Positions 1 to 64,000 of a DNA stretch of 64,000 nucleotides are shown here, piece by piece (position 1 is the stretch's first letter; each line of letters opens with the position of its first letter). This stretch comes from Meghimatium bilineatum. Taxonomy: Eukaryota; Mollusca; Gastropoda; Stylommatophora; Philomycidae. The stretch lies in contig CM067306.1 in NCBI GenBank assembly GCA_034231615.1, positions 67,549,579 to 67,613,578 on the forward strand, given 5' to 3'. The position numbers were made by a program, and so were the translations under genes. A model generated the notes under the pieces. It saw only the letters and a program-made list of their open reading frames with translations. It was not told the origin of the DNA and searched no databases.

Positions 1-228
1 AACCATGGGTATGCTGTATCATGGACCGCTGGATCAGCAACCAACCATGTGTATGCTGTATCATGGACCGCTGGATCAGCAACCAACCATGTGTATGCTG
101 TATCATGGACTGCTGGATCAGCAACCAACCATGTGTATGCTGTATTATGGACCGCTGGATCAGCAACCAACCATGTGTATTCTGTATTATGGACCGCTGG
201 ATCAGCAACCAACCATGTGTATGCTGTA
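1..228. repeat. 42-bp minisatellite, about 5 copies
   Basis: Five head-to-tail copies of a 42-bp unit containing ACCATGTGTATGCTGTAT; it runs off the left edge. Because 42 is a multiple of 3, short open frames cross it in several frames, but nothing suggests a real protein. It probably lies in an intron of the NME8-like gene. Confidence 0.95.
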
Positions 229-415
229 GATATGAGTTGGAATAGAGGGGCTTACTTTGAAACATCTGTAGAATTTGTTTTCAAAAGCCTCAATTCGTCT
301 TTCCATGTCTGTATTAAGTGTCCAGCTTTCACATCCGTATAAAAGTATACTTAGCTCTAGTGATCTGAATATATTGTTTTTACTGTAATACTGATCATAC
401 TTTTCCAAATCATAT
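205..415 (-). pseudogene. LINE reverse-transcriptase C-terminal fragment
   Basis: On the - strand a 68-residue stretch contains YGCESWTLN followed by E-R-R-I-E-A-F, the pattern of the post-polymerase region of RTE-like non-LTR retrotransposons. There is no catalytic core here and no intact element. It lies between two minisatellites inside the presumed NME8 intron. Confidence 0.6.
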
Positions 416-478
416 TCAATCTTGCCATGGCAGCAATCACCATCTTTTAGCTTAATCTCATTTCACGATTGTCATCAA

Positions 479-1098
479 CTTCTTCAAGTTTGAGAGTGGT
501 AACTTCTTCAAGTTTGAGAGTGGTAACGTCTTCATGTTTGAGAGTGGTAACTTCTTCAAGTTTGAGGGTGGTAACTTCTTCAAGTTTGAGGGTGGTAACT
601 TCTTCCAGTTTGAGGGTGGTAACTTCTTCAAGTTTGAGAGTGGTAACTTCTTCAAGTTTGAGAGTGGTAACATCATCAAGTTTGAGAGTGGTAACTTCTT
701 CAAGTTTGAGGGTGGTAACTTCTTCAAGTTTGAGAGTGGTAACGTCATCAAGTTTGAGGGTGGTAACTTCTTCAAGTTTGAGGGTGGTAACTTCTTCCAG
801 TTTGAGGGTGGTAACTTCTTCAAGTTTGAGAGTGGTAACTTCTTCAAGTTTGAGAGTGGTAACATCATCAAGTATGAGAGTGGTAACTTCTTCAAGTTTG
901 AGGGTGGTAACGTCATCAAGTTTGAGGGTGGTAACTTCTTCAAGTTTGAGGGTGGTAACTTCTTCAAGTTTGAGAGTGGTAACTTCTTCAAGTTTGAGAG
1001 TGGTAACATCATCAAGTTTGAGAGTGGTAACTTCTTCAAGTTTGAGGGTGGTAACTTCTTCAAGTTTGAGGGTGGTAACTTCTTCAAGTTTCTCAATT
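479..1098. repeat. 24-bp minisatellite, about 26 copies
   Basis: Tandem 24-bp units built on AGTTTGAGAGTGGTAACTTC with G/A, CTT/ATC/GTC and AAG/CAG variants. The unit lacks stops in three frames, so three overlapping long ORFs (two +, one -) arise. That is a property of the unit and not evidence of a gene. Confidence 0.95.
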
Positions 1099-1232
1099 AA
1101 TGCTTATTAGCCATCTATGAACTATTAGTCATGGACATAATTTATTTATTTTTAAAACTGGATGTAAGAAATAGCCATCATCACTTGTGATGGATGAACA
1201 CACGGATATGAGTTATGTAAAACATTCCAGGC

Positions 1233-3768
1233 TGATGTGTATGATGTAGATATTTGTGATGTGTATGCAGTAGATATGTGTGATGTGTATGCAGTAGATA
1301 TTTGTGATGTGTATGCAGTAGATATTTGTGATGTGTATGATATAGATATTTGTGATGTGTATGCAGTAGATATTTGTGATGTGTATGATGTAGATATTTG
1401 TGATGTGTATGCTGTAGATATTTGTGATGTGTATGCTGTAGATATTTGTGATGTGTATGCAGTAGATATTTGTGATGTGTATGCAGTAGATATGTGTGAT
1501 GTGTATGATGTAGATATGTGTGATGTGTATGATGTAGATATGTGTGATGTGTATGCTGTAGATATGTGTGATGTGTATGATGTAGATATTTGTGATGTGT
1601 ATGCAGTAGATATTTGTGATGTGTATGATGTAGATATGTGTGATGTGTATGATGTAGATATTTGTGATGTGTATGCTGTAGATATTTGTGATGTGTATGC
1701 AGTAGATATTTGTGATGTGTATGCAGTAGATATGTGTGATGTGTATGATGTAGATATTTGTGATGTGTATGCAGTAGATATTTGTGATGTGTATGCAGTA
1801 GATATGTGTGATGTGTATGATGTAGATATGTGTGATGTGTATGATGTAGATATGTGTGATGTGTATGCTGTAGATATGTGTGATGTGTATGATGTAGATA
1901 TGTGTGATGTGTATGATGTAGATATGTGTGATGTGTATGCTGTAGATATGTGTGATGTGTACGATGTAGATATGTGTGATGTGTATGCTGTAGATATTTG
2001 TGATGTGTATGATGTAGATATTTGTGATGTGTATGATGTAGATATTTGTGATGTGTATGCTGTAGATATGTGTGATGTGTATGCTGTAGATATGTGTGAT
2101 GTGTACGATGTAGATATGTGTGATGTGTATGATGTAGATATTTGTGATGTGTACGCTGTAGATATGTGTGATGTGTATGCTGTAGATATTTGTGATGTGT
2201 ATGATGTAGATATTTGTGATGTGTATGATGTAGATATTTGTGATGTGTATGATGTAGATATTTGTGATGTGTATGCTGTAGATATTTGTGATGTGTATGC
2301 TGTAGATATGTGTGATGTGTATGCAGTAGATATGTGTGATGTGTATGATGTAGATATGTGTGATGTGTATGATGTAGATATGTGTGATGTGTATGATGTA
2401 GATATGTGTGATGTGTATGATGTAGATATTTGTGATGTGTATGATGTAGATATTTGTGATGTGTATGCTGTAGATATGTGTGATGTGTATGCAGTAGATA
2501 TGTGTGATGTGTATGATGTAGATATTTGTGATGTGTATGCAGTAGATATGTGTGATGTGTATGATGTAGATATTTGTGATGTGTATGCTGTAGATATTTG
2601 TGATGTGTATGCAGTAGATATGTGTGATGTGTATGCTGTAGATATTTGTGATGTGTATGCTGTAGATATTTGTGATGTGTATGCAGTAGATATGTGTGAT
2701 GTGTATGCTGTAGATATGTGTGATGTGTATGCTGTAGATATGTGTGATGTGTATGCAGTAGATATGTGTGATGTGTATGATGTAGATATGTGTGATGTGT
2801 ACGCTGTAGATATGTGTGATGTGTACGATGTAGATATGTGTGATGTGTATGCTGTAGATATTTGTGATGTGTATGCAGTAGATATTTGTGATGTGTATGC
2901 AGTAGATATTTGTGATGTGTATGATGTAGATATGTGTGATGTGTATGATGTAGATATGTGTGATGTGTATGCTGTAGATATGTGTGATGTGTATGATGTA
3001 GATATTTGTGATGTGTACGCTGTAGATATGTGTGATGTGTACGATGTAGATATGTGTGATGTGTATGCTGTAGATATGTGTGATGTGTACGATGTAGATA
3101 CGTGTGATGTGTATGCTGTAGATATGTGTGATGTGTATGCAGTATATATGTGTGATGTGTATGCAGTATATATGTGTGATGTGTATTTTGTATATATGTG
3201 TGATGTGTATGATGTAGATATTTGTGATGTGTATGATGTAGATATTTGTGATGTGTATGATGTAGATATGTGTGATGTGTACGCTGTAGATATGTGTGAT
3301 GTGTACGATGTAGATATGTGTGATGTGTATGCTGTAGATATTTGTGATGTGTATGATGTAGATATTTGTGATGTGTATGATGTAGATATTTGTGATGGGT
3401 ATGCAGTAGATATGTGTGATGTGTATGATGTAGATATGTGTGATGTGTATGATGTAGATATGTGTGATGTGTATGCTGTAGATATGTGTGATGTGTATGC
3501 AGTAGATATGTGTGATGTGTATGCAGTAGATATTTGTGATGTGTATGCTGTAGATATTTGTGATGTGTATGATGTAGATATGTGTGATGTGTACGCTGTA
3601 GATATGTGTGATGTGTACGATGTAGATATGTGTGATGTGTATGCTGTAGATATGTGTGATGTGTATGCAGTAGATATGTGTGATGTGTATGCAGTAGATA
3701 TTTGTGATGTGTATGCAGTAGATATGTGTGATGTGTATGATGTAGATATGTGTGATGTGTATGATGTA
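1233..3768. repeat. 24-bp minisatellite, about 106 copies
   Basis: A 2.5-kb array of 24-bp units based on GATGTGTATGCTGTAGATAT. Variation sits at a few positions: GCT/GCA/GAT, ATT/ATG, TAT/TAC. One frame stays open for about 850 codons and would encode an eight-residue repeat D-V-Y-[AD]-V-D-[IM]-C. The array ends about 185 bp before the first NME8 exon. The interspersed unit types form short higher-order runs. Confidence 0.95.
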
Positions 3769-3954
3769 AATATGCTGAGCTATGTCTGAAATAAATGATT
3801 GTCTACAACTTTTACATGTGTTTTATTTTTAAAATGAGTGATTGTTTAAAGTCTATAGATAACTGGAATGAATGAATGATTGACTGCTTGCAATCTATAG
3901 ATATGTCTGACTGTATAAGATATGCTTGTTAATATTGACACTCTGTACCCACAG

Positions 3955-4067
3955 GGAGCAGGCTTTACTCTTTCCATATTACAATGTGCCTACATTCCAG
4001 AAGAGAAAGGACAGTATTCAGAGAACACTAGCTCTCATTAGACCTGAAGCCTTAGCTAACAAGAAAA
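3955..4067 (+). CDS. NME8: NME8-like exon a: linker and start of first NDK domain in window
   Basis: Acceptor CTCTGTACCCACAG, donor GTGGGT. The exon enters completing a codon (phase 2) and leaves in phase 1. It encodes a basic linker (QKRKDSIQ) and then TLALIRPEALANKK, the first beta strand and start of helix 1 of an NDK fold. Arg replaces the lysine that contacts the nucleotide phosphate in active NDPKs. Confidence 0.8.
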
Positions 4068-5014
4068 GTGGGTGCATACTTTCTTCCACTAGTTATTGTT
4101 TCACTTTTATTTGCATTGTCACATGCTAGAAATGTATATTTGCATTGTCACATGTTGTAGATGTATATAAATTATGTGTTACCAAGACAAATATATGTTT
4201 GTGCACTTTAGAATTAATGTATGTCACATACTATGGATGTGTGTTTGGTATCCGTTATGTGTGTTATGACCCTGTTATGGCTGGGGCCATTATCAGATGG
4301 AATTGGGGGTCCCAGCACTATGGAAGACCATCTGGTGGCGCCATGCTCCCATTATATACCTACTTTTTGTTACTTTATTCATTTTGTAGTGTGAAGATTA
4401 GTTGATGTTTTACGTTATTTATTTTGCAGTGTGAAGATTAGCCCAGTGTTCTGGAAAAAAGCATTGTTTACCAAGTTTTTTTTAAATGTGTTTATAGGTG
4501 CCACATTTTGATGAAGTTGCTTGATTTGTTTTTCTATGTCACATGGTGACCAAGTTGCTTGATTTGTTTGTAGGTGCCACATTGTGACCAAGTTGTTGAT
4601 TTGTTTGTAGGTGCCACATTGTGACCAAGTTGTTGATTTGTTTGTAGGTGCCACATTGTGACCAAGTTGTTGATTTGTTTGTAGGTGCCATCATGCAGAA
4701 GATCACAGATGCAGGGTTTAAAATTGATATGTTCAAGGAAGTTCAGCTCAGTAAGGAACAAGCTGCAGAGTTTTATAAGGAACATGAACAATATGCTTAC
4801 TTTGACTCGTTGGTGGAAAATATGAGCAGGTATGTTTGTAGACTGGCTTCCTTGGTAGAAGGGTTAGTAAGATAGTAATGATCCTAACTCATGCAAACTG
4901 GGACATGTCTGGAGTGCAGAATTAGTTGTGCCATTTCACATAATTCTAACAATATTTGTGAGGTGTTTCAGCGCAGCTGAAAAAAAAGCAGTGTTCTGAA
5001 CAGGATATGATTCA

Positions 5015-5053
<39 letters not shown>

Positions 5054-5849
5054 GACTGAATTATGGGTAGGAGGAAATGTCATGTCAAAGATGTGTGAAG
5101 ACCTGCTGTTGATGGTCATAGTAAAATGTCATCCGTGTGTTGTCGGATCTCACAAGGGAAGCAAGGATAGTAACACTGTTACCTGCCATACATATTATAA
5201 GGGGTGACTAAGGAGGCTTTTTGGGGTGGAGTTGACTGTCCCATCTATTAAGAGGGTCAACGTGACCAAGAAGTCATGTTGACTAAAGTCAGATGTGTTA
5301 GAAAGGTACATATATCACAGCTAAGCTGTAAACTGAAACAGCACATTCCATTCTCTGGGATGTATCCTGCTAATCATCAGGAGTTTGAAAATCAACACAA
5401 GAGAAGAAGGTGAAGTTTGCAGCAGTGGAAGATAAGTAAAAGTGTGGGAGACTTCAGGAGTGGGAGATAAGTAAAAGTGTGAGAGACTGCAGGAGTGGGA
5501 GATAAGTGATTGATAAGAGTGTGAAGGACCAATATAATTAGATTTCTATATTCGCAGCAATTGCCACAACCTGAATGTCCTCAGTAGATAAGAATTTGGA
5601 CGCTGTTCCAGTACTCCAACCTGGTGATGTTGCTAGAATGATACTGGAATGATTGGGACATAACTGGTATAGAATATATACTATTCAACTACTGTTGAGT
5701 GATCAGGCAATAGTAATACACCCAATCAGTCCAGGAATATGAGAATTTGTCCTGCTACAAGAGAGATCTAGTGGGAGTTTGAATATGAACATTGAAAAAG
5801 AAGAAGATTATAGCGCCAGTAATATATATTGTGATATATCACTTACCCA

Positions 5850-5894
<45 letters not shown>

Positions 5895-8800
5895 CACTTA
5901 TACGCAATATTATTGCAGTGCTAATGGACACCTAATTTCAAATGTGTACCCAAATTTTATTGTGCAAAACTAATGTTTCAACCCAGACATGAAGAACCTT
6001 TCAGACTTGAACAATGAAATGATGTTCATTATATTTGATTTGGACATTTATTCTTTGTGGCTGAGGCCTCTGTTTTAGTAAGGTGTATGGCTTCCTCTGG
6101 CCTCTATCAAAGTTTTAGTAAGGTGTATGGCTTCCTCTGGCATCTATCAAAGTTTTAGTAAGGTGTATGGCTTCCTCTGGCATCTATCAAAGTTTTAGTA
6201 AGGTGTATGGCTTCCTCTGGCCTCTTATAAAAGTTTTAGTAAAGTGTATGGCTTCCTATGGCATCTATCAAAGAACGACATTTCCGTGATATGGATTTGA
6301 TTAGCCATTGAATCTGTTGTTGTGGGATGGTTGCCCACTCTTCCCTCAGTGCAAGATCTGTTGTTGTGGGATGGTTGCCCACTCTTCCCTCAGTGCAAGA
6401 GACAATTGTTGAAAATTGGCTGGAGCCATGTATTGCTGTCAGAGTTGTCTATCGAGTTCATCCCATAAGTGTTCTATAGTGTGCATGTCCTATAGTGTGC
6501 ATGTCCTATAGTGTGCATGTCCTATAGTGTGCATGTCCTATAGTGTGCATGTCTGATGAAAATCAACCCTTGCATTTGAAGGACAAGATGACAAACAATT
6601 TCAATGACATAGAATTCAGCATTCAAGCGTCCTTCATTTTGCACCAGGTCACTTCTTCCCACGGGAGTACATTAGTTTCTATGTACGGTAATGTCCCAGA
6701 TTTAACATGGGAGTAAACTGGTTTCTATGTAATGTCCCAGATTTAACATGGGAGTGAACTGGTTTCTATCTCGTAAAAAGTAAAGTAACCCATAGCATTT
6801 ATTAATGCCGTAGGGGTGTGAGATGTTAGCGATCTCACATTTCACAGGCTCTGCAAATGAGGGCGGTAGCCATCTCCTCTCCCTCGCAGTCTTTACTTCC
6901 CGGATTAATCCGGTACCCATTTAAGGCTGGGTCGACCTGGGAGCCGTTGCGATCTGAAAACATTTCCGCCTCAACTGGGGAATGAACCCAGGACCACTCA
7001 TATTCCATATCCAATACTGAAGTAAAATATTTTCTACCTCATGTCCCAGATTTCTTCTTCATCGTTCATTCTCAAACTCCTGCTGGATCTCCCTTGTAGC
7101 AAGACCATTGTCCTACTAGATTTCTAGCAGGATGTAGTCCAGAGAATGGAAATGCGTTGTGTCGCTGTTTTATTTACGTCAATGGACCAACACATCTGTC
7201 TTCGGCGGGATGTCCAAGATTTAACATTGGAGAGAACATAAATAAACATATAGAAGACAATCATAAGAAGAAAATATTTGCAAACTGGGAGAACTCACCA
7301 TATACTAAGTCTTTGTTCACTGGTTGAGATATTTCTAAGAAAGAGATCGGAACACGTGTAATTATTTTTCCAACAGTGCCAGGATGATGGCACTAACATG
7401 ACAATTTGAAATTGTTGAATGTTGAAGTTCATGTTTATTAATTAATCATAAATTGTATTTCATCTTCAGGTGATTGAATGATGAAGTCCAGTTTTTTAAA
7501 TGAATCATAAATTGTATTTTACCTTCAGTGGCCCAATTTTAGCTTTAGGCCTGAGTAAGGATGATGGAATTAAAGCTTGGAAAGTAGCCTTGGGTCCTTC
7601 AAATATTGATGAGGCAATGGAAAAGGCACCTCAAAGGTGAGTCTGGGAAGCTGTTGTTTAGAATTTTGATGAGGCAATAAAAAAAGCACCTCTAAGGTGA
7701 GTCTGTGTAGCTGTGCATGAGAATGCTGTTATTCTACTAACATGTTTGAATGATATTAAAGCATAATTAGATGATGTCTTGGTGAGGGTATTGCAAATAT
7801 CAAGTCTGTGTATTGTGACATGCTTGTACAGAGTCTGTGTTGAATTCTGTAACAATTATGTTCAAATTGAAGGGCTCAAGAGGTGTAGTGCATTGACTCC
7901 ATTGTACTAGGGTTACCCCATATTTACTCCATCTTCTTAATGAAGATGCATCATGACCCCTGGTAGGTCAATTTTTAAAACATATAATATGCCCGTGTGT
8001 TGCTGGGGCCTGAAAGGGGAGCAAAGAATAGCAACACTGTTTACCTTCCACGCATGCCGTAAGAGGCGACTACGGAGGTTATGGGATGGAGTTGGCTGTC
8101 CCATCCCATATAGGGTCAGTGACCCACAGCCATGCAGAAGTCAGATGTGTCAGTCTTAAAGGCACAGATATTGCAGAAATGCTGTAAACCATGACACAAC
8201 GCATTCCATTCTCCGGACTACATCCTGCTAATCTGCAGGAGTTTGAAAACAAATGCAGAAAAAGAAAAAGAAGAAACATATAATAGACAGCTAAAACTCA
8301 AGTACAAAATCATTTATTTTTTCAGAATTGCCCCCCCCCCCCTGAACAATTAAATTGCCCCCCTGTGGCCCCATGTTGGGAAACACTAATCTAAAGTGAT
8401 ACTCATGTCCAAGGAGCTCCGGAGCAAGCATGACATACATCAACCATCTTCAAGCACATAAATGAGAACATTCCCATAATTGAATGTCCAAATATGTAAT
8501 AAATGACCATCATCATCATGTGTCATAGATGAGCTAGAACATATTGGCTACATTTGTATTGACCATAATTAAGTCTTGTGGCCATATGATCTGTGTGGTC
8601 AATAGTGGTTAACATTGACACAATCAAATTATTGGAGGCTTTCATGTGATTGGGGAGCAATAGGAATAAGTATTATCAAATACTTGATATAGTGACTGTC
8701 AATACCTGCATGCTTCTTGTATGATAACTGGCAATGCTGCATGTTTCCTGTTTGGGATTGGAGGGAGGCTGCATGTGTGATAAAAGGCATGCACTTGCTG

Positions 8801-11800
8801 CAGGGTTAGCTCAAGAATGTACAAATGGGTATAAGCATACCTGCATAATAGAAGAGCCAGGGTACATTTAGATGGTCGCAAGAGCAAGAAAGTCCTACTG
8901 CATCATGCAGTCCACCAGGGAGGAGTCCTGTCACCCACACTTTTCTTGGTTTACATCAATGACCTAGTTGTCGAACTACCACATGGAATCAAAGTGGCAA
9001 TGTATGCTGATGACCTGGTGATCTGGTGCACGGAAGAACATGCGACAGTGGCCACTAAACAAATACAAAGAGCTATTGATGCCTTAACCTTATGGGCTAA
9101 TAGATGGTGCGTCAGCGTTAACACAGATAAGTGCAGCACTATACTCGTTACCCTCTCACCAAAACAAAAATCCGGTGTTATCAAGATAGATGGAGAGCTT
9201 TTGAAAGAAGACAAACAACCCACAAACCTCAGAGTTACTTTTGATGATAATCTGACATGGAATAAGCACATAAACAAAGCAACAACAAAATCCAGGAGAA
9301 CGTTAGCTATCCTGAGAAAACTAAGTGGAACCACATGGGGAGCCAGTGGGAATATACTCTGTGAAGTGTACCAGCAAGGTATAAGACCATACCTGGAATA
9401 TGGCTCAGCTGTGTGGTGTCCTGCATCAAACACCACATTACAAAAACTAGATAAAGTAAGACAATTTGCCAGAGACCGCTGGGATTTCAGGAGATTCATA
9501 ATGAAACTACGGTCTAAAGGTATATGATATGATAATCTGCAGGGTTTTGAAAATAAAAGCCAAAGAAAAAGACTAACAATCTGGAAATGTATTAGTAACT
9601 GCACACATTTTTGTTTACTTTCTGGTAATGTTTGACTACAGAAACTTGTATGTGTATCTGCTGTGTTGTTTCCCTGCAGCTTGCGTGCTCAGTTCCCAGG
9701 CACTGGTGGCATGAACCAGCTCCATGGCTCAGAAAGTGAAGAAACTGCTAAGGAAGAGTTATCCTACTTCTTTCCCATGGAACACACAGTTGCAGTCATC
9801 AAACCAGATGCTATCTGTATTAAAGGTAACTGTGTGTGTGTGTGTGTTTGTCCTCACAAACCAGATGCTCTCTGTATTAAAGGTAATTGTACTTGTGTGT
9901 TTGTCGTCACTTGTCCTCATGTATGTTTTACATTGTTTAATACTGCTGTTATTGATAGGACCGCGGGTTTAGTACTGTTGTTATTGATTAGAAAGAGGAA
10001 GAGTTGGAAAACTGAAGAACACCTGGAGAAGAACAGTGGAGGAAAGAACAGAATCAATTGGAATCTTGTCAGCACAGATGAAGAGCACAGAATTGGCCAG
10101 AAATCATTGAAGAGTGACAGCTATGTTCCATAGACAACTGAAAGCAATTAGATAGAGATACCGCCCGTGTGTTGCCAGGGCCTGAAAGGGGAGCAAAGAA
10201 TAGCAACACTGTTTACCTTCCACGCATGTCGTAAAAGGCGACTAAGGAGGTTATGGGATGGAGTTGGCTGTCCCATCCCATATAGGGTCAGTGACCTAAA
10301 GCCATGCTGAAGTCGGATGTGTCAGGCCGAAAGGCACAAATATCGCAGCAGTGCTGTAAACCATGACACAATGCATTCCATTCTCCAGACTACATCCTGC
10401 TAATCTGCAGGAGTTTGAGAACGAACGCAGAAGAAGAAGAAGTTAGAGATACACTGAGAGCTTGACATATGTTTATTTTAGTATTCATTGTTTATTTATT
10501 CATGTTTCAGATGACATCATTGTTTATTTCATCATGTTTCAGATTACATCATTGCAGATTTCTTCATATTTCAGATGACATCATTGTTTATTTCATCATG
10601 TTTCAGATGACATCATTGTTTATTTCATCATGTTTCAGATGACATCATTGTTTATTTCATCATTTTTCAGATGACATTATTGCCAAGATCATTGAATCTG
10701 GTTTCAAGATTGCTGCACAGCAGGAAATAATGATCCCATCGTCAACTGTTGACATTATGTACCCAAATCATAGAGATCAGCCGTACTATGAGGATATGGT
10801 CAACTATCTGACCAGGCAAGTCCAGAAACTCCTATTCACTCACATATTATACACATTTAGTCATTGATCTACATTACTGTTCTTTCTTTTCTACAACAAA
10901 ATGTAGGTACACGCAAGCAGACATCTTCAACAAGACTCTAATAGATGTCAGACTATATGTACAAGAATGTATACACACTGATAGATGTCAGACTATATGT
11001 ACAAGAATGTATACACACTGATAGATGTCAGACTATATGTACAAGAATGTATACACACTGATAGATGTCAGACTATATGTACAAGAATGTATACACACTG
11101 ATAGATGTCAGACTATATGTACAAGAATGTATACACACTGATAGATGTCAGACTATATGTACAAGAATGTATACACACTGATAGATGTCAGACTATATGT
11201 ACAAGAATGTATACACACTGATAGATGTCAGACTATATGTACAAGAATGTATACACTGTGATATGCATCCTGCTGGAAATCTACCATGGCCATTGTACTG
11301 TTACTAGAGAGATCCAGTGGGAGTTTGAGAATGAATGCTGAAGAAGAAGAAATCATTTGGTGGCCCAGGTAGAAAGTTATAATATTTACTATGAATGTAA
11401 GGCTATGATAAAAGTAGAATATAAGAAAAAGTGGAAGTAGATGCACCCAACTGCAGAACCAAATGACCTCTACCATTAAATGTCACGCAAGTAACACACC
11501 ATTGTCTGTCTACGAACTGGCCCCAAAATAGACTGAGAAGTCACATGATCAGAAAGCTTAAAATTGGTGAGACAGACTTATGAAACTGTGAACTGAGCCC
11601 AGAGGCAGCAGATGACATTTTTCATACCTGTCAACTCTACCAAGCAAAGAGAGGTAGAAAATATGGCCTACTGAAACAGCACTACTTCCAGACATGAGGG
11701 CTTCCTTGGATGACCTGAAGCTAATCACACAATTATATAATTGAAGCTGTTAGTATTGTAATCTAATATCTGACTGCAGTATTGTAATCTAATATCTGAC

Positions 11801-14800
11801 TGCAGTATTGTAATCTAATATCTGACTGCAGTATTGTAATCTAATATCTGACTGCAGTATTGTAATATAATATCTGACTGCAGAATGCTGAAGAAAAAAT
11901 GGCTGAGTCTAATATTGAAATAATTCAGTGTCCCAGTCTAAGATTGTTATCAATCAGTGTCCCAGTCTAAGATTGTAATAATTCAGTGTCCCAGTTTAAC
12001 ATTGTTATCATTCAGTGTCCCAGTCTAAGATTGTAATCATTCAGTGTCCCAGTTTAACATTGTTATCAATCAGTGTCCCAGTCTAAGATTGTAATCATTC
12101 AGTGTCCCAGTTTAACATTGTTATCAATCAGTGTCCCAGTCTAAGATTGTAATAATTCAGTGTCCCAGTTTAACATTGTTATCAATCAGTGTCCCAGTCT
12201 AAGAATTGAATCATTGTAATCATTCAGTGGTCCAGTTCTCTTCATGGTTCTCTCAAGAGAAGGTGCACTCACTGGTTGGAGACTAGAAATGGGTGATGCA
12301 GATCCAGATGTGGCTAAGAACACCAATTCTGAATCGTAAGTTTCACAGAGTTGTTTGTTTTGTTTTGTTTCCAAGTTATATTTTACATTTATTTTCTCTG
12401 TATTTACTTTTCAGGCACCAACATTGATGATTTTTATGTTGGAAATGATTTGTTTATGTAGTTTTCACATATACATACAATTTTTATTTTTTTAAGTAGT
12501 TTCACACACACATCGAACCGATTCTTTTTTTATGGATGTGAAGCATGGACTTTAAACAAGAAAATTCAAAGTGACTTGGAGGCTACAGAAATGTGGTTTC
12601 TGAGAAGAATGATGAAAATACCATGGACAGCCAAGAAAACTAATGCAGATGATTTCATTGATGCTGGGGTAAAAAGATCAATCATATCAAACATTAGGAG
12701 CAGACAGTCAAGGTTTCTAGGGCATGTGCTGAGAAGAACACAGCTTGAACACTTAATAACCACTGGAAAGATCAAAGGGAGAAGAGATAGAGGTCGACAA
12801 AGAGAAAAGTTACTAGATGGGCTTGTATCGTGGCACGGTAGAAGCTCACCAACCGAGCTTATTGACAACACAAGAGACAGAGAGTTGTGGAGAAACATGA
12901 TCGCCTACGCCAGTCGGCACGGCACTTGATTTACACATAAATACAATGTTTGTTTGTTTACGTAGTTCCACACATACATACAATTTATGTTTGTTTAAGT
13001 AGTTTCACAAATACATGCAATTTTGTGTTTACTTAAGTAGTTTCACACATACAGACAATTTTTTGTTGTTTAAGTAGTTCCACACATACATACAAATTTT
13101 GTTTAAGTATTTCCACACATACATACAATTTTTGTTTAAGTAGTTTCACACATACAGACAATTTTTGTTTGTTTAAGTAGTTTCACAAATACCGGTACAT
13201 GCAATTTTTTGTTTATTTAAGTAGTTTCATACATAACTACAATTTTTTGTTTATTTAAGTAGTTCCAAACATACAGTTAATTATTGATGGAAGGAGACCT
13301 GTATATTTTAAGCAGAGTATACATAGCTATGACTGGTTTGAAAGTCAGCTGAAGAACATGCACCTACCACCAACTGGCACAGGGAAGAAAGAGTGAAAGC
13401 TAACAACACTAAATATAATAGTTTCATTTCAAGAAAGAGTGAAAGCTAACAACACTGAAATATAATAGTTTCAAAGCAGCTCAAACCACTTTGACTTGTA
13501 GACTTCTGGGTATGAAAGAAACCTCTGGAGGAACACTGATTTCACATAGAAAACAGGAGCTTCATTGCTTGCAATTTCTGGGGGATCAAAATAAATAAAC
13601 AAACAAACACTTATGGATGCACTACTTGAAACTCTGAAGTCACCTATGCTGCCTCTCAGTTTCTCACACAATAATTGATTCTTAGATCTACAAACAAAAT
13701 CCTCAGTAACAACAAACATATAAAATAATATCCGTATTAGTTATACAAGGACCGATAGGTCTTCTTGTAAACATGGATAACATATATAGACAATACAATT
13801 ATGGTATCCATGTTTACAAGAAGACCTATCGGCCCTTGTATAACTAATACGGATATTATTTTATATGCTTGTTGTTACTGAGGATATTTTAATACCTGTA
13901 TGGAATGTTTGTTGTTGTTGTAATAGTCCTTGTCTCGATTAGTCCGTTCTGGTGACTTTGAGTGCACGGTTTGAATGTCTTGATAAAATCACATCTTTTT
14001 TTTTAGATGTGGTTAGTCAAGTACGAAGAACGCCTGTGCAATAGTTGCTAGGCGATTTGGTGCCGTTGAACGGACTGGTTCAATTCCCGTTAGTCTCAAG
14101 AATTTTTAAATTGTTCTCTGGCTTCCTACTTAAATTTACTTGTGTGATATATGCATGTGTTTGTGAGCTGTTGTTTTGTTCCATTTATGGTGTTACTTCA
14201 TTTATCAACATGGGGGAAACAGATGTCTTGATTGTAGGACAAGTTGTAAGATAGACTTCATTTATCAACATGGGGAAAACTGATGTCTTGATTGTAGGAC
14301 AAGTTGTAAGATAGACTTCATTTGTCAACTCTTGTTCCACAGTCTGCGTGCACTATATGGAAAAAATCTTTTGCGCAACGCCATTCACGGCAGCTCTAGC
14401 CCTGCACATTTCAAAAGGGAAATGCTAGCAGTATTTGGGGACTTGAAGTTTAACGAAGATGGTACAGTCAAAGGTATTATAACATTGCTTCTGTCATATA
14501 GCTACATCAATTTATCTCATACAGTTTCCTGTTGTTATGCTTCCGGTTAAGGTGCAGCGTGACAGTTTGTTATTCCTGCTTGCCTAATGGGAAGTAAAGT
14601 TCAGTGTTTCAGTGCTTTCTAAATGGAATATGTGATTTTGTTTCTGAATGGGATATGTGATTTTGTTTCTGAATGGGATAGATTAGAACATGGTTTAGTC
14701 ATTTGGAGACACTGAAACAACATTGTGACTGGTCTAGCAAACCAACAGTGTAGAACTAAAACACTGATACAGCATTGTGACTGGTCTAGCAAACCAACAG

Positions 14801-17800
14801 TGTAGAACTAAAACACTGAAACAACATTGTGACTGGTCTAGCAAACCAACAGTGTAGAACTAAAACACTGATACAGCATTGTGACTGGTCTAGCAAACCA
14901 ACAGTGTAGAACTAAAACACTGAAACAACATTGTGACTGGTCTAGCAAACCAACAGTGTAGAACTAAAACACTGAAACAACATTGTGACTGGTCTAGCAA
15001 ACCAACAGTGTAGAACTAAAACACTGAAACAACATTGTGACTGGTCTAGCAAACCAACAGTGTAGAACTAAAACACTGATACAGCATTGTGACTGGTCTA
15101 GCAAACCAACAGTGTAGAACTAAAACACTGAAACAACATTGTGACTGGTCTAACAAACCAACAGTGTAGAACTAAAACACTGAAACAACATTGTGACTGG
15201 TCTAGCAAACCAACAGTGTAGAACTAAAACACTGAAACAACATTGTGACTGGTCTAGCAAACCAACAGTGTAGAACTAAAACACTTGTAGAAAACATGGA
15301 GAGTTCTCAGAAGACGACAATGAATTAGCACTCAAAAAAGTTGTCTCCAGAGAACTCTTCTATACCTGATGCTGCAATGCATAAGGAGTATAAAGCGAAA
15401 AGAAAGAAAGAAGTAACCTGTCTGTTGTCTGTCTCAGAACTGTCTTATCTTACTGTTAGGAACTTACAAAGAGCTTTTTAAATCCCATCTCAACCTCCAA
15501 GTGGTGCTCCTGGTAACAGACAAATGCACTGCAGTCTGGCTAAGTTAGTTGAGATTGAAGATGGAAGACAAAACTTCCAAAAATGTTGTGTTTCTTCTGC
15601 TGTATTCAGTCTCAAACTCCTGCTAGGTAGCAGCATGTATCCGGAGAATGGATTGCATTTGGCATGGTATACAGTTTGACAGTGATATTTGTGCCTTTTG
15701 TCCTCACACATCTGACTTAAGTATTACATTTGTCCTGGCACATGTGACTTAAGTATTACTTTTGTCTGGATACATCTGACTTAAGTATTACTTTGTCCTT
15801 GCACATCTGACTTAAGTATTACTTTTTTCCGGGTACATCTGACTTAAGTATTACTTTTGTCCTGACACATCTGACTTAAGTATTACTTATCTTCTGGCAC
15901 ATCTGACTAAAGTATTACTTAAGTCACCTGTGTAATTTTGACCTATGGGGTGTGATGACCAACAATCAATGGATCAATGCTTTTGTAGAAAGACTATTGG
16001 CTGTTAAGTGCTACTGGAGCACTATCTACAGTAAAAACGGTTCATTCAGACAAGATTAACTACAACATAAGGTGATCAAGTCAGGGTAATGGAACACACA
16101 ATAACAAACTACAACATAAGGTGATCAAGTCAGGGTAATGGAACACATCAGCTATAGGTGTCAACTAGTTTTCCATATTGATATGCATTTTGCCCCCCCC
16201 CCCTTCCAATTTAAAAAAAAAGTAATTTTGGCGTTAAATTTCCGTAAATATTATAAATGCTGTTGGATTTTTAATCTCACATATTGGAATGTATTGACAG
16301 GTTTTTAAATGGTTTATTTAATTACTAAAAAAAATATTTTTGGTTTTGCGTACATTTTTATTGAATCACAGAAATAAATTGTTAAAAATACAGATTTATG
16401 AAAAAATAAGTTGCCAGTTATGCATCAGACTCAGCAAATATTTCAACAAACATTAAACGTGACTTAAGAAGCAAATTGTTGCAACTGTACGCAGGCAGAT
16501 GAAACAATGTGTCCTATATAGTGTTGGAATATCCAACTCTTCTGTGTCGCCAGGTCCAAAAGCTATGAATATTTGCTGTGGCCTGCCATGAATGTCATGA
16601 GAGGCTACTAAGGATTGAGTTTGACTGTCCCATCTCTAAAGTGACCAAAAAGCAATGCTGAAGTCAGACATTTCATGTAACAAGGTGCAGATATCATAGC
16701 CACACAACAGTACAGGTATAAAACACCACACAACAGTACAGGTATAAAACACGACACAACAGTACAGGTATAAAACACCAGACAGCAGTACAGTTATAAA
16801 ACGTGCACATTCCTGAACTTGATATTGGCTGCTAAAGGGAGCTGAGCTCCACAACCGTAGATAATCATCATCATCAAGTGCCATCTCCACAACGAAGGTT
16901 GGCGGCAAAAGACCTCAAATATTCCCTGTGTCTTGTTGTGGTTGTGCACTCTGCTAGACTGTAACCTGTCCATCTTGTGCTGTTACTCTCCCATTTGTAT
17001 CTCTGTCTAACTCTTGCTGGACTCCCTTCGACTGTACCCTCAAATAAGGTCTTCAACAAGGAGTCATGTCTTTTAATATGTCCAAAATATTTTATTTGCT
17101 TGATCTTTATTTCTCATAATAATTATTTATTCATCTTAGAACATCTTTGTAGATAATAATTAACACTGACTATATTCAAGCAATGATGTCAATGCCTGAG
17201 TTATTATATTCTAGCAATGATGTCACTGCCTGAGTTATTATATTCTAGCAATGATGTCACTGCCTGAGTTATTATATTCTAGCAATGATGTCACTGCCTG
17301 AGTTATTATATTCTAGCAATTATGTCACTGCCTGAGTTATTATATTCAAGCAATGATGTCAATGCCTGAGTTATTATATTCTAGCAATGATGTCAATGCC
17401 TGAGTTATTATATTCTAGCAATGATGTCACTGCCTGAGTTATTATATTCTAGCAATGATGTCACTGCCTGAGTTATTATATTCTAGCAATTATGTCACTG
17501 CCTGAGTTATTATATTCTAGCAATGATGTCACTGCCTGAGTTATTATATTCTAGCAATGATGTCACTGCCTGAGTTATTATATTCTAGCAATGATGTCAC
17601 TGCCTGAGTTATTATATTCTAGCAATTATGTCACTGCCTGAGTTATTATATTCTAGCAATGATGTCACTGCCTGAGTTATTATATTCTAGCAATGATGTC
17701 ACTGCCTGAGTTATTATATTCTAGCAATGATGTCACTGCCTGAGTTATTATATTCAAGCAATGATGTCACTGCCTGAGTTATTATATTCTAGCAATGATG

Positions 17801-20800
17801 TCACTGCCTGAGTTATTATATTCTAGCAATGATGTCACTGCCTGAGTTATTATATTCTAGCAATGATGTCACTGCCTGAGTTATTATATTCTAGCAATGA
17901 TGTCAATGCCTGAGTTATTATATTCTAGCAATGATGTCAATGCCTGAGTTATTATATTCTAGCAATGATGTCACTGCCTGAGTTATTATATTCTAGCAAT
18001 GATGTCAATGCCTGAGTTATTATATTCTAGCAATGATGTCAATGCCTGAGTTATTATATTCTAGCAATGATGTCACTGCCTGAGTTATTATATTCTAGCA
18101 ATGATGTCACTGCCTGAGTTATTATATTCTAGCAATGATGTCACTGCCTGAGTTATTATATTCTAGCAATGATGTCACTGCCTGAGTTATTATATTCTAG
18201 CAATGATGTCAATGCCTGAGTTATTATATGAGTGTTAGATAGCTACTGATTTTTCATCTTCCTATTTGTTATTTTTCAGGTGCACAACCTAATTTAGAAG
18301 AAACCTCGCAAGGTGAGTACTTGAGGACATTTTTTTTTCAGTCAATCTCAAACTCCTGCTTGATCTCTCTTGTAGGAGGACAATGTTCCTACTAGATTTC
18401 CAGCAGAATGTAGTCCAGAGATCTCTTGTAGGAGGACAATGTTCCTACTAGATTTCCAGCAGAATTTAGTCCAGAGATCTCTTGTAGGAGGACAATGTTC
18501 CTACTAGATTTCTAGCAGGATGTAGTCCAGAGATTTCTCTTGTAGGAGGACAATGTTCCTACTAGATTTCCAGCAGAATGTAGTCCAGTGATCTCTCTTG
18601 TAGGAGGACAATGTTCCTACTAGATTTCCAGCAGAATGTAGTCCAGAGATCTCTCTTGTAGGAGGACAATGTTCCTACTAGATTTCCAGCAGAATGTAGT
18701 CCAGAGATCTCTCTTGTAGGAGGACAATGTTCCTACTAGATTTCCAGCAGAATGTAGTCCAGAGATCTCTTGTAGGAGGACAATGTTCCTACTAGATTTC
18801 CAGCAGGATGTAGTCCAGAGATCTCTCTTGTAGGAGGACAATGTTCCTACTAGATTTCCAGCAGAATGTAGTCCAGAGATCTCTTGTAGGAGGACAATGT
18901 TCCTACTAGATTTCCAGCAGAATGTAGTCCAGAGATCTCTTGTAGGAGGACAATGTTCCTACTAGATTTCCAGCAGGATGTAGTCCAGAGATTTCTCTTG
19001 TAGGAGGACAATGTTCCTACTAGATTTCCAGCAGAATGTAGTCCAGAGATCTCTCTTGTAGGAGGACAATGTTCCTACTAGATTTCCAGCAGAATGTAGT
19101 CCAGAGATCTGTAGTGTACTGTGTGCATCTAAGGACTTATTAGCTATTTATGAACTCATTGTCAAGGACATCTCTTAATTTCATAAAAGTGGGGGATTTA
19201 ACACAGTGATACAATTAACACAATTTAGTGCATTCTCGATATTGACTCGTGCATCTCAAAATCCTCTGATCGTAAGGACTTATGAAGAGCAATGAGCATG
19301 TCTGCTCGGTCCATAGGCTGACCATCTGTTGTGGTGGCAAGGCTAATGATGATGCTAATTGGTCTGCCCATTCGTTTCTCTTCATGCCCATCTAAATCAT
19401 GTTCATTGAGTCACTTAGTGTGCATGCATGGGAATAGGCTTACGATTCCAGTCACTAAAGGTCTGCACTATGACAAATACTTCCATTGTTAGAATGCTTG
19501 TTGTGTCGGTAAAGGCACCACTGGCTGCATATACTGTTCTTGGTGTAATGACGGTCGTGACTGCCTCTTCAAAGACCATAGGAATAGGTATCCATTCCTC
19601 GCCAGACGTTTTGTCTTCTGGGGCACAGATAGGTTTAATGGTATCCTTGGCAGGACCTGTCCACAATTTACCTCTCCTGAGCCTGCTTCCCTTCACATGA
19701 GGGACCTCACTGTGTGTGTGTGTGTTTGTATATAGCATATTGTGTGTGTGTTTGTAGCATGGTGTCTGTGTTTGTAGTATATTGTACGTTTTATAGAAAA
19801 GTGTTTGTGTTATTGTAGCATATTGTGTGTGTGGTTATAGCATATTGTGTGTGTATATATAGCATATTGTGTGTGTGTTTGTAGCATATTGTGTGTTTTT
19901 GTAGCATATTGTGTGTATGTGTGTTTGTAGCATATTGTGTATGTGTTTATAGCCTAGTGTGTGTAGCATATTGTGTGTGTTTTTAGAATATTGTATGTTT
20001 GTTTTTATAACATATTGTGTGTGTGTGTGTTTGTAGCATATTGTGTGTTTTGTGTAGCATATTGTCTGTGTTTGTAGTGTACCATGTGTGTATGTAGTGT
20101 GCTGTGTGTGAAATATATCGTGTGAACTCCTGTAGATTGCAGGATGTAGTCTGGAGAATGGGATGTATAATGTCATGGTTTACAGCTTGGCTGAAATATG
20201 TGCACTAACCTGACCCATTTAACTTTCACACGGTGCCTGGGTCACTTTATCCTTTTATGGGATGAGATAGCAATCGTCACCCTAAAATAACCTTAGTCGC
20301 ATCTTACAACATGCATGGCATATCACACTGTCATTATTCTCTGCTTCCCTTTTTAAACTGCACAAACAGGCAGATAAATCCCCTGATATCAGAAACAATC
20401 CAACTGACTGTTGTCTATCTCAGGGGCTGCTGTAGCGCAAGGCAAACACGGGTTTGTGGTCTATCTCAGGGGCTGCTGTAGCGTAAGGCGAACACGGGTT
20501 TGTGGTCTATCTCAGGGGCTGCTGTAGCGCAAGGCGAACACAGGTTTGTGGTCTATCTCAGGGGCTGCTGTAGCGCAAGGCGAACACGGGTATAAACATA
20601 AAAATAAACTAAAGTGTTTACAATAGTGAACACAACATAACACTTGCAGTGAAACACAGACAATGTTTCTACCAAAAAGCCTTTATCAGTAAAACAAGGA
20701 ACAAACAACAACAGACTGTAAATAGTGTGTGCAAGTGCACAGTATAATGTGTGTAGTCTACTGTGTGTTTGTATTGTATAAATTTGTCTGTACAAAATCT

Positions 20801-23800
20801 AACTTCTTCATCTACTCCCACAAATCATGCATTTAGTCCTCCAGCGGGACAATTCAACTGATGACACAGGAAATGATGTTCCTGAATCCAATGTCTCTGG
20901 TCAGATTGAAATTATATTTTTGCTTAACTTCAAAGCTTCTCTAGTTTAGTTGCTACTGCCTTGAATATGTAACTTGATATTGTGACTTCAAAGATTCTTT
21001 AGTTGCGAATGCCTTGAATATGTAACTTGATATTGTTACTCCAAAGCTTCTCTAGTTGCAAATGCCTTGAATATGTAACTTGATATTGTGACTTCAAAGC
21101 TTCTCTAGTTAGTTGCTACTGCCTTGAATGTGTAACTTGATATTGTGACTTCAAAGCTTCTCTAGTTTAGTTGCTAATACCTTGAATATGTAACTTGATA
21201 TTGTGACTTCAAAGCTTCTTTAGTTGCTAATGCCTTGAATATGTAACTTGATATTGTTACTCCAAAGCTTCTCTAGTTGCTAATGCCTTGAATGTGTAAC
21301 TTGATATTGTGACTGTGTCCATGCTTATATTCCTAGCTTGCTTCACTTTACAATAGTTGGATTCACCTGTGTTGTTTGGCCCTGAAAGGGGAGCAAACAA
21401 TAATAACTCAGAGACTTTCCATGCATGTCATAAAAAATGGCAGTAGGTTTGGGGATGGTGTTGGCTCTCCCCTCCTGTAGGTTTGGGGATGGTATTGGCT
21501 CTCCCCTCCTGTAGGTTTGGGGATGGTGTTGGCTCTCCCCTACTGTAGGTTTGGAGATGGTGTTGGCTCTCCCCTCCTGTAGGTTTGGGGATGGTGTTGG
21601 CTCTCCTCTCCTGTAGGTTTGGGGATGGTGTTGGCTCTCCCCTCCTGTAGGTTTGGGGATGGTGTTGGCTCTCCCCTCCTGTAGGTTTGGGGATGGTGTT
21701 GGCTCTCCCCTCCTGTAGGTTTGGGGATGGTGTTGGCTCTCCTCTCCTGTAGGTTTGGGGATGGTGTTGGCTCTCCCCTCCTGTAGGTTTGGGGATGGTG
21801 TTGGCTCTCCCCTCCTGTAGGTTTGGGGATGGTGTTGGCTCTCCTCTCCTGTAGGTTTGGGGATGGTGTTGGCTCTCCCCTCCTGTAGGTTTGGGGATGG
21901 TGTTGGCTCTCCCCTCCTGTAGGTTTGGGGATGGTGTTGGCTCTCCTCTCCTGTAGGTTTGGGGATGGTGTTGGCTCTCCTCTCCTGTAGGTTTGGGGAT
22001 GGTGTTGGCTCTCCCCTCCTGTAGGTTTGGGGATGGTGTTGGCTCTCCCCTCCTGTAGGTTTGGGGATGGTGTTGGCTCTCCCCTACTGTAGGTTTGGGG
22101 ATGGTGTTGGCTCTCCCCTCCTGTAGGTTTGGGGATGGTGTTGGCTCTCCTCTCCTGTAGGTTTGGGGATGGTGTTGGCTCTCCCCTCCTGTAGGTTTGG
22201 GGATGGTGTTGGCTCTCCCCTCCTGTAGGTTTGGGGATGGTGTTGGCTCTCCCCTCCTGTAGATGACTCATTTATGTTGGTTATAATTATACACTGCTTT
22301 ATGCTGTGTCATCCTTGACTGTCTTTGTGAGACATACTCAACAGCTTAACTCTTTCCACCTTCAGTGCTTAAGAAATCTTATGGGAGTACATTGGCAGGA
22401 TCGAGTACTAGACATGGAAATTCTTCAAAAGTCCCATATGCAGAATATTGATGCCCTGTTGATTAGGTCCCAACTTCGCTGGACTGACCACATCATTCAC
22501 ATGCCAGACAAGTGCCTTTCAAAGAGATTGTTCTATGGGTATCTGTGCAATGGTAAACATTCAAAGAAGAGGGGAGAAAAAGTGCTTCAAGGATTACTCA
22601 AAGAACTTTGTCAAACACTGTAGCATTGATCACAGCCTCTGAGAGACTATAGCTCTTGATCGCTCAGCTTGGCACAATATGATCACCGCTGGCATCACAA
22701 AATTTGAAAAAGAAGAACACTGCAGGCAATCTACCAAAAATAGAAACGGAAAGAAAGTTCTGAAAACATCCTTACTCAGGACCCTCTGCATGCATGCGCA
22801 CACTGCAACATATCTTTCCTGGCATGAATCAGGCTCCTTGGGCATCTACAAACTCACAAACCTAAACCAAAATAGACAGACAGCAATATTTTTGTTTATA
22901 TTCATCATTTCTTGGTCACATCTGTATGTTGTTTTTCATGACATGCAGGTGGTCAACTAGTACAGATTTTCCGTATTGATACAGATTTCAGGCCCCAAAA
23001 AAACCCCACAAAACATTTTGAGTGTTTTTTTAATATTTTTAAAACAAAATATCAAATGGTGTTACATCTTCAGTAATTACTACTAATACAGACGTTTTGC
23101 ACATATTGAACGTATTGAGGGGGGGAGAATTGGTTTTGGAGGGTTTTGTGGTGCTAAATATGGACGTTTTTATTGAAATATGGAAATAAATTGTTAAAAT
23201 TACTAATTTATTGAAAAATAAGTTGGCATCTATGTGCTATGCTCATCGTCGCTTGTGAAGGAGGAACATCATCATCATCAGACTTGACTCATAAACCATG
23301 CTGTGTACTAGCAATCCTGGAAACCATAACACATAAAACATTCTGTACATCATGACTACACTATAACACACTCTGTACATCATGACTACACTATAACACA
23401 CTCTGTACATCATGACTACACTATAACACAACACATTATGTACATCATAACTACACTATAACACACTCTGTACATCATGACTACACTACAACACAAAACA
23501 CACTCTGTACATCTTGACTACACTATAACACACAACACATTTTGTACATCATAACTACACTATAGCACACAACACATTATGTACATCATGACTACACTAT
23601 AGCACACAACACATTCTGTACATCCTGGCTACACTATAACACACAACACATTCTGTACATCATAACTACACTATAGCACATTCTGTACATCATAACTACA
23701 CTATAGTACATTCTGTACATCATAACTACACTATAGCACATTCTGTACATCCTGGCTACACTATAACACACAACACATTCTGTACATCATGACTACACTA

Positions 23801-26800
23801 TAGCACACAACACATTCTGTACATCCTGGCTACACTATAACACACAACACATTCTGTACATCATAACTACACTATAGCACACAACACATTATGTACATCA
23901 TGACTACACTATAGCACACAACACATTCTGTACATCCTGGCTATACTATAACACACAACACATTCTGTACATCATAACTACACTATAGCACACAACACAT
24001 TATGTACATCATAACTACACTATAGCACATTCTGTACATCATGACTACACTATAACACACAACACATTCTGTACATCATAACTACACTATAGCACACAAC
24101 ACATTCTGTACATCCTGGCTACACTATAACACACAACACATTCTGTACATCATAACTACACTATAGCACACACCACATTCTGTACATCCTGGCTACACTA
24201 TAACACACAACACATTCTGTACATCCTGGCTACACTATAACACACAACACATTCTGTACATCATGACTACACTACAACACATTCTGTACATCATGACTAC
24301 ACTATAGCACATTCTGTACATCATGACTACACTACAGCACATTCTGTACATCATGACTACACTATAGCACATTCTGTACATCATGACTACACTACAACAC
24401 ATTCTGTACATCATGACTACACTACAACACTACAACACATTCTGTACATCATGACTACACTACAACACTACAACACATTCTGTACATCATGACTACACTA
24501 CAACACATTCTGTACATCATGACTACACTACAACACTACAACACATTCTGTACATCATGACTACACTATAGCACATTCTGTACATCATGACTACACTACA
24601 ACACATTCTGTACATCATGACTACACTACAACACTACAACACATTCTGTCCATCTTGACTACACTATAGCACATTCTGTACATCATGACTACACTACAGC
24701 ACATTCTGTACATCATGACTACACTATAGCACATTCTGTACATCATGACTACACTACAACACATTCTGTACATCATGACTACACTACAACACTACAACAC
24801 ATTCTGTACATCATGACTACACTACAAAACATTCTGTACATCATGGCTACATCAGACAAACAAGCAAACATTGTGACAACAAATGCACAGAAGAATAGTT
24901 GGATATTTCACTTACAATTTCTATTTTGTCAATGCAAGCTTGTGTTTTCTCTCTGTAGTGACTATTGTGCTGCTTATTATGCCTTATATAAACTGAACTA
25001 TATCAACAACACATAGCAATCATTCTTTATAGCAACTATCATTTATAGCAATAATCCTTTATAATAGCAGCAGTGTATAGCAATAATCCTTTAAAACAAC
25101 ATCAGTTTATAAATTTTTATAACAACAACCATTTATAACACTCATTTATAATTCTTTTTAATTTTTGCTTTATACTCCTTTATGTCTTGCAGTGTCTGGG
25201 GTAGAAGAGTTCTCTGGAGATGAGTTTTTTTTGTGTGCTTCATACCCGGTATATGTTTGTTTGTGTTTACTCTTTTAGTTTTGTAATCCATCATTTGCAA
25301 GGTCTGTATAGTAATGCTTTCTGAGGTGCACTATCTGATGATAGTCTGGAAACATGAGAAAACCACTTAATCTGATATATTCTGATGTCATCCAGGATTG
25401 ACATTGTGTTTGTTAGTTTTCTAATGTTTTGGTTCCTGATTCTGTATTTTATTGTTTCTCTGAGGATTCTATGTAGACAAGTCATTTCTGTTGTAACAAG
25501 TTTTCTTTTGGATTCTGTTGTTTCACATTTGACATTGGTAGCCTTCTGAGACCTCTCCATGTTTCCAACAAGCGTTTTAGTTCTGCACTGTCGGTTTCCT
25601 AGACCTTTTATGACAACAAACCTTTATAACAACAATCTCCTTTATAACAACAACCAGTTATTTTTTATAGCAATAATTATCTATAATAACAACCATTTAC
25701 AGCAATAATCCTCTATAACAACCATTTACAGATTTACAGCAATAATCCTCTATAACAACCATTTACAGCAATAATCCTCTATAACAACCATTTACAGCAA
25801 TAATCCTCTATAACAACCATTTACAGCAATAATCCTCTATAACAACCATTTACAGCAATAATCCTCTATAACAACCATTTACAGCAATAATCCTCTGTAA
25901 CAACCATTTACAGCAATAATCCTCTATAACAACCATTTACAGCAATAATCCTCTATAACAACCATTTATATCAAACTGAAGAAAGTATGTGCACAAGTGA
26001 TGTATACAAGTTTCATGATATTTTCATTCTTCTTCTTCTTCTTCTTCTGCGTTCGTTCTCAAACTCCTGCAGATTAGCAGGATGTAGTCCGGAGAATGGA
26101 ATGAGTTGTGTCATGGTTTACAGCATTGCTGTGATATCTGCGTCTTTTGGTCTGACACATTCGACTTCAGCATGGCTTTGGGTCACTGACCCTATATGGG
26201 ATGGGACAGCCAACTCCATCCCATAACCTCCTTAGTCGCCTTTTACGACATGCGAGGAAGGTAAACAGTGTTGCTATTCTTTGCTCCCCTTTCGGGCCTG
26301 GCAACACACGGGCGATATTTTCATTCTAACATTACACATTCTTACACTTGATTAATTCTACATTACAAATACTTACATTTGATTACTTCATTACAAATTT
26401 GTACATTTGATTACCTAGTACATATTATTACATTTGATTACTTCATTACAAATTCTTACACTTGATTAATTCTTTATTACACATTCTTACATTTGATAGC
26501 TTCTTCATTACACATTCTTACATTTGATTACTTCATTACAAAAGCTTGCATCTGATTACTTCATTACATATTCTTACATTTGAGTACTTCATTATAAATT
26601 CTTAAACTTGATTAATTCTCATTACAAATTCTTACACTTGATTACTTCATTACAAATGCATGATTTTGTTTCATATAACACAACGTAGGTCTTGATCTTA
26701 TAATAACATTTTCTATTGACTTCTGTTTCAGAACCAAGAGGTATGTTATCTGTAAAAACAGAGCCGTGCCTTTCTCTAGATTTTCTCAGTATGATAGAAG

Positions 26801-29800
26801 GCTTCCAAATACCGTTCCCCCCCCCCCCCCCCCCCGTCCCATCCTCTGACAATATATTTTGATTGGTGCCGCCTGATGTGGCTGCCTCTCTGCATCATAG
26901 CTTGGCACGGCCCTGTGTACAAATATTCTGTCATAAGTTTGGTAAAAATATCATAGGATTGGGATAAATTTAGCGGATAATCCTGTACGTACGTCCATGG
27001 TACACAATCTACATCTAGACTCTATATTGATATGACACAATAAATTATAGTCAACTGTTTTGTTTATGCCTGTATGATATGGGGGCCAGTACACATGAAT
27101 CACTTTAATGTCTGTATGATATGGGGGCCAGTACACATGAATCACTTTAATGTCTGTATGATATGGGGGCTAGTACACATGAATCACTTTAATGTCTGTA
27201 TGATATGGGGGCTAGTACACATGAATCACTTTAATGTCTTATGATATGGGGGCCAGTACACATGAATCACTTTAATGTCTGTATGATATGGGGGCCAGTA
27301 CACATGAATCACTTTAATGTCTGTATATGGAATGTTTCCATTTTAAATTGACTTTGATGTTCATTCATTTTATTTCAAAGTAGAAAACCAAAGGTAAGTT
27401 GGTGATCTTTTTTGAAATTTTTGTTCTGTTTTATTTACAATTTTAAATTTATATTTGGACTTTTATAACTTGAGATGATATTCTAATATGCTCATTTTGA
27501 TTAGTTTGAATAGTTCTGCTATGCTATATTCTAGTTTTTTATGCCTGCTTGAGCATTTTCAATTTGTAACTCTTGTAATGAGGTACGCTTCTTTCAACTG
27601 CAAACGTGAGTCAAGTTTGGTTATACCAGAGCTTATGATTATTAAAAAATAATGGAGGTTGTAGTTCAGGTAATCCTAACAAAACACAACCTCTGAGATG
27701 TTTTTCTGTATTCTCACTAACATAGTTATTGTTTTTCTCACATTTGTTCTCAAACTCCCACTGGATGTTTCTTGTAATAACAAAATAAATTCAAGTATGA
27801 AACATGAGCATAAATGAACAAATTTTTCAGTTTGACAGGAATGGAACTATCTGGTAGGTATATTTTAGCAGCACTGAATTACCTTGCAACTCAAATAAAC
27901 AGGTTATCTGTACCTTACCAACCACATCCCCAAAGAAAATGTGGTCTTGTCAAGACATTCAACCTGCGCACTTAAGGGATAAGTATAGATAGTATTATGT
28001 ACATGAATGTTATATTGTCACATCATATTAATAGTTTTATGTACATTCTTCTTCTGTGTTTGAACTCCTGCAAATTAGGAGGATGTAGTCCAGAGAACGT
28101 CATGCTTTATAGCATTGCTGCAATATCTGCGCCTTTTGGCCTGACACATCTGACAGCATGGATTGGGGTCACTTAGACCCTATATGAGATGGGACAGCCA
28201 ACCCCACCCTATAACCTACTTAGTCAGCTCTTACAACATACATGGATGGTAAAAGTGATGTTATTCTTTGCTCCCCTCTCAGGCCCTTCAACACACGGGT
28301 GATTATGTACATGAATGTTATATTGTGTACAATGTTTCATCATATAAACTTGGTTTCCTACATGTACATGAGCACCACTCACAGCATGTCAAGCTGTAGC
28401 ATAGCAGCAATTGGTGAGAGCACCACTCGTAGCATGTCAAGCTGTAGCATAGCAGCAATTGGTGAGAGCACCACTCGTAGCATGTCAAACTGTAGCATAG
28501 CAGCAATTGGTGAGAGCACCACTCGTAGCATGTCAAACTGTAGCATAGCAACAATTGCTGAGAGCACCACTCATAGCATGTCAAACTGTAGCATAGCAAC
28601 AATTGCTGAGAGCACCACTCATAGCATGTCAAACTGTAGCATAGCAACAATTGCTGAGAGCACCACTCATAGCATGTCAATCTGTAGCATAGCAACAATT
28701 GCTGAGAGCACCACTCATAGCATGTCAAACTGTAGTATAGCAACAATTGCTGAGAGCACCACTCATAGCATGTCAAGCTGTAATTCAAGTAGATTTTTCC
28801 TGGAGAAGTTAACTTTATGAGCAAGAATTCATAAACCTGATTCAAATCCATGACCTCTTGAACACACAGCAAATGGATGAACCACTGTATCCCATACACT
28901 TCTGTTGCAGTTGTCATTGTATTGTTGATTGATATTTATGTGATGGTTATGTTGGTATTGTTTATGATATGGTTATGTTATGGCTATTTTGTTATGAATG
29001 ATGACTATGGTTCAATCTTCTCGTATCTGTAGAGCCACCTAATACAGATCAGCACGTTCTTGCAGAAGATACACAGGATATAATGGATAATGAGAACAAT
29101 AATGCAGAGGTAGAATCTGAACAGCGATCTGACACACAGACTGATACAGTGCAGCATGATGATAGTGAAGAGCCTACCAGAGGTAAAATAAATCCTAAAA
29201 GAACAAACAAAGTAATTTAATTGACATTGAAAGACTGGCTTTACACAATACCTCATATATTACACAAAGTCATCGCCAATGTGTTGCCGAGACCCAATAG
29301 GGGAGCAAAGAATAGCAACACTGTTTACCTTCCATGCATGTCATAAGAAGCGACTAACAGCTGCTGCGGTCATATATTGTCAGGTCTGTCATCAAAGCGA
29401 AGTCCACTTTTTTCTCCAGATCAGAGCAGCTGCCCCATAACTTTTTACCTCAAATCTTTATCCTCTGACCAGGTCTGCTGTCTCTGTTCTTTGTATGTAG
29501 ACAGTCCTGAAGTATGTGTTCAGGATTCTGGGATCCAGATGCACATAGATAATCATCTGTGTATTGTAATTTCAATTGGAAAATGTAACCCAACAGTCTA
29601 CACTAAGAAGAAATAGTGTGGTCTGTTGGTTTCTTTAGTGGTGTATTGCATCAAACCTATGTATTATGACCTTGTGAGTGTCATGTACATTATGATTCCA
29701 TTGTGATTGTTCTGTGCACTGTGACTCTCCATCGTGATTTTGTTATGCATGATTGTGTTACAATTGTTATTTTTCTGTCCATGATTGCGTTACCATTGCC

Positions 29801-32800
29801 CATTTCTTTTCACACAAAAAACAGTGACACAGGAATCCCGAGCTAGTTCTGAGACAATTCAAGCAGATAATCAAGAGGCAAGCTTCCAGGAAGGGGAAGA
29901 CAACCGCAGTAACAATCAACAACAGCTAGGTAAGAGTTGTCTGTACATTTGTTATATAAAATTATCTGGTCGAACTCAGTCTACGTTCTACAACATACCA
30001 GACTATTGTAAGAGATGTGATCTGTCCATGTCTGTAAGGGGATGCAAAGGTTCTCTCATTGCTCTCGTGCTGACCCAGGATTAGCAGATAACCAAGATGC
30101 TAAAAGTACTTTCTCATGGTGCACCCTGGAAACAGAAATACAGCTGCTCTTGCTGTATTCCTAACTAACATTTTTAGGCTCATGTCCGTGGATGCTGTAG
30201 ATGGAATGAGAATTTCCTGCAGAGAGACAACCTCTATGCCATTACATCCAACATATGCATTGTATCTGTACATCACGGGATGACTACCACCTACTTAACA
30301 GACAAGAACAGGACATCATATTTCGACTCAGAACTGGACACAATAGACTAAACAGCCATATGTATACAAAATTTAAAATTGGCACAACAGCAAAGTGTAT
30401 ATGTGGGCAAGTCAACCAGACTTCAGAACATATCCTTCAAGAATGTGCAAACTATGACACAGTAATGTGCACATACTGGCCTTCTGATACACCAATGAAT
30501 GTTAAACTTTATGGTACAAAACAAGAAATGGAAACACTGTCCAATTTATGCAAGAAACAACACTAAAGATATAGACATTATTAGCGAACAATTTATACTA
30601 GAAACAATACTGCACTCTGACTTGGCCTGCTTAAAAAGCAGAAACATTGGAGGGATGACCAATGTTAATGTCCATAACATGCAAAGATCTTACGAGTACA
30701 CACTAAATCTGGAAAAGGTAACACACGCTAGAGTGCAGCGTTGTGTATGTGAGTCAATGCTCGAAAACACACAAAATCCTACATGTCTCATCACAATTGA
30801 CCCCATTCAAAGTAAGAATCATGACTCTGGTATTTGATATGCCATCTTGAACATGCATTCCTGCGTATGGAAGAAAGCTTTGAATACAGCTCCCCATTGC
30901 ACACAGGACAAGCATTGTTCAAATGTCGGGGAGCGCATTGTTCAAATGTCTGACCGAAGTAGTGTTGAAACTTGGAATCTGGACACTGGGGACAACATAG
31001 AAGGGGAGTGCAAGTCTCTAACAACACTGCAAACCTAGCCCAACTCGACTGTCGGCCATTACCCAACATGGCTCATACAGAGAGAATTGGGTTCAGTACT
31101 CAAGGGACAACTGCGAAATTCCTCATCTGAGATTTTTATTTTACCTACCTCTTTGGGTAATATATGCAATGCCAAAGAGTCAAAATACACAGACTGCACA
31201 TTAGAAATGGATTGGAAGACCATCTCAAGTGGATGAGGTTAGTGCATGAGAAATGAACATGTCAAATCTCAGGCACCAAATATGTTTGGCAAAGCAGCAC
31301 CTTATCTAGGAAGACGTATCAACTCTGAGTCTAATTTGACAGTCGCTGTTGCCCAACACAGCTCATATGGAAGAAATTAGGTCTGGGACACAAATGGTAA
31401 TGGAATGGTCTTTCTACATGAGGAACAGCTCACTGGCTGCGAAGCACCACAGCAGAGGATAGACAAACAATGGGTGACCCAAGCAAACTATCAGCTCGCC
31501 TTGTCTGATGTACCCTCCCCCACCCCCTGAGTAGAAGGCTCCTCTAATAGGCATTGCACCAAACCGAAAGGTGAAAACTCCTGGGCATGAAAGAAAGCTC
31601 AGAAACCTCCCCATTGCACATAGGAAGTAAGAGCTAATCGCTCGTAATACCTGTGGTTCTCAAACAACAACATGTCTGTAAGAGCTGTGATCTGTCCATG
31701 TCTGTAAGAGATGTGATCTGTCAATGTCTGTAAGAGCTGTGATCTGTCCATGTCTGTAAGAGATGTGATCTGTCAATGTTTATAAGGAGGCACATTGTGT
31801 AAAGATATCAATCCTGTACGTCAAAGTGATCTAGAAACCATACTGAAGTTCGATGTATCAAGCCAAAAGGCACAGATATCACAGCAATGCTTTTTCTTCT
31901 GCATTCAACATCTGCGTTCATGTTATATTGTCAGTCTTGTCGTCAGGGTGAAGTCTACTGTCTTCTCCAGGTCAGAGTGGCTGCCCTATAGCTTTTGCCT
32001 CAAATCTGTATCATCTGCTGTCTCTGCTATTTGTATGTTGGGCAATCCTGAAGAATGTATGGACATTTATCTGTGTATGAGATCCGCAATCGCTAAAGGT
32101 GACCCAACAGTCTGCAGTGGCCTGTTCTAAGGTGAAATAGTGTGGTCTGTTGATATCTTCGAAGGTGATGTATTGCATCATGTTTGTCTTCCACTTCTAT
32201 TACAGCAATGCTGTAAACCAGGATATAATATATACCATTATTCTCTGAACTAAATCCTGATAACCAGTGGGAGTTGGAGAGTCTTCTTCTTCATCGTTCT
32301 TCAGTCAGATATCAGGTTACAGCGGAAATAGCTTCAATGAATTTTTTGATTCGCTTCAGGTCATCCATGGAACCCCTCAAGTCTGGAAGTAGTGCCATCT
32401 CAGTAGGCCATATTTTCTCCCCTTCTTCTTGGTAGAGTTGACAGGCATGAAGAATGTGTTCTGCAGTCTCTGGGCTCAGTCCACAGGTCTGTAGTTTGAG
32501 AGTGAACACAAAGTATACTTGCCAACACACCCCTGTGTTGTTGGTGAGACCATACAATAATAACACTGTAACCTGCCATGCATACAATAGGTGATTAAGG
32601 AGGGTTGGGTGTGGTGTTTAGCTGCCCTACCCAGCAGGTCAAAGTAACCCAAAATTGTCATAGTGAAGTTGAATATAGATGTATCAGGTCAATAGATGTA
32701 GATATCACATCTATGCTGTAAACACTTCTTACAGCTGATAGGAATTGAACCAAGTCCATTCTAGCAGCACTGAATCGCTCTGCAACACATGTAATTCCTA

Positions 32801-35800
32801 CTTGAATTTGCTGTAAACACTGCACATTCCATTCTCATAAACACATCCTGCCCCATTTATCAGGAGTTTGAGAAAGAATACAAAAGAAAAATAATAATTT
32901 GTAAATGGTATTACAAAGGTTTCAAAGCCGTAGAAGATTGGCTTCACTGTACTCGGTTTCCCATATGTACTCTGTCCCTCTTAACGAAGCGGCACACCGC
33001 CTGCCGAGAGTACCACTCATAGCACGTAACTCTGTAGCTTCAAGTGATAATCCACCTTATGAACAAGATGACACGAGCCGGATTCGAACCCGTGACCTCT
33101 TGAACACAAGGCGAACAGCTTAACCACTACGCCAGGGAGATCCCCAATTCGTATTAATTGTATTAAATCATCATCAAGTGCTGTCTCCACAACACAGGTT
33201 GGCTACAACGGACATCTTATATCCCCTGTCTCTTGCCTTGATGGTGCACTCTGCTAGACTGTAACCTGCCCATCTTATGAAGTTACTCTCCCACTTGTGC
33301 CTCCGCCAACCTCTTGAAAATGGTATTATAATATAATATATTACAAGATTTAGTTTTGTATAACTCAAAAATGGTATTATAATATAATATATTACAAGAT
33401 TTAGTTTTGTATAACTCAAAAATGGTATTATAATATAATATATTACAAGATTTAGTTTTGTATAACTCAAAAATGGTATTATAATATAATATATTACAAG
33501 ATTTAGTTTTGTATAACTCAAAAATGGTATCATAATATAATATATTACAAGATTTAGTTTTGTATAACTCAAAAATGGTATCATAATATAATATATTACA
33601 AGATTTAGTTTTGTATAACTCAAAAATGGTATCATAATATAATATATTACAATATTTAGTTTTGTATAACTCAAAAATGGTATCATAATATAATATATTA
33701 CAAGATTTAGTTTTGTATAACTCAAAAATGGTATTATAATATAATATATTACAAGATTTAGTTTTGTATAACTCAAAAATGGTATTATAATATAATATAT
33801 TACAAGATTTAGTTTTGTATAACTCAAAAATGGTATTATAATATAATATATTACAAGATTTAGTTTTGTATAACTCAAAAATGGTATTATAATATAATAT
33901 ATTACAAGATTTAGTTTTGTATAACTCAAAAATGGTATTATAATATAATATATTACAAGATTTAGTTTTGTATAACTCAAAAATGGTATTATAATATAAT
34001 ATATTACAAGATTTAGTTTTGTATAACTCAAAAATGGTATTATAATATAATATATTACAAGATTTAGTTTTGTATAACTCAAAAATGGTATTATAATATA
34101 ATATATTACAAGATTTAGTTTTGTATAACTCAAAAATGGTATTATAATATAATATATTACAAGATTTAGTTTTGTATAACTCAAAAATGGTATTATAATA
34201 TAATATATTACAAGATTTAGTTTTGTATAACTCAAAAATGGTATTATAATATAATATATTACAAGATTTAGTTTTGTATAACTCAAAAATGGTATTATAA
34301 TATAATATATTACAAGATTTAGTTTTGTATAACTCAAAAATGGTATTATAATATAATATATTACAAGATTTAGTTTTGTATAACTCAAAAATGGTATAAT
34401 ATAATATATTACAAGATTTAGTTTTGTATAACTCAAAAATGGTATTATAATATAATATATTACAAGATTTAGTTTTGTATAACTCAAAAATGGTATTATA
34501 ATATAATATATTACAAGATTTAGTTTTGTATAACTCAAAAATGGTATTATAATATAATATATTACAAGATTTAGTTTTGTATAACTCAAAAATGGTATTA
34601 TAATATAATATATTACAAGATTTAGTTTTGTATAACTCAAAAATGGTATTATAATATAATATATTACAAGATTTAGTTTTGTATAACTCAAAAATGGTAT
34701 TATAATATAATATATTACAAGATTTAGTTTTGTATAACTCAAAAATGGTATTATAATATAATATATTACAAGATTTAGTTTTGTATAACTCAGAAATGGT
34801 ATTATAATATAATATATTACAAGATTTAGTTTTGTATAACTCAAAAATGGTATTATAATATAATATATTACAAGATTTAGTTTTGTATAACTCAAAAATG
34901 GTATTATAATATAATATATTACAAGATTTAGTTTTGTATAACTCAAAAATTGTTTCATGATTTTATCTGCAGATATTCTATCAATACTGCTGAAACTTGG
35001 GATTCATCAAATTCACATTTCTATTCTTGCTAGTTTATTTCTTTGTTGAATTACCATAATTTTTTTTCTGAATTGATTTTATTTTCATCGTATAGATAAA
35101 TGACACATATTTTCATCTTATAGATAAATGACAGTTTCATTGTATAGATAAATGACACAGTTTCATCTTATAGATAAATGACACATATTTTGAATAAGTA
35201 CAAATTTAGTTTCCTAATTTACGGGAATAAAATTGTAAATAAACTAACTGTAATCTAATGTGAAACAAAATATAACAGCACAGGAGGAACAACTGAGAGT
35301 AATTAGTGGGATAAATTTATTCTGGGTGTCAGTTTTGTTGTATTATTATATTTCTTTCATGTTACAAGTATGTATGCAAATTTAAGTATGCATGGTTTGG
35401 TAATTGCATGACCAAATGATACAGTGGGAGTCTCACTCATTGCATACATTCATAACAAGGTTCTTTATTTTACAATTTATTTGTTTTTAAAATCCTCTTA
35501 TCAGGTTTTATTTATTTTTTATGATGAAATTTGGCTTTGACAGATATTTCAACTGTCCAAATGTATTTGTGTCATGTTAATCCACTGTATAATTAAATGT
35601 AGTTTGTATGTGTTCATTAGAAATTGTGTACCATGGATCAGTAAAAAATAATTATGTTGTAAAACTTGATTTAAAATGTTTTTAAATGAAGGCACAAATA
35701 ATTCTAAAATATATTTGATAATTTTTTAGCAATCTTATTGTATTGTACTACGGTGAATAGATTTGATGGCAGTAATAAAAGTGATACTTTTGTCTAATGT

Positions 35801-36366
35801 CTGTTGTAGCAGAGTATGCCGATGTAATAAAAGTGATACTTTTGTCTAATGTCTGTTGCATCAGAGTATGCCGATGTAATAAAAGTGATACTTTTGTCTA
35901 ATGTCTGTTGTAGCATCAGAGTATGCCGATGTAATAAAAGTGATACTTTTGTCTAATGTCTGTTGTAGCATCAGAGTATGCCGATGTAATAAAAGTGATA
36001 CTTTTGTCTAATGTCTGTTGTAGCAGAGTATGCCGATGTAATAAAAGTGATACTTTTGTCTAATGTCTGTTGTAGCATCAGAGTATGCCGATGTAATAAA
36101 AGTGATACTTTTGTCTAATGTCTGTTGTAGCATCAGAGTATGCCGATGTAATAAAAGTGATACTTTTGTCTAATGTCTGTTGTAGCAGAGTATGCCGATG
36201 TAATAAAAGTGATACATTTGTCTAATGTCTGTTGTAGCATCAGAGTATGCCGATGTAATAAAAGTGATACTTTTGTCTAATGTCTGTTGTAGCAGAGTAT
36301 GCCGATGACGAAGGAGAAGCTCAACCAGAGGCTGAGGGAACTCCTGCAACTGAAGTTGCTGAATAA
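3955..36366 (+). CDS. NME8: NME8/TXNDC3-like multi-NDK protein, C-terminal part (13 exons, 5' end outside window)
   Basis: Exons read as 3955-4067, 4685-4829, 7529-7636, 9680-9825, 10671-10815, 12228-12335, 14343-14473, 18280-18312, 20837-20899, 26732-26740, 29033-29182, 29825-29929 and 36296-36366. Joined, they give about 442 codons in one frame ending in TAA. Two nucleoside-diphosphate-kinase domains are visible. The first begins TLALIRPEA and carries its active-site-like motif as NQLHGSES. The second begins HTVAVIKPDA and carries NAIHGSSS. Both keep the SLRA arginine and the N-x-x-H-G-S histidine; the first has Arg in place of the usual Lys of the IKPD motif. An acidic, Gln/Asn-rich tail of about 140 residues follows. 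Tandem NDK domains plus an acidic tail match NME8/TXNDC3 and the sea-urchin outer-arm dynein intermediate chain 1 type, which starts with a thioredoxin domain (expected left of position 1). The role would be in sperm and ciliary outer dynein arms. The family assignment is from memory; NME7 is a weaker alternative. Confidence 0.8.
4498..4684 (+). repeat. 37-bp tandem repeat containing duplicated 3' splice sites
   Basis: Units of 37 bp, each ending TTTGTTTGTAG and followed by GTGCCA. AG dinucleotides fall at 4573, 4610, 4647 and 4684 (the true acceptor), with a more diverged one at 4497. The first six bases of the exon are part of every unit. A decoy used instead of the true site reads S-A-T-L-stop. 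Confidence 0.9.
4685..4829 (+). CDS. NME8: NME8-like exon b: first NDK domain, helix 1 to strand 3
   Basis: 145 nt, phase 1 to phase 2, donor GTATGT. It encodes AIMQKITDAGFKID and then QAAEFYKEHE and FDSLVENMS, the standard NDK succession of glycine-containing helix, Y-x-E-H helix and F-x-x-L-V strand. The matched exon of the next domain (10671-10815) has exactly the same length. Confidence 0.85.
4870..5128. other. Intron sequence with (AT)n tract
   Basis: No gene is seen. An (AT)n microsatellite lies at about 5021-5050, and a second at about 5854-5887 in the same intron. Confidence 0.8.
5129..5420 (+). mobile_element. Diverged SINE-A copy
   Basis: Recognisable by the landmarks of the SINE-A family in order: GTGTTG near the 5' end, GGTGACTAAGGAGG, GGTGGAGTTGACTGTCCCAT, CATTCCATTCTCTGG, CAGGAGTTTGAAAA and an AAGAAGAAG-like tail. 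Many substitutions mark it as an old copy. Confidence 0.75.
5421..5820 (+). repeat. Short direct repeats and a family-B retroposon tail
   Basis: About 5430-5525 holds three imperfect copies of a unit around GGAGTGGGAGATAAGTAAAA. About 5740-5815 holds the 3' tail of the family-B retroposon (CTACAAGAGAGATC, then GGGAGTTTGA, then an AAGAAGAAG tail). No gene is seen. Confidence 0.6.
6072..6273 (-). repeat. 40-bp minisatellite made from a Tc1 transposase C-terminus
   Basis: Five units of 40 bp. On the - strand each unit reads I-D-A-R-G-S-H-T-P-Y-stop, which matches the conserved C-terminal end of Tc1-like transposases. The array is continuous with the transposase remnant next to it, so the minisatellite is an amplification of the transposon's last codons. 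Confidence 0.75.
6274..6660 (-). pseudogene. Tc1/mariner-like transposase remnant
   Basis: The - strand contains the pattern L-x-L-A-L-R-E-E-W-A-T-I-P-Q-Q and then S-M/I-S-R-K-C, the C-terminal region of Tc1-family transposases, preceded by W-D-E-L-D. A 38-bp piece around 6310-6395 is duplicated, and a 16-bp unit (TGTGCATGTCCTATAG) is repeated five times at 6478-6553. No catalytic DDE core can be read, so this is a dead fragment. Confidence 0.65.
6770..7012 (-). mobile_element. tRNA-headed SINE (family T), copy 1
   Basis: The - strand starts with a tRNA-like head (a B-box-like GGTCCTGGGTTCATTCCCC at about 6985-7003), then TGAGGCGGAAATG, GGTCGACCCAGCC, GGATTAATCCGGG and GTGAGATCGCTAACATCTC. 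The same body recurs near 46965-47110 and 63000-63250, so it is a dispersed family. Confidence 0.7.
7050..7225 (-). mobile_element. Family-B retroposon, copy 1
   Basis: Contains TTCTTCTTCATCGTTCATTC (reverse of the A-rich 3' tail), TCTAGCAGGATGTAGTCCAG and GGAAATGCGTTGTG. The 3' tail resembles that of SINE-A, but the body differs. Further copies lie near 11258, 38828, 44370, 51535, 53330 and 54345. Confidence 0.75.
7410..7528 (+). repeat. 59-bp duplication of a 3' splice site
   Basis: Two copies of AATCATAAATTGTATTT followed by a pyrimidine stretch and CTTCAG. AG ends at 7469 (decoy) and 7528 (true acceptor of exon c). Branch region, pyrimidine tract and AG are all duplicated. Confidence 0.8.
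7529..7636 (+). CDS. NME8: NME8-like exon c: first NDK domain, strand with GPxLAL
   Basis: 108 nt, phase 2 to phase 2, donor GTGAGT. It encodes SGPILALGLSKDDGIKAWK and LGPSNIDEAMEKAP, the G-P-x-x-A-x-x-L strand and the G-P-x-x-x-x-E-A segment typical of NDK domains. Exon f (12228-12335) of the next domain is also exactly 108 nt with the same phases. Confidence 0.85.
7605..7712 (+). repeat. 60-bp duplication of exon end and donor site
   Basis: The last ~30 coding bases of exon c (from GATGAGGCAAT) plus GTGAGTCTG are repeated 60 bp downstream, giving a second consensus donor at 7697 in addition to the true donor at 7637. Confidence 0.85.
7991..8273 (+). mobile_element. SINE-A retroposon, copy with target duplication
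   Basis: Full-length copy of about 283 bp ending in an AAGAAAAAGAAG tail. It is flanked by a direct repeat AAACATATAATA at about 7978-7989 and 8274-8285, the mark of retroposition. A poly-C tract follows at about 8328-8342. Confidence 0.85.
8346..8690. other. Intron sequence without recognisable features
   Basis: AT-rich, no clear ORF, repeat or RNA. It includes a short LINE-tail-like stretch with CATCATCATGTG. Confidence 0.5.
8870..9530 (+). pseudogene. Jockey-like LINE reverse transcriptase fragment
   Basis: In frame: HQGGVLSPTLFLVYINDL, then VAMYADDLVIW with the YADD catalytic motif, then ALTLWANRWCVSVNTDKC, NLTWNKHI, and SAVWCPASN. This is the palm and thumb region of a Jockey/CR1-group non-LTR reverse transcriptase. 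It lacks the endonuclease and the N-terminal RT, and breaks off at about 9525 against a retroposon tail (AATCTGCAGGGTTTTGAAAA). It sits in the intron before exon d in the same orientation as the host gene. Confidence 0.8.
9680..9825 (+). CDS. NME8: NME8-like exon d: end of first NDK domain and start of second
   Basis: 146 nt, phase 2 to phase 1, acceptor TTTCCCTGCAG, donor GTAACT. It encodes SLRAQF, the histidine motif NQLHGSES and ELSYFFP, then with no linker HTVAVIKPDAICIK, the first strand of the next NDK domain. The active-site-type His is present. Exon d therefore fuses two domains directly. Confidence 0.85.
9789..9892 (+). repeat. 57-bp duplication of exon end and donor site
   Basis: AACCAGATGCT-x-TCTGTATTAAAG plus GTAA is present at the end of exon d and again 57 bp downstream, giving donors at 9826 and 9883. 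The 57-nt interval has no stop in frame. Confidence 0.85.
10162..10444 (+). mobile_element. SINE-A retroposon, copy with target duplication
   Basis: Near-intact copy (CGCCCGTGTGTTGCCAGGGC at the 5' end, GAAGAAGAAG tail) flanked by AGAGATAC at 10154-10161 and 10445-10452. Same orientation as the host gene. Confidence 0.9.
10479..10670 (+). repeat. 32-bp tandem repeat containing duplicated 3' splice sites
   Basis: Units of 32 bp ending CATCATGTTTCAG and followed by ATGACATCATTG. AG ends lie at 10510, 10542, 10574, 10606, 10638 and the true acceptor 10670. The first 12 bases of exon e (ATGACATTATTG) are represented in the units with one difference. Confidence 0.9.
10671..10815 (+). CDS. NME8: NME8-like exon e: second NDK domain, helix 1 to strand 3, GC donor
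   Basis: 145 nt, phase 1 to phase 2. It encodes DDIIAKIIESGFKI, then YPNHRDQPYYEDMVNYL. The exon ends ACCAG followed by GCAAGT, so the intron would be of the GC-AG class. The alternative of a missing GT donor is unlikely because the next exon (12228) joins in the correct phase and completes the domain. Confidence 0.85.
10935..11257. repeat. 40-bp minisatellite, 8 copies
   Basis: Eight nearly identical 40-bp units containing GATGTCAGACTATATGTAC, starting about 120 bp after exon e. Confidence 0.95.
11258..11350 (+). mobile_element. Family-B retroposon tail
   Basis: GCATCCTGCTGGAAATCTA, AGATCCAGTGGGAGTTTGAG and a GAAGAAGAA tail: the 3' half of family B. Confidence 0.7.
11500..11756 (+). pseudogene. 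LINE C-terminal fragment
   Basis: Reads L-S-P-E-A-A-D-D-I-F-H-T-C-Q-L-Y-Q, matching a better conserved copy on the - strand at 32312-32530 (S-P-E-T-A-E-H-I-L-H-A-C-Q-L-Y). This is the H-x(3)-C end of a Jockey-type LINE ORF2. Frames are broken. Confidence 0.55.
11757..11884. repeat. 26-bp minisatellite, 5 copies
   Basis: Units built on AGTATTGTAATCTAATATCT with a following GACTGC. Confidence 0.9.
11920..12227 (+). repeat. 29-bp repeat array merging into the acceptor of exon f
   Basis: Alternating units TCAGTGTCCCAGTCTAAGAT and TCAGTGTCCCAGTTTAACAT. Several units read AATCATTCAG|TGTCCCAGT, while the true junction at 12227/12228 reads AATCATTCAG|TGGTCCAGT. The acceptor and the first exon bases thus look like one more repeat unit. 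Confidence 0.85.
12228..12335 (+). CDS. NME8: NME8-like exon f: second NDK domain, GPxLFMVL strand
   Basis: 108 nt, phase 2 to phase 2, donor GTAAGT. It encodes SGPVLFMVLSREGALTGWR and MGDADPDVAKN. It is too short for ordinary ORF listing and was found by looking for the missing piece between exons e and g; phase and length match its partner exon c. Confidence 0.85.
12540..12935 (+). pseudogene. RTE-like LINE C-terminal fragment
   Basis: Continuous frame [14 protein letters not shown], then R-Q-S-R-F-L-G-H-V-L-R-R, T-T-G-K-I-K-G-R-R-D-R-G-R-Q-R, ending R-N-M-I-A-Y-A. This is the C-terminal region of an RTE-clade ORF. Related remnants lie near 48240-48560 and 50050-50340. Confidence 0.8.
12950..13290. 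repeat. ~31-36-bp minisatellite, about 10 copies
   Basis: Degenerate units built on AAGTAGTTTCACACATACAT and a T-rich spacer. Confidence 0.85.
13701..13883. repeat. Long near-perfect inverted repeat (hairpin)
   Basis: Arms of 79 nt (13701-13779 and 13805-13883) are reverse complements with only two mismatches by eye, separated by a 25-nt loop. The outer end begins CCTCAGTAAC. It may be a short palindromic MITE or a foldback element. Confidence 0.85.
14193..14342 (+). repeat. ~70-bp duplication running into the acceptor of exon g
   Basis: Two full copies of TTCATTTATCAACATGGGG...GACAAGTTGTAAGATAGAC and a third truncated copy ending in the true acceptor CTTGTTCCACAG. Each full copy contains TTGATTGTAG, a weak acceptor-like site. 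Confidence 0.75.
14343..14473 (+). CDS. NME8: NME8-like exon g: end of second NDK domain
   Basis: 131 nt, phase 2 to phase 1, donor GTATTA. It encodes SLRALYGKNLLRNAIHGSSS with the active-site-type His in N-A-I-H-G-S, then FKREMLAVFGDLKFNEDGTVK. The G-S-S-S replaces the usual G-S-D-S. This is the best candidate for a catalytically competent domain in the window. Confidence 0.85.
14717..15287. repeat. 52-bp minisatellite, about 11 copies
   Basis: Highly uniform 52-bp units containing ATTGTGACTGGTCTAGCAAA; variants GATACAGC/GAAACAAC alternate. Confidence 0.95.
15288..15597. other. Intron sequence without recognisable gene
   Basis: Contains AGAGAACTCTTCT as in LINE 3' tails of this window, otherwise nothing identifiable. 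Confidence 0.5.
15598..15925 (-). repeat. SINE-A fragment with tandemly amplified internal segment
   Basis: 15598-15715 is a reverse SINE-A piece (CTCAAACTCCTGC, then GGAGAATGGATTGCAT). From about 15700 the segment CACATCTGACTTAAGTATTA repeats about seven times to 15925. CACATCTGACTT is a normal SINE-A segment, so the array grew out of the retroposon. Confidence 0.75.
16540..16800 (+). mobile_element. Diverged SINE-A fragment followed by 24-bp repeat
   Basis: GTGTCGCCAGGTCCAAAAG through AAGCAATGCTGAAGTCAGAC is a decayed SINE-A. It is followed by about five units containing CAACAGTACAGGTATAAAAC (16700-16800). Confidence 0.6.
16874..17059 (-). pseudogene. LINE 3' end fragment
   Basis: The - strand reads R-Q-R-Y-K-W-E-S-N and T-G-Y-S-L-A-E-C-T, then a tail to C-G-D-G-T-stop. 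This is the extreme C-terminus of an RTE-like ORF; a second copy borders the 51-bp array at 33170-33315. Confidence 0.65.
17165..18232. repeat. 34-bp minisatellite, about 31 copies
   Basis: Uniform units around GCAATGATGTCACTGCCTGA; the array ends about 50 bp before the acceptor of exon h. Confidence 0.95.
18280..18312 (+). CDS. NME8: NME8-like exon h: start of acidic tail
   Basis: 33 nt, phase 1 to 1, acceptor TTATTTTTCAG, donor GTGAGT. It encodes G-A-Q-P-N-L-E-E-T-S-Q. Strong splice signals on both sides and correct phase support it despite the size. Confidence 0.7.
18340..19112 (-). repeat. 56-58-bp minisatellite derived from the family-B retroposon, about 13 copies
   Basis: Every unit contains CTACTAGATTTCCAGCAGAA and TGTAGTCCAGAGATCTC, which is the core of family B (compare 7080-7150). 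The array starts with the element's own CTCAAACTCCTGC edge at about 18347, so it arose by tandem amplification within one insertion. Confidence 0.85.
19180..19700 (-). other. Unclassified open stretch of about 107 codons
   Basis: The - strand holds a 107-residue ORF (19415-19738) with GKLWTGPAKDTIKPIC and EEWIPIPMVFEEAVTT, and open reading continues with stops further 3' to about 19180. I do not recognise it. It may be a decayed transposon or gene fragment; base composition is less AT-rich than the surroundings. Confidence 0.3.
19705..20110. repeat. TG-rich degenerate repeat
   Basis: Irregular units of about 20-25 bp around GTTTGTAGCATATTGTGTGT. Confidence 0.9.
20115..20350 (-). mobile_element. 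Diverged SINE-A copy
   Basis: In reverse: CTCCTGTAGATTGCAGGATG, GGAGAATGGGATG, TGGTTTACAGC, ATCCTTTTATGGGATGAGA and TTCTCTGCTTCCC. Confidence 0.65.
20410..20597. repeat. 46-bp minisatellite, 4 copies
   Basis: Units containing CTATCTCAGGGGCTGCTGTA and GCGCAAGGCGAACACGGG. Confidence 0.9.
20837..20899 (+). CDS. NME8: NME8-like exon i: acidic tail
   Basis: 63 nt, phase 1 to 1, acceptor TGCATTTAG, donor GTCAGA (weak). It encodes a D/N/S/T-rich segment with STDDTGNDVPESN. Choosing the upstream AG avoids an in-frame TGA that the AG at 20843-20844 would create. Moderate confidence because the donor is not a good consensus. Confidence 0.55.
20905..21325. repeat. ~54-60-bp minisatellite, about 7 copies
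   Basis: Units containing CTTGAATATGTAACTTGATA and CAAAGCTTCTCTAGTT; begins just after exon i. Confidence 0.9.
21365..22262 (+). repeat. 34-bp minisatellite derived from SINE-A, about 24 copies
   Basis: 21365-21440 is the 5' part of a SINE-A copy. From about 21443 the unit GTAGGTTTGGGGATGGTGTT-GGCTCTCCCCTCCT repeats about 24 times. The corresponding SINE-A stretch is GGAGGTTATGGGATGGAGTT-GGCTGTCCCATCCC, so the array is an amplified internal piece of the retroposon. Confidence 0.85.
22290..22870 (+). pseudogene. RTE-like LINE C-terminal fragment
   Basis: Open frame with L-N-S-F-H-L-Q-C-L-R-N-L-M-G, then D-A-L-L-I-R-S-Q-L-R-W-T-D-H-I-I-H-M and F-Y-G-Y-L. This is the well-known H-x-R-C-L-R and Q-L-R-W-x-G-H region of RTE-like ORFs. 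The reading continues in other frames to about 22860. Confidence 0.8.
23265..24850. repeat. Compound 23-/36-bp minisatellite, about 1.6 kb
   Basis: Units combine ACATTCTGTACATCATGACT with ACACTATAACACACAAC or ACACTACAACACT spacers. Unit types are grouped: the left part is rich in CACACAAC spacers and the right part in CTACAACA. Confidence 0.9.
25190..25600 (-). pseudogene. RTE-like LINE 3' fragment
   Basis: The - strand reads K-L-V-T-T-E-M-T-C-L-H-R-I-L-R-E and R-I-R-N-Q-N-I-R-K-L-T-N-T, very close to the intact copy at 60792-61922. The tail near 25196-25235 corresponds to that copy's 3' end (TGGGGTAGAAGAGTTCTCTG). AACAACAAC-type simple repeats flank it. Confidence 0.8.
25610..25972. repeat. 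29-bp minisatellite, about 11 copies
   Basis: Units AACAACCATTTACAGCAATA-ATCCTCTAT, more degenerate copies from 25030-25140. Confidence 0.95.
26031..26313 (-). mobile_element. SINE-A retroposon, copy with 14-bp target duplication
   Basis: Full-length reverse copy, CTTCTTCTTCTTCTTCTGCG at its 3' side and CAACACACGGGC at its 5' side, flanked by perfect GATATTTTCATTCT repeats (26017-26030 and 26314-26327). The perfect duplication indicates recent insertion. Confidence 0.95.
26330..26655. repeat. ~25-30-bp minisatellite, about 12 copies
   Basis: Units around TTCATTACAAATTCTTACAC and TTGATTACTTCATTAC; a poly-C run follows at 26818-26836. Confidence 0.9.
26732..26740 (+). CDS. NME8: NME8-like candidate 9-nt microexon
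   Basis: AACCAAGAG between an excellent acceptor (TTGACTTCTGTTTCAG) and donor (GTATGT). Phase 1 to 1 gives E-P-R. Phase and spacing fit the tail, but a 9-nt exon is hard to prove without RNA. If absent, the frame is unaffected. Confidence 0.45.
27075..27318. repeat. 42-bp minisatellite, 6 copies
   Basis: Units around GTCTGTATGATATGGGGGCC and AGTACACATGAATCACTTTA. Confidence 0.95.
27320..28040. other. Intron sequence without recognisable gene
   Basis: AT-rich. It contains a splice-like AAAACCAAAG/GTAAGT at 27384-27399, which does not keep the tail phase, and a short family-B edge at about 27745. Confidence 0.5.
28046..28306 (-). mobile_element. SINE-A copy
   Basis: Reverse copy with CTTCTTCTGTGTTTGAACTC at one side and CTTCAACACACGGGTGATTA at the other, about 10% diverged from the better copies. 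Confidence 0.8.
28365..28785. repeat. 48-bp minisatellite, about 9 copies
   Basis: Units GAGCACCACTCATAGCATGT-CAAACTGTAGCATAGCAACA-ATTGCT. Since 48 is a multiple of 3, open frames exist on both strands (192 and 199 codons), not taken as genes. Downstream, 28790-28890 resembles the tRNA-like head seen at 33020-33140. Confidence 0.9.
29033..29182 (+). CDS. NME8: NME8-like exon k: acidic tail
   Basis: 150 nt, phase 1 to 1, acceptor CGTATCTGTAG, donor GTAAAA. It encodes a strongly acidic, Gln/Asn-rich segment including DTQDIMDNENNNAEVESEQ. No stop occurs in this frame over 50 codons while the flanks are stop-rich. Confidence 0.7.
29270..29640 (+). mobile_element. SINE-A 5' fragment and element D copy 1
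   Basis: 29275-29360 is the 5' part of SINE-A (AATGTGTTGCCGAGACC...AGAAGCGACTAA). 29375-29640 (from GTCAGGTCTGTCATCAAAGC to TGTGGTCTGTTGG) recurs at 31925-32175, so it is another dispersed sequence of unknown type. Confidence 0.7.
29825..29929 (+). CDS. NME8: NME8-like exon l: acidic tail
   Basis: 105 nt, phase 1 to 1, acceptor CACAAAAAACAG, donor GTAAGA. It encodes VTQESRASSETIQADNQ and then an E/D/N/Q-rich run. Open frame over the whole exon. Confidence 0.7.
30180..30840 (+). pseudogene. Jockey-type LINE C-terminal fragment
   Basis: Frame with [14 protein letters not shown], then C-I-C-G-x(5)-S-E-H-I-L-Q-E-C, the R-T-G-H and C-x-C-x-H-x-C signature at the end of Jockey-group ORF2 proteins. 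It lacks the RT domain. The following 30500-30840 is open in another frame but unassigned. Confidence 0.75.
31640..31780. repeat. ~27-bp repeat, 4-5 copies
   Basis: GTCTGTAAGAGATGTGATCT units. Confidence 0.85.
31880..32180 (+). mobile_element. Element D copy 2
   Basis: Diverged repeat of 29375-29640: TCAGAGTGGCTGCCCTATAG, GACCCAACAGTCTGCA and TGTGGTCTGTTG in the same order. Function unknown. Confidence 0.7.
32312..32530 (-). pseudogene. LINE C-terminal fragment
   Basis: The - strand reads L-S-P-E-T-A-E-H-I-L-H-A-C-Q-L-Y-Q and W-P-T-E-M-A-L-L-P-D-L, then F-I-E-A-I-S-A-V. It is the better preserved relative of the fragment at 11500-11756. Confidence 0.7.
32531..32880 (+). mobile_element. Diverged SINE-A copy interrupted by a tRNA-like piece
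   Basis: 32531-32715 follows SINE-A from CCCTGTGTTGTTGGTGAGAC to GTAGATATCACATCTATGCT; after an insertion (about 32730-32800) the 3' part resumes with GCACATTCCATTCTC and CAGGAGTTTGAGAAAG. Confidence 0.6.
33020..33150 (-). mobile_element. tRNA-headed SINE fragment
   Basis: The - strand contains CTGGCGTAGTGGTTAAGC (A-box-like) and CACGGGTTCGAATCCGGC (perfect B-box consensus GGTTCGAATCC), 35-40 nt apart as in a tRNA. No folded acceptor stem is evident, so it is read as a SINE head or tRNA pseudogene and not as a functional tRNA. Confidence 0.65.
33170..33315 (-). pseudogene. LINE 3' end fragment
   Basis: The - strand reads R-R-H-K-W-E-S-N-F-I-R-W-A-G-Y-S-L-A-E-C-T and ends C-G-D-S-T-stop, like 16874-17059. 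The 51-bp array begins exactly where this homology stops. Confidence 0.7.
33316..34950. repeat. 51-bp AT-rich minisatellite, about 32 copies, very homogeneous
   Basis: Units around ATAATATATTACAAGATTTA and GTTTTGTATAACTC. Copies differ at only a few sites (ATTATA/ATCATA in copies 5-8, one 3-bp deletion at about 34393). The 51-bp unit gives a 594-codon ORF on the - strand, a repeat artefact. Confidence 0.97.
34951..35764. other. Intron sequence without recognisable gene
   Basis: AT-rich (about 30% GC by eye) with a few copies of TATAGATAAATGACA at 35095-35190. No ORF of note. Confidence 0.6.
35765..36295 (+). repeat. 52-/55-bp tandem repeat containing nine duplicated copies of the terminal-exon acceptor
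   Basis: Each unit runs GTAATAAAAGTGATACTTTT-GTCTAATGTCTGTTGTAGC and then (ATC)AG followed by AGTATGCCGATG. The last 12 bases are the first bases of exon m. Nine decoys precede the real junction at 36295/36296. Confidence 0.92.
36296..36366 (+). CDS. NME8: NME8-like terminal exon m
   Basis: Acceptor TGTCTGTTGTAGCAG, phase 1. It encodes EYADDEGEAQPEAEGTPATE and V-A-E, then TAA at 36364-36366. No AATAAA lies in the next 250 bp, and a full-consensus donor (GTGTGG/GTAAGT) occurs at 36402, so the transcript may continue into a 3' UTR exon. Confidence 0.65.
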
Positions 36367-36559
36367 TTTGGAGAGGAGCTATTTTATGCTTGATGGTGTG
36401 GGTAAGTGCATTTTGTAATTGGTGCATGTGGGTCAATGCCTCATGATGACTTGTAATTTATTGACAAACCTATAACATACGAATATATAATTGTCTTCTT
36501 AACACTCTGCTGACCTGTAATCCAAGCATACCTTATCTCCCTGATGTATACCTGATCTC

Positions 36560-37870
36560 TGTTTCAAGGGTGTTCACAAATGTTTTAGGCATCACCATCT
36601 TTAAAAATTAGAGGCATGTATTTACATTTGCGGCTCTTTATCTCTAGTATTATGTATCAGGGTCATTGTTGTTTCCCTGCCGTGCCAGGCTGTCTAATAT
36701 TTTGTCATGTTGCCGCTCTCGTCTTCAATCTTGCCCATTGTAACTATGTTCTCCAAATCTTGTCTCATAGCATGGCCAAAAATGAAGATTGTTATTTTCT
36801 TTTATTATTGATTAATCCCCATCTCACTTTTGAATCTTCCAACACCTCTACATTAGTTTTATTCTGGTAGTCCATGGTATTTGAATCTTTCAACACCTCT
36901 ACATTAGTTTTCTTCTGGTAGTCCATGGTATTTGAATCTTTCAACACCTCTACATTAGTTTTCTTCTGGCAATCCATGGTATTTGAATCTTCCAACACCT
37001 CTACATTAGTTTTCTTCTGGTAGTCCATGGTATTTGAATCTTTCAACACCTCTACATTAGTTTTCTTCTGGTAGTCCATGGTATTTGAATCTTTCAACAC
37101 CTCTACATTAGTTTTCTTCTGGTAGTCCATGGTATTTGAATCTTTCAACACCTCTACATTAGTTTTCTTCTGGCAATCCATGGTATTTGAATCTTCCAAC
37201 ACCTCTACATTAGTTTTCTTCTGGTAGTCCATGGTATTTGAATCTTTCAACACCTCTACATTAGTTTTCTTCTGGTAGTCCATGGTATTTGAATCTTTCA
37301 ACACCTCTACATTAGTTTTCTTCTGGCAATCCATGGTATTTGAATCTTCCAACACCTCTACATTAGTTTTCTTCTGGTAGTCCATGGTATTTGAATCTTT
37401 CAACACCTCTACATTAGTTTTCTTCTGGTAGTCCATGGTATTTGAATATCAACACCTCTACATTAGTTTTCTTCTGGCAATCCATATTTGAATCTTCCAA
37501 CACCTCTACATTAGTTTTCCTGACAGTCCATGGTATTCTCAGCATTTCTACCACATTTCTACTGCCTCTAATTTCCTACTTTCCAGTTTGTTTATTGTCC
37601 ACGACTCACATCCATATGTTAGTATAGGGGTTATATAGCACTGCAGAACTCTCTTCCTTGCCTCTAATGACATGGTCATATTACACAATATATTTTCCAT
37701 TTTTGTAAATGTTTTTGCCTGCTCTATTCTGCTTCTTATTTATATTGAAATTCTTTCATCTGCTGTAATCGTTGTACCTAAATATTTGAATTGGTGGACC
37801 CATTCCAATACTATATCATTCACTTTGATCTTGTGGTATTTTGTTTCTTTGAAATAACTATTACTTCTGT
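36560..37870 (-). pseudogene. RTE-like LINE fragment with embedded 51-bp amplification
   Basis: The - strand of 37500-37870 reads as a decayed RTE ORF ending M-L-R-I-P-W-T-V-R-K-T-N-V-E-V-L. The motif K-T-N-V-E-V-L then repeats in every unit of the adjoining array (36826-37500). A second decayed stretch lies at 36560-36826. Confidence 0.7.
36826..37500 (-). repeat. 51-bp minisatellite from LINE coding sequence, about 13 copies
   Basis: Units around CAACACCTCTACATTAGTTT-TCTTCTGGTAGTCCATGG. On the - strand each encodes M-D-Y-Q-K-K-T-N-V-E-V-L-K-D-S-N-T, derived from the R-K-T-N-V-E-V-L segment of the adjacent LINE. A three-unit higher-order pattern (TAG, TAG, CAA variants) is visible. Confidence 0.92.
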
Positions 37871-38157
37871 TTTCTTGATATTTATGAAGAGACTTTTCGT
37901 TTTGCTTTCTATAATCCAAAAGAGATACCGGTAAGTGGATATGGTGGTATTTGTTTGTTTGTGTGTATCAGTGGGACTACAAACACAGACAATAACAAAA
38001 ACACATAATGTTTACTTAGTTTCTTGATAGGTGTAGTCTAGACTAAGTCTACTCACAGAGTCAAGTATGATAATGGTTAGAAATTATTATTTTTTAAACA
38101 TAATTTTTTCACATTGGAGGATATTGTTCTTGTGTACAGTAATGACGACAGGTGTAG

Positions 38158-38302
38158 TTACGATGGAAATTGAGAATTTTGTACAAAACGTTGAGTCTGT
38201 ACATAATCTTGATGAGATCGCCACGTTATGAATACTTTAGTATCATTGTCAACGAGGAGTTTATCAATTTGCAGTCAATCGGACAAATTTGTATGTAACA
38301 TA
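38158..38302 (+). pseudogene. Broken copy of candidate alternative terminal exon
   Basis: After GTGTAG the frame reads V-T-M-E-I-E-N-F-V-Q-N-V-E-S-V-H-N-L-D-E-I-A-T-L and then TGA (38229-38231). Compared with 40216-40352 a single base is missing just before the stop; beyond it similarity resumes through TTTATCAATTTGCAG and ACATAATGCAAAGAACAAG. Confidence 0.6.
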
Positions 38303-38404
38303 ATGCAAAGAACAAGAATGATTGTGATATGATAAATAATTTGAAAGAAAATGCATTTCAACATCAGCATATTCATAATTTGGAGGAGTTGTGCCCCTTG
38401 TCTT

Positions 38405-38434
38405 AGTGACCGGGGGGGGGGGGGGGGGGGGGGA
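38405..38434. repeat. Poly-G tract
   Basis: About 23 consecutive G after GTGACC; length is uncertain and may reflect assembly. Confidence 0.8.
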
Positions 38435-38827
38435 AAGAGATTGACAATAGGGAAATCTCATAGTGACAAATGGGTTAAATATCAATATATCCATTATTTT
38501 AGATTAATCTACATTAACTAAGGCACTGGAGCCTTGAAAATCTCATTTGATCGAATCAGTATCCAAGAAGAATAGCCATACACGAACAGCTTTCAAAAGC
38601 AAAATAAACAATGTGGGTTGGTTTCATAATTTTATTAGACCAAATATAATGTATGGGTCTTTCAAATTTGCAAGTGAAATCAGGATCGGAAATGAGTCTG
38701 TGAGACTTTACCATGACAATAAATGGCTAATTGGAATGCGACATACACCACCCTTGGGTTTCTATGGAGAACAGAAATATGTGTTGTTGACGGATGGCTG
38801 CAGGTTAACTATACAAGTTCTTTAGGA

Positions 38828-38985
38828 TTCATTCTTAAACTCCCGCAGCATCTCTCTTGTAGCAAGACAATGGTCGCACTAGATTTTCAGCAGAATGTAG
38901 TCCAGAGAATGGAAGTATGTTGTGTCACTGTTTTATTTGCGGTAATGGCCTGCACATCCGTCTTCAGCAGTGCAAGCTCTTAATA
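38828..38985 (-). mobile_element. Family-B retroposon copy
   Basis: CATTCTTAAACTCCCGCAGC, CAGCAGAATGTAGTCCAGAG, TTGTGTCACTGTTTTATTTG and CACATCCGTCTTCAGCAG in order. Confidence 0.8.
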
Positions 38986-39056
38986 GATGAACCATGTGTC
39001 TACCCAGAGTACAGTAGCTTAAGTTAACTATTCTACCATCACATATTTTTTCACAG

Positions 39057-39251
39057 CTCTAGAATTGTCATCTATTTATCAAAAATGGTCAAAACTCTCG
39101 AATCAAGCAAGATCACATTACAGCATTCGGCCACAACCAAGTTTTACACTGATATACAGTATAAATATGTAGAATTCCAGTTTACCAATCCTCTTAGCAA
39201 GGCACTGCCAAATATGAAAGAATTGTCATCATTACAAGACAGGTACATAAT
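39057..39251 (+). CDS. Candidate orphan exon, 195 nt
   Basis: Acceptor CATATTTTTTCACAG, donor GTAAGG, phase 2 to 2, no stop over 65 codons in AT-rich surroundings. It encodes KMVKTLESSKITLQHSATTK and later YVEFQFTNPLSKALPNMKEL. I do not recognise the sequence. It could belong to a separate small gene on the + strand, but its phase does not match the candidate terminal exon at 40216. Confidence 0.3.
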
Positions 39252-39259
39252 GTAAGGTG

Positions 39260-40215
39260 GGTCCAATCCCAGATCAAGGGCCTGCCATCATTTTTTAAAA
39301 TTATTTCCCTTAGTTATGTTTTTAATGTAAATATTTTTTTTCCAATTTAAGAAATAACACACACCTTGTTGAATATCATTTCTTGGTCTTAGGTGATTTG
39401 TCAACTTTTACTCCGCTATCGTACTAGTTTCTCATTAGCAAAAAATGTGGAGCTGCTATGCAATTATTGCTTCCTTCAGCATAACTAACTACTTTCAGCT
39501 GAACTTATGAATCATAAGCAGATCTTTCTTTACATTGAACTATTCATTTTCATTTATCTCATGTTTGTTCTTTCATAAACAATTGTAGCAAACATTTTGC
39601 TAAGGAGTGCACATTGTATCTGCGCAGAAGCAGGAATATATTGGTAATTTAATTGTGACCTCAAAATAAGTCGCTAAGAGAAATAAAAGAAAAATATAAC
39701 GGTAGACACTTGATTTGAGATTTGGCCGAAAGGTGTATTATTTTTAGTATTTGTGTGATATTGTAGACAAGATTCCCATACCACATTGAAAGTTATTTTT
39801 TAATGTATGCCATCGTTACCAGTAAAATGGCCACCTAAGACGATGGACAAGCAATATCAGTGTTTTAATGTGTTATTGGCTACAGGTGATCAACTTTCCT
39901 GGGATTTCTGAGCTTATCACCTGAATAAGTTCTTTTCATAAATTGACCTTGTATATATTATATATAGTGGAATTATGGATTGGTCAGGCCTGACAATATG
40001 CGCGTTTATAATCAAAATTTGTTATTAATGACAATATTTTAAACCTTTCATCACTATGAGATTTGCATCGTTGAAATATTGTCAACTAAATATGCACAAT
40101 GTAGATAATTTGTGTACCAAATATAACGTGGACAGTGACGTTCCTTGTTAGATATGTTTCTGACAAATAGAAGGAAATTTGTGGTACTATTTTGTTGAGT
40201 GATGTTTCTTTTTAG
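39260..40215. other. Intergenic or intronic AT-rich sequence
   Basis: No ORF, repeat array or RNA recognised. 40075-40150 is related to 41000-41065 (ATGCACAATG..., CCAAATATAA, TTGTTAGAT), a diverged local duplication. Confidence 0.5.
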
Positions 40216-40352
40216 TAGAAGTTGAGAATTTTGTAGAAAATGTTCGGTCTGTGCGTAATCTTGATGAGATTGCCACACTTTATGAATACTTTAGCATCAT
40301 TTTAAATGATGAGTTTATCAATTTGCAACAGATCGAACAAATTTGTATATAA
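40216..40352 (+). CDS. Candidate alternative terminal exon (phase 1) with polyA signal
   Basis: Good acceptor (GATGTTTCTTTTTAG), phase 1 entry, 44 residues (VEVENFVENVRSVRNLDEIA, then TLYEYFSIILNDEFINLQQI, ending E-Q-I-C-I) and TAA at 40350-40352. AATAAA follows at 40413-40418. All NME8-like tail exons are phase 1, so splicing 29929 to 40216 would keep frame and give a different, helix-prone C-terminus. It could equally be a 3' UTR exon after 36402 or belong to another gene. Confidence 0.4.
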
Positions 40353-40412
40353 CATAATGCAAAGAACAAGAACGGAAAGACAACAGTGCTGGATAGCTGT
40401 AACTGCCATTGA

Positions 40413-40418
40413 AATAAA
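40413..40418 (+). promoter_or_regulatory. Polyadenylation signal AATAAA
   Basis: Canonical hexamer 61 nt after the stop of the candidate exon at 40216-40352. It is the first convincing + strand signal found after the NME8-like stop. Confidence 0.5.
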
Positions 40419-40429
40419 ACCTTTTTATA

Positions 40430-41330
40430 TTTATATTATGCGTATTCTGCTTGAGTATGCTTGAACCGTATGTATACTGGAGTACAGGTTAATCCTTTCG
40501 GGTTTATTTCTTGTGAAAAATGCACATGCTTCTGAGAAATGTTCTAAATCTCTTGAACTTTGTGTATATATTGTAATTTCATATTTCCTTGAATTTTTTT
40601 TATTACAATTTGTTAATTTATATTATTGAATTGCTGTTTTTGAATTATTTGTAAAGAAATATGTGTAAATATATTATCTATTCTTATTTAATTGCAACAT
40701 GTAACCCATATAGATTTTTTTTAAACTTCTTGCAGTAAAATCCATATTATGTTTTTGAGTCTTTCAAGTGTTAATCCCCGGACACGATCTGTGCATAGTT
40801 CAGGCATTCTCTTTGTGTTTACAGTAAGAATATCATGAAGAGATTTGTTGTGAAATTCTAAAAAATTTGCAGGAGTTGTGAAACAACTTGTTCACAATAA
40901 ATGATATTGATGAGACAAATAGCCATGCCCACCCAATAGATTTCAAGCAAATTGGCCCACTAGGTCATGTTTACGTTTCAGCTTACAGTGGAAATGTGCA
41001 CAATATGATTTGCATCCCAAATATAAAGTAGGAAGTAACATCAAAGTTTCTTTGTTAGATGTGACTTCTAGGCATTACAGCAGAGTGAAAGGAAGTCTAA
41101 TCTAATAATAACTTGAGTTGTACTGGACGGATGTACGACCATATGTGTGTCAGGTCAGGTTTTTTTATCTAGCACCACATTATTTTTATTTATAGGTTGG
41201 TCATATTCCATGTCAAATCAATCAGTAAAACAACGATTTCCACACATTTGATCAATTATTTTATCTTGGAATATACAAATTATGAAGATTTCACATGTTT
41301 AAACTAGTATTGCTAATTTTTTTGAGGTAT
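40430..41330. other. AT-rich sequence without recognisable gene
   Basis: Only the local duplication at 41000-41065 noted above. Confidence 0.5.
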
Positions 41331-41339
41331 TTTTTTAAG

Positions 41340-41935
41340 GTTTCAAGTGATTCAAATGGCTTCAACTAGAAGATCTTGCAGAAATAAGCCTAACATCATC
41401 TGCTACATCTGTGGTGAATACATCCTCGTTCCTAATAGGAATCCAGTCACAACTTTCATAAAACAAGCTTACCATGCATATATTGGTATAAAACTTGGTG
41501 ACCAGGATAAAGCTTGGTGTGTATGTCATGCACTGAATACCTGCCTTAGTTGATTAAAGGCAAGAAGAGCAGTTTGAAATTTGGAATCCCCATGGTTTGG
41601 AGGGAGCAACAAACTGTCTCTGTTCATGTTATTGATGTGACTGGGATCAATAAAAAGAAGAAATGTCAAGTATCCTGATCTTGAATCAGCAAGTCGTCCT
41701 GTAGCTCACTTTGATGAATGTCCAGTACCTGTATATGCAGAACTCCCTGACATCAGTGATGAAGATTCTTCCAGTGTTCTAGTTCGAGGAGAATGCAGAG
41801 ACGTTTAGCAGTAATGCTCCACATTTTTACCAAAATGAGCATATCGATCTTGTTCGTGATTTCAATTTGTCAAAGTCCTCAGCTGAGCTCTTGGCATCCA
41901 GATTAAAAGAAAAGAACCTCTTGTCTGACAGTATA
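41340..41935 (+). pseudogene. Decayed copy of a dispersed uncharacterised protein family
   Basis: Starts MASTRRSCRNKPNIICYICG, then KQAYHAYIGIKLGDQDKAW. After a stop the frame resumes with S-L-K-F-G-I-P-M-V-W-R-E, then V-T-G-I-N-K-K, and at 41850 L-V-R-D-F-N-L-S-K-S-S-A-E-L-L-A-S-R-L-K-E-K-N-L-L. From memory this order (CYICGEY, AYHAYxGxKLGDQDK, FGIPMVWRE, LVRDLNLSK) is that of a multi-copy protein family of unknown function in many invertebrates. Several stops and frameshifts show it is dead here. Confidence 0.6.
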
Positions 41936-42650
41936 TGTCAATATTTTTCTTATGTCATTGAAAGTACTTGTAGCCATCCCTATTATATTCTGTTCCAACT
42001 TCTGCTTCCCATCTACCATCATTTCCCTATACGTTCGTTAGAAAATACCTATATTAGCAGAATGTTGTCCGGCGAATGGAATCTGTTGTTATTTAGTTTT
42101 GTTGCTACTCTTTTCAACCTGTCTTACTCCGTACTTGTCATAGCTTCTAACGTAAGCAGTGTTGCTGTTCTTTGCTCCTATGTGTCAATGGGGTACACGC
42201 AGAACGTGTATATACCTGCATACACAATTTTCAGAAAAACCATTATAAAATTATGTTTTGGGACTCCTTTGACGGTCTATATGTTTTGGATTAGTAAACC
42301 GTTAGACACAATTTGGCAAGTAAATGAAGCTGCCAGAAACTGATGCTTTTTTCCCCCCCCTCTTGCACGTTACATGACACATTAACAAAGATATGTTCAC
42401 AGATCAGTACCTCTTCCATTTATCTGGTATTAGACGCGAGTCACAAAAATTGATCGCAATTTGTATTTCTATTAAATTAATATTCTTGGGTCAAATGGCA
42501 TGAGCCCATGGACCAACCATTAAATTTCTTGCACAATCGTGTGGAGTTATTCCCCTTGCTCTGGGAATGAAACAAGTTTTTCCTTATTTAAAAGATTGGA
42601 ATAATATGCCCATGCTGAATAGAGAAAGCACAGAATCAATTCACCCCATA

Positions 42651-42780
42651 CATTCTCTTACCAATTCTGTATTTGAATAAAATGTGTTAGTGACAACCCA
42701 ACATTCACCTATACCATACATTCTCTTACCAATTCTGTATTATTAATGAATAAAGTGTGTTAGTGACAACCCAATTCCAT
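42651..42780. repeat. ~62-bp direct duplication
   Basis: ATACATTCTCTTACCAATTC...GTGTTAGTGACAACCCAA occurs twice in tandem just downstream of RPS12. Confidence 0.85.
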
Positions 42781-42794
42781 TGAAGCATATTTTG

Positions 42795-42800
42795 TTTATT
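42795..42800 (-). promoter_or_regulatory. RPS12: RPS12 polyadenylation signal
   Basis: AATAAA on the - strand (TTTATT here), about 66 nt after the RPS12 stop; a canonical position for 3' end formation. Confidence 0.8.
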
Positions 42801-42865
42801 ACATAGTTACATGTCAAGAATGTAGTTTATTTCACAGACATCAACACATGTTCCATCCTCTCATC

Positions 42866-42925
42866 TCATTTGGACTTGAAGTAATCCTTCACAACATCGA
42901 GGGCCGGTGACTCCATTCCATAATC
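42866..42925 (-). CDS. RPS12: RPS12 exon 5 (C-terminus)
   Basis: Acceptor TCTCTGTCATTAG, phase 0. It encodes [19 protein letters not shown] and TGA. The following (lower) sequence carries the polyA signal. Confidence 0.95.
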   Translation of the reverse strand, partial: DYGMESPALDVVKDYFKSK

Positions 42926-45900
42926 CTAATGACAGAGAAAATAATGCAATGGCATATATATATATATATATATATTTTTTAAACATTTACAAAAACTAAT
43001 TAGGGTAATATTTCTAACATACTGGGTTACCCAATTCACTTTGTGATAGGAGGTCGCTGCATTGAATCATTCTCAGTTTTCTTTACGTGTTCTCTTTACA
43101 CCGTATAATTTTTAGGTGGGCAATCGTGACACTTCATTTAGAGGAAGAGAAGTACATATATGGTATCCTGTATCACCTGCGTGATGCCAGGGCCCGAAAG
43201 GGGAGCAAAGAATAGCAACACTGTTTTTTTTACCTTCCACGCATGTCGTAAAAGGCGACTACGGAAGTTATGGGATGGAGTTGACTGTCCCATCCCATCT
43301 ATGGTCAGTGACCCAAAGCCATGCTGAAGTTGGACGTGTCATGCTGCAGATAAAGGCGTAGATATTGCAGCAATGCTGTAAACCATGACAATGCATTCCG
43401 TTCTCCGGACTACATCCTGCAAGAGGTTGAGAACGAACGGAGAAGTATCCCGCATACAATAGGAACATGAAGCAGGCGGGCAATCTTGAGGCATATTGCA
43501 GATAAAATGGTAGATTCACATTGTGATGGTATGCATCTCTAAACAAACGTGGCAAGGCTATTCAGCATTTTTCATTACAATGGAGATCATTGAGTGTGGC
43601 ATCCAACCTCATATCATTCATCCTTAGTTGTCTCTTATTAGGGTGGTATTGACTGTCTCATCCCATAGTGGGTCAAAGTGACAAGAAGTCGGATGCAGAT
43701 ATTGCAGCAATGCATTCAGTTCTACAGACATTATGCTAATCTGCAGGATTTGGAGGTAAATAACAGGAGGAAGAAGGAAAATAATATCCTACTTCCACTC
43801 GATTGAGATAATCATAAACTTCTATAATTGTTCTCAAATTTCTAAACATTAGCAGATGTAGCTGCAGTGTGTTGTGCTATGGTTCAAAGCATATGTCCTA
43901 TGATGTTCATGCTCATCAAATCTGACTTAACATATGATTTTTGCATCACTTTAGTCAGTTATCAGATGAAACAACCTGCCCCCACCCCCAAAACTAAGTT
44001 CCATTTCAAGTACCACAACACATGGGCAGCAACTAATGACAAATCACCTGTGTTGAAGAGTTCAAAAGTGGAGCACAAAAAAAAACACTACTTCCCATTG
44101 GTATCACACACATTATCTTCCACAATATCAGTACTAACCTTGACAACAACAACTCCACAAGCATTGACTTTTCTAGCCTTGCCTTCTTTGTCTAATTTAC
44201 ATAGTCCTGCCCACTCTCCCAGTTTCTTTGCATCATCCACCTGAAACACATTTTTTGATAACTTAACTTTAATGTTTAACAGAATGGCATGTCATCAAAT
44301 AGAACTGCAATTCTGTGTGCTATAACAGACACCAATGATAATATTCAAAGATGTATTTGAACAACAGCATTCATTCTCAAACTCCCACTGGATCTCACTT
44401 GTAACAAGACTCTGGTCCTACTAGATTTCTAGCAGGATGTACTCCAGAGAATAGAAATCTATTTTTCCTTCCTCTTTTAGCCTTTACGGTTATAGAGGGA
44501 GATAAAATGTTCTTGTTCTTGCAGCTCCAGATGTCATTTGGTGTGTGTGTAACGTCTCTTTGATGTTATCGATACAGCGTACTCTAGGTCTACCCCTGGA
44601 TCATCTTTCTGCTAATCCTCTCTTCATATATGATTTATAAACTAATGAAATGTGTTAAATCCTGTTTTATTTGCTCCAATAGTCAGACACATTCGCAGAG
44701 GAACATCTGCATGAACTGCCTAATCATTACATGAGACACTGTATCGGAACTACGAACGGACAATGTCTTCCATCCTGCTAACCATTCATTTGATTCAGTG
44801 CCCATGTCAAAAAGGTCCCCAGACTCCAGAACGCATCCTGCAGACAATATATGCATTTCAATGACGTGAGAACTAAAATAGGGCACCAAGAGACAGATCT
44901 GAAGGTAAAGCTGTGGAGCAACCATGAAGACCTCTTGCAGATGACTGAATTCATGGAGACTTCCTGTATAGACTTATGAGCATAGGAAACTTTGCAGAGA
45001 GGAAAATCAACACACTCTGTAATACAGACTCTCATCGCATGCCTCGCAAGATAGAAAAATGCATGCTGAGAAAGGAATGGTTTGATTTATTGAATAACTC
45101 AATTGTCCAGAGCATTACATGGATATACTGCCCTGGTCATAGGAAACGAGAGAACTGACTTATTTGCGAGCAATACGGCTCTTTATGCATCATATTTCAA
45201 TCACTTCTGTGTTCGTTTTCAAACTCCTGCTGATTGGCAGAATGCAATCCGGAGACCGGAATGCGTTGATTCATGGTTTACAGCATTTTTGCGCCTTTCA
45301 GCCTGACACATCAGACTTCATCATGGTTTTGGGTCACTGATTCTATATGGGATGGGACAGCCAACTCCATCCCATAACCTCAACAGCATACAGGTGTTAT
45401 AAGGAAATGATCAGTCTATGTTATTACTTTTTATCCTACTTAATATGCTAGCTTTTCTCTCCACTGCCCAGCTTGAGCTTTTCTGCTTTGTTTTCCACAG
45501 TTTTGATATCTGTGTGCTTAAAATATTGGGTTTCGCTTTTTCATCCAATCTTTCCATTATTTACTTGCTATACATTCTAATTTGTTTCTGCACTAAGCTG
45601 TGTTTTAACAGGAAAATAATGCAGAAATAAAGGCAGATGGAGAGAAGAGACTATTACCTTCAACAAGTTAATTCCGTGTTCAGCACACAAAGCTTCAATC
45701 AACTTGACATATAATGGCTCGTCAATACTGTTAGCCAGTACACACAGATGAGCCTGACGCCTGAAATAAGAAGACACAAAATGGTTATCATTTAACCAAT
45801 GTATTCAACAACTGTGTCCTATAGTTTCTAGAACTAGTCATGAGCATTATCAAGATGTTTTGGAGTGGTTAAGTTGAAACACGGCCAAGAGGTTAGAGTG

Positions 45901-48900
45901 TTGATCTCACACCCATTTGGTCAGGGGTTCAAGTCCTGATATGAACCTTTTTCTCTTTCAGATGGCAAATTCATAGATCATTCTGCAAATTACCCGATGT
46001 CTGAGCTGGTTAGTTTGGAAGTAAAACCAGATCAATTTTCTCCCTCTCTTCATGATAAAGTTGTTGTCTTTGTGCTCAGTCCAGTTGTCTCACCAATTTT
46101 CAGCTTTTTGAACATGTGACTTCTCAGTTAGTTGTGGCCAGTTCGTAGTCCGAAGATGATGGTTTGTATTCTTGTGTGATATTTGATGGTAGAGGTAACT
46201 TGGTTGTGCAGTTGGGTGCATCTATTTCCACTTCTGCTTTTATCATGGTCTTACATTCATAGTAACGAATTATCACTTTCTAATTGTTCTAGTGATCCCC
46301 CCTTTCCTTGCCAGATCAGCTTCATTTCCAAGCATGCCAGAGACCAGGGATCCACTGCGGTACTGTTTCTTTGGTAGTACTGCTGCGGTGTAATAAGTTG
46401 GTCATGAGTTCATACATGAGTGTCTTTGGGTCTTTCACTGTCTGTAATACTGGCTCTGCATCAGATATAAATGTTAATGTATGTTATGGCTCTAATGACA
46501 AAAAGAATAACATTTGAACTGAAGTGTTATAGTGAAATATTAATAACCTCCTGGACAGAAAAGATAAGTAACAGTGAGGTTTTGAATATGCTGAATATAG
46601 AGGAAGGATGGCTGGTGAATACAATTTTACACTATTTAGGGCATATATAAAAAAAGACAATGAAATAGACAGACACATATTAGTGAGCAGAATTCCAAGA
46701 AGTAGAATAAGATGTTGACCTAGTAGGAGATGGACAGATAACATCAAAGACTATGAAGATGTTGGAAGAGGCAGGCAGATTGGAATACGGCTGAGTCGGA
46801 TTCAGGACAACAATTGTAAAGACAATGTTCTGGAAAGAAAGTCACATAATGATGTTATGGCCCTGTCGCAATTTATGAGCATTTTGGCTGCCTTTATTAT
46901 GGCTTCCATTACTGTTTTGAAATTTGTGGAATGTCTGCCTGTGGGTGCAAATTTTTATTTTTAAATCTGGTGTTCATCGTAGTGGTGTGAGATGTTAGCG
47001 GTCTCACATTTCAGTGACTCTGCTGTATGCACATTCCAGATGAAGGCAGCTATCTCCTCGTAATCTTTATTTTCCTTTTTAGGAATAGCAGTTGGTGGGG
47101 ATAATGTGAGTGAATAACCTGAGATATTCTGACGACACGGTTCTGGTAGCAAAGAGTGAAAAGAACTACAACAATTGATTACAACTATAGTAGAAGAAAG
47201 CGCAAACAAAGGTAATGGTTACATATAAAACATTGAACACTTCTAAATGTAACATCGAGGTCAACTAGACAGTTCTTGGGACCTTTAGCACGCTGTGTTT
47301 ACAATTCAGGCGGTGCATTCAGCAGGAATTGTCATTTCTTTTTTTTTCGGAAGGCGAATTCCGCCACCAGGTTCGCTAAACCAGAAACCGAACGAAAAAA
47401 TTGAGATCTGTAAATTTTTGACAGAATTTTGAGGCAACATTGTAAAGAAAATGTATCGCCATTTTGTTTAATGGTGGAAATACGATGTCAAGTGGTTTTT
47501 AAATGGAAATCCTAACAATTTGTAGTCATCTGCGTCGCAGCGAAGTGACATGACAGTGAATCAAGTTTATTATACTTTTCTATCATCGTAATTCAGTGAA
47601 ATCATCATTTTTTCAGCTGGAAAAGTTGTGAAAATCTTGAAAGGTAAGTTCCTCATATTCATTATTTAAAATATGCCACACGGTTTCCATTATGTAAAAT
47701 ATATACGTCAACAGATTTCACAGCTGTCGATTGATTAAAAAATATGGTACGACTAGATCTAGATAGGCCTAAATCTGTCTTTATCACTTTCTCACACGTC
47801 TCGTAACACTCACATACAAACACAACTTACATCAATATATGCAGAATTTAATTCTTTCTTTATATGTGTAAATATTATTTAAATATTTGTGGCAACAAAA
47901 GTTATCGCGATTTCAAAACAGCCACCATGATTGCATAACATTTCCAAAAACCAATTCCGCGGCAGGAGAGAAATTATGTAATTGTAAACACAGCATGCCT
48001 ACGGTTAAACAAGTAGACAAATTTAAATAATTGGGCACAATTATTACTTCAGAAGGTAGAAGAGTCACCAAGATAAAAAGTTGAACAGCACAGGCAAAAG
48101 CAGCATTCCAGAAGATGAACATCTTGTATAATAATTCATTATCAATAGAAGTAAGAAAGAACATAATAAAATGTTACATAGAGCCCATACTGTTATATGG
48201 TAGTGAAGCATGGACAATTGACAATATTGCAAGAAAACATCTGGGGGCCACAGAAATATGGTTTATATTGAAAAATGTTGACAATATCATGGACAACTAA
48301 AAAGAATAATGCTATAATTCTACAAGTGGTCAACTCAAATAGAGAAATTAACTGTCTTAGAAGACAACAATCACAGTTCCTGGGTTATGTCATGAGAAGA
48401 CGTGGGCTGGAGAACATTATAACAACTGGAAAGATCGTCGATAAGAGAGACAGAAGAAGTAAACATGAGAAAATGTTGGATGGCTTGAAAGCTTGGCATG
48501 ATGAAGAATCATCACAAAATGTATAACAGAGGACTGTGGAGAGATATGATCGCCTATGCCAGAAGGCATGGTATTAATGAAATCTACATACAGTAGAACC
48601 CCGCTATATCGAACTCGCATATTTCGAACATTCGGTTATTGCGAATATTTTAAATAGTCCGCGCAATAGGTAACATTAATCCCTCTAATAAATTACGGAT
48701 ATAGCGAAGTCGGGTTTGCACCATTTCGCTTATAGCGAAGTTCCACAGTGGCCTTTTGGTAATGAATCGACGTGTATATCGAAGTCCGAAACAGACAAAG
48801 ATTTGCTGACCTATCATGTCAAAGAATATCAGGTCCGCGGCCCACATGTTGGACATTGCCAAACTGTATTTACAAGCCGTACAACAAACCAAAATCTCGT

Positions 48901-51900
48901 CATTTGGCCAAATGATAATCTTTATGGGACTGCTACTATGACGCTGCTGTAAGGTCATGTAATTCAGTTCGGTAATGTGTTTGGACACCTCGGCAAAGAA
49001 ATCAGGCAGGAGTGTCAACCCAGTGCGATAACGACTTGGCAAGTAACGAAACCATGACTGACGAAGCCATAATTGAGTCGGTAACTTCACAACATGATGA
49101 TGATGATATTGGTGACAGCATGGAACGTCCCCCACCCACAACAGCCGACGCCATGGAAGCTCTTGCTGTTTTGCGTAACTGGATGGAATGTAGCAACGCG
49201 GATACGAAAAATGGATTTAAAATGGTAGCAGACCTGGAGAACATTGTTATTAGCTCACGTCCGATGCAGCAGAAATCAATTACGGACTTCTTCAAAAAAG
49301 ATACATACATGTATACTGGACTTAATTGAGACTGCTGCCAAAGTTGAATGTATCACCATATGACTACAGCTGTATATACATGTACTTACAGGTATGTAAA
49401 TGTACTGCCAATTTTTATTATTTAACTTTAAAAACAACTTTTTATCTCGTGTTTAAAAAGAAATGTATAGTAGGCCTAGCTCACAGCTTCGTGAAGCGCG
49501 CTTCATAACTCGTGAAGTCGGCTTGACATTGCAAGTTCTTAGAGCATTGCATTTAATAAAAAACGGTTATATCGAACCTCGGATATATCGAATTAATTCA
49601 ATTTCCCCGAGAACTTCGATATAGCGGGGTTCTACTGTATGTGAGCAATATGTGAACAATATCTGAAGCTGTTTTACGGAGTGTAGGAAGCTACTTCTTT
49701 AGAGTTGCTCTGTTGTAGGTCTGCTTAATCTTTAGTTCATTTGATGACACCAAGCATTTGAACTTTTCATAATGTGTGGTATTTTTCATATTTTTTTTCT
49801 TCCAATGATGGCAAACCTGTGCATGTTATTAACATTTCTGTGATTGGGGTAGTATTCATACCACCTTAATAATTCTCAGATTGCAGTTTTGTTCTTTGAG
49901 ATCTTTGAGTGTTACTCTTGGCTGCAGTCCCACATGCTGACATTCCATATTCCAAAGCTGATCTTACATAACATGTGTATGCTCTACTTAAAATTATCCC
50001 ATTTGCACCCTAATCTGTTCTAGTCAATTTTGTAAGGAATATTGTCTTCTTTAGAGCTCAAGATAAGCTGGAGACAACTGAGATATGGTTGTTGAGAAGA
50101 ATGATGAAAATTCCATGTACAGACAATAAAATTAATGTAAAAGTTCTCAAGAGATGCTGGAGGAAAAGACATAGCAAAAATTAGAAGCAGACAGTCAACA
50201 TGTTTTGAGTATGTGATGGGGAAAAAAATGTGAACATTTAGTAACCACTGGAAAGAAAGGGGAAGAAACAAGAGAGGTGGAGAGAAATACCTGTTGTCAC
50301 TATGGCATAAAAAGGATGTCACCAACTGAGATTTTGTCAAAGTGACTTTGGAAGTGTGTTGGTTGGCAATGTTTCACCTTTTATGGTTAGTGAGATTTTC
50401 TGTGGTACATGCTTGAAGATGACATAGGTCATTTTTTTTAACACCAATAGACATGGCCCATTTGGCCATGGTTTTCTCCAACCTTATTTTTGTTGTGCCT
50501 AGGCTCTCTTCACCGCACCATATTGCAAGATTATCTACATACATTGCAGCACTTACTTTACGAGGATTTGATCAATATCATACATAGAATAAAGGAGGGG
50601 TATAGAACACCTCCCTATGGCACTTCAAGCTTGAAGAGTTTCAGCTTCCCTGCTGCTGCACCTGAGCATTATTTACAATTACATGACAACTGAGTATCCT
50701 CTGGTGGTTGAGATAAATTTTACAACACAAATACACTCAAACTTTGTCACACATGTAGCATACTTGTCTAGGGCCTTGGTGGCCTCTTTGACACCCTTGC
50801 AGAGTCCATCATGGATGAGGGCCGTCTTCAATACTTCCTGGAGAGCTTGGTAGATGTCCATAGATCCCACATCAGCAGGGATAATAGCTGGAGCTGCTGC
50901 AGGTACCTCTCTGTCAAATACAAACAAGATACCAGAACAACTCAACAATAGACACTGATAGAATGTGCTAGGTCCGTAATGCTAATCATTTGTTCTCTCA
51001 TAAAACCTCACTTCTAGTGGAGCAATACCTCAAAAGTTATAGCCTGACTTCTCTGGAGAGTATTTTGATTAACGATGTGTGTATACATTTTGTGTGAAAA
51101 TAAAGGAATGGTTATTGAATGTAACGGTGTACGTTTTGTTAGTGTATCTGTAATATCTGAGAAAATGAAACCAACATTGTCACTAGGCCTAGAATTTCTG
51201 AGAAAACTTTGATACATTCAATATAAGACAAAACACAGTTAACTCTGTCTAGTCTACTCCACTGTTACTTTATAAACAAATTAACATTTTCATATAACAT
51301 TGTCTCTGAACCACATTGATGTAACTACATTATCAGCTGCACATTTGAAATCAGAATTTAGAAAAATATTCCTAAAAAATGGTCGATTTTTAAAAAAAAA
51401 TGGTGGATTATATTGGCGGCTGAATAATCATAACTGATATAAACTCGTCATATTTAGATGAAGACAGCTGAAATGGAACCTAATTACGCCTATTTTCATT
51501 TCCTCTGTTAACCAATGACTGTTTGCTTACTTCTTCTTCATCGTTCATTCTCAAACTCCTGCTGGACCTCCTTTGTAGCAAGACCATTGTCCTACTAGAT
51601 TTCTAGCAGGATGTAGTCCAGAGAATGGAAATGCGTTGTGCCGCCGTTTTATTTGCGCCATTGGCCCGGCACATCCGTCTTCGGCAGAAACTTACAATTG
51701 CAATACCCTTGTTCAAAGTGTAGCAATGGTCACGAATAGCTACAGAAAATGCTTAACTTTCAACTATAGTCACAGAGAGAGTGGTGAAGGTTAAACTTCT
51801 GCTAATTAGCATGAAGCAATAGTTCGGGGAGAATGGAATATAGTCATGGTTTATATCTTGGCTGTGATATCTGCTTATTTCAGACTTCAAGTTTCATTGT

Positions 51901-54253
51901 GGATCAATTTAACTCAATCCTCCTTAATTGCCTCTTACGACAAGCATGACGAGTCACTTCTTCACTAATGTTCAGAGCTTCTAAGACATAAGCAACTGGC
52001 TTCTTAATTGTGTGGTTCAATGTATAACTCCCAGTTGAACTAGAAAAAATTTACACATAGACCACACCATGCCTAGGTATGGTATAGGTAAATATGGGGT
52101 CTAACGCTGCAATATACACTTAAATATATAACATCTGCACAAGGACTTCCAATGATATTGTTTTAATTATCCATGATGCTTACAAATCACAGGATTCCCA
52201 AGGATAATCAATAATTTCTATCCCTTTTGTTTCTCGTAAACATACTTTCACAGGCATTTCACTGCAACAAGAAAACTACCATTTTCAGAACAGGTCACAA
52301 CAGACTCAACAAATGTTTATGGGGGATTTTCAGTTGTCAACTTCAACATGGTCCATTTAGCTGCCAGTGGGTACCTTTTGACAGCTCATAGTCTCAGGCA
52401 AAAGCAAGTTGTTTTCAGTTGTGTAACTGGAGTGATACGCTGACTCATATAATAATCTAAAAGGGACATGGACATGTGCAAATTTTTTTAGGGAGGCAGT
52501 CCATTATCCTGGGATTACCACACCCTGCTTGGAGTGCAGCACACTATTCTGGACCAACTATATTCTGTCAGATTTGTTGACCTAATCAGTGATGTACATA
52601 CAGCATTTTTAGTCAACCAGGAGTCTGTCACAAACAGCAATAGTGTAATGTCTACTGGCATGCATCTTTTCATCATCCATTGAAATTTTTTGATAGTAAA
52701 ATACAAAAGTAGGAAATTGAGACATGACAATTATTTCAGTTGACAGCCTATCCATCAACTTTCCTTAGTTGCCTCGGCATACCTGTAAAGACAATGGTCC
52801 CCAATCTTAGAAACCAGCCCCAGTTGCCAAAAGAGTGATAGTGCAGTGTGAAAAATAACATTTTGAATAAATTAAAACTTTGTGTCGCCTGTTATTCCGT
52901 TCTCCGGACTACATTCTGCTAATCTACAGGAGTTTGAGAACGAATGTAGAAGAAGAAAACTTTGTGTGGTACATGGGGCTGATGTTTTGATTCTCTGTGC
53001 GATGTGGTCCGCTGCCGTAGTTTTAGGTTTTTTTTAAATGGTCTTTGAAGCCTATTATTCCCCCTTTAAGAATAATCGAAGACTGAAACCTAAATAAAAT
53101 AAATGAATGAAAGGTTTTAGTTGCCTAAGATTCTCTAGATAGACTCAATACATTTACATAGAGGATCTACTATTGTTGCTGTTGTCCATCCATCAGATGA
53201 TCATGTCCATTTGTTTCATTCACTTTTCAAGTTCTTTATGATGGTGGCTGATAGCCCTATGGTCCCCCCAAAGGTCCTTGAACAGTTTGGGCATGATTTG
53301 ACAACACTTTCTATGGTGTTTCTTCCTCAGAGTTCATTCTCAAAACTCCCACTGGTCCTAATAGATTTCTAACAAGATGGGGGGGGGGGGGGGAGAAAGA
53401 GGAGAGAAGGGGAGAAGAGTCAGGAGAATGAAAATGTTTTGTCACCATTTTATTTGTACAAATGTCCAACACATCTGTCTCCAGTGTTTGATCTGCCCTG
53501 TTTAGCTAGTCCCCATTGTTCAGCTGCATTTATTTTATTGACAAAATATTGTGCGTAATTTTATAATCAGTGCACCATACAGCTATTGTGTGAAGCATCT
53601 TTCACACATGTGTCATGGTTTGTGTCAGAGACGAAGTACCGCAGCATTTTTCACTTGTGTCATGGTTTATGTCAGAGACGAAGTACAGCAGCGATGTAGA
53701 GGACAGAACACTGGCAGAGATGTTTCAATCCGATGTTATGGGGATGATTTTTGAAGGGATGTCATGGGAGGATTATCATTTTATGCCTATTATCTGCAGC
53801 AGCCTATGTCCTTACACGTAGGTGATTAGCCTTCATTTCGATCTATATGCCCCTACATGTAGATCCAGGAATATGGTAATAAAGTTTTGCTAATAACTAG
53901 AGACACACATAACACACAAATTGACATTTCTACCAAAAGGCCTTTAATTGTTTCAATTGTTGTCTTGATAAATGCCTTTTGGTCGAAACGTTAATTATGT
54001 GTATCTAGTTATTAGCAAAACTGTATTACCCTATTCCTGGATCTACCTGTTGGATTTCAGTTTTGTGCAGTAAGTACATATCGATTGCCCCATCACATAT
54101 ACTAGGTGAGTTGCCTTCATTTCAATCTAAATGTCCCGACATATTAGGCGAGTTGCCTTTGTCTTATTGAAAAATAAATGTCATTTTCATGGATAGTATA
54201 CAAATTAAAATAGACTATAATAAATAGGCTACTTACACTTCTGTATCAGACAT
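42866..54253 (-). CDS. RPS12: Ribosomal protein S12 (eS12), five coding exons
   Basis: Exons on the - strand: 54237-54253, 50764-50910, 45658-45760, 44139-44240 and 42866-42925, joining to 142 codons plus stop with no frame break (exit phases 2, 2, 0, 0). The protein begins [14 protein letters not shown], continues [25 protein letters not shown] and CDEP-like [20 protein letters not shown], then [20 protein letters not shown] and ends [19 protein letters not shown]. Length and sequence match eukaryotic 40S ribosomal protein eS12, an L7Ae/L30e-like-fold component of the small subunit. It is intact and presumably functional. An acceptor-like CCCTTTCACAG 24 nt upstream of the ATG suggests a non-coding first exon further right. 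The gene is convergent with the NME8-like gene and unusually spread out (11.4 kb). Confidence 0.95.
43180..43445 (+). mobile_element. SINE-A copy in RPS12 intron 4
   Basis: GATGCCAGGGCCCGAAAGGG through GAGAACGAACGGAGAAG, with a small internal duplication (CTGCAGATAAAGGCGTAGAT) and a 3' deletion. 43620-43790 is a second, more decayed copy. Confidence 0.8.
44139..44240 (-). CDS. RPS12: RPS12 exon 4
   Basis: 102 nt, phase 0 to 0, acceptor TGTGTTTCAG, donor GTTAGT. It encodes [15 protein letters not shown] and the G-K-A-R-K-V segment, ending C-G-V-V-V-V-K. Confidence 0.95.
44365..44465 (-). mobile_element. Family-B retroposon fragment
   Basis: CATTCTCAAACTCCCACTGG through TAGCAGGATGTACTCCAGAG. 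Confidence 0.75.
45205..45395 (-). mobile_element. SINE-A fragment
   Basis: Reverse copy from TGTGTTCGTTTTCAAACTCC to CCAACTCCATCCCATAACCT; the 5' third is missing. Confidence 0.8.
45658..45760 (-). CDS. RPS12: RPS12 exon 3
   Basis: 103 nt, phase 2 to 0, acceptor GTCTTCTTATTTCAG, donor GTAATA. It encodes [11 protein letters not shown] and the [11 protein letters not shown] end. Confidence 0.95.
45880..45955 (+). mobile_element. tRNA-like sequence (SINE head or tRNA pseudogene)
   Basis: CACGGCCAAGAGGTTAGAG resembles an A box and CAGGGGTTCAAGTCCTG a B box, about 40 nt apart. The acceptor stem does not pair, so a functional tRNA is not called. Confidence 0.5.
46090..46520 (-). pseudogene. LINE 5'-portion fragment of unknown clade
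   Basis: On the - strand this matches 11370-11560 (ACTCACCTCTACC..., GTGCATCTACTTCC-type segments, and the CCAGTTGTCTCACCAATTTT region), placing it in the same dispersed LINE as the L-S-P-E-x-A fragments. Frames are broken. Confidence 0.45.
46965..47110 (-). mobile_element. tRNA-headed SINE (family T) fragment, copy 2
   Basis: GTGTGAGATGTTAGCGGTCTC and TCACATTTCAGTGACTCTGC as in the copies at 6770 and 63000; the head is lost. Confidence 0.7.
47111..48588 (+). pseudogene. RTE-like LINE interrupted by a DNA transposon
   Basis: 47115 onward reads [16 protein letters not shown] (Y-x-D-D polymerase motif with Ser for Ala) then N-I-E-V-N. About 720 bp later reading resumes with V-K-Q-V-D-K-F-K and [10 protein letters not shown], then L-L-Y-G-S-E-A-W-T and [14 protein letters not shown]. 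The break holds a TIR-bounded insertion (47288-47998). Stops and frameshifts show a dead copy. Confidence 0.75.
47288..47998. mobile_element. TIR-bounded DNA element inserted in LINE
   Basis: GCACGCTGTGTTTACAATT at 47288-47306 and its inverse AATTGTAAACACAGCATGC at 47980-47998 (one mismatch in 19) bracket about 711 bp with no transposase-like ORF: a MITE-like element. The exact ends and target duplication are not clear because about 14 bp of extra sequence lies between the LINE break and the left TIR. Confidence 0.6.
48591..49637. mobile_element. Tigger/pogo-like DNA transposon, internally deleted
   Basis: Terminal inverted repeats CAGTAGAACCCCGCTATATC (48591) and the reverse complement ending at 49637, flanked by TA target duplications (48589-48590 and 49638-49639). 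CAGTAG...TATATCGAA ends and TA duplication are typical of Tigger elements. Inside, many TATATCGAA/TATAGCGAA sub-terminal repeats occur. It is inserted in a decayed RTE LINE. Confidence 0.9.
49012..49329 (+). pseudogene. Tigger/pogo transposase C-terminal remnant
   Basis: 105 codons with [15 protein letters not shown] and, near the end, [11 protein letters not shown], the characteristic tail of Tigger-type transposases. The CENP-B-like DNA-binding and DDE domains are deleted. Confidence 0.8.
50045..50340 (+). pseudogene. RTE-like LINE C-terminal fragment
   Basis: [16 protein letters not shown] followed by decayed R-Q-S-T and P-L-E-R-K segments; same family as 12540-12935. The stretch 49640-50045 holds nothing recognisable. 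Confidence 0.7.
50470..50660 (-). pseudogene. Jockey-like reverse transcriptase fragment
   Basis: The - strand reads [10 protein letters not shown] and [15 protein letters not shown], aligned with G-G-V-L-S-P-T-L-F-L and A-M-Y-A-D-D-L-V-I-W-C of 8870-9530. The catalytic aspartates are partly lost. Confidence 0.6.
50764..50910 (-). CDS. RPS12: RPS12 exon 2
   Basis: 147 nt, phase 2 to 2, acceptor TTTGTATTTGACAG, donor GTATGC. It encodes an Ala/Pro/Val-rich N-terminal stretch and then [19 protein letters not shown] and [10 protein letters not shown]. Confidence 0.95.
50940..51530. other. RPS12 intron 1, no recognisable feature
   Basis: AT-rich, no ORF longer than about 67 codons, no repeat array. 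Confidence 0.6.
51535..51695 (-). mobile_element. Family-B retroposon copy
   Basis: TTCTTCATCGTTCATTCTCA through GGCACATCCGTCTTCGGCAG; one of the best copies of the family. 51780-51955 is a decayed reverse SINE-A. Confidence 0.85.
51960..52870. other. RPS12 intron 1, mostly unassigned
   Basis: A short stretch at 52262-52330 reads [11 protein letters not shown], a Jockey LINE C-terminal motif. The rest is unassigned AT-rich sequence. Confidence 0.5.
52875..52962 (+). mobile_element. SINE-A 3' end fragment
   Basis: ATTCCGTTCTCCGGACTACA through GAACGAATGTAGAAGAAGAA: 3' 80 bp only. Confidence 0.8.
53325..53490 (-). mobile_element. Family-B retroposon copy with poly-G insertion
   Basis: CAGAGTTCATTCTCAAAACT, AATAGATTTCTAACAAGATG, a run of about 13 G, then TCACCATTTTATTTG and CACATCTGTCTCCAG. 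Confidence 0.7.
53859..54046. repeat. Long imperfect inverted repeat (palindromic MITE)
   Basis: Left arm GTAGATCCAGGAATATGGTA..., GCTAATAACTAGA, CCAAAAGGCCTTT; right arm GCCTTTTGGTCG, TCTAGTTATTAGCAAAACT, CCTATTCCTGGATCTAC. Arms about 75-85 nt with small gaps. CCAAAA-GGCTTTATC-type fragments recur near 20660 and 62105. Confidence 0.8.
54237..54253 (-). CDS. RPS12: RPS12 exon 1 coding part (17 nt)
   Basis: ATGTCTGATACAGAAGT followed by donor GTAAGT (- strand) encodes M-S-D-T-E-V. The exon probably begins at 54277 after CCCTTTCACAG, implying an upstream non-coding exon that I could not place. Confidence 0.85.
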
Positions 54254-54344
54254 TTTGTTGAATTCACTTGTGAGCTACTGTGAAAGGGACACAAAAATAC
54301 AAATATTAAAGAAACCAACAGAAGATTAAACTTTAATATATTCT

Positions 54345-54470
54345 TCAGCATTCATTCTCAAACTTCTGAATCTCTCTTGTAGCAGGACCATGGTCCTATT
54401 AGATTTCCAGCAGAATGTAAATTTGTATCACCATTTTATTTTCACCAATGGCCCAAAAACATTACATCTT
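54345..54470 (-). mobile_element. Family-B retroposon fragment
   Basis: AGCATTCATTCTCAAACTTC through TCACCATTTTATTTTCACC, with a deletion. Confidence 0.75.
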
Positions 54471-54519
54471 TGACATAAAACTTTTTTTTTTAAATATGGG
54501 GTAAAATTGTTTCATCCAC

Positions 54520-56460
54520 CACCGCGCTATAAATAGCTCAGTTTACATTTTTAACTAGCAAAATCACGGAGTTCCGCGCAAAACTAATCACATTTAATTT
54601 TCATTTAAGGATGTGTGACGTCACATCCCCCATCGACAAAACAGATGTTATGCGTCGCAGACATTTTTTAAAAGATTTGATTCGTTTGACTAGAAAATAT
54701 GTAGTCCGCTGATTAAAAATGTAAAGTGTTAGTAAAGTGTTATATTCTTCTTCTGCGTTTGTTCTCAAACTCCTGCAGATTAGCAGGATGTAGTACGGAG
54801 AATGGAATGCGTTGTGTCATGGTTTACAGCATTGCTGCGATATCTATGCCTTTCGGCCTGACACATCCGACTTCAGCATGGCTTTGGGTCACTGACCCTA
54901 TATGGGATGGGACAGCCAACTCCACCCCATAACCTCATTAGTCGCCTTTTACGACGTGTGGAAGGTAAACAGTGTTGCTACTCTTTGCTACCCTTTCGGG
55001 CCCTGGCAACACCTGGGCGAGTGTTATATTAAATGAAACACTGTAATCATTGTTCCATGGCGGATAAGTTCTCCGCAAACCATTATTTATTTCTAACACA
55101 AGTCTCTGTATGCCCAAATCTCAATTCATAAGAATAACTCAAATCATACACTCTGGTCATTTCTCTACTTTTTTTCGATATGCGCGGGCAATAAATTCTT
55201 GCCCGGTGTTGCCAACTCATAATAGCAATAAATAATGACAAAATGTACTAAATAAAACGCACCAGCAAATTTTTGAAAAGCGCTAAACTAGTGCAGCCGA
55301 GCTATTACAAACATTTTGGCACCAGATGATATGAAAAAGCATGTGTTCAAAAGCACTGAAATGGCAACCCTTGTCTCGACATAGACCCGAGAAATTTTTT
55401 TTCTCAATAATTTTATAATTTGAAATAATAACCCCCTCTCCCCCATCCTGTCTTGTGTTTTTCTGCGTCTTTTTTTTTTTTAAACCTGTTTTTCTTTAAA
55501 CCACACCCACAGATCTGAATTTTTGTTCTTAAAAATTACACCAAACCTTGTATCTGCCTACGCCTAACTTTAAAAACATGACCGCATTCAAATCACATAC
55601 TACTGGCAGAGGTTGGCACAACTTTCAGTTTCTCCATTCGAAACAAATTTCGGTAAATTTTCCGTTCGAGTGTACAGTGGGCTATAAATAGCACTGCTTC
55701 ATATTTAGGTAGCTGACGTCACGGAGTTCCGCTAGAAATCCAATGGAATACCGCGTGCGGTGACATCACGTTCCCACCGACCGCCAAGCGATATTCTCTT
55801 GGAAGACAATTTTATTTAGGTTTGATCGATTTCATGGCGGATTTCAAGTTACGGTAGAAATGCTGTTACATTGACCACAGTACTATAAATAGCACGCTGT
55901 TTTCATATTTAGATAGATGACGTCACGGAGTTCCGCTAGAAATCCAATTAAATACCGCGTGCGGTGACGTCACGTTCCAGCCGTCCGCCAAGCGATGTTC
56001 TCTTGGAAGACTTTTTTTTTTTAGATTTGATAGATTTCAAGTTTCTAGCGGAAATCTGTAGCCATCTGCCTAAATATGTAAACAGTGTGAAATGGGGAAA
56101 ACGGCCCCTTACCTTATACATCGTTTCGTGGCAGATAAACTCCCTGAATTATTTCTAACATAAATCTCACAGCATTCCAGTCATTTTTTCTCCTGTTTCA
56201 AAGTGCACCAAAAATTATTGTCCAGTGTTACCAACTCATTCCCTCATAAAAGCACCAAGAACATCTTTTCTAAGCTCAAAAAAAAACACGAAATAATGAT
56301 AAAATGCACTAAAACGCATCATAAAATTTTAGGAATGCGCTAAACTAGTGCAGCCGTGCTATTCCAAACATTTAGGCTCCAGATGATATGAATAAACACC
56401 AGATCAGGTGCACTGAAAATCACCGTAATGGCAACCATGCATTGTCGCAAAAAAACAACT
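54520..56460. repeat. Repeated module with CRE-type and MEF2/TATA-type motifs
   Basis: Three diverged copies (about 54520-54737, 55670-55860, 55870-56095) each contain CTATAAATAG, TCACGGAGTTCCGC and TGACGTCA. CTATAAATAG lies at 54527, 55682 and 55883; TGACGTCA at 54616, 55714, 55918 and 55965. The intervening segments 55035-55390 and 56100-56430 are also copies of each other (ATTATTTCTAACA..., TAAACTAGTGCAGCCG, CCAGATGATATGAA). It lies upstream of RPS12 and could include its promoter or be a transposon family. Confidence 0.65.
54747..55019 (-). mobile_element. SINE-A retroposon with 11-bp target duplication
   Basis: Full-length reverse copy flanked by AGTGTTATATT at 54736-54746 and 55020-55030. 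It interrupts the first copy of the CRE module. Confidence 0.92.
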
Positions 56461-56760
56461 ACACCCATTTTTTCAATAATCCCCCCCCTATACAAACCTT
56501 TTGTTCTCTTAGCATACATGAGGGGGGGGGGGGCTAGCCTACCTCAACCCCCCATAATCTATTTTTTATTACTCCCTCCCCCATCCCAACCTGCATTGTT
56601 TTTATTTCACTTTGCGTACATGAGGGGGGCCCCTCAACCCCCCTTTTTTTTCGTTTGTTTTAGAAAGACTACTCAAGTCTCCCTAAAATATTTAATATTT
56701 TCCTTTTATTTTTTATTCCTAACCCCCCCCCCTCACTTTTTTCTATACATTTCTTTTTAA
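56450..56760. repeat. C-rich and G-rich low-complexity stretch
   Basis: Repeated pieces of CATACATGAGGGGGG and CCTCAACCCCCC with homopolymer C and G runs; a 110-codon ORF here is low complexity. Confidence 0.7.
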
Positions 56761-57114
56761 GTGACCATTACGACCAGAGACCGCCATTCATGTCAATCAC
56801 GCGCCACCTTGGAGAAGCTTCAGATCACGTGACCCTGGGAAAGGTTGGAACACCTCGCTAGCAGAGCAAAGGTCATACTGTACACTAGTATGGAAAATCT
56901 GCCCAGCCCAAATTTCCACATGAACTGCTACTCTGCAAACTGTGAGGTTGGCCCAACTCTCAATTCCAAACAAATCTCTGCGCTAACCGTTTTGTCCCAA
57001 CCAAAGGTTGGGGACTACCGTGAGAGTGAGACAAAGGTCACGGTAGTGGATGAAACAGTAGATGCGCTAAAATATGATGAAGCCAGAGCTATGCCAAGTA
57101 CTCTAGACCGTTGA
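56761..57114 (+). other. Unclassified open stretch with CACGTG box
   Basis: ATCACGTGACC at 56825-56835 is an E-box. The 89-codon ORF from 56845 contains N-L-P-S-P-N-F-H-M-N-C-Y-S-A-N-C and A-L-T-V-L-S-Q-P-K-V-G-D-Y; CCCAACC...GGTTGGGGACTACC at 56997-57019 is a short palindrome. I do not recognise it. It could be a 5' exon or transposon end. Confidence 0.3.
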
Positions 57115-57900
57115 GTACGTCATTAGACCTGTTGAACTATTACATGATGATGACCATCATTTGTTAGAGTTATAGTTAGTTGCATCCACTTCTGAAATTC
57201 AGATTTATGACTGTTATGTCGTCCTTTGCAATAGTTTGTAGATGGCTAATAAGCCCTATTCTACCACTGTTGAGCTACAGGTCACACTTCAACAAATGTA
57301 AATTAACAAAAACTCATGATAAATCAATGATTTGTCAGTTTTAGTAACTTTTTTTTAGTCACGTTTTATCCAATTTTGCCGACCTAATCACTACGGTCTA
57401 TATTCATATTGTACATCCTTCCACTTATCTACCTATCAGTAGTCCCTTTAAAAATATACAAGTTTGTTTTGCAATAGGTATGAGATTTCTCAAACTTAAG
57501 ACAATGACTAACAACGGCTGATCATTGCCATGCGTTTTAACATTCCATGCAAACATGTCGATACCTATACCTATTATCGATATATATCTGTTTCCTGAAA
57601 AATAGCGTATACGGTAATAATAAACTACTTTAAATCATATTTTCAAAACAAATTTAACGTATTACAATATTTACTTATTAATTTTTTGCATTGTCGTTCA
57701 AAATATCACATGATTATAAACAGACAGTTGAGCACACGTTTTAGACCCACCTCACAGCAAGCCAGTACGGATCAAAAAGACAGATTCTCAATCTAAAACC
57801 AGGGTTGCCAGATTTATTTTTGATAAAAAGCCAAACAGCACCAGACAAAGGCCAATCAAATTTACATAAGTCAAGCAAACAGTATACATCAGATGAAAAA
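57115..57900. other. Unassigned AT-rich sequence
   Basis: 57120-57270 resembles LINE 3' trailers elsewhere (GATGATGACCATCAT, GTAGATGGCTAATAAGCCC). 57800-57850 contains GGTTGCCAGATTTATTTTTG, seen near hAT-type remnants. Confidence 0.4.
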
Positions 57901-57949
57901 TTCTACATCCATCTCACTAGTGTCCTCCTCACTTGACAAAGTGGAACCT

Positions 57950-58265
57950 TCATTATAAACCTTGCCAGCAGTAAAGTTTAGAGATTTTTTCCCGTTGAAT
58001 GGAAGTCTTTACAACATGTGTTTCAAAGTAATAATTCTATCCTTATCTTTACAATCGCATCAAGTAAATTTAATTTCATCGTGTTCCTTGCCTTTGTCTT
58101 CACTGAGGTCACTAATGAGAATATTCTTTCAACAACAGCATTACTAACTGGAGTAATTCGAAAACTACTAAAACACGAATGGCTGACATTTCCTCTCCCC
58201 TCTGTCAGTCATCGGCTCAGAATTCAGAATTATGCTAAACAACAAAGGGCCCTCTTCCATTTAAT
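57950..58265 (-). pseudogene. hAT-like transposase C-terminal dimerisation fragment
   Basis: The - strand at about 57990-58160 reads P-V-S-N-A-V-V-E-R-I-F-S-L-V-T-S-V-K-T-K and A-R-N-T-M-K-L-N-L-L-D-A-I-V-K-I-R. The N-A-x-x-E-R-x-F-S and K-T-K-x-R-N motifs are those of the hAT dimerisation region. A stop follows, and no catalytic part is seen. Confidence 0.7.
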
Positions 58266-58559
58266 TAACATGTAACCTCAGAATAAGACTTTCTTCACTC
58301 TTCCAATTACACTCTGAAAATTTAAATTTATTTTCACTGATGGCAGTAATAATATCCGATGAAAGCATTTTGCCACATCAAATAATAACATTTCCGTTTT
58401 ATTTTAAAACACCCGTTGTTTTATCTCAACTGTTAAACGAATGTCCGACATTCAATCTTTCACATTGTAGGCTTGTCTCTAACTAATAGTGTCATGTTTA
58501 TTTGTCAACAACAAAATGTGTCCTGATAAAATGTATGTTTACCTGTGTGTTCGTCCATC

Positions 58560-59935
58560 ATAAGTGATGATAACCATTTTTTACATCCACTTTTGAAAAT
58601 TCAGTTAAAATTATGACCGTGCAAAATAGTTCGTAGATAGCTAATGAGCCCTATTCGAGCTGTAAATGTTCTTGGACAATTCGGACATGGAATGACCACT
58701 GTATGATGATTTTTGGTCTATCCGTGACTTACTACTCTCCGCTGTTGGGCTGCTGCATTTCTCCTCTTTTCACAAGATGATGCGCTCTTTTTTGACTGTA
58801 GAGCGTCATGTAGATCTACTTTGTGCAAGTTCTTCCCATGTGTCTTGGTCTATTTCAAACGCTTTCAGTGAGGTCTTTAGCGAGTCCTTGTAGCGCTTAT
58901 TTTGGCTACGGTGAGATCGTTTACCCTTCTCCAGCTCACAATAGAGAAGTATCTTTGGCAGGCGATAGTTTGGCATACGTACCTAATGACCTGCGCAACG
59001 AATCTGTGTCTGCATCAGGATAATGTCAATGCTGGGGATACCAGATCTGTCAAGGACAGTGGTATCTCGAATATTGTCTTGCCGTCTGATGTTCATAATT
59101 TTTCTGAGACAAGATGTATGAAAGTGATTGAGTTTCCTCACATGACATCTAAACACAGTCCATGTTTCGCTGGCGTATAACAGCACTGGACGTACCACTG
59201 CTCTGTAGACTTTCAGCTTAGTATGTAGATTAATGCCATTTCTACGCCACACATTTGCGTAGAATCTGCCGAAAGTGCTGCTTGCCTTGGCGATCCTTGA
59301 ATGAACTTCATCATTAACGTTTGCATCTTGTGAAAACATACTACCTAGGTATGTGAATCTATTCACAACTTTCAGTGCTACGCCATTTACCTTTATGCAG
59401 GGTTCGAGATATCTTTGGCAGGTGGTAATATAACTTATGTTTTCTCTGTGTTAAGTAAGTCCAAAGTTGGTACAGGCTTTTGGAGAATCTGTCTATAATA
59501 ATTTGTAGAGCAACCTCAAATTGGCATTTAGGGCACAGTCACGCCCGTGTGTTGCCGGGGCCCGAAAGGGTAGCAAAGAGTAGCAACACTGTTTACCTTC
59601 CACGCATTTCGTAAAAGGCGACTAAGGAGGTTATGGGATGGAGTTGGCTGCCCCATTCCATATAGGTTCAGTGACCCAAAGCCATGCTGAATTCGAATGT
59701 GTCCGGCCGAAAGGCGCAGATATCGCAGCAATGCTGTAAACCATGACACAACGCATTCCGTTCTCCGTACTACATCCTGCTAATCTGCAGGAGTTTGAGA
59801 ACGAACGCAGAAGAAGAAGAAGAAGGGCACAGTCATCAGCAATTAGAGTTCCATGATTGTGTGTGATTTGACTTTGGTTTTTGCTCAGAGCCGCCCAAGG
59901 TTGAACAGTTTTCCCTCTATGTGATATCTGATGTT
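58560..59935 (-). pseudogene. RTE-like LINE split by a SINE-A insertion
   Basis: Reading the - strand from 59935: L-I-A-D-D-C-A-L (polymerase motif) is followed by the SINE-A insertion. Reading then continues V-V-N-R-F-T-Y-L-G-S-M-F-S, R-I-A-K-A-S-S-T-F-G-R, K-V-Y-R-A-V-V-R-P-V-L-L-Y-A-S-E-T-W-T and F-H-T-S-C-L-R-K-I-M-N. The element's end at 58560-58870 includes D-T-W-E-E-L and a C-x-x-C-type finger segment. One continuous frame of 127 codons remains (58983-59366). Confidence 0.85.
59542..59823 (+). mobile_element. SINE-A retroposon with 12-bp target duplication
   Basis: Full-length, the best copy in the window: CGCCCGTGTGTTGCCGGGGC at the 5' end and a (GAA)n tail. Perfect AGGGCACAGTCA flanks (59530-59541 and 59824-59835). 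Confidence 0.95.
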
Positions 59936-59984
59936 TACTCCCAAGTAATTGTAATATGTGGTATAAATGTATGTGGTAATAGAT

Positions 59985-60385
59985 GTTGCTCACACGGAAC
60001 CAGGTTCGCGGATGAGAAACGGTTCAGTACCCGATGGGCACAGGCACAGTACATCCAATTGCACGAGGTGAGTTCATAGACGGTGGAACACCTCGTGCGA
60101 GTTAGACGTGAACGACAATCGTCTAGGCGAAGAGTCACACACCCGCGTGCCCGGCGACAGATAGATAGGCTGTCACGGATAAGGGACCAAACCCGAAATA
60201 AAGGACTGACGAAAACGGATGTGCTGGACCTCGGAGATCCAGACCACAGAGTGGCCAACCGAGGTGCAAATAGAACAGTTTTACTGTGGAACCTGCAGCA
60301 TAACGTAATTCCCGCTCCACGGTGTAAATCACACGATATATTCGTTGTGGTTATATGAGAGTGAACGCTGAAGAAGAAGTTTCAA
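59985..60385 (+). mobile_element. Element C copy 1
   Basis: Shares GGTTCAGTACCCGATGG, CAGTTTTACTGTGGAACCTG, AAATCACACGATATATTC and a GAACGCTGAAGAAGAAG tail with the next copy. CG-richer than its surroundings. Type unknown; the A-rich tail suggests a retroposon. Confidence 0.65.
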
Positions 60386-60389
60386 GGAA

Positions 60390-61985
60390 ATCGGAACTAC
60401 AAGCTCTGTTAGCTCGAGACGAGCTTATAATTACGTGTGATCCTTATGGGCAGAGACCCAGAACCAATCATGGGCGCACAGAAAATCAAGAAGACCTGGC
60501 ATAACTCTAATGCCGAGCCTCCCTATACCGGAAACATGCTAGCGAAGAGAAAAGTTTCCGTACCCGATGGACTCGGGCACAAAAGGGACAAACGATGGCA
60601 GCCCTGGCCCAACTCTACTGTCAAACTTTCCTATACCGGAAATATACTTGCAGAGAGGCAAACCGCTGTGCAAATAGCACAGTTTTACCGTGGAACTTGC
60701 AGCACAACGTACTTCACACTTTCCGGCGGAAATCACACGATATATTCTATCTATCTATCTATACGCTGTGTCCCTTGTTTGCCTTGCAGCGTCAGGGGTG
60801 GAAGAGTTCTCTGGAGATGGCCTTCTTGTGCGCTGTTTGTAAGCTTGTTCCTGTGGCTTCTTCGATTTCTGTGATCCATCTTTTACATGGTCTGCCTCTG
60901 GCTTTATAACCGTTATGTCTATGTGTCATGGCCATCTGTGGCATGCTATATGTCGGTAGTCTGGAAGCGTGTGAAAACCACTTGATCTGCTGTCTTTTGA
61001 TGTGCTCCAATACTGGTATTGTTTTGGTTATCTGTCTGATGTTATCGTTTCTAATCCTATCTCTTAATGACACTCCGAGTATTCTTCGTAGACATGTCAT
61101 TTCTGTTGTCACTATTTTTCTTTTGTCTTGTGCTGTCATTGTCCAGGTTTGGCACTGGTAGCATAGTGATGGAATAATAATAGTCTTGTATAATGCAACT
61201 TTAGTGTCTATGTTTACATTTTTGTTCTTGAAAATGCGTGTCATCTGTCCTAGGATCTGGTATGTTGTGTTGCATCTATTTTGTATCTCTTTACTGGTTT
61301 TCCCTTCACTCGATATAATGCTTCCTAAGTAAGGGAACTCATTTACTTGTTTAATGTGTTTATCATCGATGGAGATAGTAATATTTCTTTCTTTCTTTGC
61401 TATTGCCATTATTTCAGTCTTTTCAATATTAATCTTCATGTTGAATTTTTGACATGTTATGTGGAGTTTGTTCATATGTTCTTGCAATTGTTCTTCTGAT
61501 GTCGCTATTAGTACTTGGTCGTCTGCAAAGAGTAGATCATTCAATTTGTCTTTTATGTTATCTTCTTCGTTGGTACTTGTTAGTTTACAGATGTGGTCGA
61601 TATATGTTATAAAAAGTAGAGGGGATAGGACACACCCCTGGCGAACTCCTGATTGAATTTGGAACTTATTGGACACACCTGCATTTGTTCTTACTGCACA
61701 TTGGCTATTTGCATAAATGCCCTTGCATATGTTGATTAAATGTTCTGGTACTCCGTATATTGATAGTGTTTTCCATAGTTGTTGTCTGTCTACTCTGTCG
61801 AATGCCTTTTCTTGGTCTACGAATGCGATATATAATTCTTTGTTGTTTTCTGTGGCTCTTACTGTTAGTTGTCTAAGTGTAAAGATAGCATCCGTACAGC
61901 TTTTGTTCTTACGGAAGCCCATTTGGGTGTTTACACGATATATTCCTTGTAGTTAAATGAGAGCGAGCGCAGAAGACGAAGAAGA
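60390..61985 (+). mobile_element. Element C copy 2, interrupted by an RTE LINE
   Basis: 60470-60747 corresponds to copy 1; after the LINE insertion the last 40 bp (CCTTGTAGTTAAATGAGAGC through GAAGACGAAGAAG) complete the element. Confidence 0.7.
60748..61932 (-). mobile_element. 5'-truncated RTE-like LINE with open RT frame and target duplication
   Basis: The - strand frame 61922-60792 is open for 376 codons and starts G-F-R-K-N-K-S-C-T-D-A-I-F. It contains the RT blocks F-V-D-Q-E-K-A-F-D-R-V, G-V-R-Q-G-C-V-L-S-P-L-L-F and L-L-F-A-D-D-Q-V-L, then F-P-Y-L-G-S-I-I-S, T-C-L-R-R-I-L-G-V and W-I-T-E-I-E-E-A-T. The endonuclease and first RT motifs are missing. The 3' tail is a (TATC)n microsatellite. 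Perfect ACACGATATATTC duplications (60735-60747, 61933-61945) show a recent insertion. The most intact RT here. Confidence 0.92.
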
Positions 61986-62159
61986 TAAATGTAGCCTACA
62001 AGATTGCATACGTTTTTTATGTGAAAATATCTGCAGTCTAGTCTATTTGTGATATAAATGTCATTTATACTTTATACTGTTTGTTCTCCATTCGTTCTGT
62101 ATTTTTCCTTGACAAAGACATTTATAATTGAAACGTTTTTAGTGTGTCGTGTATAAAGT

Positions 62160-62975
62160 AACATTTTCCCTTCCACGTCATTGAGGTTCATCATAGGAGA
62201 AGCATGTTCTTGACGTCACCCAGCGCTTAAAAGTTAACCATAAAAGCAGTAGAACAAGAAAACCAACCTCAACGAGAGAACGAAGAAAAAGAAGACAGTA
62301 ACATCATTAACGAATTGCTATTCGCTGACTATCAGGCGTTGATATTCAACAATATATCTGAGCTGCAAAAACATCTAAACACACAAAATGCCCATTGCGA
62401 AACCAACAACACGAGAATCAACAAAGCAAAATCTAGAAACATTGAAGATATGCAGAAATCAATCCCCACTAGAAATATACATAGACGGTATAAAACTCAA
62501 CCAAGTAAAAGAATTCAAGTATCTAGGCAGCATGTTCACGGGAGACTAGATAGAGAACTAGAGATAAGATTTCAGAAAGCAAACACAGTTTTATATCAAT
62601 TAGCAGCACTGCTGAAACACCAGAACATGGACATGATCTCCAAAAGAAAGTTAATAAACATAGTGTTCATACCGACACTGTTTTACCAAATGCCAGATCT
62701 GGATCCTGACAGATAAACTAGAAAAAAAAACTCGTATGAGAAATGAAGTGCATGAGAACAGCACTAGGGGTAACAAAAAGAGATAGAATAAACAATGACA
62801 CTAATCTGATGAAAACAACATCGTGCAAAGAATACATAGATACACAAAAGAACAAATGGTTCGGCCACCTAATCAGAATGGAAACAGATCGCATTTCATC
62901 GATAGATTTCAATAAAAAATCATCTGAAAAGAGAAACAGAGGAAGAACCAGATGAAGATGGATAGATGACATCAG
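62160..62975 (+). pseudogene. RTE-like LINE fragment, frameshifted
   Basis: Reads L-L-F-A-D-Y-Q-A-L (F-A-D-D motif with the second Asp lost), then a degraded E-F-K-Y-L-G-S region in another frame, then M-K-C-M-R-T-A-L-G-V-T-K-R-D-R-I and K-N-K-W-F-G-H-L-I-R-M. Same clade as 60748-61932, older. Confidence 0.8.
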
Positions 62976-62984
62976 AGATATAGT

Positions 62985-63250
62985 AAAGTAAAATAACTAA
63001 TAGCATTTATTAATGACATAGGGGTGTGAGATGTTAGCGATCTCACATTTCAGTAGCTCTGCAAATGAGGGAGGTAGCCATCTCTCTCTCGCAGTCTTTA
63101 TTTCCCGGATTAATCCAGTACCCATTTAAGGCTGGGTCGACTAAGGGGGTCGTTGGGATCTGAAAAACATTTCCGCCTCAACTGAGTAATGAACCCAGAA
63201 CCAATTATATGCGAAGCCAGTATGCTAACCATTGCGCTACACAGCTCCCT
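62985..63250 (-). mobile_element. tRNA-headed SINE (family T), copy 3
   Basis: The - strand begins GGGAGCTGTGTAGCGCAATGG (A-box-like) and TGGTTCTGGGTTCATTACTC (B-box-like), then the same body as at 6770 and 46965 (TGAGGCGGAAATG, GGATTAATCCGGG, GTGAGATCGCTAACATCTC). Confidence 0.8.
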
Positions 63251-63254
63251 AAAA

Positions 63255-63370
63255 AAAAGATTTATTGGCAGTCGCCGGATTGTATTGCTGAAACCTGGGA
63301 TTGAACCAGGGACCATCAGAGATATACTAGAACACCAAGACTGCACTACGGCAGCGGCATCATAGTCTAA
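63255..63370 (-). mobile_element. Second tRNA-like segment
   Basis: The - strand has GCCGTAGTGCAGTCTTGG and GGTCCCTGGTTCAATCCCAGG, an A-box/B-box pair. It is likely another SINE head; no complete cloverleaf is evident. Confidence 0.55.
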
Positions 63371-63539
63371 AGAAAGAAGCCTTCGTCTCCATATGACGCC
63401 AGGTGGCACACACACATGGATAAGATAAGACAAGACATCCAGCTCTGGATATGTAAAAAGTGAATAATCTGCAGTTTCATAGGGATGAATGCACAGCCTG
63501 CACCCTGGAGTATGTTTTGGTTGTATTCCTACATCCAGC

Positions 63540-63905
63540 TAATCTGTAAGAGTTTGTACGAGTGGCATTTAGATCACGTTAAATATCTCACTGAAAACCT
63601 TGGTAATACACCCTGATACATGAGAAGAACTTGCATAAAATAGATCTACATGGCGCTCTACGGTCAAAAAGGGAGCACAATCTTGTGAAAAGATGAGAAA
63701 TGCTGCAGCTCTACAGCGGAGAGTAGCTAGAAAGTCACGGATAGAACAAAATCCTTCTACAGTGGTCATTCCATGCCCAAACTGTCAGAGGACATTTACA
63801 GCTCAAATAGCTCTACGAACTATTAAAAATGCCCATAGTTCTAACTGAATTTTCAAAAGTGGATGTAAAAAATGGTCATCATCATGATGTGATGGATGAA
63901 AACAC
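63540..63905 (+). pseudogene. LINE 3' end fragment
   Basis: Reads L-Q-R-R-V-A-R-K-S-R-I-E and V-I-P-C-P-N-C-Q-R-T-F-T-A-Q-I-A-L-R-T, a C-x-x-C finger-like tail of an RTE-type ORF, then GATGATGTGATGGATGAA. It is homologous to the - strand end at 58560-58870. Confidence 0.7.
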
Positions 63906-63924
63906 AGGAGTTTGTGAACATACA

Positions 63925-64000
63925 CAGAAGGAACTCCTGCAGATTAGCAGAATTTAATCCAGAGAACATAACGCTGTGTGATTTACATCTTAGCTGCGAC
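63925..64000 (-). mobile_element. SINE-A fragment at window edge
   Basis: GAACTCCTGCAGATTAGCAG through TTACATCTTAGCTGCGA, continuing past the right edge. Confidence 0.75.

Follow-up and report, generated by a model that had tools for sequence, protein, structure and literature searches.

The window analysed here is a stretch of 64,000 nucleotides of the Meghimatium bilineatum genome (1.61 Gb in 32 contigs), corresponding to positions 67549579-67613578 of contig C9 (CM067306.1), and it contains an NME8/TXNDC3-like gene. NME8/TXNDC3 has an axonemal role, in the outer dynein arm, and serves both cilia and sperm tails. The exons within the window, a to g, h, i and m, were set by open frame and phase and are as follows:

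3955..4067, + strand: exon a, start of NDPK domain 2 (frame and phase); no junction repeat
4685..4829, + strand: exon b (frame and phase, Pfam)
7529..7636, + strand: exon c (frame and phase, Pfam)
9680..9825, + strand: exon d (frame and phase, Pfam)
10671..10815, + strand: exon e, with a GC donor, CAG/GCAAGT, at 10815 (frame and phase, Pfam)
12228..12335, + strand: exon f (frame and phase, Pfam)
14343..14473, + strand: exon g, end of NDPK domain 3 (frame and phase, Pfam)
29033..29182, + strand: putative exon h, acidic tail, phase 1-1 (frame and phase only); no junction repeat
29825..29929, + strand: putative exon i, acidic tail, phase 1-1 (frame and phase only); no junction repeat
36293..36366, + strand: putative exon m, last coding exon, with the stop codon TAA at 36364-36366 (frame and phase only)

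Exons a to g encode 298 amino acids, in which Pfam detects two NDK stretches (E 3e-69), and all of the placed exons join in phase to form one open frame which runs from NDPK domain 2 through NDPK domain 3 into the tail. The possession of three NDPK domains is a feature of NME8/TXNDC3; two are encoded by exons a to g, and three exons, X1 to X3, found in segment L079, which covers the 10 kb ahead of the window, were read as the third of the set, being those of the first NDPK domain, with X2 matching NDPK domain 2/3 at an E value of 2.3e-6 among the open reading frames of that segment only. A thioredoxin domain with WCGPC ahead of the NDPK domains, the other feature of NME8/TXNDC3, is also found, as a thioredoxin exon carrying WCGPC (VIDVYQEWCGPC) lies on the same strand approximately 25.8 kb 5' of the window (segment L120; PF00085, E 0.011); it would presumably belong to the same transcript as the NDPK exons. 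The tail exons are putative, as their placement draws on frame and phase and homology matches are absent. No exons were established in the g-h and i-m intervals, and the list of junctions may therefore be incomplete.

A junction was considered to be repeated when a segment of 21 bases across it (15 from the intron and 6 from the exon) recurred on the intron side, within 200 bp, with at least 17 of the 21 bases matching. Six of the 19 junctions in the window gave such a result, namely acceptors b, e, f and m and donors c and d. A sequence-only reading of this DNA had placed splice-site repeats at acceptors b, c, e, f and m and at donors c and d; the 21-base test upholds six of these, whilst acceptor c is matched only in part (14/21). 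The repeats concerned, together with one array that stops short of a junction, are:

4489..4690, + strand: 37-bp minisatellite of about 5.5 copies (TRF), the units of which hold TTTGTAG/GTGCCA, that is, acceptor b and 6 exon bases; the true site, 4684/4685, is the last copy
7415..7528, + strand: 59-bp two-copy duplication (TRF) of the intron end and AG before exon c, the exon bases being unmatched
7602..7714, + strand: 60-bp two-copy duplication (TRF) of about 35 last exon bases, donor c (7636/7637) and about 25 intron bases
9800..9910, + strand: two-copy duplication, offset 57 bp, over donor d (9825/9826); absent from the TRF output, ends placed by eye
10485..10682, + strand: 32-bp minisatellite of about 6 copies (TRF), the unit of which holds TTTCAG/ATGACATYATTG, that is, acceptor e and about 12 exon bases; the true site, 10670/10671, is the last copy
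11906..12236, + strand: 29/58-bp minisatellite of about 11 copies (11906-12215 by TRF, the last piece by eye), the units of which hold TCAG/TGTCCC; acceptor f, 12227/12228, is a diverged end copy, ATTCAG/TGGTCC
14195..14329, + strand: 60-bp array (TRF) ending 13 bp before acceptor g, without the junction
35772..36307, + strand: 55/52-bp minisatellite of about 10 copies (TRF), with acceptor m (36292/36293) and 14-17 exon-like bases, then GTAATA

In all six cases the genuine site is the copy lying at the exon end of the repeat. Units are 29-60 bp in length and include between a few and approximately 36 exon bases, and the arrays of b, e, f and m reach about 5-11 copies. The closest resemblance is seen at acceptor b, where the junction is copied at 21/21 only 37 bp away and again at -74 and -111, and at acceptor m, with 21/21 at -107 and 17/21 at -55 and -162; acceptor e is copied at 20/21 at both -32 and -64, acceptor f at 17-19 of 21 bases at six offsets (best 19/21), donor c at 18/21 at +60 and donor d at 17/21 at +57. 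A seventh case, acceptor c, is weaker (14/21 at -59) and passes when test segments of 18+3 or 25+5 bases are used, both of these being mostly intronic, and case m is weakened by its dependence on a putative tail exon without homology. The other 12 window junctions had no copy by the 21-base test. Outside the window, none of the six junctions of X1 to X3 is straddled by a repeat and no repeat was seen by eye at the two junctions of the thioredoxin exon, giving 6 of 27 junctions in all. Arrays also lie before acceptors g and X2, ending 13 and 24 bp short respectively, and here the junction itself is absent from the repeat by the 21-base test.

The units at acceptor m hold TTGTAG/CA(TCA)GAGTATGCCGAT, one of them lacking the TAG. 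By eye, most units continue into GTAATA and so present an acceptor, a piece of 14-17 bases and a possible donor; judged from its bases, such a unit might in principle be spliced as a micro-exon. Again by eye, acceptor m itself is a TAGCAG (NAGNAG) pair.

Repeats of this anatomy have been described in amphioxus as mirages, in Adh3, the globins BflGb6 and BflGb9 and troponin C, with PGBD5 being likened to them, according to the sections of the two papers drawn on here (PMC3087553; PMC3902484). There, as here, minisatellite-like repeats span acceptor and donor boundaries and include exon bases; the units are 10-72 bp in Adh3 (as given in PMC3087553) and approximately 150-160 bp in the globins. 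In the present gene the tandem unit contains the exon-intron boundary and exon bases at 6 of 19 window junctions, both acceptors and donors are involved, and the authentic boundaries are intact with the coding frame open, as judged by frame and phase. The differences lie in the mollusc host and in the six clear cases within one gene. Length polymorphism and somatic instability are reported for the amphioxus repeats. The human CBS gene has a 31-bp VNTR, the name of which, c.1444_1467+7(16_21), implies that the end of an exon and the start of an intron are spanned; in the part of PMC2630376 consulted, that gene contributes one duplication (844ins68) and one array (the VNTR), as against six cases here. 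As the anatomy matches that of the amphioxus mirages and CBS 844ins68, this is a known phenomenon, found here in another phylum. No junction-spanning repeat in a mollusc was named in the titles and abstract beginnings of the open-licence literature searched; an intronic 27-bp minisatellite in an abalone gene is not stated to span a junction in the portion of PMC6905558 used, and the corresponding portion of PMC7931591 contains nothing on junction-spanning repeats. What is new is the host, a mollusc, together with the finding of six clear cases within a single gene and of a rate measured against a null.

Since an array cannot run on into an exon, the null chosen was the proportion of random intronic points that lie in the end copy of an array, which is 4.4-4.7% for the introns of this gene. 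A simple coverage null was rejected on the same ground; under it, approximately 38% of intronic points lie in any array and 6 of 19 would be nothing unusual. The sequence-only reading had considered the repeats too many for chance in one gene, and this is supported by the 6 of 25 junctions found against 1.13 expected locally (P ~7e-4), although the gene was picked for these repeats and the within-gene P values are optimistic as a result. Counting 27 junctions gives P 1.1e-3; the other test segments return between 4 and 7 positive junctions of 25, and P ranges from 9e-5 to 0.025 over six segment definitions.

The same test was applied to control genes of the same genome, represented by 121 exons identified by Pfam: 73 of dynein heavy chain (AAA_6, DHC_N2), 40 of myosin head and 8 of other NDPK. 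Dynein heavy chains are a class largely serving cilia. Splice sites were assigned near the match ends by a hand-made simple matrix and not by RNA, and after 6 of the 242 junctions were dropped as weak, 236 remained. With 17/21 as the threshold, repeats were found at 6/236 junctions (2.5%, CI 0.9-5.5%), the figure for random intronic points being 1.9% (P 0.29); relaxing the threshold to 16/21 gave 7/236 against 2.3%, and five other test segments gave P 0.16-0.52. The ratio of junctions to random points is thus 1.3, with a rough range of 0.5-2.9. Four of the six control cases look like true mirages in which the GT is kept, these being the donors of L021 (copies of 21/21 at +73 and +146), L100 (21/21 at +35 and +156), L016 (21/21 at +59) and L072 (18/21); in the remaining two, L019 and L052, the AG or GT is missing from the copies. 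Junction repeats are present in other genes, and are not clearly commoner there than repeats elsewhere in introns. The NME8-like gene, with 6/25, differs from the control genes (Fisher 2.7e-4) and also exceeds its own null, and hence some local preference for junctions is possible. This local excess in one gene remains.

The repeats are probably best regarded as mirages produced by the birth and growth of short tandem duplications, indifferent to position, in a gene that is dense in repeats. Short tandem duplications with units of 29-60 bp would arise anywhere, and some would by chance span an exon-intron boundary. Such a duplication may be tolerated and survive because its exon-side copy keeps the true site and still joins an intact site to the whole exon, the decoys presumably being passed over through exon definition, and further copies could then be gained within the intron through slippage or unequal exchange. 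Very high repeat density, chance and the selection of the case would account for the large number of cases seen here. Local duplication as a repeated process, proposed from the sequence, is well supported, as there are 43 merged TRF arrays in the window which form one class with periods of 16-60 bp, and the periods of the junction arrays show no clear difference from those of the 34 other arrays (median 34; P 0.14). Some arrays of the gene are built from fragments of dispersed, transposon-like elements, and seeding therefore needs no splice site:

18362..19110, + strand: 58-bp intronic minisatellite, the unit of which is a piece of a dispersed element; no splice junction

This unit has seven matches outside its own array; among the five listed (7086, 38850, 44391, 51565 and 54370), all but the first fall in the array-free part of the window. 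Similarly, the 34-bp unit of the array at 21443-22262 has four matches of this kind, with 84% identity over 31 bases.

The proposal that duplication is anchored at exon edges fares less well. Breaks or R-loops at the junctions of a germline-transcribed gene, for example, could aim duplication there, and such aiming would account for the excess of 6/25 over 1.13 as well as for the arrays that stop just short of acceptors g and X2. However, the rate in other genes, where 73 of the 121 exons come from dynein heavy chains, does not rise above that of random points and gives no sign of duplication aimed at exon edges, and dynein heavy chain (8.0%) and myosin (7.6%) exons have similar densities of repeats within 250 bp. 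The explanation is thus an improbable one. It should be noted that only 121 exons were read and that the control range still allows up to approximately 2.9-fold enrichment at junctions.

Tandem repeats make up approximately 40% of the gene, compared to approximately 9% of intronic points in the control loci. Local repeats, as determined by the 21-base measure, occupy 36.6% of the upstream 10 kb and, within the window, 42.5% of the sequence up to 37.6 kb, falling to 0.8% in the remainder. The array-rich domain covers the gene as read, from the thioredoxin exon to 1.2 kb past the stop codon, the upstream part being read in segments L120 and L079, which lie 15 kb apart; the dispersed element is tandem inside the gene and found as single copies in the 26 kb beyond. 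It is conceivable, if rather doubtful, that minisatellite birth in this lineage is tied to transcription units and that the junction mirages are a by-product of transcription-coupled duplication, in which case the burden would fall most heavily on some genes, perhaps on those with the highest germline transcription. A single boundary does not prove confinement to the gene body, since 25 bins of the dynein loci span 0.6%-46% coverage and the gene's 40% and the 0.8% beyond it are within this single-region range. An effect of testis expression was set aside, as repeat coverage within 250 bp of exons shows no clear contrast, the 8 other NDPK exons having 12.0%. A plain subtelomere gradient also misfits; the window ends approximately 0.42 Mb from the contig end, yet the arrays vanish toward that end. 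If confinement to the gene body is true, it opens the question of how minisatellites are born.

Up to 38 kb, between 17% and 62% of every 4-kb bin lies in TRF arrays with a score of at least 50. Beyond that point there are none, and the domain ends abruptly with the last array at 37537, approximately 1.2 kb past the stop codon. Two of the arrays are very large: one of 24 bp x ~106 at 1233-3774, which is open in several frames, and one of 51 bp x 32, with nearly identical copies, at 33317-34950.

A further explanation is that the repeats are selected to tune splicing, with rows of decoys setting isoform choice or slowing splicing. By the simple score used, decoys often equal the true sites (12.0 and 12.0 for donor c; 9.2-11.8 against 11.8 for the acceptors of e), and a C. 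elegans minisatellite is over-represented near regions of alternative splicing, as far as the section of PMC4039745 drawn on goes. However, 22 of the 32 decoys scored, comprising all of those at b, c, e and f and at donor c, would lead to a premature stop within approximately 30 codons, with the decoy donor c at 7696 being followed by an immediate TGA. The eight at m would give the acidic tail a different end, and only the two at donor d would keep the frame to the end, the stronger of which, at 9882, would add 19 codons. With 22 of 32 decoys predicted to truncate the protein, the role in isoform choice which had been suggested appears unlikely, and if the protein is made the decoys would largely be ignored. 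The mirage data from amphioxus likewise suggest that regular splicing is undisturbed, in the parts of the studies used (PMC3087553; PMC3902484), and selection for tuning is very unlikely as the origin of these repeats. It is least credible of all that the arrays were made or inflated by misassembly, for while their copy numbers rest on one assembly, the copies are set apart from one another by scattered substitutions and indels of 3 bp (as in the 52- and 55-bp units of m), like repeats occur in unrelated genes and the contig is chromosome-sized (68 Mb).

The repeats of this gene extend the record of junction-spanning minisatellites to a mollusc, and a rate in a sample of other genes, 6/236, is now available along with its null. 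With between one and about ten near-identical decoys per true site, the six cases also constitute a test set for site choice by the spliceosome. Tandem copies of splice signals (AG/GT) within a gene are, in addition, the raw material of the Rogers model of intron gain, which the section of PMC3087553 drawn on proposes for mirages; unlike in that model, no new intron was found here and the repeats sit in existing introns.

Elsewhere in the window, open frames resembling reverse transcriptase or retroelement remnants were noted by eye at 8835-9527, 12462-12929, 58983-59450 and 60792-61952. In the wider genome, the 50 listed exon matches to the beta-sandwich domain of molluscan hemocyanin are all on two contigs, C15 and C22, for which an ancient gene or genome duplication could be the source.
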